The position numbers were made by a program, and so were the translations under genes. The notes beneath the pieces were generated by a model. That model had not been told where the DNA came from. It searched no databases and saw only the letters and a program-made list of their open reading frames with translations. A DNA stretch of 37,118 bases from a virus: IMG/VR virus record IMGVR_UViG_3300035698_005697, positions 1 to 37,118 of that record. One strand, given 5' to 3'. Of this stretch, positions 1 to 37,118 are shown piece by piece. Position 1 is the stretch's first letter; each line of letters opens with the position of its first letter.

Positions 1-2
1 CA

Positions 3-596
3 TTATGCTTTGGTCACTTAGAGATTAGTGGTAGTGAGATGATGAAAGGTTATTTCAAAGAAGATGGTTTGCCACTTAGTTTATTTGAGAATTGTAAAAA
101 GGTTTTCTCTGGACATTTCCATCTAAGAAATAAATATGATCAAGTACAATATGTAGGTACGCCATATGAATTAGACTTTGGCGATAGATACACCGATAAA
201 GGTATCGAGATAATTGACCTTAAAACATTAGATAGTGAATTTATCTTATCTAAAGATATTCCAAGACATAAGAAAATTAAAAGCAAAGATACCCCAATCA
301 AAACACTATGTAAAGAATTGATTACTAATAATATGATACAAGTTCAATTTAATGAGGATATATCAGAGGTTGAACAGATTGACTATACAGAGAAAATTAA
401 CTCACTAGAACCTTTCTCATTTGTATTTGATACAGAACAATCATCAGAGATTGATAATGAACATGAACTAGAAACTAACATAAAGGATACATTAGCCTTT
501 ATGAGAGAGTATATAGAACTGATAGAAGTTCCAGAAGGGATTGATAAAGATGTTCTATTTGAGAAGATAAAAGAATATCATTCTCAGATTATTTAG
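3..596 (+). CDS. 47: gp47-like recombination endonuclease subunit (SbcD/Mre11 family), 3' part
   Basis: The reading frame is open from the window edge, so this is the C-terminal part of a longer protein and the ATG at 39 is internal. Two phosphoesterase motifs are visible: F-G-H-L-E-I-S-G just after the edge, and S-G-H-F-H-L-R about 28 residues later, which matches the GHxH metal-binding motif of Mre11/SbcD nucleases. The rest (a GTPYELDFGD stretch, then an acidic tail) fits the cap region of T4 gp47. In T4 this subunit works with gp46 in processing DNA ends for recombination-dependent replication. Here gp46 is on the same strand but lies 5.9 kb downstream, beyond a minus-strand block. The gene ends only 5 nt before the stop of the convergent gene at 602, with no obvious terminator between them. 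Confidence 0.85.
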   Translation, partial: LCFGHLEISGSEMMKGYFKEDGLPLSLFENCKKVFSGHFHLRNKYDQVQYVGTPYELDFGDRYTDKGIEIIDLKTLDSEFILSKDIPRHKKIKSKDTPIKTLCKELITNNMIQVQFNEDISEVEQIDYTEKINSLEPFSFVFDTEQSSEIDNEHELETNIKDTLAFMREYIELIEVPEGIDKDVLFEKIKEYHSQII

Positions 597-601
597 TATA
601 T

Positions 602-1066
602 CTATTCACCAGGGAAATATTTCTGTCGGGGCCACTCTTTACCAGTAAAATACACGAAATTTTTTGCAAACTCTAATGCTTTCTCTTGAGTTGTAAAAAC
701 TATTTCTCCATAAACTAGTTGTTTCCCTCTTATAAGTTTACCAGAGGGATAACCAATATATTGTACAACAGTTTTTTCACCATTAGTTCCGACTGTCGCT
801 CTTGTACTCTGATCACTGAATTCATCTATTTCATCTTTTATACCAATAAATTTACTCTTATCTTCTACCCACGATAACATATCTTTACCGTAAGGTATAA
901 TCATATTTCCGAACTTTTCAGCCCTTTTAACCTCACGAAATCCTATCTCAGAAACTTTGTGTGAACTAAAGGAAATAACTATATGTGAATATTTCCCAAC
1001 CACAACTGACAATTTACCGTTTTTTTTCCTAAGTGCTTCATATAATACATCCAAATACTTATCCAT
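602..1066 (-). CDS. Hypothetical protein, 154 aa
   Basis: I do not recognise this protein. It has mixed alpha/beta character, with a lysine-rich first helix (DKYLDVLYEALRKKNGK) and a C-terminal segment rich in aromatic residues (FVYFTGKEWPRQKYFPGE). It has no signal peptide, membrane segment or cysteine motif. I chose the ATG at 1066 over a TTG two codons upstream because a GAGG ribosome site sits 7 nt before it. A TATAAATA late promoter element lies about 35 nt upstream. It is the last gene of the minus-strand block and converges on gp47. Confidence 0.6.
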   Translation of the reverse strand: MDKYLDVLYEALRKKNGKLSVVVGKYSHIVISFSSHKVSEIGFREVKRAEKFGNMIIPYGKDMLSWVEDKSKFIGIKDEIDEFSDQSTRATVGTNGEKTVVQYIGYPSGKLIRGKQLVYGEIVFTTQEKALEFAKNFVYFTGKEWPRQKYFPGE

Positions 1067-1099
1067 TTTCAATCCTCAAAAAGGTTCTATATATATATA

Positions 1100-1107
1100 T
1101 ATTTATA
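1100..1107 (-). promoter_or_regulatory. T4-type late promoter element TATAAATA
   Basis: This is an exact match to the T4 late promoter -10 sequence on the minus strand, about 33 nt before the start at 1066. It sits in a run of alternating AT, so chance similarity is possible. Confidence 0.45.
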
Positions 1108-1122
1108 AGAAAACTATTCTCT

Positions 1123-1533
1123 TTATATAATACTCTTTGATTTATAATTCAATTCTAAATCAACAAAGCATATTTCTCCGCCTTCACTATCCACACCAGT
1201 TGTATTAAAATCGGAAAGGGATATATCATTTAATCTTACACCACCCAAAGCATCACCAGAAGTGTCTAAGTATTTAATGATTAAGGATACATTAGACTTT
1301 TTTTGCATATCTCCAAATGATCCCAGGAAATCCCAAAATATTTTTCCCTCAGCCATTAACATATTCCACTTAATTTTATCACTATCATATTCAATATTTC
1401 TAGTAATAATAGTTAAGAAATCTTCACAACCTTCTTTTACAATAATCTCTTCCCCCTCTAACAACATTTCAATATGAAAATATTGTGTTCTATGAATTCC
1501 AGGGATAGCATTTTTAAAATTTTGTAAACTCAT
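1123..1533 (-). CDS. Hypothetical protein, 136 aa, possibly tail-tube-like
   Basis: This is a soluble, beta-rich protein. Its final 40 residues run L-N-D-I-S-L-S-D-F, then EGGEICFVDLELNYKS. This loosely resembles the end of T4 gp19/gp54-type tube proteins, where a short helix is followed by a final strand ending in an aromatic residue. The similarity is by eye only and weak. It starts 2 nt after the stop of the actin-like gene, with a GAGGAG ribosome site inside the end of that gene, so the two are very likely co-transcribed and translationally coupled. If it is a tube-like protein, its place outside any tail module would be odd. Confidence 0.55.
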   Translation of the reverse strand: MSLQNFKNAIPGIHRTQYFHIEMLLEGEEIIVKEGCEDFLTIITRNIEYDSDKIKWNMLMAEGKIFWDFLGSFGDMQKKSNVSLIIKYLDTSGDALGGVRLNDISLSDFNTTGVDSEGGEICFVDLELNYKSKSII

Positions 1534-1535
1534 AA

Positions 1536-2570
1536 TTACTCCTCGTTAAGTTTTCCGCATTGATATAATCCATGAACTACTGAATAAAGTGGTTCTTCTG
1601 ATAATGTAACACTTTTGATAGGTATCGGAAAGTTCTTATTATCTTCAATAGTTTGTTCTAATACTGGCACAAACCCATCAATTAACGAAGTTCCACCACA
1701 TACTACAATAGGGATAGGCTCATATAAATCTGGTAATTCTGATTTATCCTTACTATTATATAATTCTGTTATTTGTTCTATAAGATATCTTAACAAAGCT
1801 CTATAATATACAGCAATTGCTTTCTCTCTTTCATCTTTAGGATTAAGAATACTCATACCACTCTCTTTTACTCTGGTCATTGTGGTTGGGTTCTCATCTA
1901 CCTGTTTTGCGGCACTCTCATCAATCCAATCACCACCTTTTGATACAGAGAATGTTAATATAGGAATACCCATGAAGGCATAACATAAATTGATCATTCC
2001 TGCTCCAAAAGAAATACCTAATCCCGTAAAATCACTATCTCCTAAATCAGAGAATACAACCGCTAAACCTTCTTCAATACAAGACACATTTTTATATCCT
2101 ATTTTTTTAAAAATGTCATATAAGGTAGAACGATGATATTCATTATCAAAATCATTATCGACTGGATTAGCAGGGACACAATAGAAAACACTATCTGTCT
2201 TTGAGGTGGGCGCACCCACAACTGCCTTAATTAACTCCTCTACCATAATAGCAGACAATGGTTCCTTTGGATTTAATACACCTTTCTTCATTGGTCGTAA
2301 TGTAGATTTACGGACAGTATTTGCCATCTTGTAGGCACTATCGCCAAGGATATATAAAATATCATCAATCTCTGTATAGTGGGCACCAGTCTTATTCAAC
2401 ATCTTTTTTCCGAATTGGGGGGCATTACCACCCATAAAAGATGATGGGTCAACCTTGAAGAAACAATCCCGCACTTTACGAAATTTTATCTTTTTAGGAC
2501 AATCAGACTTTTCACAAGAAGCAATATATCCAGTCCCAATGTCCACACTTACACATCTTACTTCACCCAT
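1536..2570 (-). CDS. Actin-like ATPase (ParM/MreB/Alp superfamily)
   Basis: The 344-residue length is typical of bacterial actins. The superfamily motifs appear in order: phosphate-1 V-D-I-G-T-G at residues 9-14, a phosphate-2-like G-I-S-F-G-A-G-M-I-N near residue 187, and the adenosine motif V-V-C-G-G-T-S-L-I-D-G-F near residue 291. The phosphate-2 motif lacks the usual leading Asp (DxGxxT), having S-F-G-A-G instead, so ATP hydrolysis may be altered. A C-x4-C pair (residues about 19-24) sits in the first beta-hairpin. Known relatives form filaments that segregate plasmids or position DNA. In a phage a role in moving or anchoring replicating DNA is plausible, but it is inferred. The start has a GGAGAG site, and a late promoter element lies 22 nt upstream. 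Confidence 0.8.
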   Translation of the reverse strand: MGEVRCVSVDIGTGYIASCEKSDCPKKIKFRKVRDCFFKVDPSSFMGGNAPQFGKKMLNKTGAHYTEIDDILYILGDSAYKMANTVRKSTLRPMKKGVLNPKEPLSAIMVEELIKAVVGAPTSKTDSVFYCVPANPVDNDFDNEYHRSTLYDIFKKIGYKNVSCIEEGLAVVFSDLGDSDFTGLGISFGAGMINLCYAFMGIPILTFSVSKGGDWIDESAAKQVDENPTTMTRVKESGMSILNPKDEREKAIAVYYRALLRYLIEQITELYNSKDKSELPDLYEPIPIVVCGGTSLIDGFVPVLEQTIEDNKNFPIPIKSVTLSEEPLYSVVHGLYQCGKLNEE

Positions 2571-2591
2571 TATTACTCTCCGTTTTATTAG

Positions 2592-2599
2592 TATTTATA
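2592..2599 (-). promoter_or_regulatory. T4-type late promoter element TATAAATA
   Basis: An exact TATAAATA on the minus strand, 22 nt upstream of the actin-like gene start and in the gap after the sulfotransferase stop. Position and sequence match the other late elements in the window. Confidence 0.6.
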
Positions 2600-3293
2600 A
2601 ATCTAAAAAATGTTTTTGGTCTATTCTACTGGATATTGATTGTAAAATATCATCTCTCAAATTAATATAACTATATATATTACCTTTAACTTTATTCTTT
2701 AAAATCTCTTCATATCGTTCTTTATCATAATCAAGTTTAATAAAATCAAATACTTTCTCCATTGTTTCGGTTGGATACCTAACTAAATCTTCCCAATAAA
2801 CAATCATCATCCTATCACACATATTATCTTCTACTTTATTATATACACTATTATATTTAAAAAACCTACTAAAAGCTCCCCTTTTTTTATATGATTTTGC
2901 TATATTCCTTGGGTCTTTCTTCATTACAATTATTGGGACATCTTCTGTCTTCTTTAATAAACCAACGATATTATAAACATATATAGGGGTCTTATCTACA
3001 ATTTTAACATCATCAGGCAATTCCTTTAACTCTTTTATACCTCTATAAAATCCCTCAAAATTATCAGCATCACATAATTTAATGAAATCCTCTTTATTAA
3101 TGTGCCAACCTTTCATACAAATTCTGTTATATGGTTTGAATTTTTTATAATGTATAGGATTTTGTCCTTTATACAATACCCCTAATTCGGACTTAGAATA
3201 AATCTTTTCATGTATGCTTATTAACTTCCTCATAATAGTAGTACCACTATGTTCCATACCAGTAATAACACATTGTAGGTGGTCAGATAACAT
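2595..3293 (-). CDS. Sulfotransferase-family protein (PAPS-binding fold)
   Basis: The 232-residue protein opens with a strand and P-loop-like motif, C-V-I-T-G-M-E-H-S-G-T-T-I-M-R-K (residues 8-23). This is the 5'-phosphosulfate binding loop of sulfotransferases. Around residues 113-130 it has V-P-I-I-V-M-K-K-D-P-R-N-I-A-K-S-Y, the 3'-phosphate binding motif with the conserved R and S. Family members move sulfate from PAPS to hydroxyl or amino groups of glycans, lipids or peptides; the acceptor here is unknown. It overlaps the preceding membrane-protein gene by one base (TAATG), so it is the third gene of a coupled radical SAM, membrane protein, sulfotransferase set. This hints at joint modification of one target. 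Confidence 0.8.
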   Translation of the reverse strand: MLSDHLQCVITGMEHSGTTIMRKLISIHEKIYSKSELGVLYKGQNPIHYKKFKPYNRICMKGWHINKEDFIKLCDADNFEGFYRGIKELKELPDDVKIVDKTPIYVYNIVGLLKKTEDVPIIVMKKDPRNIAKSYKKRGAFSRFFKYNSVYNKVEDNMCDRMMIVYWEDLVRYPTETMEKVFDFIKLDYDKERYEEILKNKVKGNIYSYINLRDDILQSISSRIDQKHFLDL

Positions 3294-3541
3294 TATAATT
3301 TAATATTACTCTCAACCTTATGTTGTTTCTTAGCATAGTCTTGATTTAGTTTTGATAGTTCATCTTGTGCCATATCATCCAGACTACTTTTCTTTTTCGT
3401 TTCAGCATCCTTTTTCTTTGTTGCCTTTTTCTCTTTGATAGTCTCTGTTATAGTTTTGATCTTTAGTTCAACCCTATCCTTTGCCCAGTTATACATCAAC
3501 AAAGCAAATACTATCGCTAACACCATATCTGCGAAACCCAT
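3293..3541 (-). CDS. Small single-pass membrane protein with coiled coil
   Basis: An 82-residue protein. Residues about 4-20 (A-D-M-V-L-A-I-V-F-A-L-L-M-Y-N-W) form one membrane helix. A long Lys/Glu-rich helical segment follows, with a stretch such as KEKKATKKKDAETKKK. No cleavage site follows the helix, so it is probably an N-terminal anchor. It overlaps the radical SAM gene upstream and the sulfotransferase gene downstream by one base each. It could be a membrane adaptor for those enzymes. A spanin- or holin-type lysis role cannot be excluded, but no lysis neighbours are seen. Confidence 0.7.
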   Translation of the reverse strand: MGFADMVLAIVFALLMYNWAKDRVELKIKTITETIKEKKATKKKDAETKKKSSLDDMAQDELSKLNQDYAKKQHKVESNIKL

Positions 3542-4731
3542 TATTCATCCTCTTCTTTTATACTATCTAAGATATTATCTATTGAATCCTCTGATAATTC
3601 ATTATCTTCATCAGTAGAATTATATGAAATTCTTGGTGTATCCCCAGTATTTTCTATTCCACTTAACATACTATCAATATGTTCTTTAGTTTTTCCGTGT
3701 GTATCATCTTCCGGTGCCGTTTCTATATCCAGTGATACACCATATAATAATGCTTGGTTACCCCAATCTTCATCAGTAGATGATGAAGTAATAGTATTAC
3801 CAACAACAGCATAAGCCATTACTTGTGGTTGGGTTACGCCATATATGTATGTGGGTGTAGGTGTAGGTGTAGGTGTAATCATTTTATCAGACACATTTTC
3901 CAACATTCTCTCTAATGTTTGGCCATTAGTTTCTGAATATTCTGAATACTTGATACAATCTCTACAACAATCCTTACATCCTTCAAATCTTCTATCCTTA
4001 AATTCATTCTCCCAAATATCTCCCAATCCTCTATCTAATATATTACCATAAGATTTGATTTCTCCCCAACTTCTCATACTCAAACAACTAATTACATCAC
4101 CATTATATGTGATCCCACAACTTCTGAAACCAGCAGTACAGTCATGGTTCTTTTGTAGATTATCCGCTTCTACTACCTTTATAGCTCTAACTTTTTTCAT
4201 CTGTTCACGAAGATATTTAATACCAGATGGAGGCAACATATACTCACCTTCAGTTAGTTGTATTTGCCATAACATTAGTGGTCTGTCTAAATCATAAATA
4301 TATTTCTCTATCTTGTAAAAGTCCCATATATTATGTGTCCCGAAGTTAGTAATGAATGTGGTCCTATCTATTTGATCATCAGTTAGTTTTCTAAAATCAC
4401 CTTCTTCATTTATAGATAACCCCACTCTGTCAAACATATCTTCAAAACCATTATCAAAAATCAATCCATTAGTAACAACCTTGACTTGACACCCAACATT
4501 TTTCAAAGTATCTGTAATTCCTGTTAAAGTATCTTGGTCTAATGTTCCAGGTTCCCCGCCAGATAGTGTAACCTCTTCTGGTGGGTATTTAGAAATCTCA
4601 TGTAATATATCTAATATCTTTTCATTTGTAGGGACATCTTTATTGATGAAATCCTTAGAACCACAATATTTACAATTTTTGTTACATTTTGTGGTAACTT
4701 CCCAAATAATCTCTTTTAACTTCATATCCAT
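3541..4731 (-). CDS. Radical SAM/SPASM-like enzyme with low-complexity C-terminal tail
   Basis: The 396-residue protein has the [4Fe-4S] motif C-N-K-N-C-K-Y-C near residues 16-23 and the S-G-G-E-P-G motif near residue 58. A second cysteine cluster at about residues 195-260 (C-x6-C, later C, then C-K-D-C-C-R-D-C) matches the SPASM/twitch region that holds auxiliary Fe-S clusters in peptide-modifying radical SAM enzymes. After residue 280 the sequence turns into a TPTPTPTPT tract and an acidic Ser/Thr/Asp-rich tail of about 115 residues, unusual for the family. I chose the ATG at 4731 because AGG lies 6 nt upstream; a TTG at 4737 is the alternative. The substrate is unknown. It heads a coupled triad and follows the tmRNA on the same strand. 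Confidence 0.85.
   Translation of the reverse strand: MDMKLKEIIWEVTTKCNKNCKYCGSKDFINKDVPTNEKILDILHEISKYPPEEVTLSGGEPGTLDQDTLTGITDTLKNVGCQVKVVTNGLIFDNGFEDMFDRVGLSINEEGDFRKLTDDQIDRTTFITNFGTHNIWDFYKIEKYIYDLDRPLMLWQIQLTEGEYMLPPSGIKYLREQMKKVRAIKVVEADNLQKNHDCTAGFRSCGITYNGDVISCLSMRSWGEIKSYGNILDRGLGDIWENEFKDRRFEGCKDCCRDCIKYSEYSETNGQTLERMLENVSDKMITPTPTPTPTYIYGVTQPQVMAYAVVGNTITSSSTDEDWGNQALLYGVSLDIETAPEDDTHGKTKEHIDSMLSGIENTGDTPRISYNSTDEDNELSEDSIDNILDSIKEEDE
3851..3876. repeat. 6-bp microsatellite encoding the Thr-Pro tract
   Basis: About four copies of a GTAGGT-type hexamer (plus strand) encode the TPTPTPTPT stretch of the radical SAM protein. A perfect short tandem repeat in coding sequence can change length by slippage, which would alter the linker without shifting the frame. 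Confidence 0.8.
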
Positions 4732-4754
4732 AATCAACCTCTATAAAAAATAAA

Positions 4755-5127
4755 TGGACCTGTCCGAGTCTGCCCTAGGAGTCCTTACCATAGTATAAAT
4801 ATAATGTCTACAACAATGTTCAATATTTTAATCTCTTTTGTATAACCGTCTATTGACAAACTATTATACAACTTATCTATTGTTTTTTCTCCATTAGAAC
4901 GAGAGTTTTTTCTTTTGTGGTTAAACCCGTAAGTTACAAAAAGAAATGAAACCTTACTCACGAATTTTGTTACCTATTACTAAGCAACGGGGTTACTACC
5001 TATTACTAGGCAGCCATAGCAAATTGTGATTCACCATTTATTATTTGATACATTTTTACGAGGCCAAGTATCATCCTCATGTTGCGATCATATCTCAACC
5101 ATATAAGTCGAAATCTGTTTCAGGCCC
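4755..5127 (-). ncRNA. ssrA: tmRNA (ssrA), one-piece, phage-encoded
   Basis: The 5' end GGGCCUG pairs with CAGGUCC at the 3' end, giving a full 7-bp acceptor stem with discriminator A. The G-U pair at position 3 is the alanine identity element. The 5' end continues with the tmRNA-typical AUUUCGAC. A pseudoknot follows (5047-5078): stem GAGG/CCUC interlocks with stem GAUAC/GUAUC, and its 15-nt core UUGGCCUCGUAAAAA is, from memory, identical to E. coli ssrA. The tag frame reads about NGESQFAMAA and ends at UAG (5006-5008), followed by more stops. The length of 373 nt is normal for tmRNA. CCA is not encoded. The T-arm (UCCUAG/CUCGGA with one mismatch, loop GGCAGA) lacks a normal T-loop, the weakest point. 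It would rescue stalled ribosomes and tag products for proteolysis. Confidence 0.85.
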
Positions 5128-5149
5128 GAATTGTAAAAGAACTATCTAT

Positions 5150-5176
5150 AGTATAACGTATTTATAAAGATGTCAA
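5150..5176 (-). promoter_or_regulatory. Sigma-70 promoter of the tmRNA, overlapping a late element
   Basis: On the minus strand TTGACA (5171-5176) and TATACT (5150-5155) are separated by 15 nt. A TACTAT two bases further on gives 17 nt. Transcription would start about 15 nt before the mature tmRNA 5' end. A TATAAATA late element (5159-5166) lies inside the spacer, so both host polymerase and the late-modified polymerase could start here. Confidence 0.65.
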
Positions 5177-5183
5177 GCAGTTT

Positions 5184-5357
5184 TTATTCATCAGTAAAGA
5201 TTAATTCTAATCTTTTATCCCATTCAGGGATTCCGTCTGTTTCATCGATACCACCGAGTTTCCTTGACATCTGTTTTCTGCTCTTTGCCATCTTCTCTGC
5301 TACATCTTTAGAATGTCCATACTTCATTAGTGTCTTGACTAATTCTTCATCTGTCAT
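5184..5357 (-). CDS. Small hypothetical protein, 57 aa
   Basis: The frame begins with an ATG that overlaps the TGA of the 92-aa gene (ATGA), and it runs to a TAA at 5184. The product starts MTDEELVKTLMKYGHSKDVA and is rich in charged helix-forming residues. It contains a Lys/Arg-rich middle (EKMAKSRKQMSRK) and an acidic end (LIFTDE). The N-terminal half looks like a short helical or HTH-like segment, but this cannot be settled by eye. The four-base overlap and normal codon use make it a real gene. It is the last gene before the tmRNA promoter. Confidence 0.65.
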   Translation of the reverse strand: MTDEELVKTLMKYGHSKDVAEKMAKSRKQMSRKLGGIDETDGIPEWDKRLELIFTDE

Positions 5358-5632
5358 TTAACTAGTTCTGCAATAATATCTGCAACATGGTCACATTCTT
5401 CTTCACTTTCACAATGTAAATCAGATATGTAATGTCCGAATACATGCCTAACATGGTAGTCATCATCTACGTCAGTTGCAGCACCTATGTTGAAACCTAC
5501 AAATTCTTGAGAAGTAAAATCACAAGGATATCCTTGTTTCATAGTAACTTCTTTTATGTTAGGTATAGGTAACTCAAACTTATCACATAAACCAATAAAC
5601 TTATTTTTACATCTATCATACGACTTTTTCAT
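5354..5632 (-). CDS. Hypothetical protein with His/Cys-rich C-terminus, 92 aa
   Basis: The C-terminal half has H-V-R-H-V-F-G-H-Y-I-S-D-L-H-C, then E-S-E-E-E-C-D-H. The spacing of His, Cys and Asp residues suggests a metal-binding site, although it is not the HExxH motif of peptidases. The first half has three further cysteines (about residues 8, 16 and 37). I do not recognise the family. The start codon lies next to the stop of the upstream 169-aa gene, and its own stop overlaps the next start (ATGA), so it belongs to a tight four-gene unit. Confidence 0.65.
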   Translation of the reverse strand: MKKSYDRCKNKFIGLCDKFELPIPNIKEVTMKQGYPCDFTSQEFVGFNIGAATDVDDDYHVRHVFGHYISDLHCESEEECDHVADIIAELVK

Positions 5633-6138
5633 TTTATTTTCTTCTTCCTATCTTTAAAAGATTTTATTTTACCATCAATTGATTCTTTTTGTTTATTAAA
5701 ATCATCACTTGTAATTTCACCTTTCGTCTTTCGTATCCTCAAGTCTGCAACCTTTTTTTGTAGATTAGCAATATCTCTACCAACTACCTTTTTGTCTGCC
5801 TTAACACTTGACCTATGTGCTTCCTTTTCTTGTTTGGATAATTTCTTTTTTACTTCTGGTTTTTTCAATTGTTCTTTCTTAGCCTGTTTTACTATAGTAT
5901 CAATTGTATCCTTTGGTAATTTTTTTATATTTTTTATTTGTGTTTTAATATCTTTAGTAATATCTATTTTCTTTAATATTTCTTTCGGGGTTATTTTCTT
6001 TAGATCACCTTCTAAATCTTTCTTTGCTCTCTCAATAGGATCAGTTATGTCAGATTTTACTTTCTCAATCTCTGATCTTGCTAGATCTTTAATAGTCCCG
6101 AGTATTTCGTATAATTCTGAGAATTCTTTAAACTTCAT
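5629..6138 (-). CDS. Lysine-rich helical protein with capsid-targeting-like leader
   Basis: A 169-residue, very basic, almost wholly helical protein with several coiled-coil-like stretches (for example KKLSKQEKEAHRSSVKADKK). Its N-terminus MKFKEFSELYEILG matches the leader type seen repeatedly in this window (M-[KR]-F-K-x-F), ending in L-Y-E before Ile, a possible gp21 protease site. No known domain is visible. A basic, packaged, DNA-associated internal head protein is a reasonable inference. It overlaps its upstream neighbour by 11 nt. Confidence 0.65.
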   Translation of the reverse strand: MKFKEFSELYEILGTIKDLARSEIEKVKSDITDPIERAKKDLEGDLKKITPKEILKKIDITKDIKTQIKNIKKLPKDTIDTIVKQAKKEQLKKPEVKKKLSKQEKEAHRSSVKADKKVVGRDIANLQKKVADLRIRKTKGEITSDDFNKQKESIDGKIKSFKDRKKKIK

Positions 6139-6421
6139 TATTAGGACTCTTTACAGTATCATTACACCCAGTTTTATCATCTGGCACATCATCTTCATTG
6201 GGTCTTACATTCTTATTATATAACTTCCATATATTGTAATCTCTACTTAATTCATAGACGGTTCCATCTGCTAATACCCTTGATATAGGAGTCTCTTTTA
6301 CAACTTTTCCATTTTTTTCTAATGATTGCATCTCTTCAAATGATATTGATTCTCTAGGACACTCATCATCAGCAGTAAAAATTGATGATAATTTTTCATT
6401 ATATTCTTTTAAATCAATCAT
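6128..6421 (-). CDS. Small hypothetical protein, 97 aa
   Basis: An acidic, soluble protein beginning MIDLKEYNEKLSSIFTADDE, a helical start like those of the leader-bearing proteins in the plus-strand region, but without a clear (I/L)xE site. The middle part (SRVLADGTVYELSRDYNIWKLYNK) reads like a small beta domain and the C-terminus is disordered. It is the first gene of the minus-strand block. GGAGAA precedes the ATG and a late promoter element lies 21 nt upstream. The family is unknown. Confidence 0.6.
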   Translation of the reverse strand: MIDLKEYNEKLSSIFTADDECPRESISFEEMQSLEKNGKVVKETPISRVLADGTVYELSRDYNIWKLYNKNVRPNEDDVPDDKTGCNDTVKSPNNEV

Positions 6422-6441
6422 ATATTCTCCATTTTTATTAG

Positions 6442-6449
6442 TATTTATA
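6442..6449 (-). promoter_or_regulatory. T4-type late promoter element TATAAATA
   Basis: An exact element on the minus strand, 21 nt before the first gene of the minus-strand block. It is set in the short divergent gap shared with gp46. Confidence 0.6.
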
Positions 6450-6488
6450 TTATAATGGTTCTATCTTTATAGGTTGACTGAGGTTTAT

Positions 6489-8255
6489 ATGAAAATTGAT
6501 ATAAAGTATTTGAAATTAAAGAACTTTTTATCCATAGGTAATAAGGGGTTAGAGATAGATTTCCGTAAGGGATTATACCGTGTTACTGGTGAAAATCTTG
6601 ATAATAATAGTAAAAATGGCGTTGGGAAAAGTAGTATTTTTATTGATGGGATAATGTATGGATTATTTGGCAGACCAGTTAGGAAGATAAACATACCCGA
6701 TATACCCAATACTATCAACAATAAAAAGAATTGTGAGGTAGAGATTGCTATAGATATTGGTAAAAACAAATACATTATCAAGAGGGGCATAAAACCAAAT
6801 TATGTCATATTGAATAAAAATGGTGTTGATGAGTTGTTAGATTCATCTGCTAGGATTACCCAGAGGAAAATTAATGACATTATAGGTAGCGACTTTTCTA
6901 CTTTCAGTCACCTATTGATAATGAGTAATAGTTATAGCACACCCTTCCTTGACCTTGATGCTGCGAAGAAAAGGGCAATCCTTGAGGATATATTAGGGGT
7001 TAGTATATTCGGTAAAATGGATGAGTTTGTTAAGAAAGACCAAATTGATTTGAAACAAGAGATTAGATTAATCAGTAAAGAACATGAAATGAATATAAGA
7101 CATCTTGATACTATAAAGAAAAATAATAAGAATTTAACAGAGAAAGCGAAGGGATTTGATAAGGATAAACAAAAGAAGATAAAATCAATCAATAAGGAGA
7201 TTGATAAAATTGAGAAAACAATTAGTAAGTATGTTAAGAAATCAGAAGATCTTGATAGTAAAAAGGAAACGGTTGACCAGTTAGTGAAACATAAAGACAG
7301 ATTAAGTGACAATTTTAATAAGTTAAAGTTAGATATTAAGTTACTTAATGTTAGTATTATGTCATTATCTAGTAAGTTAAAAGAACTAAATGATAACCCA
7401 GTTTGTCCTATTTGTAATAGCGAAACTGATTCTGAACATATAAAACATCATATATCAAAGATGGATGATAAGATGAAAACTGATGATAAGGACTTATTAC
7501 AAAACAAAAGAAGTTTATCAAAAACCAAATCTCAATTAACTAAAATTGGCGAGAGATTAGATAACTTGAATGAAGATATTAGTTCAATAACTTCATATAT
7601 AAGTAAGATTGATGGACTGAATAACCAACGTGATATCCATAAAAATATGTTAGTTGATACAGAGAACTTGTCAAACACATTTGATGAATTAATTGATAAA
7701 GAGGAATTGAAGTTAAGGCAGAAGGAGATAAAAGATACCAAGAAAAAGATGGAAAATTTATCAATGGATAAATGTTATATAGATTATATTAGGAAACTTC
7801 TTAGCGATGGTGGCGTCAAGAATTACATAATAAAGAAAGTGTTGAAATACTGGAACTCAAAAGTGAATAATTACTTAGGTGAATTGAATGCTGATTTCAG
7901 CATTTCATTTGATGAAAACTTAGATGCCTTTATAAAAAGCAGGAATAGAGATGAACTTCAGTATCATAGCTTTAGTGGAGGAGAGAAAGCACGAATAGAT
8001 ATAGCTATATTAATGAGTGTAATTGATTTAAGTAAGTTACAAAATTCAATTGATTTGAACTTAATGGTCATTGATGAGTTGTTAGATTCAGCTATTGATA
8101 ATACAGGAAGAGAAGATGTGCTCCGTATATTGAAAAACAAATCAATTAAAGATGAGAAATCAATATATGTAATTAGTCATGCTACTGATTTACCAATTGA
8201 CTTGTTTAATAAAGAAATTATGTTATATAAGAAGAATGGGTTTACTTATGTCTAG
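6489..8255 (+). CDS. 46: gp46-like recombination endonuclease ATPase subunit (SbcC/Rad50 family)
   Basis: The 588-residue protein has the complete Rad50/SbcC layout. The Walker A region G-E-N-L-D-N-N-S-K-N-G-V-G-K-S-S lies at residues 34-49. A long coiled coil carries a zinc-hook C-P-I-C near residue 306. The ABC signature F-S-G-G-E-K-A-R is near residue 493 and the Walker B L-M-V-I-D-E-L-L-D near residue 523. With gp47 it forms the DNA-end-processing complex for T4-type recombination-dependent replication. The ATG at 6489 is preceded by GAGG with 5-nt spacing and is preferred over a TTG at 6474. It is separated from gp47 by the minus-strand block. Confidence 0.93.
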   Translation: MKIDIKYLKLKNFLSIGNKGLEIDFRKGLYRVTGENLDNNSKNGVGKSSIFIDGIMYGLFGRPVRKINIPDIPNTINNKKNCEVEIAIDIGKNKYIIKRGIKPNYVILNKNGVDELLDSSARITQRKINDIIGSDFSTFSHLLIMSNSYSTPFLDLDAAKKRAILEDILGVSIFGKMDEFVKKDQIDLKQEIRLISKEHEMNIRHLDTIKKNNKNLTEKAKGFDKDKQKKIKSINKEIDKIEKTISKYVKKSEDLDSKKETVDQLVKHKDRLSDNFNKLKLDIKLLNVSIMSLSSKLKELNDNPVCPICNSETDSEHIKHHISKMDDKMKTDDKDLLQNKRSLSKTKSQLTKIGERLDNLNEDISSITSYISKIDGLNNQRDIHKNMLVDTENLSNTFDELIDKEELKLRQKEIKDTKKKMENLSMDKCYIDYIRKLLSDGGVKNYIIKKVLKYWNSKVNNYLGELNADFSISFDENLDAFIKSRNRDELQYHSFSGGEKARIDIAILMSVIDLSKLQNSIDLNLMVIDELLDSAIDNTGREDVLRILKNKSIKDEKSIYVISHATDLPIDLFNKEIMLYKKNGFTYV

Positions 8256-8479
8256 TAGTACTTGCTTCGCAAGAGATCACTTCACTTCGTTCAGTGCCTA
8301 TACAATATATTTTCTAATTTATGTTGTGGGGCACAAAGTGACCCATTTTGCGTAGCAAAACATACCGATATAGTAATTAATTAACAAGTAATACATATAA
8401 AATTAGTTATTAGTGACATAGTAGACGCAATGCTCCCTTATTATTATGGCTACCTAAAATTACAAAAAAATGAAATTAA
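8256..8479. other. Convergent intergenic region with small hairpins
   Basis: This gap lies between gp46 and the convergent HTH-like gene. It holds two perfect short hairpins, CTTGC-TTC-GCAAG at 8261-8273 and TTTTGC-GTA-GCAAAA at 8346-8360. Neither has a long T tract on the plus strand. They may end transcription in one or both directions, but they are not textbook intrinsic terminators. I see no gene or RNA here. Confidence 0.4.
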
Positions 8480-9427
8480 TTAGGAAAGATTAAGAACATC
8501 TCTGAGATAATACAATTTACCTTTGCTATTGAGAACTTTAACTGAGTTATATTCCACATGACCTAATTTCTTTAGCCTTGATGGTTTCTTCTCACTAGAA
8601 CTCAATAGACAAGATTTACTTGTGCTATCTTTTGATGTATCAATCAACAAATCTAAGTCGTCCCAATCTGTTACCGCTTTCTTGTCACGCAAAAAATTAT
8701 AATCAGAATTTTTTACAGGGGTCTTAGTTATCTTTTTACTTTTATATGATGATAGTTTTAAATTGTTAAATGTTAATTTGTTTGCTACTTGAGTTACCCT
8801 ACAATTGCTATTTTTATGATTTGTTTTTTTAACTGTTAAATTTGTTAAATCTATTTTTCCTGGAAATGTTATCTTATCTGTATCTTTGTCTATAGGGGCC
8901 ACATTTTGAGTTACCCTAACATGACCACATAATTCTTTCTCAATCCTTCGTTGTTGATTAGGAGAACAACCTAATACCTTAGCAATCCATCCCCTAGAAT
9001 AATTCCTCTTTCGTGATATATTCTGGATAAGATTGAGGTATAACATATCTCTTAATGTATTTTCATCTTCAATTTTATATAGTTGGTCCATATCAAAAAC
9101 TATATACCCGTGTAATTCAAGAGGGAAATCATCATTAGACCTAACGTAATTCTTCCATTCTTTCAGTTTTCCTCTTGTAATAAATTGATTTCCTTTCTTT
9201 ACTGCAAGATTTAGGGTACATAACCCATCTATAGCTTTAGTAAAAATTTTCTCTTTACTTACAAGGGAATATGGTTTGAATGTATCAAACTTGATATATT
9301 CGTCTTTGATTGCTTTTTTATAGGTTTCAGCAGAAAGATACGTCAACAGTCCATTGATACCAGTACTTCTAAGTATACTGGACACCACGGATAAATCTGT
9401 TTTAATTTGATTTTTTTCTACTAACAA
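8480..9427 (-). CDS. HTH-like putative DNA-binding protein, 315 aa
   Basis: I do not recognise a family. Around residues 140-165 the sequence S-R-G-W-I-A-K-V-L-G-C-S-P-N-Q-Q-R-R-I-E-K-E-L reads like a helix-turn-helix (a helix, a G-C-S turn, and an Arg-rich recognition helix). The second half is basic, Ser/Lys-rich and probably disordered, ending in a short beta segment (KKLGHVEYNSVKVLNSKGKLYYLRD). The only start available is a TTG at 9427, because no ATG occurs in the first 110 codons. It is transcribed divergently from UvsY, on a strand otherwise empty here, from a consensus sigma-70 promoter. An early regulator or replication-associated protein is plausible but unproven. Confidence 0.6.
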   Translation of the reverse strand: MLVEKNQIKTDLSVVSSILRSTGINGLLTYLSAETYKKAIKDEYIKFDTFKPYSLVSKEKIFTKAIDGLCTLNLAVKKGNQFITRGKLKEWKNYVRSNDDFPLELHGYIVFDMDQLYKIEDENTLRDMLYLNLIQNISRKRNYSRGWIAKVLGCSPNQQRRIEKELCGHVRVTQNVAPIDKDTDKITFPGKIDLTNLTVKKTNHKNSNCRVTQVANKLTFNNLKLSSYKSKKITKTPVKNSDYNFLRDKKAVTDWDDLDLLIDTSKDSTSKSCLLSSSEKKPSRLKKLGHVEYNSVKVLNSKGKLYYLRDVLNLS

Positions 9428-9430
9428 TTT

Positions 9431-9438
9431 TATAAATA
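9431..9438 (+). promoter_or_regulatory. Possible late promoter element for uvsY
   Basis: An exact TATAAATA on the plus strand, 111 nt before uvsY in the divergent gap. A TATAAT at 9512-9517, without a clear -35 box, may be a second start site closer to the gene. The assignment is weak. Confidence 0.3.
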
Positions 9439-9461
9439 CGAATACCTGGATAATATATACA

Positions 9462-9489
9462 AGTATATTTATAAAAATCTATTTGTCAA
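9462..9489 (-). promoter_or_regulatory. Sigma-70 promoter for the HTH-like gene, overlapping a late element
   Basis: On the minus strand TTGACA (9484-9489), a 16-nt spacer and TATACT (9462-9467) form a near-consensus host promoter. A TATAAATA (9466-9473) overlaps the -10 box. The design is the same as that of the tmRNA promoter at 5150-5176. Confidence 0.65.
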
Positions 9490-9549
9490 GCGAAATTTAA
9501 AAATAACTTGATATAATATTAACGTTCACAATTATTTAAGGTTTACCTA

Positions 9550-9951
9550 ATGGCAGACATCAATGAAGAGTTCTTAGCAGAGATCAAAAAAGACCTAGAA
9601 ATCAACGATTTTTCCATCAAAGACGAATGCCGTAACTCTCCTAATGTTTCACAAAAGTACCTTGAACATTATTATAATCATAAGCGTAGATTAAACAAGA
9701 TAAAAGTTATGCTACAACAAAAAGAGGCAGAATTGTTTGAATATTACAAGACGAGTTACGACATTAACTTTAAGAGTAGCTTCGATATTATGACAATGGT
9801 GAGAGGTGATAAGAGATATGTAAAAATTAATACAGCATACCTTGAACAACAAGAGATCGTAGGATTCCTTGAGCTAACTGTAAAGAACTTCCAGAACAGG
9901 ACATTTGCTCTAAGTAACATAGTAAAGATAATGGAAATAGATAGCAGATGA
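9550..9951 (+). CDS. uvsY: UvsY-like recombination mediator
   Basis: At 133 residues it is close to T4 UvsY (137). It is mainly helical, with a central charged helix (YLEHYYNHKRRLNKIKVMLQ). The C-terminal half (R-G-D-K-R-Y-V-K-I-N-T, then helices ending A-L-S-N-I-V-K-I-M-E) parallels the T4 protein's K-V-D-T and G-F-A-I-K-H-I-Q-D-M region. UvsY loads the UvsX recombinase on gp32-coated single-stranded DNA. The stop overlaps the UvsW start by four bases (ATGA), and this UvsY-UvsW pairing supports the call. Confidence 0.8.
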   Translation: MADINEEFLAEIKKDLEINDFSIKDECRNSPNVSQKYLEHYYNHKRRLNKIKVMLQQKEAELFEYYKTSYDINFKSSFDIMTMVRGDKRYVKINTAYLEQQEIVGFLELTVKNFQNRTFALSNIVKIMEIDSR

Positions 9952-11510
9952 ATTTTAGTGATTTAGATCTTAGTTATGATAGGGTAGATATATTTCCTAT
10001 TGATAATGTATTTGCTTTGATTGCTACTGAGAATGTGGATTACATGAGAGCTATAAGGAACTATTTTACAACTAAGGTTAAAAATGGTCATTTTTCCCCA
10101 AAATTTCTCGCAGGACTTTGGGATGGTAAAATTCGTTTCATTCATAAAAATGGAACTATCCCTATTGGTTTAGTAGGAGAATGTCAGAAGATATTGAAAG
10201 AATGGGATATGGAATGTCGGGTTCATGGAGAATTGAATGATAGGATGACGGTTAATAATTTTGAAGAGATTATCCGTTCTGAATTAATAGAGAAACAAAA
10301 GAAACCAATGGAACCTTGGGAACATCAATGGGAGACTGCTAAGATTCTGTTAGAACATAAGAGGGGTATCGCTAGGAGTGCTACAAGTTCTGGTAAATCA
10401 TATGTAATGTTAATGATGTTGAAATATCTACATTATTGTAAGTTATCTAAAAAGAGTTTAATAATTGTGCCAAAAACCGATTTGATTGTCCAAATGGATA
10501 GAGATGCTAAGGATGTTGGATTTGATGATGGTGATTTAGGGTTATACTTCGGAGAGGTAAAGGATACAGATAATCCAATAATAGTTGCTACTTGGCAAGC
10601 GCTCCAGAATATAGAGGGTAATAAATTCTTTGAACAATTTGATTGTGTGATAGCAGATGAGGTCCATGGCGCAGGGTTGGGTGATAGTAAAAAAGGTGGT
10701 AAAGGTGGTGGAACAAAGGTCAAACAGATATTAGAGAAGTGTGTAAATGCTGAATACCGTTTTGGTTTTACAGGAACTATGCCGAAGGAGATGGTTGATT
10801 ATCGGACAATTGTTGGTTCATTAGGCGAGGTATTGATTGAGGTGAAATCATATGACTTAATGCAGAAAGGTCATATCTCTCAACTAAAGGTAATAGTACC
10901 ATACATTGAATATAATGACAAGAAAAAGGTAAATGCTAAGATACGAGAGTATTTGTATGATCAGAAAAATCCAGATTCAACGGTAGCAAAGTTTAATGCT
11001 GAGAGAAAGTTTATTGAGAACCATATACCACGATTGAAATTGATGGCCAAATTAGTCATTAGTAGGTTGATAAAAGACGAGAACATATTGATACTGGTCA
11101 ATACCGTAGACTATGGTAAGAGACTTGAAAAAGTCTTTAAGTTTATGTGTAAAAATGCGAAGATGGTCACTTATATACATGGAGGGGTTCATGTGGATAG
11201 ACGAAAGAAGATTAGACAGATAATAGAGAATAAAAATAAATGTGTAGTGATTGCTACTACCTCATTATTCTCAACTGGTATTTCTGTTAAGAATCTACAT
11301 AGCGTAATATTTGCGAACTTTGGTAAGAGTATGATTGCTGCGCTCCAAAGTATAGGTCGAGTTTTACGATTACATGATAGCAAAGAATTAGCGAGGGTAT
11401 ATGATTTAGTAGATAAATTGAAATATTCTGAAAAACACGCTCAAGAACGGTTACAATACTATGACGATGAAAATTTTGATGTTTCTATTAAGGATGTGAC
11501 GATAACATAG
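9948..11510 (+). CDS. uvsW: UvsW-like SF2 helicase
   Basis: The 520-residue protein (T4 UvsW is about 500) has the superfamily 2 motifs in order. Motif I is A-T-S-S-G-K-S at about residue 145, motif II is A-D-E-V-H near 235, and motif III is F-T-G-T-M-P near 274. The C-terminal T-S-L-F-S-T-G-I-S and Q-S-I-G-R-V-L-R carry motifs V and VI. A UvsW-type N-terminal domain of about 110 residues precedes motif I. The enzyme unwinds branched DNA and R-loops and drives the switch from origin-dependent to recombination-dependent replication. It is translated in overlap with uvsY. Confidence 0.92.
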   Translation: MNFSDLDLSYDRVDIFPIDNVFALIATENVDYMRAIRNYFTTKVKNGHFSPKFLAGLWDGKIRFIHKNGTIPIGLVGECQKILKEWDMECRVHGELNDRMTVNNFEEIIRSELIEKQKKPMEPWEHQWETAKILLEHKRGIARSATSSGKSYVMLMMLKYLHYCKLSKKSLIIVPKTDLIVQMDRDAKDVGFDDGDLGLYFGEVKDTDNPIIVATWQALQNIEGNKFFEQFDCVIADEVHGAGLGDSKKGGKGGGTKVKQILEKCVNAEYRFGFTGTMPKEMVDYRTIVGSLGEVLIEVKSYDLMQKGHISQLKVIVPYIEYNDKKKVNAKIREYLYDQKNPDSTVAKFNAERKFIENHIPRLKLMAKLVISRLIKDENILILVNTVDYGKRLEKVFKFMCKNAKMVTYIHGGVHVDRRKKIRQIIENKNKCVVIATTSLFSTGISVKNLHSVIFANFGKSMIAALQSIGRVLRLHDSKELARVYDLVDKLKYSEKHAQERLQYYDDENFDVSIKDVTIT

Positions 11511-11527
11511 AGACATAGAGGATGAAA

Positions 11528-13234
11528 ATGTTGATTAAATATATTGGAACACAATCAACAGTGGTGACAGTAAATGGCGTAAGAAAGAGGATAAAACCTA
11601 ATGCTATATTTTCTGGTCCTGAACACATATTGAAATTAGGAGATTTTGTTCCGTTAAAACAAAAAGTAGATAAGAAAGAAAAGGTAGAAAACCCTAATAA
11701 TTTAAAGTTTATTCCTAATTTTATATGTAAACCATTTACAGATTATGATATTCTAAATAGAACAAGTATCCCAAAGGTTAGTATATGTATCGTAACAAAG
11801 GATGGGTGGGGAGTTATCAACAAGGCAATTGATTCGATTGAAGAACATGTCAAATATCCTAACTTCGATGTTCATATATGTGATACAGGCACAACTGATA
11901 AGAGGGTATTAGATTTTTATAAGAGGATTGAAGGCGAGAGATATAATGTGTATATGGATCACAAGTATAATTTCTCAAAGAATAATAATTTCATGTCTAA
12001 GGCATCTGATGGTGAAGTAATACTATTCATGAATAATGATGTATTCTTGACCTATGATGCTATCTCTTATATGGTTAGGTATATAAATTGTAGCAACATT
12101 GGGTGCCTTGGTCATAGATTAGTATTTGCTGATAGACAAGACATTATACAACATGATGGCCAGACATTATATAAAAGTGATGGAACGTGGACCCCTTTAG
12201 GTCATCATAATCATATGAGAAATATGGGTGAATTAGGAACTAGTAACCAATTGGTTGAGGGTGTTACTGGTGCTTTCCTTATGATACGAAGGGATATATT
12301 CGATAAGGCAAATGGTTTTGATGAAGAATATATGGATGTATTCCAAGATGTAGATTTGAATTTAAAGGTTTCTTCATTAGGATATAGTAACTTTGTAGTG
12401 AGATATAAACCGATATTACATGTTGACCATTCTAGTAGGAAAGGTCATGATACCCCATTGAGTAAGTTTGATAGGGATAGACTTGTAAGTATATGGCATA
12501 ACAAAGGTAAGTACCCAGTAAAACCTTATACAAGATATTCAGTTTTAGTATGCGCTACGGATAAGAACCAACTGAGAAGATTGAAACAAAGTATCAAATC
12601 AAAACATAATTATGAATTAATATTTTTGAATAACATAGGAAATTATGCATCGTCAGCACAATCATTAAATACACTGATAGAGGTGTGCCGTGGTGAATTG
12701 TTATATCTATCTCATCAAGATGTTTCATTTACAGGCAAAGAACCATTTGAGAAGACTGAAGAATTATTGAAGGGGATTAGAAATGTTGGGATGGTTGGTA
12801 TTGCTGGGGCAAAATTTGATGGTAAGACAGTCCAGGGATATAATTATGCTGATGTAGATTATATGTATGATAGGTTAGAGGTTGAAACTATTGATGAATT
12901 TATGATGATTATGAAAAAATCAGATGGTTTAAGATTTAATGAATTCCTTGATCACTTTCATTTCTATGGTGCTGATATTTGTTGTACTGCCTTGACAGAA
13001 TTAAAACAGAATTATCTAATCAAATTGCCATGTAAACATCATTCAAGTGGCAAGGGTAATTTAATTAGTGAGGAAGGTTTCAATGAATACAAGAGACAGG
13101 GACAGAAGTTCTATAAGAAATGGAAAACTGAGTTCCCTGTAATAGCAACTACTACCTGTTCATTTACCCCGAAACGAATACATTACTTTATTGCTGATTC
13201 ATTTAACCCTAATAACATCGAAAAACCCTTATAA
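11528..13234 (+). CDS. Two-domain glycosyltransferase (GT2-like)
   Basis: After a 70-residue beta-type N-terminal segment there is a family 2-like domain: V-S-I-C-I-V-T-K-D-G-W at about residue 80, a M-N-N-D-V metal-site equivalent near 160, and G-A-F-L-M-I-R-R with F-D-E-E-Y-M-D-V-F-Q-D-V-D-L near 240-270. A second, more degenerate domain starts around residue 335 (Y-S-V-L-V-C-A-T-D) and carries L-S-H-Q-D-V and F-H-F-Y-G-A-D-I-C. It could glycosylate phage DNA, virion proteins or host surface sugars. I chose the ATG at 11528 because GAGG lies 6 nt before it; the ATG at 11522 touches the ribosome site. It follows UvsW by 17 nt. Confidence 0.8.
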   Translation: MLIKYIGTQSTVVTVNGVRKRIKPNAIFSGPEHILKLGDFVPLKQKVDKKEKVENPNNLKFIPNFICKPFTDYDILNRTSIPKVSICIVTKDGWGVINKAIDSIEEHVKYPNFDVHICDTGTTDKRVLDFYKRIEGERYNVYMDHKYNFSKNNNFMSKASDGEVILFMNNDVFLTYDAISYMVRYINCSNIGCLGHRLVFADRQDIIQHDGQTLYKSDGTWTPLGHHNHMRNMGELGTSNQLVEGVTGAFLMIRRDIFDKANGFDEEYMDVFQDVDLNLKVSSLGYSNFVVRYKPILHVDHSSRKGHDTPLSKFDRDRLVSIWHNKGKYPVKPYTRYSVLVCATDKNQLRRLKQSIKSKHNYELIFLNNIGNYASSAQSLNTLIEVCRGELLYLSHQDVSFTGKEPFEKTEELLKGIRNVGMVGIAGAKFDGKTVQGYNYADVDYMYDRLEVETIDEFMMIMKKSDGLRFNEFLDHFHFYGADICCTALTELKQNYLIKLPCKHHSSGKGNLISEEGFNEYKRQGQKFYKKWKTEFPVIATTTCSFTPKRIHYFIADSFNPNNIEKPL

Positions 13235-13237
13235 ATA
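13230..13237 (+). promoter_or_regulatory. TATAAATA element overlapping the end of the glycosyltransferase gene
   Basis: An exact late-type element that ends only 8 nt before the next ATG (13246). Transcripts would start almost at the start codon. Either the mRNA is nearly leaderless or the match is accidental. Confidence 0.35.
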
Positions 13238-13245
13238 TATATGTT

Positions 13246-13581
13246 ATGGATATTATAAACAAAATAGATAAACTATTAATTGAGACTACAGATATAGGAC
13301 TCACTAAGAAGAATATATCGACTATCGTTAATTACCTTATTGTGGATGTTCCAGAGGATAAGGTTGTGCTAGAGAATTTCAAATCTCTCATTGATAGGAG
13401 TTGGGCAATCAATAAAGAAATAAGAGAAAACTTTACAAGGATGTTACACCACTATAATATCATAGAATATAATAAGGATTTTGACCAGAGGAAAACAATT
13501 TTAGAGAAAAAGAAGGGTATAATAGTAAAAGCACTATTGATCCCTAAACATAAACAACAAATCTTAGATATATTAGGTTAA
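13246..13581 (+). CDS. Hypothetical protein, 111 aa
   Basis: A helical, charged protein with no recognised domain. It starts MDIINKIDKLLIETTDIGLTK, and a basic helical part (DQRKTILEKKKGIIVKALLI) lies near the end. No ribosome site is visible before the ATG, only an AT-rich TATAAATA tract. It precedes another small unknown by 12 nt. It may be a virion or assembly accessory protein, judging only from the neighbourhood. Confidence 0.6.
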   Translation: MDIINKIDKLLIETTDIGLTKKNISTIVNYLIVDVPEDKVVLENFKSLIDRSWAINKEIRENFTRMLHHYNIIEYNKDFDQRKTILEKKKGIIVKALLIPKHKQQILDILG

Positions 13582-13593
13582 TCCGTAAACTGT

Positions 13594-13998
13594 ATGAAAA
13601 GTTATTTTCCGTTTGAAGAATATATTGCCTCAACTGATGAGGAAGAATATGAAAAGGACTTAAAGAAAAAGAATGTCCTTACTAAGTATATAAATATCTT
13701 AGTTGAGATGCCGGATGATTATCTTTCATTATACAATTTTTCTTGTAGTCTAATGTTCTTCAGGAATACCTTTTGTAAGGAATCATTCATATATTACTTC
13801 TTAAATAGGTTTGTAGATTCTGAACGGGAATTATTAGCAAGGGTTGTATATGATATGTTTGTGGTATCAAATATTGGGTTAGTTGGGGAACATAAGGATT
13901 ATCTGAAGTTATCATATGAATTGTTACAAGACATCACATATGTTCCCGAGATATATGAAAATTGGGATATAGTTAAAAGTAAGATGAAAATAATATAA
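13594..13998 (+). CDS. Hypothetical protein, 134 aa
   Basis: An acidic N-terminus (MKSYFPFEEYIASTDEEEYEKD) is followed by an all-helical body rich in aromatic residues (for example FRNTFCKESFIYYFLNRF). There is no membrane segment or signal peptide. I do not recognise it. The start MKSYFPFEEYIAST resembles the short amphipathic N-termini of neighbouring genes but lacks a clean (I/L)xE site. The ribosome site is weak. Confidence 0.6.
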   Translation: MKSYFPFEEYIASTDEEEYEKDLKKKNVLTKYINILVEMPDDYLSLYNFSCSLMFFRNTFCKESFIYYFLNRFVDSERELLARVVYDMFVVSNIGLVGEHKDYLKLSYELLQDITYVPEIYENWDIVKSKMKII

Positions 13999-14001
13999 AT
14001 A
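13994..14001 (+). promoter_or_regulatory. T4-type late promoter element TATAAATA
   Basis: An exact element 26 nt upstream of the nucleotidyltransferase gene at 14028, overlapping the end of the preceding gene. The spacing matches that of the capsid-gene late promoters in this window. Confidence 0.6.
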
Positions 14002-14027
14002 AATGTGTAACATTCTTAGGATAAAAT

Positions 14028-14645
14028 ATGACCATTTCTGATTTCGAAGAAAAACTAGAGGAGATATTCGAGGCATTTACTCCTACTCCTTCTCCAAAGA
14101 ACGCTATTCCAGTTGTGGTAGTTCCTGGTAGATATAGTGTCCCACATCTAGGACATTTTGAATTATTTGAATTAGCGATGAAAATTTATGGAAAAAAGGC
14201 AAAAAAACTTGTAGTAGCTATAGTTATGGGCAAGAAATCAGGAGAGGATAAAGAACGAAATCCTACTACATTTAAATATAGAAAAGATATGATAAAGAAG
14301 GTTATGAAATCGAAAGGGATAGATACTGAGATTATCGAAGTTCCAGATGGTTTCCCTAGTGGCATAATTCATGTATTAAGAACAAAAGGTATGGAACCTT
14401 TAAATTTTGTTGCTGGTGTAGATAGAATTAAACAATACAAAACAATAGTAGATAAGAATAAAGAAAACTGGGGATATTCTGGTGAAGTTGTTAAGATACC
14501 AGATGCTAAGAGAAAATTTAAAGATAAACCTAGAGCGACAGATGTAAGAAAATCTATAAGAGATAATGATGAAGAATTTTTTAAGAAGAGTATGCCTAAG
14601 GAATTACATGGTGAATTTAAAAAATTACAGGATATTTTATCATGA
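14028..14645 (+). CDS. HIGH-motif nucleotidyltransferase (cytidylyltransferase-like)
   Basis: The 205-residue protein has the core of the cytidylyl/adenylyltransferase superfamily. V-V-V-P-G-R-Y-S-V-P-H-L-G-H-F-E-L-F (residues 30-47) carries the H-x-G-H signature at 40-43. The C-terminal R-A-T-D-V-R-K-S-I matches the (S/T)xxxR motif that contacts the triphosphate. Relatives make NAD, FAD, CoA or CDP-alcohol intermediates; the substrate here is unknown. The enzyme core is preceded by a leader, MTISDFEEKLEEIFE|A, with I-F-E at 13-15, then a Thr/Pro linker (TPTPSP). This fits a cleavable capsid-targeting leader. The stop overlaps the next start (ATGA). Confidence 0.8.
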   Translation: MTISDFEEKLEEIFEAFTPTPSPKNAIPVVVVPGRYSVPHLGHFELFELAMKIYGKKAKKLVVAIVMGKKSGEDKERNPTTFKYRKDMIKKVMKSKGIDTEIIEVPDGFPSGIIHVLRTKGMEPLNFVAGVDRIKQYKTIVDKNKENWGYSGEVVKIPDAKRKFKDKPRATDVRKSIRDNDEEFFKKSMPKELHGEFKKLQDILS

Positions 14646-15943
14646 GATTTAAAAGATTTCTGTCAATAATGACTGAAGCGCACACAAGTAAGAGTGGTGC
14701 TACCACACACATGTCACATATTGAAGATTATATATTAGAAAATGGCGCTAGTGGATTAGATTGGTTTATCAAAGATGTTAATTTGATAATAGATTTTTTC
14801 AAGAAACAATCTGAGACAGAGGTTGTTTTCAAAACTGATGGTTCTCCTTCTATCTTTTTCGGTAAAAATCCTAATAATGATAAGTTTTTTGTAGCGACTA
14901 AAGCAATTGGTGTAAAAAATCCTAAATTGATATATTCGAAAGCTGATATTTCTAAACACGGATATTCTGGTGAATTAGGGAATATCCTATTAGAGTCACT
15001 TAAATTATTGAAAGGTATGGATTTTAATTCTGATAATATATTTCAAAGTGATTTACTTTGGGCGCCCGCAAGACCATTAACGAATGAAAAAATAATGGGA
15101 TTAAATTATTTGGTTGCTACCCCTAATACTATTAGTTATGCTATCCCGGAAAATTCAGAAAATTATAGTCAAGCAAAAAAATCAAAGATGGGATTAGTTG
15201 TTCATACTGTATATGATGTTACTAAGACCGATGATGAAAATCCGAATGTATTTAAACTCAAAGAAATAAATCCTAGAACAGAAGTGAAAAAGATGTTCAA
15301 ACAGTCGTTAGGTGGTAATGTAATGGTCATCCATCCTTTTTTTGATAATGAAAAGGTGACTGTAATGTCTGTTAAAGAGATTGGGGATATTAGTAAAAAA
15401 ATTGGTAATATCAAGAAGATGGTTAATAGTATAAGTAAATTGTTTAATGTAAATTTTAAAGGTAGTAAGTTACAATTAGAATTAATTAAGTTCTTGAACT
15501 CTCAATTGAGGAGAAGCAAGGGTGGAATTTTTAACGCAATCCGTAGTGGTCAAAAATTTGATTATGATAGATTGATCAAATCATTTATCCAGTATCTTAA
15601 TACTACAACAAAGAGTAAAATTGAAAAATTGAAAACTGAAGCGGGTAAAGAGAAAAGTAAAAAGGGTTTAGATGATTTTATTAAGGATAATATAAAGGGG
15701 CAAAAGGATAATATAAAAAAATTATTAGATTCTTTTATTATGATGTTGTCCATTAAAAATACTATATATGATAAGTTATCTAGCATTGACGGTCATGTGG
15801 GTGATACTTTTATTAGTAATGTTACAACCAAAAAATATTCTAAAACTTCAGGAGAAGGGTTTGTAGTATTTGGTTCTCAAGGAACTTTTAAGATTGTTGA
15901 TAGATTGGAATTTTCCAGAAACAATTTTTTAAAGAGGAACTAA
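14642..15943 (+). CDS. Ligase-like covalent nucleotidyltransferase fold protein (predicted)
   Basis: In this 433-residue protein, V-V-F-K-T-D-G-S-P-S-I-F-F-G (residues 61-74) matches motif I (KxDG) of ATP-dependent ligases and related enzymes, with Lys64 as the expected nucleotide-binding residue. Near the C-terminus S-G-E-G-F-V-V-F (about 405-412) and F-K-I-V-D-R match motifs IV and V. Between them sits an unusually long Lys-rich helical insertion (about residues 230-390). I recall similar uncharacterised proteins in other myoviruses (possibly DUF6267), not checked here. The N-terminus MRFKRFLSIMTEA is a variant of the capsid-targeting leader. It could be an RNA or DNA ligase or a protein-modifying enzyme. 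Confidence 0.65.
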   Translation: MRFKRFLSIMTEAHTSKSGATTHMSHIEDYILENGASGLDWFIKDVNLIIDFFKKQSETEVVFKTDGSPSIFFGKNPNNDKFFVATKAIGVKNPKLIYSKADISKHGYSGELGNILLESLKLLKGMDFNSDNIFQSDLLWAPARPLTNEKIMGLNYLVATPNTISYAIPENSENYSQAKKSKMGLVVHTVYDVTKTDDENPNVFKLKEINPRTEVKKMFKQSLGGNVMVIHPFFDNEKVTVMSVKEIGDISKKIGNIKKMVNSISKLFNVNFKGSKLQLELIKFLNSQLRRSKGGIFNAIRSGQKFDYDRLIKSFIQYLNTTTKSKIEKLKTEAGKEKSKKGLDDFIKDNIKGQKDNIKKLLDSFIMMLSIKNTIYDKLSSIDGHVGDTFISNVTTKKYSKTSGEGFVVFGSQGTFKIVDRLEFSRNNFLKRN

Positions 15944-15944
15944 T

Positions 15945-16271
15945 GTGGATATAATCATTTTTAATGAAAAGTTAGAATCTATATTTAAATTGGATATTTT
16001 GACTGAGGGTGGTGCCGCAAAAGTTGGTTCATATCAGGCATCTTCTATTCCTATTAGGGGAGAGGGATCATTAGAGAGGGGTTATGTTAGAGATTTGATA
16101 ATAGATTCTCTTAGACAACTTAATATAGAATTTGATAAAGATAATAAAACTCCATTATTTAAAGATTTTAAAAATGTAGAGAGCGGAAAGTTATTTGCTG
16201 GTTCTTCTGAATCTTTTATGGATAAAAGTATTTCTGATGATGATTACTCAAAATCCAAACCTAGTAGGTGA
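15945..16271 (+). CDS. N-terminal part of a Pol-beta-like nucleotidyltransferase (split gene)
   Basis: A 108-residue frame from a GTG, with GAGG upstream. A leader, MDIIIFNEKLESIFKLDILTE|GG, ends in L-T-E at residues 19-21. A helix and then L-F-A-G-S-S-E-S-F (83-91) follow, the G-S motif of DNA polymerase-beta-type nucleotidyltransferases. The frame stops at AGG-TGA. The next motif, G-D-M-D-L-Q-V, with the catalytic Asp pair, begins at exactly that point in the +1 frame. The two frames together would make one enzyme. An indel, a sequencing error or a programmed frameshift could explain this. Confidence 0.65.
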   Translation: MDIIIFNEKLESIFKLDILTEGGAAKVGSYQASSIPIRGEGSLERGYVRDLIIDSLRQLNIEFDKDNKTPLFKDFKNVESGKLFAGSSESFMDKSISDDDYSKSKPSR

Positions 16272-16272
16272 T

Positions 16273-17133
16273 ATGGATTTACAAGTCAATAAAATAGTTA
16301 CCGATAAACTCAAAATATTTTTCATAAAGAATAAAGGCAAGAAATTTGGAAATTTGATATTTAGGGGATTTATTGATGGTGGGTTACAATTAATTACTGT
16401 ATGGGGTATGCCTAAGAATGATGTGGTTGATAACATACAAATTGATTTTGAACTCGTAGCGTATGATAATTCTGTTCCTAAAGATATATTTATGTTTATG
16501 CGTAGTTCGGCATGGGAAGATATGAAAGAAAATATCAAAGGAGTTTTTCATAAATTTTTAATACAATCCTTTATGTCTTCAACTGGTCTTGAATTTTTCA
16601 TAATAAATAAGGCGGGTTTAAAATCTGTCGAAGAAGGAACCGCTTTGTTACCTAAACATTTAAAAAAGAAGATGGGTAATAAGGTTGTGGTATTGGGGCC
16701 AGAAGGGATAAGAACTAAATATACTATGGTTACCGATAAAAAGGGGAAACCTGTAACATTTAAAGGGACTAAGGTATTTAACGAATTGACTACTAGTGAA
16801 TCGAAAATAGAAACTAATATGGGTAGAATATTTCAGTTAATTTTTAGTAAAAAATCTAGTAAACAGGAATTAGATAGATTTAAGAGTTTTATTGGTATAT
16901 TGGATTTATTTAAAAAACTGAAAATTCCTGATAAGAGGATATTACAAACTGTTGATACATTCTCTAAATCTTTATGGGGTGATAGATCAGTAAAATTGGG
17001 GAAAACTGGAGAGGATGATAAAGATGTAAAGATGGCATCTTGGTTAATGATAAGTAAAAAGTTCCCCTCTATATGGAATAAAGTAGAAAAGAATATAAAT
17101 AAAGATAGAGATAACTATTATAAAAGATATTAG
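16273..17133 (+). CDS. C-terminal part of a Pol-beta-like nucleotidyltransferase (split gene)
   Basis: If translated alone from the ATG at 16273, the 286-residue product begins M-D-L-Q-V and would lose the first Asp of the G-D-M-D-L catalytic motif, which lies just before the ATG in the same frame. The body is a basic alpha/beta protein (strand F-D-G-type G-F-I-D-G-G-L-Q-L-I-T-V, then helices). AGGTGAT before the ATG resembles a ribosome site but is too close to it. The frame is open upstream to 16195, overlapping the N-terminal part. I read both as pieces of one nucleotidyltransferase of about 395 residues. See the entry at 15945. Confidence 0.6.
   Translation: MDLQVNKIVTDKLKIFFIKNKGKKFGNLIFRGFIDGGLQLITVWGMPKNDVVDNIQIDFELVAYDNSVPKDIFMFMRSSAWEDMKENIKGVFHKFLIQSFMSSTGLEFFIINKAGLKSVEEGTALLPKHLKKKMGNKVVVLGPEGIRTKYTMVTDKKGKPVTFKGTKVFNELTTSESKIETNMGRIFQLIFSKKSSKQELDRFKSFIGILDLFKKLKIPDKRILQTVDTFSKSLWGDRSVKLGKTGEDDKDVKMASWLMISKKFPSIWNKVEKNINKDRDNYYKRY
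17094..17101 (+). promoter_or_regulatory. TATAAATA late-type element inside the end of the preceding gene
   Basis: An exact match 41 nt before the ATG at 17143, inside coding sequence for N-I-N-K. The distance suits a late promoter, but the coding sequence alone could produce it. Confidence 0.4.
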
Positions 17134-17142
17134 AGGAATAAC

Positions 17143-17715
17143 ATGTATAAAGAGATTATGGAATCAGTATTGAAGGAATTTAATGCTGGGGATGTTGTGG
17201 AATATAATTATGGTCCTGGTAATCAACTAGGAAAGATTTATAAGGTTATCCCTAAAGGTTATGAGATACATGCTATCAGAAAGAATAAAAAAGGTGAATA
17301 TGTGAAAACCTTTGTTCTTGATACAGTTGAGAAAAAGGATGTATTGAAGAAGGCAACAATTAAGGGTAAACTTGTAGAAGCAGTTGATTTATCTAAGGGT
17401 AGATTAGACCAACCAACTAAGAATAAGATTGCTAAGGGATTTGCGAAGAAGGGTCTTGATGGTAATGGAAAATTCTCTAGTATAGGTAAGGGACTCAATG
17501 CTATCTTTGATGTCCTCTCAGACTTTGGTATTGAACCTGATATGGTATTGAATGCAGACTTATTCAGGGGTGACTCAGGACAAAGGTTATTGAATATCGC
17601 ATATAAAAACCCAGATGATATTTATTCGCCATACCCAATTGGTAAATCTGGTGTAGCTATGTCCTGGTATAAGAGGAAAGCAAACAACTACGAAATCTTA
17701 ACATACATGTCATAA
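17143..17715 (+). CDS. Hypothetical protein with capsid-targeting-like leader, 190 aa
   Basis: The N-terminus MYKEIMESVLKEFNAGD has L-K-E at residues 10-12 as a possible gp21 site. Next comes a short beta domain (G-D-V-V-E-Y-N-Y-G-P-G-N-Q-L-G-K-I-Y-K-V-I) resembling an SH3-like barrel, then a Lys-rich stretch and a helical C-terminal domain ending in G-K-S-G-V-A-M-S-W-Y-K-R. No enzyme motif is seen. It is preceded by AGAGGAA and is followed 10 nt later by the large 694-aa gene. A packaged internal protein is inferred from the leader only. Confidence 0.6.
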   Translation: MYKEIMESVLKEFNAGDVVEYNYGPGNQLGKIYKVIPKGYEIHAIRKNKKGEYVKTFVLDTVEKKDVLKKATIKGKLVEAVDLSKGRLDQPTKNKIAKGFAKKGLDGNGKFSSIGKGLNAIFDVLSDFGIEPDMVLNADLFRGDSGQRLLNIAYKNPDDIYSPYPIGKSGVAMSWYKRKANNYEILTYMS

Positions 17716-17725
17716 GAGAATTGTA

Positions 17726-19810
17726 ATGAGATTTAAACATTTTATCACCGAAGCTCCGAAGAAACCTATACAGAAGAAGGTTCCTGCTAAGAAAAAGGAA
17801 GTATTGAATACTGTAATGGTAAAGGGTAAGGCTTTACGATTGACTGGTGATGATGGAAAGAAACATCCTGTAAAGAAATCTTCAAGTGGTAAGTATTTCG
17901 TTTATAGCACTAAGAAGAAAGAACATGTGCCTGCTCCAGCAAAAATTATAAAACAAGTCAAACAAGCAGAACAAGGACAAACGGGTGATGAAGTCCAGAA
18001 GGATATTCCTAAGAAAGGCGCAACCAAAAAGTCACAACCACAAGATACCTCTGGATCAGTTGATCAACCACAAGATACCTCTGGATCAGTTGATAAAATA
18101 TCTGGTGTAGTTAAGGTATCAAAAGATGGCGGCGAGATGAACAAGGTTGTTAATAAACTCGCAGAATTACCTGATAAACAACTAAATGCTTTCATCAAAC
18201 AAAATAAAGATAATATATCATTTAATAAAGAGATGCCTTCTGATTCTATTAAGATGTATTTTGCTGGTGATCTGAGCGCAGATAGTGGGAGACATAAGAC
18301 AGCGGTTGCTAAAAAAGGTTCTCCTTTATATAATAACATAGAGAAGTTTTATAATGCTCAACAAGCAACGGGTGGATCAAATGTCGCAAGGGGTTCCCGT
18401 CAAGTAGGGGATGCCTTTAAGATTAATACAAGGGGCGTAGATATATCAAATATTGAGAATGGATTTATGGGTAATCCAAAAGATGAATTATCAAAGGCCA
18501 AAGTAAGTCCTGAAGAGAAAAAGAAATTGGATAAGGTTATTCAGGTTATGGAAGAGTTAGGACATGATGAGGTTGCGGCAGTTTCTACTGATACATATTT
18601 TAAAAATCCAAAACAATATAAGAAACAAATGGAATCATTAACAACTGAACTTTTGGATAAAACTCTCGATGAGTTCTCTAATAAGTTTAAAGATAAGAAA
18701 TCTTCTGATGCTGTTAAAAAGATATATACTCAGATGAGTAATAAGATGAAGGGCGGTAAAATAACGGAAGATGAAATTGGTACATATTACAAACAGATGC
18801 AAGATAATATATCACCAGATTTCCAGGGCGCTTTTGGAAATAATATGGGGGAACTATTTGCGGTTAATGTAGAGGTAGAGAGGGGAGATTATGTAATGAT
18901 CCCGACTGCTAATGCAAAATTGGGAGATAAGGTTAGTGTATTCTCTAGGAATAAAGCAACTGATGAACCTATAGTAATTGTTGCAGCACAGGGATCAGTC
19001 AAGAAGGCCGCAAAGTCAACTGTAGGTGGACAACATACTGGTTCGGGTATTATTCAAGGATGTGATATTGATAATAAAGAATCAAAATCATCCGCTTGGG
19101 CAGGAACAAAATATTTATTTCCTGATATTGATCTTGCGGCAAAAAGTGGTGAAGACGTAAGTAAATTACAAGTAAAACCTGCTAATATAGGTCATTACTT
19201 GAAATCTGGTCACACTAATCCTTCTCTATTAAAAGGTGCTGGAATTAAAGGGGATGAAAAACCTAAAGAACAAATTGCGAAATTATCTGAGTATATGAAT
19301 AATCCAAAAAATCAAAATAAAGTCAAGGGTATGTTGATGAAAGATATGGGCGATAATTCTCCAGAGTTTAAGGCAGATAAGGAAGTATTACAAAAACAGA
19401 TAAAACAATATGGTGGTGTAGAGAAGTATGTTAAAAAGTTTATGGGTGGGACAACTGGAGATAAAGGTAAGGTTGCTGTTAATGCTATGAATGCGTTGGT
19501 ATCTGGTAAATATGATAATTTGACCCCTAAAGAGTTAGCTATGGCAGGACTATTGGTAACAATCTCACAGAAGAAGGGTGAGAATTTCACATATGATGTT
19601 GTAGATACTGATAAAGAGAAGTGGAAACTCCATAAGGCATATGGACAAGATAAGAATGGTGAGACTATTCATAAGGTAGATGGTAGTTATATTACTGGTA
19701 TGTTATTGTCATATGACTTCAATCCTAGAATTGATAAAGAAAAGAAAGCATTTAATGTTGGCAAGAGATCTATAGAAGAGATTAATAGAATCTCACAAAG
19801 AAAAGTATAA
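17726..19810 (+). CDS. Large hypothetical protein with capsid-targeting-like leader, 694 aa
   Basis: The leader MRFKHFITE|APKKP has I-T-E at residues 7-9 and is the cleanest of its type here. After it comes about 120 residues of basic, Lys/Pro-rich, probably disordered sequence with a perfect duplication of QPQDTSGSVD (30 bp twice). From about residue 130 the protein looks globular and includes D-Y-V-M-I-P-T-A-N-A-K-L-G-D-K-V-S-V-F-S and a Gly-rich V-G-G-Q-H-T-G-S-G-I-I-Q-G. I recognise no catalytic motif. Its size, its leader and the expected cleavage suggest a major internal head protein that is ejected with the DNA, in the manner of T4 Alt. The function is unknown. Confidence 0.6.
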   Translation: MRFKHFITEAPKKPIQKKVPAKKKEVLNTVMVKGKALRLTGDDGKKHPVKKSSSGKYFVYSTKKKEHVPAPAKIIKQVKQAEQGQTGDEVQKDIPKKGATKKSQPQDTSGSVDQPQDTSGSVDKISGVVKVSKDGGEMNKVVNKLAELPDKQLNAFIKQNKDNISFNKEMPSDSIKMYFAGDLSADSGRHKTAVAKKGSPLYNNIEKFYNAQQATGGSNVARGSRQVGDAFKINTRGVDISNIENGFMGNPKDELSKAKVSPEEKKKLDKVIQVMEELGHDEVAAVSTDTYFKNPKQYKKQMESLTTELLDKTLDEFSNKFKDKKSSDAVKKIYTQMSNKMKGGKITEDEIGTYYKQMQDNISPDFQGAFGNNMGELFAVNVEVERGDYVMIPTANAKLGDKVSVFSRNKATDEPIVIVAAQGSVKKAAKSTVGGQHTGSGIIQGCDIDNKESKSSAWAGTKYLFPDIDLAAKSGEDVSKLQVKPANIGHYLKSGHTNPSLLKGAGIKGDEKPKEQIAKLSEYMNNPKNQNKVKGMLMKDMGDNSPEFKADKEVLQKQIKQYGGVEKYVKKFMGGTTGDKGKVAVNAMNALVSGKYDNLTPKELAMAGLLVTISQKKGENFTYDVVDTDKEKWKLHKAYGQDKNGETIHKVDGSYITGMLLSYDFNPRIDKEKKAFNVGKRSIEEINRISQRKV
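18035..18094 (+). repeat. 30-bp perfect tandem duplication in coding sequence
   Basis: Two adjacent identical 30-bp copies (18035-18064 and 18065-18094) encode QPQDTSGSVD twice within a disordered linker. The perfect identity points to a recent duplication. Confidence 0.9.
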
Positions 19811-19814
19811 CACT

Positions 19815-19822
19815 TATAAATA
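19815..19822 (+). promoter_or_regulatory. T4-type late promoter element TATAAATA
   Basis: An exact element in the 30-nt gap after the 694-aa gene, 19 nt before the next ATG, with a GAGG ribosome site between. Confidence 0.6.
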
Positions 19823-19840
19823 CAATAAGAGGTAATAAAA

Positions 19841-20320
19841 ATGGCATACAATGAATTAAAGAAAATTATTGATAAAACTAATCGTATCAATGAGGCAGCA
19901 GAAATTGAGAGATATAGGAAAAGACAAACTCGTACTTTCGGTCAAGCGAGAGATGATGAGTCATTTGGTATAGACCCAGAGGGTAATGAGGGAGATCCAG
20001 AAGATTATGATGAACATACACATGAGTATGCTAATCTTGATAGAGATGCGACATATGATAAGTATGATAAAACATCTTCAGAACAGAATGATACTAGAAA
20101 GAAAAATAGCGAGGCCGATGGAAATGATAAGAAAGCACCATATGCGCCATTTGGTCCTGCTGCTGGTATTACCTCTAAAGTTACAGAATATGAAGATGAT
20201 GGGGATATGGAAGAATCCGCAGAACAATCTGATGATTTGACACAATTAAAAGAATTGGTCCAAAAATTAGGTCCAGATAAGATCATTGAAACTGTTAAAA
20301 GTTTGATGGGGTCAGAATAG
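19841..20320 (+). CDS. Acidic hypothetical protein with leader, 159 aa
   Basis: The N-terminus MAYNELKKIIDKTNRINE|AAE has I-N-E at residues 16-18 followed by Ala, a good gp21-type site. The rest is acidic and mostly disordered (Asp/Glu/Tyr-rich), with a short hydrophobic motif APYAPFGPAAGITSKV and a helical C-terminus (DDLTQLKELVQKLGPDKIIE). It overlaps the following gene by one base (TAG/GTG). It resembles prohead core or internal proteins by composition only. Confidence 0.6.
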   Translation: MAYNELKKIIDKTNRINEAAEIERYRKRQTRTFGQARDDESFGIDPEGNEGDPEDYDEHTHEYANLDRDATYDKYDKTSSEQNDTRKKNSEADGNDKKAPYAPFGPAAGITSKVTEYEDDGDMEESAEQSDDLTQLKELVQKLGPDKIIETVKSLMGSE

Positions 20321-20925
20321 TGGGAACATTTCGCAGATTTATTAATGATTTAGAAGAATCACAAAAACATCTTGATGATTTAGATAAAGAAGATCATGAA
20401 GATGTAATGGATATTAGTGATGATGATTTTGAAGATGATGATGAAGATGATGAAGAAGGTGAAGCAATTGATCCTGATGATGTAGATGACTTATCAGATA
20501 CCGAAACTGAAATAGATGAAGCAACCAAACAAAAAAATGCCAAAGAAATTTTAGGAGATCGGTGGAAAAAGAAATCCCGTCTGTATATACTACAGAAGTT
20601 AGGGAGTAAGGATAAGAAGAAAGGAGAGAAGGTAAAGAAAGTAAAGATAACACCTATGATGATTGCTAGATTTAATATGATGTATGACTGGAATTCTAAA
20701 GTTGGAAGATTTGGCAAATGGGTTCCAAGGAAAAACAAAAGTGAATTTGCCAAAAAACATCCATTAGCACAAGAGATAAAGAAGATCAAAAAGAAAGCGA
20801 GAAGGTTGAAGAAAATTAAGAGAAGAGGTGGGGTTCAAACCAAAGTTGCGAGAATGAAGAAAATTAAAAGAATGAAAACTGGTGGAAAAACAGTTGATAA
20901 TAAAGGCAAGGTAGTTAAACAGTAA
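20320..20925 (+). CDS. Bipolar acidic/basic protein, probable cleaved internal head protein
   Basis: The product starts from a GTG that overlaps the previous stop, and has 201 residues of two opposite kinds. The first 67 are very acidic (runs such as DDDFEDDDEDDEEGE). The rest is extremely basic (KKIKKKARRLKKIKRRGG near residue 155). The junction reads T-E-I-D-E|A-T-K, an exact (I/L)xE gp21-type site at residues 65-67. A second possible site, L-E-E|S, lies at 11-13. I infer that the acidic half acts as a propeptide or core element and that cleavage releases a 130-residue DNA-binding protein that could condense packaged DNA. No known domain is visible. Confidence 0.65.
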   Translation: MGTFRRFINDLEESQKHLDDLDKEDHEDVMDISDDDFEDDDEDDEEGEAIDPDDVDDLSDTETEIDEATKQKNAKEILGDRWKKKSRLYILQKLGSKDKKKGEKVKKVKITPMMIARFNMMYDWNSKVGRFGKWVPRKNKSEFAKKHPLAQEIKKIKKKARRLKKIKRRGGVQTKVARMKKIKRMKTGGKTVDNKGKVVKQ

Positions 20926-20944
20926 ATTATTTTTATAAATATAA
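20917..20944 (+). repeat. 28-bp direct repeat carrying a late promoter, copy 1
   Basis: This 28-bp sequence recurs exactly at 21272-21299. It spans the last codons of one gene and the TATAAATA element. Confidence 0.85.
20934..20941 (+). promoter_or_regulatory. T4-type late promoter element TATAAATA
   Basis: An exact element with an upstream T tract, 24 nt before the ATG at 20965. It is part of a duplicated 28-bp block. Confidence 0.7.
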
Positions 20945-20964
20945 ATGATATAACGGAGATAATA

Positions 20965-21255
20965 ATGTATAAAGAAATCGTAAAGGAAGCAATAGAGGGT
21001 GATTTTGGTGGGTATGATGAGTTTGATGCTGAAATGTTACAAGATGTTGTAGTTGATTGGTTGGAAACTAATATCAAGAAACAGAAGAATGAATTAAGTA
21101 AGATTGCTAAAAATATGGGAATTAAAGGCGCCTCTCTTAAAAAGGTGACAGGTACAGGTGGTAGTGGTAGCGGTAAAAGTGGTATGAAAACTACGCTTAC
21201 ATTCAAAACTCCTGATGGGGATAAGAATATAGAAGTTCTTATTAAATTGAAATAA
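20965..21255 (+). CDS. Small hypothetical protein with leader-like start, 96 aa
   Basis: The start MYKEIVKE|AIEGD is the same type as the protein at 17143 (MYKEI), with V-K-E before Ala as a variant cleavage site. The remainder is one helix pair followed by a Gly/Ser hinge (TGTGGSGSGKSG) and a beta-hairpin (MKTTLTFKTPDGDKNIEVLIKLK). The G-x-x-x-x-G-K-S-like hinge is too short and out of context to be a Walker A site. It has its own late promoter and a CGGAGA ribosome site. Confidence 0.6.
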   Translation: MYKEIVKEAIEGDFGGYDEFDAEMLQDVVVDWLETNIKKQKNELSKIAKNMGIKGASLKKVTGTGGSGSGKSGMKTTLTFKTPDGDKNIEVLIKLK

Positions 21256-21271
21256 GGATTAGTATAACTGA

Positions 21272-21299
21272 AAACAGTAAATTATTTTTATAAATATAA
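21272..21299 (+). repeat. 28-bp direct repeat carrying a late promoter, copy 2
   Basis: Identical to 20917-20944. Copy 2 sits wholly in intergenic DNA, which suggests that the promoter segment was copied to serve the downstream gene. Confidence 0.85.
21289..21296 (+). promoter_or_regulatory. T4-type late promoter element TATAAATA
   Basis: An exact element 36 nt upstream of the acidic gene at 21332, within repeat copy 2. Confidence 0.7.
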
Positions 21300-21331
21300 G
21301 TAAAGCATTTGTCATTTAGAAGGAGAATATA

Positions 21332-21898
21332 ATGAGTAGTATAGAAGAAGTCTTAGAGAGAGTTGAAAGCAAGTTTAATGATATGCTTGAAGTATTCTCC
21401 GAAAAGTTTACACTTAAAGGAAAAAAAGGGAAAAAAGGAAAAGATGAAGAGGGTGAAGATGAGGATACGGAAAATGGCGAAGAAGAGGACGAAGATGAGG
21501 TTGAAGAATCTCTCGGTGGTTTTGAGAAGGGTAAGTCTGAAGTCACTGTCGATGGTTTCGATCCTAAAGACAAGAGCAAGAAAGCTGGTTTTAAAGAGTC
21601 TAAAGACACCGAAGACGAAGAAGAGGATGACGAAGCTGACGCAGATGAGAAAGAAGATGAAGAATCTGACGAAGAAGATGAAGATAAGAAAGACAAGGTA
21701 GAAGAGTCCGAAGGTGGATTTGATCCCAAAAGTAAGAAGGGTGGGAAGGAAAAAGTCGGTGGTTTCCGTGGTAAAGGTCAAGTTGACAAACCAAACGAAG
21801 ATCCTGGTTTTGATGAAGATGAAAACCCTGAAGGAAAAGAAGTAAAAGCAGGCACAAAGAAGGCGAAGAGTAACGCCAAGCCTGGAAAATTAGTTTAA
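21332..21898 (+). CDS. Highly acidic low-complexity protein, 188 aa (prohead-core-like)
   Basis: A helical N-terminus (MSSIEEVLERVESKFNDMLE) is followed by long Glu/Asp runs alternating with short basic Gly-Phe motifs: GGFEKGK, DGFDPKDKSKK, GGFDPKSKKGG, GGFRGKG and PGFDEDE. The composition resembles the acidic tail of T4 gp67, but the repeats do not. A scaffold-core or charge-neutralising role in the head is plausible. A strong AAGGAG ribosome site suggests high expression. It has its own late promoter. Confidence 0.6.
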   Translation: MSSIEEVLERVESKFNDMLEVFSEKFTLKGKKGKKGKDEEGEDEDTENGEEEDEDEVEESLGGFEKGKSEVTVDGFDPKDKSKKAGFKESKDTEDEEEDDEADADEKEDEESDEEDEDKKDKVEESEGGFDPKSKKGGKEKVGGFRGKGQVDKPNEDPGFDEDENPEGKEVKAGTKKAKSNAKPGKLV

Positions 21899-21922
21899 TC
21901 ATAAGGAATAGTTGGGTATAGT

Positions 21923-22198
21923 GTGTCCGATTGGAAAACAATTTTAGAGTTGGTAAAACGAGAGATTGTTAAGAATAAAAATACCGGAGAACATTCGGCG
22001 CACTATACATCATCTAATCCAAATAAAAAAATAGTAAGAAGTGATATTGATGGAGAACCTAAAGAGGTTCGCATGACACCTGAAGAGATAGAAAAACGTA
22101 AGAAATCTCAAGTACATGGTGGTAATAAACAGAGGGGTATTACCAAAATCAACAAAGAAATGATTAAACGTAAAAAAGAACGAGAGGAATCAAAATGA
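21923..22198 (+). CDS. Small basic hypothetical protein, 91 aa
   Basis: A GTG start opens a helical N-terminus (SDWKTILELVKREIVKNKNT), then a basic, probably disordered body with HYTSSNPNKKIVRSD and a Lys/Arg-rich end (NKEMIKRKKEREESK). The upstream ribosome site is weak. The stop overlaps the next ATG (ATGA). The high positive charge next to very acidic neighbours suggests a DNA-binding or charge-pairing partner. Confidence 0.5.
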   Translation: MSDWKTILELVKREIVKNKNTGEHSAHYTSSNPNKKIVRSDIDGEPKEVRMTPEEIEKRKKSQVHGGNKQRGITKINKEMIKRKKEREESK

Positions 22199-23265
22199 GT
22201 ATCAATGGGCTTATAAAATTAGTAGATAAGATTAGTTCTATTTATGATACGGAGAATCAATCAAAGACAGTAGCTAAGAAAAAGTTTGTTGCTGATGATG
22301 AAAAAATTGATACTGATAAATCAAAAGGCGTTAAGGATGATGAAGAATCCGATGAAGAATTGACTGATGAACAGAAACAATTAATTAGTGATTTCGTAAA
22401 AAATAATCAAAATATGTCAGATGATTTGCTTCATGGGTTTGCGGAAAAGAATGGCATGAATGTTCATAAAGTTGAAGAGTTTATTTATAGTTTGGTTCAT
22501 GGTAATTTGAATACAGATGACACAGAAACTCAGGACGGAGGACAAGAAAATGCAGACGATAATAACGATACCAGCGATAATACTGATAATAGTGATACTG
22601 AAGATACTGGTGAAGAAGATGACGACATAGTAAATAATATTGATAAGAAGATAAGTAATGGTGATAGTAATGACTTGGATTCAGCAATTAGTGATATAGC
22701 ACAACAAGTAAGTTCTGATGGAGAAGAATCAGATGAGGAAACATTAGACGAACAAGATCCTGAAGAAGAGGAAGAAGAGGAACCTGTTGATGGTGAAGAA
22801 GAACCCGTTGATGGAGAAGAAGAACCCGTTGATGGAGAAGAAGAACCTGTTGATGGAGAAGAAGAACCCGCTGACGATGATGATATTGTCAATAAGATTG
22901 ATGATGTAATTGGTCAAGCAGATGATCCAGATAACCCTGTCCCTCCTGGTCAAGGTGGCAGTGAACTTCCTCAAGATGGTGAAGAAGAACCAGAATTACC
23001 TATTGAGATTGAAAGTTTTATAGATGGCGAAGAATATGATTTGGAGATTAATAACGCATTTGATTTTTATGAAATCTGTATCAATAATTTGATTGATGAC
23101 GAATCGATAAATGCCATGAATTCTATTTACGAGACTATACCAGATACAAAAAGAAAGTTGACAAGCGCAGAATATCTATATAATAAAACATTAGATTTCA
23201 TAAAGAAACAAAGACAAACGGGCGAAGAAGATCCAGAATTAACAACAGGACAACCACCAGTATGA
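22195..23265 (+). CDS. Acidic protein with tandem EEEPVDG repeats, 356 aa
   Basis: Helical segments near the N-terminus (INGLIKLVDKISSIY; LTDEQKQLISDFVKNN) and at the C-terminus (YDLEINNAFDFYEICINN; SAEYLYNKTLDFIKKQR) flank about 170 residues of Asp/Glu-rich disordered sequence. This contains five tandem units of E-E-E-P-V-D-G. The folded ends suggest a tethering protein that holds two partners on an acidic linker. I do not recognise the family. It lies in overlap with both neighbours. Confidence 0.6.
   Translation: MSINGLIKLVDKISSIYDTENQSKTVAKKKFVADDEKIDTDKSKGVKDDEESDEELTDEQKQLISDFVKNNQNMSDDLLHGFAEKNGMNVHKVEEFIYSLVHGNLNTDDTETQDGGQENADDNNDTSDNTDNSDTEDTGEEDDDIVNNIDKKISNGDSNDLDSAISDIAQQVSSDGEESDEETLDEQDPEEEEEEEPVDGEEEPVDGEEEPVDGEEEPVDGEEEPADDDDIVNKIDDVIGQADDPDNPVPPGQGGSELPQDGEEEPELPIEIESFIDGEEYDLEINNAFDFYEICINNLIDDESINAMNSIYETIPDTKRKLTSAEYLYNKTLDFIKKQRQTGEEDPELTTGQPPV
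22774..22878 (+). repeat. Five 21-bp tandem repeats
   Basis: Five consecutive 21-bp units, each encoding E-E-E-P-V-D-G. The middle units differ by only one or two bases and the last diverges to E-E-E-P-A-D-D. They are coding repeats, with no spacers, so not CRISPR. Confidence 0.9.
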
Positions 23266-23702
23266 AACAAATATTGGTAGAAGGTAGACTAATAGACGCA
23301 GCAATAGTATTAGTTCTTGCCACACGTTTACTCAAACCTTTTAAATCTTGGGATGCTTTTAAATTGGGTATCATAGATGAAAAGGGTGATAAGATCAAAG
23401 AACCTGAGACTTCAAAAGAGAAAGATTCATGGAGTTTCTTAAATAGGTTTATTGCTAGAATTAAGAAATCATTAACTAGTAAGGCTATACTCGGACTAAC
23501 CCTTTACTATACATTACTGAAAGAAGAGAAAGATGGTGAGGTTAGGAGTAAAGAAGAGATTGTCGAAACTGCTGGTAGAAAGATTAAGGCAGTAAAAATA
23601 TATGAACAATTTAGAGATACTTTATCAATGAATAATTTTACTGAAGAAGAGTATTATAATTACCTATTAGATGAGTTGATGTCTAAAACCGAATTGAAAT
23701 AA
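23262..23702 (+). CDS. Conserved-type myovirus structural protein candidate, 146 aa
   Basis: A very short start, MKQILVE|GR, puts L-V-E at residues 5-7. The body has a hydrophobic helix (LIDAAIVLVLATRLLKPF), a motif W-D-A-F-K-L-G-I-I-D-E-K-G-D-K-I-K-E-P, and a basic amphipathic helix. By recollection, proteins with the K-L-G-I-I-D-x-x-G pattern recur in marine T4-like phages beside head genes, but their function is unknown and I could not check. It overlaps the previous gene (ATGA). Confidence 0.6.
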   Translation: MKQILVEGRLIDAAIVLVLATRLLKPFKSWDAFKLGIIDEKGDKIKEPETSKEKDSWSFLNRFIARIKKSLTSKAILGLTLYYTLLKEEKDGEVRSKEEIVETAGRKIKAVKIYEQFRDTLSMNNFTEEEYYNYLLDELMSKTELK

Positions 23703-23703
23703 A

Positions 23704-24225
23704 ATGACTAATAGCATAAAAAAGGGTAAGTCTTGGGAAAGGTCTGTCGCAAATACCCTATCAGAACAGTTTGATGATAAATTCGAGCGCACACCTCAAA
23801 GTGGTGCTTTCTTTGGTGGTCAGAATAAAGCAAGGGCTGAAGGGATGCGAGAAGATGCTAAGGAGATATTGAGTGGTGACTTGATATGTCCTAAAAATTT
23901 CCCATTTAGTATCGAATGTAAATCATATGCTGATTTTCCATTTCACCAATTATTTGATGGTGAAGTAAAGATATTAGATAGTTGGATAGAACAGGCAGAG
24001 GGTGATGCTGAGACAGCAAATAATAAGATGTTATTGTTTATGAAGTTTAATCGAAAGGGAACTTTTGTATTATGTGAAAAGGAAATGTTTGGTAATAAGG
24101 GTTTGGTTGAGAATTTCTTTATATACAAAAATAAATATATAATGATATCGATGGATCTTTTCTTGGAGAGAAGAAATCATATAAATATATTGAGAGATTG
24201 GTTATATAGTAGAGGTAAACAATAA
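23704..24225 (+). CDS. PD-(D/E)XK nuclease, Holliday-junction-resolvase-like
   Basis: The 173-residue protein shows the archaeal-type resolvase pattern in the correct order. G-K-S-W-E-R-S-V-A-N-T-L gives the first Glu (residue 12). R-T-P-Q-S-G-A-F-F-G-G follows, then G-D-L (Asp59), and F-S-I-E-C-K-S gives Glu71 and Lys73. The family cuts branched or damaged DNA. A role in resolving branches before packaging, or in host DNA breakdown, is possible. It could also be a RecB-like nuclease of another type. It starts 1 nt after the previous stop and ends in a one-base overlap with the next ATG. Confidence 0.7.
   Translation: MTNSIKKGKSWERSVANTLSEQFDDKFERTPQSGAFFGGQNKARAEGMREDAKEILSGDLICPKNFPFSIECKSYADFPFHQLFDGEVKILDSWIEQAEGDAETANNKMLLFMKFNRKGTFVLCEKEMFGNKGLVENFFIYKNKYIMISMDLFLERRNHINILRDWLYSRGKQ
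24180..24187 (+). promoter_or_regulatory. TATAAATA late-type element within the nuclease gene
   Basis: An exact match 38 nt upstream of the ATG at 24225, inside coding sequence for I-N-I-L. A candidate only. Confidence 0.35.
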
Positions 24226-24557
24226 TGGCTAGTATGAAAGACATTATGAAGAATTACAATGATTTGAGTAATGGTGTAGCAAAAGATGTTACCCTTCCTA
24301 CTGGTTCAGTAAAAGGTAGGTTTCAAAAGAGTAATAGTTTTCGTGAGTGCTATGAATCATATCATAAGATGACTACTGGCAAACCTTCGCACTTAACACA
24401 ACCAGAGAAGAAAGTAATTACTGAAAAGAAACAAACAGACTCATTACAACTAGCAGGGGCATTAACAGTGATAAAAGAGATTGTTAATGAAGAGATAACT
24501 AAAGATACTGCTCCTAAATTAATTAATGATATTAGGAGAATATTAGATGAGATTTAA
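24225..24557 (+). CDS. Hypothetical protein, 110 aa
   Basis: A helical N-terminus (ASMKDIMKNYNDLSNGVAKD) is followed by a basic linker and a C-terminal helix pair (LAGALTVIKEIVNEEITKDT). There is no membrane segment and no catalytic motif, and I do not recognise the family. It overlaps its neighbours at both ends (one base upstream, 11 bases downstream), so it is part of the same translation-coupled string. Confidence 0.6.
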   Translation: MASMKDIMKNYNDLSNGVAKDVTLPTGSVKGRFQKSNSFRECYESYHKMTTGKPSHLTQPEKKVITEKKQTDSLQLAGALTVIKEIVNEEITKDTAPKLINDIRRILDEI

Positions 24558-24948
24558 GGATTTCGTTATACTATATGAAATGCCTGTAATGGTGGATTCT
24601 TTGATCTGTCCATTAGGGGAACAGATTTCTCCATATGATTCTGCTATGGAAGATATAAACATTGTTACAAGAATGGAGAAGGATAGCATAGTTAGAAGGA
24701 TGTTGGGTAGGAAAGGGGTTATCCCAGTTTATTGTGATGTTCATAATAAGATATTCATGTATAATTATAATTCTACTGAGAGTTATTATCCTCATACTGG
24801 CGCAGAGAAGAAGATTGCTGATATGTTATTGAATGGTATGTATAGAAATTCTATGGGTAGAGGAAATGATCCTGTAAGGGCAAGAAGTTTGAGAGCTGTT
24901 AAGGGTGTAAGTAAGTCCGTATTCAATTTAGATAATTTATCGAAATGA
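24547..24948 (+). CDS. Hypothetical protein with capsid-targeting-like leader, 133 aa
   Basis: The start MRFKDFVILYE|MP, with L-Y-E at 9-11, is nearly the same as the leaders at 14642 and 17726. The body carries C-P-L-G-E-Q-I-S-P and G-V-I-P-V-Y-C-D-V-H-N-K. The motif V-I-P-V-Y-C-D recurs in the next small gene. The C-terminus is basic (GRGNDPVRARSLRAVKGVSK). No known domain is visible. Packaging into the head is inferred from the leader. Confidence 0.6.
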   Translation: MRFKDFVILYEMPVMVDSLICPLGEQISPYDSAMEDINIVTRMEKDSIVRRMLGRKGVIPVYCDVHNKIFMYNYNSTESYYPHTGAEKKIADMLLNGMYRNSMGRGNDPVRARSLRAVKGVSKSVFNLDNLSK

Positions 24949-25121
24949 CTATTTGTAGCAGAGTTATAGAACCTGCTTTGAAGGTAAAGATATGTAATGG
25001 TGGTGACCAATTACCAGATATTTTACAATCAACTGCCGCTTGTAGTGGAGCACCTGATTCAGAAGAAGTGATCCCTGTATATTGTGATGAGAGAGAAGTT
25101 TTAGAAGATTTAACTTTGTGA
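24945..25121 (+). CDS. Small hypothetical protein, 58 aa, sharing a motif with its neighbour
   Basis: The frame starts in overlap with the previous stop (ATGA) and runs to a TGA at 25119. The product begins MTICSRVIEPALKVKICNGG and is rich in Cys (4 of 58). It ends with E-V-I-P-V-Y-C-D-E-R-E-V-L-E-D. The V-I-P-V-Y-C-D string repeats the one in the preceding protein, so this may be a small paralogue or a fragment of one. Cysteine pairs might bind metal. Confidence 0.55.
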   Translation: MTICSRVIEPALKVKICNGGDQLPDILQSTAACSGAPDSEEVIPVYCDEREVLEDLTL

Positions 25122-25131
25122 GGTTTTAATT

Positions 25132-25635
25132 ATGAGTAAAGAAGAATTTATCATGGATTTTATGAAGTTCCTATATGAAGAAAAGAAAGTTCAATATAAT
25201 TTGGATTCTCTTGAGGAACAATATGTCATCGAAGAGTTAGAAGAGAAGGGTTATGTAAAATCCTTTTGTAATGAATATTTCCTTGATGAGAAGGGTATCG
25301 CTTTCTTTGATAGGATGGAACAAATGGTAGTTGAAGAATATGAATTAGAGAATAATCCAAGCAAAACTTATATCAAATACAAGATATATAATGAATTAGG
25401 TTTGATGGAGAATCAAGTTGTGGATTTTGAATTAGAACCTAATGATGGTCTACCTATTATCCAAGTGACTGATGAAAATTATAGTAACTTACTATCAAGA
25501 AATAAAGGGCAACACTGGAGAAGGTATATCGGTGAAGATGGTAGAAAACTTATTAGAGGTAAGAAGTTAAAACGTTTTTATGTAGTAAACGAAAAGTCAA
25601 ATAAGAAATATCTTTATCTAGTTCCCTCAGAATAA
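25132..25635 (+). CDS. Hypothetical protein, 167 aa, possibly winged-helix N-terminus
   Basis: The first 70 residues (EEFIMDFMKFLYEEKKVQYN, then E-E-L-E-E-K-G-Y-V-K-S-F, F-L-D-E-K-G-I-A-F-F-D-R-M) read like a small winged-helix fold with a hairpin. The second half contains a beta-rich stretch and a basic motif R-K-L-I-R-G-K-K-L-K-R-F-Y-V-V. The same R-G-K-x-L motif occurs in the minus-strand protein at 602. GAGG precedes the ATG. The function is unknown. Confidence 0.6.
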   Translation: MSKEEFIMDFMKFLYEEKKVQYNLDSLEEQYVIEELEEKGYVKSFCNEYFLDEKGIAFFDRMEQMVVEEYELENNPSKTYIKYKIYNELGLMENQVVDFELEPNDGLPIIQVTDENYSNLLSRNKGQHWRRYIGEDGRKLIRGKKLKRFYVVNEKSNKKYLYLVPSE

Positions 25636-25638
25636 TTC

Positions 25639-25665
25639 TTGACTTATATAATAGTTGACTATAAT
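25639..25665 (+). promoter_or_regulatory. Candidate sigma-70 promoter for the RNase H gene
   Basis: TTGACT (25639-25644) and TATAAT (25660-25665) are separated by 15 nt in the 58-nt gap before the gene at 25694. A second TATAAT lies at 25647-25652. This is an early or middle type promoter, unlike the TATAAATA elements of the head genes, and fits a replication gene. Confidence 0.5.
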
Positions 25666-25693
25666 AATAGTTTAACTAGTTCGGGTTTATTAT

Positions 25694-26734
25694 ATGAAGA
25701 AGTTATTGATTGATGCTAACCATCACTCCATACGTTTAATAAGTATATTCAAGAATCAAGATACTAAGGAAGAAGGGTATGCTTTATGGCGTTACACCTT
25801 TCTCAAGAATATATTTGAATACATTGAGAAGTTTGGTGCTGACGAGGTTATCCTTGCGGTAGATAGTAAGATAAATTGGAGAAAGAAGATATTTCCTTGG
25901 TATAAAGCAGACCGAAAGATTAAACGTAGGGCTGAACAGGAGAAGAAGGATGCAGAAGGTCATTGGTTTAATACTCAAGAATATTTTGAACAGTATCAAA
26001 GATTACTTGAAGATATAAAACAAAACTTCCCATTTAGGGTTGTATGTGTAGAGGGAGCAGAGGGTGATGATGTGGTTGCTATATTGGTAGACCATTTCGT
26101 TGACGTTGACGAAAAGGTCATAGTAACAGCTGATCATGACTATATTCAGTTACTTAGGATACCCAATACAAAGGTTTATTCACCATTAACAAGAAAGTAT
26201 TTAGAAACTGATGACCCGAAACAATTTCTATTGACTAAGTTAATGATGGGTGATAAGGGTGATTTTGTCCCATCTATTGATGATAAACATTCATTCAAAG
26301 AGGAGTTCTTGGAGTATTGTGTGGATGCGTTGGACGTTGCCAAAAATATAAGTAACGTAAAGATAAAATTAGATAATAATGAGAGATTGTTATATGAGTC
26401 ATACCTGTCATATTACTCTAAAGTTGATGGCAGAGTATCACCTTCAAGATGTAGTAGATTTACCGAAAGAAAGGCATTAGGGGTTATAAATAATGATACC
26501 CTTAAAGAGATGTTAGATGAAAACCCTGAGATGAAGAGAAAGTTTTTGAGAAATAATAAGTTGATGAATTTACAAGCACAACCAAAAAAACTAAAAGAAC
26601 TAATCATTCAAGAATATGATAAGTGCGAATTACCAGATATAAAGGGGTTATTTAAATATTTTATAAAAAATAAACTCAATGGGTTTATTGAAAATATTAA
26701 CAAGATAACGTCTATATTATCATCATTAACATGA
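25694..26734 (+). CDS. rnh: RNase H (T4 Rnh-type 5'-3' nuclease, FEN family)
   Basis: The 346-residue protein carries the metal-binding acidic residues of the FEN/T4 RNase H family: L-L-I-D-A-N at 3-8, V-I-L-A-V-D-S near 51-57 with the basic P-W-Y-K-A-D-R after it, G-A-E-G-D-D-V-V near 120, T-A-D-H-D-Y-I-Q-L-L near 148, and M-G-D-K-G-D-F-V-P-S near 190. It removes RNA primers and adjacent DNA on the lagging strand. It is about 40 residues longer than T4 Rnh, mostly in a Lys-rich C-terminal part. It has its own sigma-70-like promoter and leads into the ribonucleotide reductase gene. Confidence 0.9.
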   Translation: MKKLLIDANHHSIRLISIFKNQDTKEEGYALWRYTFLKNIFEYIEKFGADEVILAVDSKINWRKKIFPWYKADRKIKRRAEQEKKDAEGHWFNTQEYFEQYQRLLEDIKQNFPFRVVCVEGAEGDDVVAILVDHFVDVDEKVIVTADHDYIQLLRIPNTKVYSPLTRKYLETDDPKQFLLTKLMMGDKGDFVPSIDDKHSFKEEFLEYCVDALDVAKNISNVKIKLDNNERLLYESYLSYYSKVDGRVSPSRCSRFTERKALGVINNDTLKEMLDENPEMKRKFLRNNKLMNLQAQPKKLKELIIQEYDKCELPDIKGLFKYFIKNKLNGFIENINKITSILSSLT

Positions 26735-26744
26735 AGGAGAAATA

Positions 26745-29123
26745 ATGTTAAAATCAAAAGGTCGGGATGAAGCCCATAAGAATTGTATTGAAAGTTTCGG
26801 CGGAGATGATTTAGCGAGTTCTGTATTTTTAGATAAGTATGCTCTGAAAGATAGAGATGGCAACTTCAATGAAACAAATTTGAATGACCTTTTGAAAAGA
26901 ATGAAGAGAGGAATGTTGAGATGTGAACAGGAGAAGTTTGGTAAGAATGAAGAAGAATTAAAAGACTTAGGTAAACAATATGACCTTCTGTTTAAACATT
27001 TTATCTTCGGTGGTAGGATATTGTATGCTTTAGAGAATCCATATGATTCAACATCTACATATTCTAATTGTTATGTAACTGATATTGAAAACGATAGTAT
27101 TGAAGAAATATTTAATACCGCTAAGAGACAGGCAAGGATTTTCTCAAAAGGCGGCGGCGTAGGTTTTGATATTTCTACACTAAGACCTTTAGGTGCCCCA
27201 GTTAATAACTCTGCGAGGACAACTAGTGGTGCCGTATCTTTCATGGATTTATATTCACTAGTTACTGGGTTAATTGGGCAGTATGGACGTAGAGGAGCAT
27301 TGATGTTGTCTATTAGTGTAGATCATCCAGACCTCATTGAGTTTATCAAAGTGAAAGCTGGTGTTGATAAGACAAAAGTTCAGTATGCTAATATCTCGGT
27401 AAGGATAACTGATAAGTTTATGAAGGCAGTTGAGAACGATGAAGAATGGGAAATGTCATATAAGTTAAAAGATGGTTCCTTTCATACTGCAACAGAGAAA
27501 GCAGTAAACATTTGGAATTTATTGGTTGAGTCGAATAGAAGGGGTGCTGAACCGGGAATTATGTTTTGGGATAACATTATCAAAGAAGATCCATCTTCTA
27601 TATTTCCAGAGACAAGAGCAGTTAGCACGAATCCTTGTGGTGAACAACCTTTAGAAAAAGGTGGCGCATGTGTATTGGGTAGTGTTAATCTTCCATCATT
27701 TATAAAGAATGAGTTTGAAGAGAATGTAGAGTTTGATTTTGAGACATTTAAGAGTGCAGTAAAACAAGGCATAAGAGCATTGGATAACATTGTCGAGTTT
27801 AACCTTGAGAGACATCCTTTAGATGAAAACAAGACTGCTGCATCATTAGGTAGAAGAGTTGGTTTGGGTATTACTGGTCTTGCAGATATGTTAATAATGA
27901 TGAATTTGAGATATGATAGTGAAGAGGCAATCCAATTTTTAGATGAAGTATTCAAGTGTTTCAAGTTGGAGAGTATTAAGGCAAGTGTTGACCTTGCTCA
28001 AGAGAGAGGTTCTTTCCCATTGTTTAAGACTTACAAGAAAAATGATAAGACAAAGTTTACCCGTTATTTAAGTCATAAGTATTTTACATTATTGAAGAAA
28101 ACGGATGAAGAGTATTACCAGAAGTTTTTGAAATATGGTATGCGTAATATCGGTTTGAATACAGTCGCCCCTAATGGTAGTTTGAGTATTATCCTTCAAG
28201 GAAGTTCTGGTATTGAACCTATCTTTCGTTTGAAATATGATAGGACAACAAAGAAAAGTGGCAAGAAGGAAGTATTTACTGTCTATCATAATCTGGTTAG
28301 TAAATACAATGAGAAGTTTGGTAAGGATAAACATGAAGAGAATGAAAACTTTGTGACAAGTGAAAAGATTGATTGGAGAAAGAGGGTAGAATTACAATCA
28401 ATCATTCAGAAATATGTTGATAAGAGTATTAGTTCTACTGTTAATTTACCTAAAGGGACTGGCGTAGAGACTATTGATGAACTATATAAGTATGCTTGGT
28501 CTAAAGGGTTGAAAGGTGTGACCGTTTATGTTGATGGTTGCCGTGAAGGCGTATTGAATGAGAATAAAGATGATATTGATAAGACAGGTAATGAGGTACG
28601 ATTGGAGAATGATGTATTATCTGAAGTTAAATTTCCGAGTGAAGGTGAAGCAAAGTATAAGGTTATTAGAAGTGAAGGAAGAAAGTGGTATGTTTTCTAT
28701 ACTATTGATAATGAAACAAAATTACCTAATTCGATGTTTGTGAATACTAATGCTACTGAAACCAATATCCTAACTGAGAATGTATTTGAACAACTTGAAG
28801 TATTAGCAGAGAAACATCTGAAGAATGGTAAACTCCAAGAGTTGAGAGAGAAACATCATAAACAGAATAATGTCACAAAGATTGCTAGGACTATGAGTTT
28901 ATTGTTGAGACATAGGGTGCCTTTAGGTGATATTATCAAGGCCATTGATGAAGTGGAAGCACCAGTATTTAGTTTTATCTTTCAACTCAAAAAATTACTT
29001 AGTAGTTTTATGGATGGTGATTTCACAGGTGAGAAATGTAGTGATCCAGAATGTGAAGGACAGATGATTTTTTCAGAAGGGTGCAAAATTTGCCTAAATT
29101 GCGGCGCCTCAAAATGTGGATAG
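26745..29123 (+). CDS. nrdJ: Ribonucleotide reductase, class II (B12-dependent)
   Basis: The 792-residue protein contains the radical-enzyme core: a first cysteine in Y-S-N-C-Y-V (near 109), G-G-V-G-F-D-I-S, N-S-A-R-T-T-S-G-A-V-S-F-M-D, the active-site T-N-P-C-G-E-Q-P-L near 295, and N-T-V-A-P-N-G-S-L-S-I near 475. The C-terminus has a four-cysteine zinc motif (C-x4-C, then C-x2-C, ending C-G-A-S-K-C-G), typical of class II NrdJ. No small subunit gene (nrdB) follows. The enzyme reduces ribonucleotides for phage DNA synthesis and needs adenosylcobalamin from the host. GGAG precedes the ATG, 10 nt after rnh. Confidence 0.88.
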   Translation: MLKSKGRDEAHKNCIESFGGDDLASSVFLDKYALKDRDGNFNETNLNDLLKRMKRGMLRCEQEKFGKNEEELKDLGKQYDLLFKHFIFGGRILYALENPYDSTSTYSNCYVTDIENDSIEEIFNTAKRQARIFSKGGGVGFDISTLRPLGAPVNNSARTTSGAVSFMDLYSLVTGLIGQYGRRGALMLSISVDHPDLIEFIKVKAGVDKTKVQYANISVRITDKFMKAVENDEEWEMSYKLKDGSFHTATEKAVNIWNLLVESNRRGAEPGIMFWDNIIKEDPSSIFPETRAVSTNPCGEQPLEKGGACVLGSVNLPSFIKNEFEENVEFDFETFKSAVKQGIRALDNIVEFNLERHPLDENKTAASLGRRVGLGITGLADMLIMMNLRYDSEEAIQFLDEVFKCFKLESIKASVDLAQERGSFPLFKTYKKNDKTKFTRYLSHKYFTLLKKTDEEYYQKFLKYGMRNIGLNTVAPNGSLSIILQGSSGIEPIFRLKYDRTTKKSGKKEVFTVYHNLVSKYNEKFGKDKHEENENFVTSEKIDWRKRVELQSIIQKYVDKSISSTVNLPKGTGVETIDELYKYAWSKGLKGVTVYVDGCREGVLNENKDDIDKTGNEVRLENDVLSEVKFPSEGEAKYKVIRSEGRKWYVFYTIDNETKLPNSMFVNTNATETNILTENVFEQLEVLAEKHLKNGKLQELREKHHKQNNVTKIARTMSLLLRHRVPLGDIIKAIDEVEAPVFSFIFQLKKLLSSFMDGDFTGEKCSDPECEGQMIFSEGCKICLNCGASKCG

Positions 29124-29137
29124 TTTACCTAAATTCT

Positions 29138-29145
29138 TATAAATA
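29138..29145 (+). promoter_or_regulatory. T4-type late promoter element TATAAATA
   Basis: An exact element in the gap after nrdJ, 29 nt before the ATG at 29175. It marks the start of the late head module. Confidence 0.7.
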
Positions 29146-29174
29146 AAGGTAGAGATATCATGTAAAGGGAAATA

Positions 29175-29732
29175 ATGAAACTAAATAAAGCATTTGAGTT
29201 AGTTAAACTATATGAGAAGGTAACCTATATGAATGGTCCTGCTCTAGCAAAGTATATCAATAAAAACATTGATATAAAAGGCGTAAAGATAGCATTTGAG
29301 AAAGTTGGTGGTGAAGGCGCAGTAATGATTCACTATGATACTGATTCTGAACATTTACTTATTAGTCTTGAGGGATATGATAGTAAAGGTGAGTTATCTT
29401 CACCACATGATAATGTCCAAGTAGATGTAATTACCGTACAGAAATTGCCAAAGATAAAGAAAATAAAGGGTTCCCCTAAGACAGTTGCTAATGCGGTCAT
29501 CAAATATTTCAAGGATAACACAAAGAGTTTTGTTACTGAAGATGGTGATATAGGTGGAACTACTGCTGATGGTAACACTGTTTCTGATGATGTCTCTGGT
29601 GGAACTACTACCGATAATATCGCAGTATATAAAAAACCAATAGGAGATGACGAAGAGGATATTAAGGCAGAACTAAAGAAAAGAGAACTTAATAGGAAAA
29701 ATAATAAGAAGAATCTTAAAAAATTGAAGTAG
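29175..29732 (+). CDS. Hypothetical protein with leader-like start, 185 aa
   Basis: The start MKLNKAFELVKLYE|KV has L-Y-E at 12-14. The folded part (about residues 20-115) is alpha/beta with V-M-I-H-Y-D-T-D-S-E-H-L-L-I-S-L-E-G-Y. A Gly/Thr/Asp-rich linker (GGTTADGNTVSDDVSGGTTT) and a basic helix at the C-terminus follow. It lies directly before gp4, with only 6 nt between. It is probably a virion protein but is unidentified. Confidence 0.6.
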   Translation: MKLNKAFELVKLYEKVTYMNGPALAKYINKNIDIKGVKIAFEKVGGEGAVMIHYDTDSEHLLISLEGYDSKGELSSPHDNVQVDVITVQKLPKIKKIKGSPKTVANAVIKYFKDNTKSFVTEDGDIGGTTADGNTVSDDVSGGTTTDNIAVYKKPIGDDEEDIKAELKKRELNRKNNKKNLKKLK

Positions 29733-29738
29733 TTAGAT

Positions 29739-30170
29739 GTGCCTAGAAAATATCATCATTCTGTATATGTTCCTAAAAATAGAAATAAGTATATAGGTAA
29801 GAAAGAAATTATCTGCCGAAGTCGATGGGAACGCAATTATTGTATGTATTGTGATAGCAACGAAAGGATTAAAAAATGGGGTAGTGAATGTATAATAATA
29901 CCTTATTATGATCCTGTCAAACAAAAATCGAGAAAATACTTTGTTGATTTCTATATAGAGACGGTGACTGGGCATAAATACTTAGTGGAGATAAAACCAG
30001 AAAGGGAGACAAAACCTCCCCGAAAGACAAAAAATAAGAAGAAGTCAACTATAATATATGAGACATTGATGTATGAGAATAATAAGGCTAAATGGATGGC
30101 AGCAGAGAAGTTTTGTAAACAAAGAGGAATGAAGTTTAAGGTGATAACGGAGAAAACTCTTTTCGTTTGA
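29739..30170 (+). CDS. 4: gp4-like head completion protein (nuclease fold)
   Basis: The 143-residue protein matches T4 gp4 (about 150) in layout: an N-terminal Y-V-P-K-N-R-N-K-Y-I-G-K, then R-S-R-W-E-R-N-Y, W-G-S-E-C-I-I-I-P-Y-Y, R-K-Y-F-V-D-F-Y, and L-V-E-I-K-P-E-R-E-T-K-P-P. The E, D and E-x-K residues form a PD-(D/E)XK-type site. In T4, gp4 (also called 50/65) completes heads, probably by trimming packaged DNA. The start is a GTG at 29739, because the nearby ATG at 29737 is out of frame. Its place next to the portal supports the call. Confidence 0.88.
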   Translation: MPRKYHHSVYVPKNRNKYIGKKEIICRSRWERNYCMYCDSNERIKKWGSECIIIPYYDPVKQKSRKYFVDFYIETVTGHKYLVEIKPERETKPPRKTKNKKKSTIIYETLMYENNKAKWMAAEKFCKQRGMKFKVITEKTLFV

Positions 30171-30171
30171 G

Positions 30172-30185
30172 TATAAATATAAATA
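30172..30185 (+). promoter_or_regulatory. Overlapping double late promoter element for the portal gene
   Basis: Two exact TATAAATA copies overlap by two bases (30172-30179 and 30178-30185), 20 nt before the portal ATG. Confidence 0.65.
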
Positions 30186-30204
30186 TAAACTGGAGATAAT
30201 ATAT

Positions 30205-31716
30205 ATGGGATTTTTTACAACTACGAATGGAACAATGATAAATGTTCAGTCTGCTAAAGGATTTGTAGAGAAGATTGTAGGTATCTTCGGCAACCTTGAG
30301 GAAGATAAAGACAAGGGTTTATCTTTAATTGATCGAGATCCAACAAAACCAGAAAATGCTGCTAAGTCAGATTTTCTTGGCAGTATTCATAGATATGTAA
30401 ACTATGAGGAGGCAACCAAGAATAATAAATTGATGGTATATAGACAGATGGCAGAATACCCTGAAATAGGATTGGCATTAAATACCGTAACTGATGAGAT
30501 TATTAGTAAGGATGATAAAGGAAGGGTAGGTAAATTAGTTATCGAGAATGAACAGATTACAAAGAACATAAATAAGACAACAAATCTTAATAGAGAGTGG
30601 GACTATGTTTATCACGAATTAATGAATTTTGATAGGAATGGTTGGGATATTACTTTTCAATTCTTGGTAACTGGTGAAATTTTTATAGAGAAGGTAGTAA
30701 ATCCACACAGACCAGACAAGGGACTTAGGAGAATAAGGAGATTATTACCAGAAAATACATATGCCTGTTGGGATATGGATGGGAAAGTAGATAATTTCAA
30801 ATTAAAGAATTTCCATCAAGGCACAGCAGTTGAGGTAAGTAAAGAACAAATCGGTTATGCTCACTATGGACAATACGCATATAACTCTGATACTGGTGAG
30901 AGGATTGCCTTATCATACCTTGAGAATGCGAAGAAGATTTGGAGACAATTACAATTATTGGAGGAAGCGGTTATTATCTACCGTGTTGCTCGGGCACCAG
31001 AGAGATTGATTTTCAAGATTGCGACTGGTAATATGCCTCAACAAAAAGCGGATACATATATAGAAAAATTAATTAGACAATTTAGACAAAATAAGGTATA
31101 TAACTCAAGCACTGGTGAGATAGATGCCCAATCTAACATTATGAATATGTTAGAAAACTTTTGGTTCGCCCAACCCGAAAATGGTCAAAGTTCTGATGTA
31201 TCAAGTTTGCCTGGAGGCGAGAATCTAGGAGAGATTAGGGATTTGGATTACTTCCTAAAGAAGTTATATAGGACATTACAAGTTCCAGAGAGTAGAAGAT
31301 TAGATCCTGAATCACGTTATAGTCCTGGCGGTATTGGAGAAATTACCCATCAAGAGATTAAATTCGTGAAGATGACCAATAGGATCGCATTGAAGATACA
31401 AGATTTATTGATAGACATTTTTAAATCACATCTTCAATTGAAGGGTTTTTGGAAACAATACGGTTTGAGGGATAAGGACTTTAGAGTTGAGTTTGTTAAA
31501 GATAACCAATATGAAGAATTCAAGGAAGCACAAATTGAAGAGATGCGCTTGAGTAATTGGGGCACAGTATCCACATATGTTGGTGAAGTATTCTCTAAAG
31601 AATTTGCTGTAAAGAAGTTTCTAAACTTGTCTGATGAAGAATGGCAAAAGAATAAAAGACAGATGAAAAGAGAGAAAGAAGCGGGAGAATTAGAAGGACT
31701 TGAAGGCGGATTCTAA
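30205..31716 (+). CDS. 20: gp20-like portal vertex protein
   Basis: At 503 residues it is close to T4 gp20 (524). Portal signatures include Y-R-Q-M-A-E-Y-P-E-I-G-L-A-L-N-T-V near residue 90, Y-R-V-A-R-A-P-E-R-L-I-F-K-I near 260, L-P-G-G-E-N-L-G-E-I-R-D-L-D-Y-F near 340, and L-Q-V-P-E-S-R-R near 364. The portal forms the dodecameric ring through which DNA is packaged and where the prohead starts to assemble. It has a GGAGA ribosome site and a double late promoter. It is followed by the core, protease, scaffold and capsid genes, in T4 order. Confidence 0.95.
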   Translation: MGFFTTTNGTMINVQSAKGFVEKIVGIFGNLEEDKDKGLSLIDRDPTKPENAAKSDFLGSIHRYVNYEEATKNNKLMVYRQMAEYPEIGLALNTVTDEIISKDDKGRVGKLVIENEQITKNINKTTNLNREWDYVYHELMNFDRNGWDITFQFLVTGEIFIEKVVNPHRPDKGLRRIRRLLPENTYACWDMDGKVDNFKLKNFHQGTAVEVSKEQIGYAHYGQYAYNSDTGERIALSYLENAKKIWRQLQLLEEAVIIYRVARAPERLIFKIATGNMPQQKADTYIEKLIRQFRQNKVYNSSTGEIDAQSNIMNMLENFWFAQPENGQSSDVSSLPGGENLGEIRDLDYFLKKLYRTLQVPESRRLDPESRYSPGGIGEITHQEIKFVKMTNRIALKIQDLLIDIFKSHLQLKGFWKQYGLRDKDFRVEFVKDNQYEEFKEAQIEEMRLSNWGTVSTYVGEVFSKEFAVKKFLNLSDEEWQKNKRQMKREKEAGELEGLEGGF

Positions 31717-31722
31717 TATTTT

Positions 31723-31730
31723 TATAAATA
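31723..31730 (+). promoter_or_regulatory. T4-type late promoter element TATAAATA
   Basis: An exact element with an upstream T tract, 25 nt before the ATG at 31755. Confidence 0.7.
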
Positions 31731-31754
31731 ATAATAGTATATAGGAGAATAAAT

Positions 31755-31997
31755 ATGTATTTAGAAATTATAAATGAAGCAAGTGATAATGATATTTCTA
31801 AGATTAAACTTCGTGGATATGATTGGTTTATGAAAAAAATAGATTCTACCCATTTTACAATGGCTATGGATAAAAGTGGGTTAGGTAGTGGTATGAGTGT
31901 ATATCATATTGGTCAAGCAAAGGGTGAATCATATTACAAAGATGTTTTGGATTGGTTACATGGTAAGAGTGACATTTCTGGCAAATCTTACAAATAA
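31755..31997 (+). CDS. Small hypothetical head-region protein with leader, 80 aa
   Basis: The leader MYLEIINE|ASDND has I-N-E at residues 6-8 before Ala, a clean gp21-type site. The mature part would be a compact alpha/beta protein (KIKLRGYDWFMKKIDSTHFT, then VYHIGQAKGESYYKDVLDWL). It lies between gp20 and the gp67-like gene, where T4 has no counterpart known to me. A packaged or prohead-core protein is likely from context. Confidence 0.65.
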   Translation: MYLEIINEASDNDISKIKLRGYDWFMKKIDSTHFTMAMDKSGLGSGMSVYHIGQAKGESYYKDVLDWLHGKSDISGKSYK

Positions 31998-32017
31998 CAG
32001 TTAATAGGAGGTTTATT

Positions 32018-32167
32018 ATGGAAGAGACAACAAAATTATTCGATAAAATTGGCAAGAGGGATTATGTGAATGCTAAGGAACAACTAAAGGCATCCGTTAA
32101 TCAAACTATCGCAAATAAGATTGAAACAGCAAAAGCAGAAGTAATTAAACAGTTTTCAGATGAATAA
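32018..32167 (+). CDS. 67: gp67-like prohead core protein, very short (49 aa)
   Basis: The frame has a perfect AGGAGG ribosome site. The product begins MEETTKLFDKIGKRDYVNAK and is one amphipathic helix throughout. The short N-terminus, the D-Y-V-x-A-K motif and the following helix correspond to the N-terminal part of T4 gp67, and the location just after gp20 and before the protease is that of gene 67. The acidic C-terminal tail of T4 gp67 is missing. The acidic proteins at 21332 or 22195 might supply that function. Its stop overlaps the next gene. Confidence 0.6.
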   Translation: MEETTKLFDKIGKRDYVNAKEQLKASVNQTIANKIETAKAEVIKQFSDE

Positions 32168-32300
32168 GACAGAAGAATATATAGATAAGTTAATCAATAA
32201 GGATGATGACCGAAAGGCGGTATTGAAGAGTATCGTTCTGGAAAGGATCGCCAAGAAGATGGCTGACCATATTCAAAAGAAATATATAAAGGATGAATAA
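32160..32300 (+). CDS. Small prohead-core candidate (gene 68 position), 46 aa
   Basis: An ATG overlapping the end of the gp67-like gene opens a 46-residue frame starting MNKTEEYIDKLINKDDDRKA. It is helical and highly charged, and ends K-K-Y-I-K-D-E. It occupies the position of T4 gene 68 but is much shorter, and I see no sequence match. The overlaps on both sides (8 bases upstream; its stop adjoins the protease start) support translation. Confidence 0.55.
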   Translation: MNKTEEYIDKLINKDDDRKAVLKSIVLERIAKKMADHIQKKYIKDE

Positions 32301-32301
32301 A

Positions 32302-33003
32302 ATGAAAGAACTAACATTTCTAAAAGAGTATGTAGATACCGCATCTGTTAAGATTTTATCAGAGTCAAATAAAAATGATCCTCAAGGTAGGAAGAAACTT
32401 TATATTGAAGGACCATTTCTTCAGGGTGATGTTCTTAATCGTAATGGTAGAGTTTATCCTACTGCTATGTTAGAGAAGGCAATTGGTAGGTTTAAGGAAA
32501 CCAAGATCAAGGGTGTTGGTGCCCCCGGAGAATTAAATCACCCTATGGGCGTAGAAATTAATCTTGATAGAGTTTCACATTACATTACTGAATTAGGTAT
32601 GAATGGTAATAATGGTATGGGTAAAGCTATGATAGCAACTACCCCTAAAGGAGAGATTGCTAGGAATTTACTAAATGATGGTATGATTCTAGGAGTTTCA
32701 ACCCGTGGATTAGGTAAACTTGATGAAAACGGTAAAGGAGATAAGGTTGTATCTGATTTTGATCTTGTAACGGTTGATATTGTTGCTGACCCTTCTGCAC
32801 CAGATGCTTATGTTGAAAGTGTTATGGAAGGTTTAAAATATTATATTGATAATAACAATGAGATACAATTGTCATCTAAGATTGATGATATATTAAAAGG
32901 TATGAAGGGAAAACTCAGTAACTTATCTTGTAATTCAACTACAAGAAATACTAATTATTATGAGTGTGTGAGGTATGCTTTAAATAAACTAGATGATAGG
33001 TAA
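32302..33003 (+). CDS. 21: gp21-like prohead protease
   Basis: The 233-residue serine protease of the herpesvirus-like prohead protease type has G-P-F-L-Q-G-D-V-L-N-R-N-G-R-V-Y-P near residue 37, the catalytic His in G-E-L-N-H-P near 80, the nucleophile Ser in L-G-V-S-T-R-G-L-G near 137, and the conserved D-P-S-A-P-D-A near 170. It cuts scaffold, capsid and internal proteins at (L/I)-x-E sites. Its own N-terminus has such a site, I-L-S-E|S at 18-21, probably for self-processing. I chose the ATG at 32302 because AAGG lies 9 nt before it; the ATG at 32293 touches the ribosome site. Confidence 0.93.
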   Translation: MKELTFLKEYVDTASVKILSESNKNDPQGRKKLYIEGPFLQGDVLNRNGRVYPTAMLEKAIGRFKETKIKGVGAPGELNHPMGVEINLDRVSHYITELGMNGNNGMGKAMIATTPKGEIARNLLNDGMILGVSTRGLGKLDENGKGDKVVSDFDLVTVDIVADPSAPDAYVESVMEGLKYYIDNNNEIQLSSKIDDILKGMKGKLSNLSCNSTTRNTNYYECVRYALNKLDDR

Positions 33004-33014
33004 ACGAAAAAAAA

Positions 33015-33022
33015 TATAAATA
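33015..33022 (+). promoter_or_regulatory. Late promoter element, distal copy before gp22
   Basis: An exact TATAAATA in the 95-nt gap between gp21 and gp22, 77 nt before the gp22 ATG. It is the first of two in tandem. Confidence 0.6.
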
Positions 33023-33057
33023 AATATGTAAAGGAATTTTAGTTAGGTGAATTTTTT

Positions 33058-33065
33058 TATAAATA
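33058..33065 (+). promoter_or_regulatory. Late promoter element, proximal copy before gp22
   Basis: The second exact TATAAATA, with an upstream T tract, 34 nt before the gp22 ATG. Two late promoters in series fit the heavy demand for scaffold and capsid. Confidence 0.75.
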
Positions 33066-33098
33066 ATAGTAATAAGAGTATTTTAGAAGGAGTCAAAT

Positions 33099-34019
33099 AT
33101 GAAGATTGAATTAAAAGACATTCTTGGTGAAGGCGTAAGTCAACTAGACGAATCGGAAGCAAGAGAACTATCTGAAAAAATTGAGAGGATAGTTAGCACA
33201 AGATTAGACGCAAAATTAGGTATGGAGCGTGAACTTGTTGAATCTGAAGCAAAGGAAAAATATGACAAAATCCTTTCTGAGAAGTCGGGATCATTTGAAG
33301 AACAAATGAAAGTTCTTGAGGAATCTCTTATTGCTAAGGCTGAAGACTTCAAAAATGCTATATCTGAGAAAGCAGATACATTCCTAACTTCTATTCAAGA
33401 AGAGAAGGAAACAGAAATTAAAGAGTTCAGGGAATCAACAGTATCACAACTTGATGAATACCTTGACTATGAATTAAGCAACGCAATTCCAGATGACCAT
33501 ATTGAAGCTATGGCTAAAGTTGCTGTTCTTGAACCTATTGTTGAAGGTTTTAAGAAAACTATGGAAGAAAATTATATTAAGTTTGATGAAGAAAGTTTTG
33601 GTTTGTTAAAGGAAGCTAAAGATGAGATCGTTAAACTTCGTGATGAGACTGCCAAGTCGGTAGAGGATAACATGAAGATTAATAGCGAACTTAAAGGTCT
33701 GAAGCGTACTACGAAAATCTCCGAGGTTTGTGAAGGATTGACTGACTCCCAATTTGAGAGAGCAAAAAAACTTCTTGAATCATATGATGCTTCTGAAATT
33801 GAAGATCGTTTTCCTATGATTAGGGATATGGTAATCAATGAAGAAACTAGTAGTGATTCTGAAGAAGGGGTCGAAGAGTTAAAGGAATCTGGAAATTCTG
33901 AAGTTTCTGAGGATGCCGGCGAAATATCAAAGGTTATCACAGAAGACAAAGAAGAGAAAGCTCCTGAAAACGCACTCATGTCTGAATATGCTGATTTATT
34001 CAGAAAGATGAGAAAATAA
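33099..34019 (+). CDS. 22: gp22-like scaffold (prohead core) protein
   Basis: The 306-residue, acidic, nearly all-helical protein has coiled-coil character through the first 210 residues. S-E-V-C-E-G-L-T-D-S-Q-F-E-R-A-K-K-L-L near 207 is typical of T4 gp22 scaffolds. A disordered acidic part and a conserved C-terminal helix (A-L-M-S-E-Y-A-D-L-F-R-K-M) follow. It forms the prohead core and is degraded by gp21. The N-terminus (I-L-G-E|G at 8-11) and the internal L-x-E sites fit this. It lies between gp21 and gp23, with an AAGGAG ribosome site. Confidence 0.9.
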   Translation: MKIELKDILGEGVSQLDESEARELSEKIERIVSTRLDAKLGMERELVESEAKEKYDKILSEKSGSFEEQMKVLEESLIAKAEDFKNAISEKADTFLTSIQEEKETEIKEFRESTVSQLDEYLDYELSNAIPDDHIEAMAKVAVLEPIVEGFKKTMEENYIKFDEESFGLLKEAKDEIVKLRDETAKSVEDNMKINSELKGLKRTTKISEVCEGLTDSQFERAKKLLESYDASEIEDRFPMIRDMVINEETSSDSEEGVEELKESGNSEVSEDAGEISKVITEDKEEKAPENALMSEYADLFRKMRK

Positions 34020-34052
34020 TTAACAAACAAATATCTAAAAGGAGATAATAAA

Positions 34053-35387
34053 ATGGCACATATAGGAAATATAAAGCTCGTTGAAAAATGGGCACCCGTC
34101 TTAGACGGTTTGACAGGTGATTCAGAAATTCTGAATACCGCAAAGTTATTGGAAAGTACTGAGAAGTATTTTGATAGTTCATGTAATGATGGTGTTTTCC
34201 TTTCGGAAGCGATAACCAATGGTACTCCATCTACTCCAGAAGGTACTGGTGACGGTAACGTACAGAGTGGAAATGGTGATTCAACTGGTTTTCAAGGTAT
34301 CGCTCGTTACAAGAAAATTGCTATCCCTCTAGTTAGGCGTGTATTCCCAGAACTTCTTGCTAATCAACTTGTTGGTGTTCAACCTATGAGTGGACCTGTC
34401 GGTCTTGCTTATGCTCTACGTTTTCGTAGAGAGGACACAAATGCAGAACTTGGTTACAATGTTCCTGATCCTACTTATACTGGTTCATATAGTACAAGTG
34501 CTGGTGAAGGTCTTAGTGAAACTGCTGGTAATTTAGGTTCTATCGGTAACACTATTAATGAAGCTGGACTTACTGTTGAACAAAAGGAAATCATCGCTCG
34601 TACTCGTAAACTAAAATCTCGTTGGTCAATTGAGGCACAACAAGACTTGGCAGCTATGCAAAATGTTGACCTTGAGGAAGAGATGATGGATCTTATGGCA
34701 TATGAGATTGCCGCAGAAATCGACCGTGAATTGGTTGCTCGTATTCATCGTGCTGCTGTTTTTGGTGGACAAATGACTTGGACCTATGGTACAAGTGCAT
34801 CTCAAAGTGGTACTGCTGATGGACGTTGGGAAATGGAGAAATTCAAGACTCTTTGGACATCTATTCTTCATGGTTCTGAAGAAATTGCTCGTACAACTCG
34901 TATGGGAGCTGGTAATTATGTTATCTGTTCTCCAAGAGTTGCTGTTGTTCTTCAACAAATGCCTGGTTTCACTCTTGCACCAGTTCAAGGTAAGGTAAAT
35001 GCTCTCGCTACAGGCGTGTCATTTGTCGGTACTCTTGGTGGTCTAAAGATTTATCGTGATACCTTTGCATATCAAAGTGATTTTTCTGCATGTAATGGTG
35101 TTGGAACTTCAACCAATGACTTCGCAGTTGTAGGTTATAAGGGTACTCGTGAAAACGATACAGGTATTATTTACTGTCCTTATATTCCTATCATGTTTGC
35201 TAAGGCAACTGGTGAAGAAAGTTTTAGTCCTAGAGCAGGTGTTATGACCCGTTACGGTATTGTTGACCATCTTTTTGGTTCACAAAACTACTATCGTAAG
35301 ATTAACGTGGTTGGTCTATCTGAAACTGGTTCTATTGGAACTTTCGTAGGGACCGCGACTACTGATTATGTTAGCACAGCCTGTTAA
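34053..35387 (+). CDS. 23: gp23-like major capsid protein
   Basis: The 444-residue capsid protein of the T4 gp23 type (HK97 fold) includes Y-K-K-I-A-I-P-L-V-R-R-V-F-P-E-L-L-A near residue 90, Q-P-M-S-G-P-V-G-L-A-Y-A-L-R-F, S-R-W-S-I-E-A-Q-Q-D-L near 190, and C-P-Y-I-P-I near 387. A cleavage site is visible: F-L-S-E|A at residues 49-53, where gp21 would remove a 52-residue propeptide. In T4 the corresponding cut is at residue 65. Synonymous codon choice differs from the neighbours, with more GCT, CGT and GGT codons, as expected for a very highly expressed gene. A strong terminator follows. Confidence 0.97.
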   Translation: MAHIGNIKLVEKWAPVLDGLTGDSEILNTAKLLESTEKYFDSSCNDGVFLSEAITNGTPSTPEGTGDGNVQSGNGDSTGFQGIARYKKIAIPLVRRVFPELLANQLVGVQPMSGPVGLAYALRFRREDTNAELGYNVPDPTYTGSYSTSAGEGLSETAGNLGSIGNTINEAGLTVEQKEIIARTRKLKSRWSIEAQQDLAAMQNVDLEEEMMDLMAYEIAAEIDRELVARIHRAAVFGGQMTWTYGTSASQSGTADGRWEMEKFKTLWTSILHGSEEIARTTRMGAGNYVICSPRVAVVLQQMPGFTLAPVQGKVNALATGVSFVGTLGGLKIYRDTFAYQSDFSACNGVGTSTNDFAVVGYKGTRENDTGIIYCPYIPIMFAKATGEESFSPRAGVMTRYGIVDHLFGSQNYYRKINVVGLSETGSIGTFVGTATTDYVSTAC

Positions 35388-35410
35388 ACATAGTTAATAG
35401 TTAGTTATGA

Positions 35411-35444
35411 ATGGGGGGATGCTTCGGTATCTCCCCATTTTTTT
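35411..35444 (+). terminator. Intrinsic terminator after the major capsid gene
   Basis: A 10-bp stem (ATGGGGGGAT with ATCTCCCCAT, one G-U pair) closes a GCTTCGGT loop and is followed directly by a run of T. It lies 24 nt after the gp23 stop, a typical place for ending the late capsid transcript. Confidence 0.93.
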
Positions 35445-35487
35445 ATATGACCCTGTATAATAGGTTTATAGTTTTTTGGAGTGATAT

Positions 35488-36789
35488 ATGAGAGTTTTTA
35501 GATGTATTCAGGGATTAGTCTGGTTTAGTTATCAATACAAAAGGGTTCAGTTTCTTACTAATCAGATGATAAAAATTAGAGATGTAGAAGCAGAACTATT
35601 ACAGATTATTTCAAGACATGTGAGATTTGAAGAGGTTTATGAAAAGGGTTTGTTTAAAAAAGCACCACATATTGAACAGATAAGAATGATTCCTACTCAT
35701 CCAAACAATATGAGAAGAGAGGAAATTATTAGAGAATTGGTGTCATATAACATTCGATTTGACCCATATCAATTAACAAATGCTTTAACAAGTCATTTAT
35801 TGATGGCGAGAAGTGCTATAAATAAGTCATTTGTCACCGTTATAGATGATAATGGCAACCCGATATATTTATCAGAATTAAAGGACATAAAAAAATTAGA
35901 GAAGAAAAAGGTATCTAACCCCCCACCCCAACTAAAGAAACAAGAATCTATTGAAGTTATTGATGATAATTCGTATACAGAGGGAGATAAGGATGGGACC
36001 ATACTTGCGATAGAGAAAGAACCAAATATTGATGAATTAATGGTAGATGCTACAGATTTATCAGATTTCATAAAAGCACAAGGGAAGGATATTTATGCAG
36101 TAGATGTTGCTTATGAAAAAGAGGATGAGGAATTTTCATTTGAAGAAGAGAAGGTTGAAGAAGTAGTTGAAGATGCTGAACCAGTAGTAATAGATGAAAA
36201 GAAACCTATTCAACTAGAAGAGATTGAATATGAGAACTTTATGTATCTGCTAGAACCCCAAAAAATCTTCTGTCAGAAATCACTTGAGGAAAGTGATAGA
36301 CCCGCTTTGCGTAAAATGCGTAATTGGAATTCACTTAGTTTATACACATATGAGAATTACCTGAGAGTAAAGGGTGTAGATGTCGCAGAATTGAGAAATG
36401 TTGAGGATAAAAATCAGTTGAAATGGACAATTATTAAGGCAGCAAAGGAATTTCATGACTATTGTGAAACTGATAAAGTTGTAATTGAATTGAATATGTT
36501 ACATAATAGATATAAGGAATTGAAGGAATTAGAACCATCGCCTAGAAATAATACAGATAGAGAGATAAAGAATTCGTTATTATATCTTCGTAGATATGGG
36601 TATGATGTACAATATACCAAGAAAATGACATATAAATATCTTCGTAGGTATGCCAAGAAAGTCTTTGTTTTAGCAAAATTAGGTAAACAGTTACCCGATA
36701 CAGAAGAGGAAATGGATACAATAATAACAAACTTAGGACATTCAGATGAAGTTCTGTTATTAAAAAATATAAATACTAATGAGGATTGA
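35488..36789 (+). CDS. Hypothetical protein, 433 aa
   Basis: I do not recognise it. The N-terminal 120 residues are basic and alpha/beta, with M-R-V-F-R-C-I-Q-G-L-V-W-F-S-Y at the start. This is not a signal peptide, since no cleavage site is clear. A disordered acidic region (about 150-245; for example EKEDEEFSFEEEKVEEVVED) separates it from a helical C-terminal domain. That domain carries two copies of Y-L-R-R-Y (around residues 368 and 390). A TATAAT at 35456-35461 without a clear -35 box may start its mRNA after the gp23 terminator. GGAG precedes the ATG. It might be a head-tail or replication accessory protein. Confidence 0.65.
   Translation: MRVFRCIQGLVWFSYQYKRVQFLTNQMIKIRDVEAELLQIISRHVRFEEVYEKGLFKKAPHIEQIRMIPTHPNNMRREEIIRELVSYNIRFDPYQLTNALTSHLLMARSAINKSFVTVIDDNGNPIYLSELKDIKKLEKKKVSNPPPQLKKQESIEVIDDNSYTEGDKDGTILAIEKEPNIDELMVDATDLSDFIKAQGKDIYAVDVAYEKEDEEFSFEEEKVEEVVEDAEPVVIDEKKPIQLEEIEYENFMYLLEPQKIFCQKSLEESDRPALRKMRNWNSLSLYTYENYLRVKGVDVAELRNVEDKNQLKWTIIKAAKEFHDYCETDKVVIELNMLHNRYKELKELEPSPRNNTDREIKNSLLYLRRYGYDVQYTKKMTYKYLRRYAKKVFVLAKLGKQLPDTEEEMDTIITNLGHSDEVLLLKNINTNED
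36768..36775 (+). promoter_or_regulatory. T4-type late promoter element TATAAATA
   Basis: An exact element 28 nt before the ATG at 36804, overlapping the end of the 433-aa gene. Confidence 0.6.
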
Positions 36790-36803
36790 TATAAGAGGAA
36801 CAA

Positions 36804-37118
36804 ATGGCGAGATTCAGAACTAGAGATGAATTCAAGTGTGGTATTCTTAGGAGACTAGGAGAACCCCTTCTTCACTTAGTATTAGAGAGAAATGAAGGAA
36901 TTGATTGTGAGACAATACCCACTACATCCACTCCTACTACATCTGCTCCTACAACGGGTTTGCCTGAAAGCATATGTACACAATTAGATATTGCGGTAGA
37001 TGATGCTTTAGATTATTTCAAACAACAAGCATCAGATGTCGGTAATGAGAGAGATATATTATTAATTGAATTGATTTCGGGTCAAAGTGAATACGCTGTC
37101 AATGAAGATATTATTGAA
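36804..37118 (+). CDS. N-terminal part of a T4-like virion structural protein (runs off the window)
   Basis: The frame is open to the last base. The start M-A-R-F-R-T-R-D-E-F-K-C-G-I-L-R-R-L-G-E-P resembles, from memory, the N-terminus (R-T-x-x-E-F-K-x-x-x-L-R-R-L-G-x-P) of a conserved structural protein of marine T4-like phages. That protein is usually found among neck or tail-completion genes. After it a Thr/Pro-rich insert (PTTSTPTTSAPTTG) precedes a helical, acidic part, D-I-A-V-D-D-A-L-D-Y-F. GAGG and a late promoter element lie upstream. The rest is outside the window. Confidence 0.6.
   Translation, partial: MARFRTRDEFKCGILRRLGEPLLHLVLERNEGIDCETIPTTSTPTTSAPTTGLPESICTQLDIAVDDALDYFKQQASDVGNERDILLIELISGQSEYAVNEDIIE

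Follow-up and report, generated by a model that had tools for sequence, protein, structure and literature searches.

Packaging leaders of T4 and head proteins of other phages

The first proteins to act in infection are those injected from the phage head, yet beyond the T-even phages it is difficult to spot them. The capsid-targeting sequence of T4 is MKTYQEFIAE/A (a slash marks the cut), in which the aromatic residues at positions 4 and 7 target the protein and processing requires positions 8 and 10 (PMC9026906); in T4, whose internal proteins IPI-IPIII bear the sequence (Mullaney and Black 1996, as described in PMC9026906), targeting and cleavage were shown by experiment. T-even loci with the anti-restriction proteins Ip1-Ip3 are arrays of unrelated genes that have one common leader (PMC12373910). 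T4 Alt, also an enzyme, enters the head and is processed at (I/L)xE, but the cuts fall at ITE-6 and a second time at the C-terminus (PMC5694885), and Alt has no FxxF pair. In the giant phages phiKZ and SPN3US many head proteins, ejection proteins among them, are likewise cut after Glu by a gp21-like protease, although the cleavage motif is (S/A/G)xE or AxE and the propeptides are often long (PMC5694885). Cyanomyovirus virions contain an NMNAT/cytidylyltransferase (PMC10665884, PMC9602691, PMC9146016, PMC3037559), and the passages found in these four papers discuss neither a leader nor a packaging mechanism. No paper linking this leader to non-T-even cargo was found in the open-access literature.

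Head genes and predicted late promoters of the window

The window is the whole stretch of DNA that was analysed, 37,118 nucleotides of IMG/VR record IMGVR_UViG_3300035698_005697; genes are designated below by their lowest coordinate. It is a 37-kb piece of a very isolated T4-like phage genome and encodes gp20, the gp21 protease, gp22, gp23 and gp4. The portal showed at most about 36% identity to any portal found, megablast of the leader region gave no match, and scanning IMG/VR with one protein at a time (17726, 14642, the portal) returned zero relatives; more distant relatives were reached via alignments. PADLOC, run on ten window proteins, mostly leader candidates, reported nothing. The head genes and a first promoter site are as follows.

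13994..14001, plus strand: late-promoter-like site TATAAATA, before the gene run 14028-14642-15945
32293..33003, plus strand: gp21-family prohead protease, presumed processing enzyme (phrog_207 head maturation protease, 1.3e-61)
33099..34019, plus strand: gp22 scaffold, N-terminal ILGE/G (phrog_237, 1.2e-18); scaffold/core, not cargo
34206..34208, plus strand: predicted gp23 maturation site VFLSE52/A, an internal reference for protease specificity

The gp23 site lies in the same place and is of the same sequence type as SFLTE/A of T4, SFLAE/A of S-SCSM1 and GLLTE/A of S-CREM2. Late-promoter-like sites numbered 26 against 8.6 expected, and 14 of 49 gene starts were preceded by one, against 1.2 expected. 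Such sites were also identified before 17143, 19841, 20965, 21332, 29175, gp20, 31755 and gp22, and TATAAATA recurs upstream of 6128-6421 (minus strand), the gene adjoining 5629-6138 (minus strand). T4-type late promoters are thereby predicted before many of the window leader genes.

Excess of leader motifs at the N-termini

An earlier note had listed leaders ending in (I/L)xE on unrelated proteins, and all of the listed starts were found in the sequence where it had placed them. An [IL]xE whose Glu falls within residues 6-18 is present in 22 of 43 window genes against 9.1 expected (p=0.001, the floor of 1000 composition-preserving shuffles of each N-terminus); the [IL]xD control showed no clear excess in these genes (11 against 7.5, p=0.10). 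The share of leader-bearing genes is above chance, as the note had suspected for its region. Within 14028-34250, where the battery had been placed, [IL]xE was found in 14 of 25 genes (5.3 expected from shuffles); [ILVM]xE/[AGS] was present in 10 of 25 genes inside (1.5 expected) and in 1 of 18 outside (0.8 expected). When the strong and head genes were removed, the region kept this form in 6 of 16 genes against 0.9 (p=0.001). The aromatic form (FxxF, then [ILVM]xE within 0-4 residues) was present in 6 of 43 window genes against 0.0-0.5 expected, and at 0-4% in eleven other T4-like or related phage records. By chance (I/L)xE alone occurs in roughly 10-22% of segments and is weak for any one gene, and the loose motif was rejected as a per-gene test.

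Five clear leaders

A leader profile trained solely on other phages was applied to the window genes and selected five at q<0.03.

14642..14677, plus strand: leader MRFKRFLSIMTE/A on the DUF6267 protein (14642-15943); profile p=1.4e-4, q<0.01
17726..17752, plus strand: leader MRFKHFITE/A on a 694-aa protein (17726-19810); strict motif
20320..20358, plus strand: leader MGTFRRFINDLEE/S on 20320-20925, GTG start; profile p=7e-4
24547..24579, plus strand: leader MRFKDFVILYE/M on a 133-aa orphan (24547-24948); profile p=1.2e-3
6106..6138, minus strand: leader MKFKEFSELYE/I on a lysine-rich protein (gene 5629-6138); profile p=3.2e-3

In all five a leader some 10-19 residues long heads a protein otherwise unrelated to the rest, with an aromatic pair F3/F6 or F4/F7 (positions 4 and 7 in T4), and the window leaders match the T4 sequence in its functional positions; that of 20320 has F4, F7 and I8 as in T4. 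The 20320 protein is acidic in its N-half and strongly basic in its C-half. The 17726 protein, of unassigned family, has the top profile score in the window (18.0) and gave no relatives in phages and none in the PDB; for 24547 no relatives were found in phages. In the predicted structure of 14642 (PF19782, 8.5e-61) the leader residues 5-23 have pLDDT<50 while the body is folded. K64-x-D66-G67, which has the KxDG form of the adenylation motif in polynucleotide ligases and covalent nucleotidyltransferases, E405-G406-x-V408 and K417-x-V-x-R421 are invariant in 62 DUF6267 sequences, and fold matches to RNA ligases reached a probability of 0.96, yet with TM 0.2-0.3, while a sequence search of the PDB gave no match; motifs and weak fold matches suggest that DUF6267 is possibly a ligase.

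The window resembles T4 IPI-IPIII in its short N-terminal leader with an aromatic pair three residues apart and [IL]xE/A, in unrelated mature proteins that have the leader alone in common, and in a gp21-family protease encoded in the genome. It differs in the proteins that bear leaders, among them a 694-aa orphan and one that is possibly ligase-like, and in a leader variant that has a few extra residues ahead of the cut. T-even Ips are small, whereas many tagged proteins here are large, probably enzymatic and have no known anti-restriction role.

Weaker candidates

14028..14072, plus strand: candidate leader MTISDFEEKLEEIFE/A, weak singly (p=0.04); predicted late promoter 26 nt upstream
15945..16007, plus strand: candidate leader MDIIIFNEKLESIFKLDILTE/GG on a nucleotidyltransferase-like protein; non-significant by profile
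17143..17178, plus strand: weak candidate MYKEIMESVLKE/F (p=0.24); predicted late promoter 41 nt upstream
19841..19894, plus strand: weak candidate ...NRINE/A (p=0.33); predicted late promoter 18 nt upstream
20965..20988, plus strand: candidate short leader MYKEIVKE/A (p=0.09); predicted late promoter 23 nt upstream
23262..23282, plus strand: weak candidate MKQILVE/G (p=0.72), without aromatic pair; protein has a hydrophobic stretch
25156..25179, plus strand: FxxFLYE/E motif inside the N-terminus of 25132-25635 (MSKEEFIMDFMKFLYE/E); strict motif
29175..29216, plus strand: weak candidate MKLNKAFELVKLYE/K (p=0.26); predicted late promoter 29 nt upstream
31755..31778, plus strand: candidate short leader MYLEIINE/A (p=0.06); predicted late promoter 24 nt upstream
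1037..1066, minus strand: additional candidate MDKYLDVLYE/A (gene 602-1066); p=0.04; predicted late promoter 33 nt upstream

The aromatic pair at T4 positions 4/7 is absent from the weak class of window candidates. The 14028-14645 protein is NMN adenylyltransferase/cytidylyltransferase-like (PF01467), and its putative leader is weak by profile; its homologues in three virions bear strict leaders. For 15945 a frame change splits 15945-16271 from 16195-17133, and the homologue in Campylobacter phage CP220 starts MKLSELMFILE/GG while that in Vibrio phage pv27 starts M-GG, without a leader. The 20965 leader has the form of those on the DUF6267 homologues MYNDLLVE/D (HTVC008M) and MYNLLVE/D (L138). 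The profile scores 25132-25635 at p=8e-4 only with an internal Met as start, while a GAGG ribosome site favours 25132. The 31755 protein (80 aa, between gp20 and gp21) is possibly a prohead core protein. Some members of the series in the window may be prohead-core components and not injected cargo.

The count of ten or more proteins in the earlier note agrees with the aggregate excess (22 against 9), although just five genes can be named with confidence. Its examples 14028, 15945, 17143, 19841, 23262, 29175, 31755 and gp22 are each non-significant singly; the listed non-significant genes exceed chance as a group, and gp22 does not belong among them as cargo. Missing from the list are 20965 and two of the strongest genes, 14642 and 20320. 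Several further window proteins probably carry a shortened tag beyond the five clear ones.

Leaders in environmental T4-like phages

Around DUF6267 and cytidylyltransferase genes of environmental T4-like phages the strict motif was found in 116 of 1084 genes against 9 of 7423 internal segments, an 88-fold excess that fell to 1.5-fold when Glu was swapped for Asp. The motif search recovered IPII and IPIII of T4 as a control and gave no strict match in P-HM2 and HTVC008M. Per 1000 residues, 80 IMG/VR loci had 18.3 strict motifs at residues 10-14 but 0.11 past residue 30; the relatives thus show it at the N-terminus only, and Glu is required. An even spread of leaders over T4-like genomes was rejected, since portal-centred loci had them in only 6 of 936 genes. 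Clustering placed the leader-bearing proteins of the relatives in 39 sequence families. Some DUF6267 homologues have the leader and some do not, likewise the nucleotidyltransferase-like homologues, and one DUF6267 clade (MFSFKGF...) keeps the aromatic pair while Glu is absent.

Virion proteomes of distant relatives

In S-CREM2 all four non-structural, non-lysis enzymes of purified virions are leader-bearing (SAM hydrolase, Cas9-like nuclease, kinase and cytidylyltransferase). There the strict motif was present in 4 of 24 virion-detected non-structural proteins against 1 of 165 undetected ones (Fisher p=9e-4); the authors of the S-CREM2 study warn that virion detection may be carry-over. The tag is neither universal nor the sole route, because the other 20 of the 24 lack the strict motif, as do P-HM2 and HTVC008M. 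The S-SCSM1 NMNAT (MKSFLQFLKE/A) and the S-SZBM1 cytidylyltransferase (MRFRQFIIE/A) are virion proteins, the leaderless DUF6267 beside the latter is not in the S-SZBM1 proteome table, and the T4-GC190 cytidylyltransferase is present in S-SM1 virions (PMC3037559). The cyanomyovirus enzymes are of the same superfamily as 14028 and bear leaders in S-CREM2, S-SCSM1 and S-SZBM1. Virion presence of the leader-bearing enzymes of these three phages is the main external support for the targeting reading, and we regard it as decisive.

Proposed mechanism and alternatives

The leaders very probably serve as capsid-targeting sequences like those of T4 internal proteins, as the earlier note had proposed: they match T4 in functional positions, a gp21-family protease is encoded and the external virion data agree. 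In late assembly the Phe/Tyr-x-x-Phe/Tyr pair would tether its protein to the prohead core, the gp21 protease would cut after the Glu of the following [IL]xE and free the mature protein inside the head, and this would be expected to exit with the DNA at infection. At least five window proteins carry a clear tag and the NMN adenylyltransferase-like protein a candidate one; for the window phage itself we infer packaging, cleavage and injection. In our reading this is the targeting system known from T4, here extended to enzymes in distant phages.

An unlikely alternative is that the tagged proteins of the window belong for the most part to the prohead core or scaffold, as gp67/gp68 do in T4, and are degraded and lost from the head at maturation without being delivered. 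The run 19841-23265 encodes very acidic proteins near the head genes, T4 core proteins likewise have (L/I)xE sites near the N-terminus, and 31755 occupies the T4 position of gp67 and gp68; against this, among the tagged relatives are proteins with folded domains (DUF6267, cytidylyltransferases and P-loop kinases), and tagged enzymes of the relatives persist in mature CsCl-purified virions. Docking to another shared partner (membrane, RNA polymerase or replication complex), with Glu unrelated to the protease, is very improbable: an N-terminus that is aromatic and amphipathic could suit many binding partners and one DUF6267 clade lacks Glu, but Glu at a fixed place is strongly preferred to Asp, matching T4 gp21 chemistry, the gp23 site has the sequence type of the leaders, and leader-bearing enzymes occur in virions. 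Coincidence, with hand-picked examples from a Glu-, Leu- and Ile-rich proteome that yields (I/L)xE often, is hardly credible and was rejected for the whole set by composition-preserving shuffles and internal segments alike, the independently trained profile still selecting five genes, although several listed genes fail singly and 17143, 19841, 23262 and 29175 are each compatible with it.

On the capsid-targeting reading we tentatively suggest, at somewhat less than even confidence, that a portable leader loads clustered, exchangeable nucleotide-handling enzymes (NMN adenylyltransferase-like, ligase-like DUF6267, nucleotidyltransferase-like, small kinases) into the heads of environmental T4-like phages, to act on the host NAD pool or the entering DNA before any phage gene expression; the leader alone would then reveal injected proteins in sequence. 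A leader readable in this way would flag head-injected proteins in the genomes of environmental T4-like phages and suggests how cytidylyltransferases, a SAM hydrolase, a kinase and a Cas9-like nuclease come to be in cyanophage virions. With it, one can test directly which enzymes are injected by T4-like phages. The leader also corrects at least one start codon, in phage C48C1.

T4-type head genes in the window

The window is a virus fragment of 37,118 bases in which PHROGs identified gp4 and four T4-type head genes, the latter arranged in T4 order:

29739, gp4
30205, portal gp20
32293, protease gp21
33099, scaffold gp22
34053, major capsid protein gp23

No DNA-level similarity to any phage record was found, and single-protein scans of IMG/VR revealed no relatives of three window proteins. 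The window gp23 has VFLSE/A (slash, predicted cut) at the place of SFLTE/A in T4. Close to the head genes, 22195-23265 and 21332-21898 encode highly acidic, repetitive proteins (tandem EEPVDGE), which are possibly prohead core proteins.

N-terminal leaders in the window

Window genes were called by a simple script using codon usage and ribosome sites, and the leaders were compared with shuffled N-termini and with internal segments and internal Met positions. The earlier note had listed N-terminal leaders ending in (I/L)xE within 14028-34250, and all the listed starts are present. Glu of [IL]xE fell at residues 6-18 in 22 of the 43 window genes versus about 9 expected; the same measure gave 12-23% in eleven other phage records (T4, HTVC008M, Melnitz, C48C1, P-HM2 and others), and the [IL]xD control showed no significant excess in window genes. 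The signal does peak in that region and remains there once strong leaders and head genes are taken out. An aromatic pair three residues apart ahead of the cut site, found in 6/43 genes versus at most 0.5 expected, discriminates leaders better than [IL]xE.

A profile was built from 107 distinct leaders out of 80 IMG/VR loci around DUF6267 genes (the family of window gene 14642), the window being excluded, and was applied to all window genes. Five passed at q<0.03:

14642, MRFKRFLSIMTE/A
17726, MRFKHFITE/A
20320, MGTFRRFINDLEE/S
24547, MRFKDFVILYE/M
5629, minus strand, MKFKEFSELYE/I

A sixth, 25132, passes only if read from an internal Met. Of the earlier list, 17726, 24547 and 5629(-) are among those that passed; the remaining listed genes failed individually. 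Judged by sequence, these weaker leaders are plausible but unproven, because the short forms MYKEIVKE/A and MYLEIINE/A resemble DUF6267 homologues starting MYNDLLVE/D or MYNLLVE/D just before the domain.

The motif in environmental relatives

In the 80 loci the strict motif, [FYW]xx[FYW][ILVM]xE, reached a density of 18.3 per 1000 residues between residues 10 and 14, and past residue 30 it stood at 0.11 per 1000; per gene, it occurred in 116/1084 N-termini versus 9/7423 internal segments. Replacing Glu by Asp lowered the N-terminal excess from 88-fold to 1.5-fold. The loci were selected for DUF6267, and that family therefore supplies about one third of the matches (38 strict). Leaders were carried by 39 sequence families, including DUF6267, cytidylyltransferases and P-loop kinases, the first two being partly merged into one large cluster by the clustering used. 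Around portal genes, picked irrespective of DUF6267, the motif was far rarer (6/936) and still N-terminal, so the leaders cluster around DUF6267 and cytidylyltransferase genes.

A small conserved family, MKS(F/Y)xQF(L/I)SE/S(V/I)xIxGDFNG, recurs with a strict leader in cyanophage-like genomes (L263:2279, L275:11888, DSL-LC02 155023, S-CAM9 85858) and is likely a common internal protein. The annotated cytidylyltransferase start of phage C48C1 (OQ984149, CDS0089; L003:6649) overlooks an in-frame upstream GTG, from which the leader reads (M)IKNFSQYLLE/E.

DUF6267 homologues carry the leader in most environmental loci and in DLP_6, C48C1, Melnitz and HTVC008M, while those of P-HM2, S-CAM9, DSL-LC02 and S-SZBM1 lack it and start at the domain. 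For the window DUF6267 protein AlphaFold predicts a folded body (mean 82.1), with pLDDT <50 across residues 5-23. One clade (loci L128, L130, L132, L133, L136, L144, L151, L160, L161, L162 and L182) begins MFSFKGF..., retaining the aromatic pair without the cut-position Glu, as if targeting were preserved without processing. The nucleotidyltransferase-like 15945 starts ...DILTE/GG, and its homologues start MKLSELMFILE/GG in Campylobacter phage CP220 and at M-GG, without leader, in Vibrio phage pv27. Two overlapping frames at 15945-17133 resemble one nucleotidyltransferase-like gene with a frame change between the GSS and GDMDL motifs; sequencing error and real lesion cannot be told apart.

Similarity to T4 internal proteins

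In T4 IPIII (MKTYQEFIAE/A), residues 4 and 7 set targeting and residues 8 and 10 set processing; Asp at 10 blocks processing and leaves targeting intact (PMC9026906). The leaders of the window and its relatives share the aromatic-x-x-aromatic pair, and the strict form also the adjacent [ILV]xE. Among T-even phages, internal proteins bearing the same leader have been described; they enter the host by injection and act against restriction enzymes as inhibitors (PMC12373910). That the targeting sequence serves T4-like phages generally was already suggested (PMC9026906).

The motif search retrieved IPII and IPIII from T4 as a control. Two further genes of T4 record OZ209057 have the strict motif:

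18952-19116, minus strand, 54 aa, MKTFKEFIKE/D, adjoining primase
113385-113615, plus strand, 76 aa, MLLEFKQFLYE/A, presumably UvsW.1

Leader-bearing enzymes in published virions

Four non-structural, non-lysis enzymes are listed for the S-CREM2 virion (PMC10665884 Table 3), and all four carry the strict motif:

SAM hydrolase, MKDFDSFLEE/F
Cas9-like nuclease, ...LRFASFMAE/A, Glu at residue 25
APH/ChoK-like kinase, MKRFDAFLTE/E
cytidylyltransferase, MKNFSSFLTE/A

Among 189 non-structural genes (from 212 extracted CDS, with a few at the ends of stretches dropped), the motif marked 4/24 virion-detected versus 1/165 undetected proteins (p=9e-4); the authors leave carry-over possible for virion-detected proteins (PMC10665884). 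The nuclease, gp12 (L189:7704-10313), is annotated Cas9/Csn1 and is a possible packaged nuclease. The S-SCSM1 virion NMNAT starts MKSFLQFLKE/A, MRFRQFIIE/A opens the sole enzyme named for S-SZBM1 virions, the leaderless DUF6267 protein encoded beside it is absent from the S-SZBM1 proteome table, and S-SM1 virions contain the putative cytidylyltransferase T4-GC190 (PMC3037559). No mention of a leader was found in the available portions of these four papers.

We conclude that the window leaders are T4-type capsid-targeting leaders, as the earlier note had proposed: IPIII-like positions are kept, the motif is N-terminal and Glu-dependent in relatives, and tagged enzymes occur in published virions. 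The leader-bearing proteins would be packaged, cleaved and injected by the window phage, and some of those tagged may instead be core components.

Any role of the cargo is conjecture. The 14028 product is of the superfamily of these virion cytidylyltransferases and NMNAT: it matched the S-SCSM1 NMNAT itself (BLASTP 7e-9) and the NCBIfam NMN adenylyltransferase model at 1e-5, below that model's cut-off; that it may make NAD is a guess. In DUF6267 the motifs KxDG, EGxV and K-x-V-x-R are invariant and the fold weakly resembles that of RNA ligases, but none of the solved ligases matched it in sequence. In the open-access literature, to which the search was confined and beyond which these points might therefore already be in print, the following appear new: the leader's reach into remote lineages of environmental phages and cyanophages, cargo that consists of probable enzymes, the clustered location of leader genes, a variant tolerant in spacing, and agreement with existing virion proteomes.

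Late-promoter-like sites

The T4 late promoter core TATAAATA occurs 26 times in the window versus 8.6 expected, and 5-60 nt upstream of 14/49 genes versus 1.2 expected. Among the 14 are seven candidate leader genes, 14028, 17143, 19841, 20965, 29175, 31755 and 602(-), as well as gp20 and gp22 of the head. The five firm leader genes all lack a site of their own within 60 nt; each sits after a site-bearing gene (14642 after 14028, 17726 after 17143, 20320 after 19841, 24547 after 24225, 5629(-) after 6128(-)), from which it would be transcribed by read-through. Identical 28-bp copies containing TATAAATA, at 20917-20944 and 21272-21299, each precede one of two successive genes and read as a duplicated late promoter.
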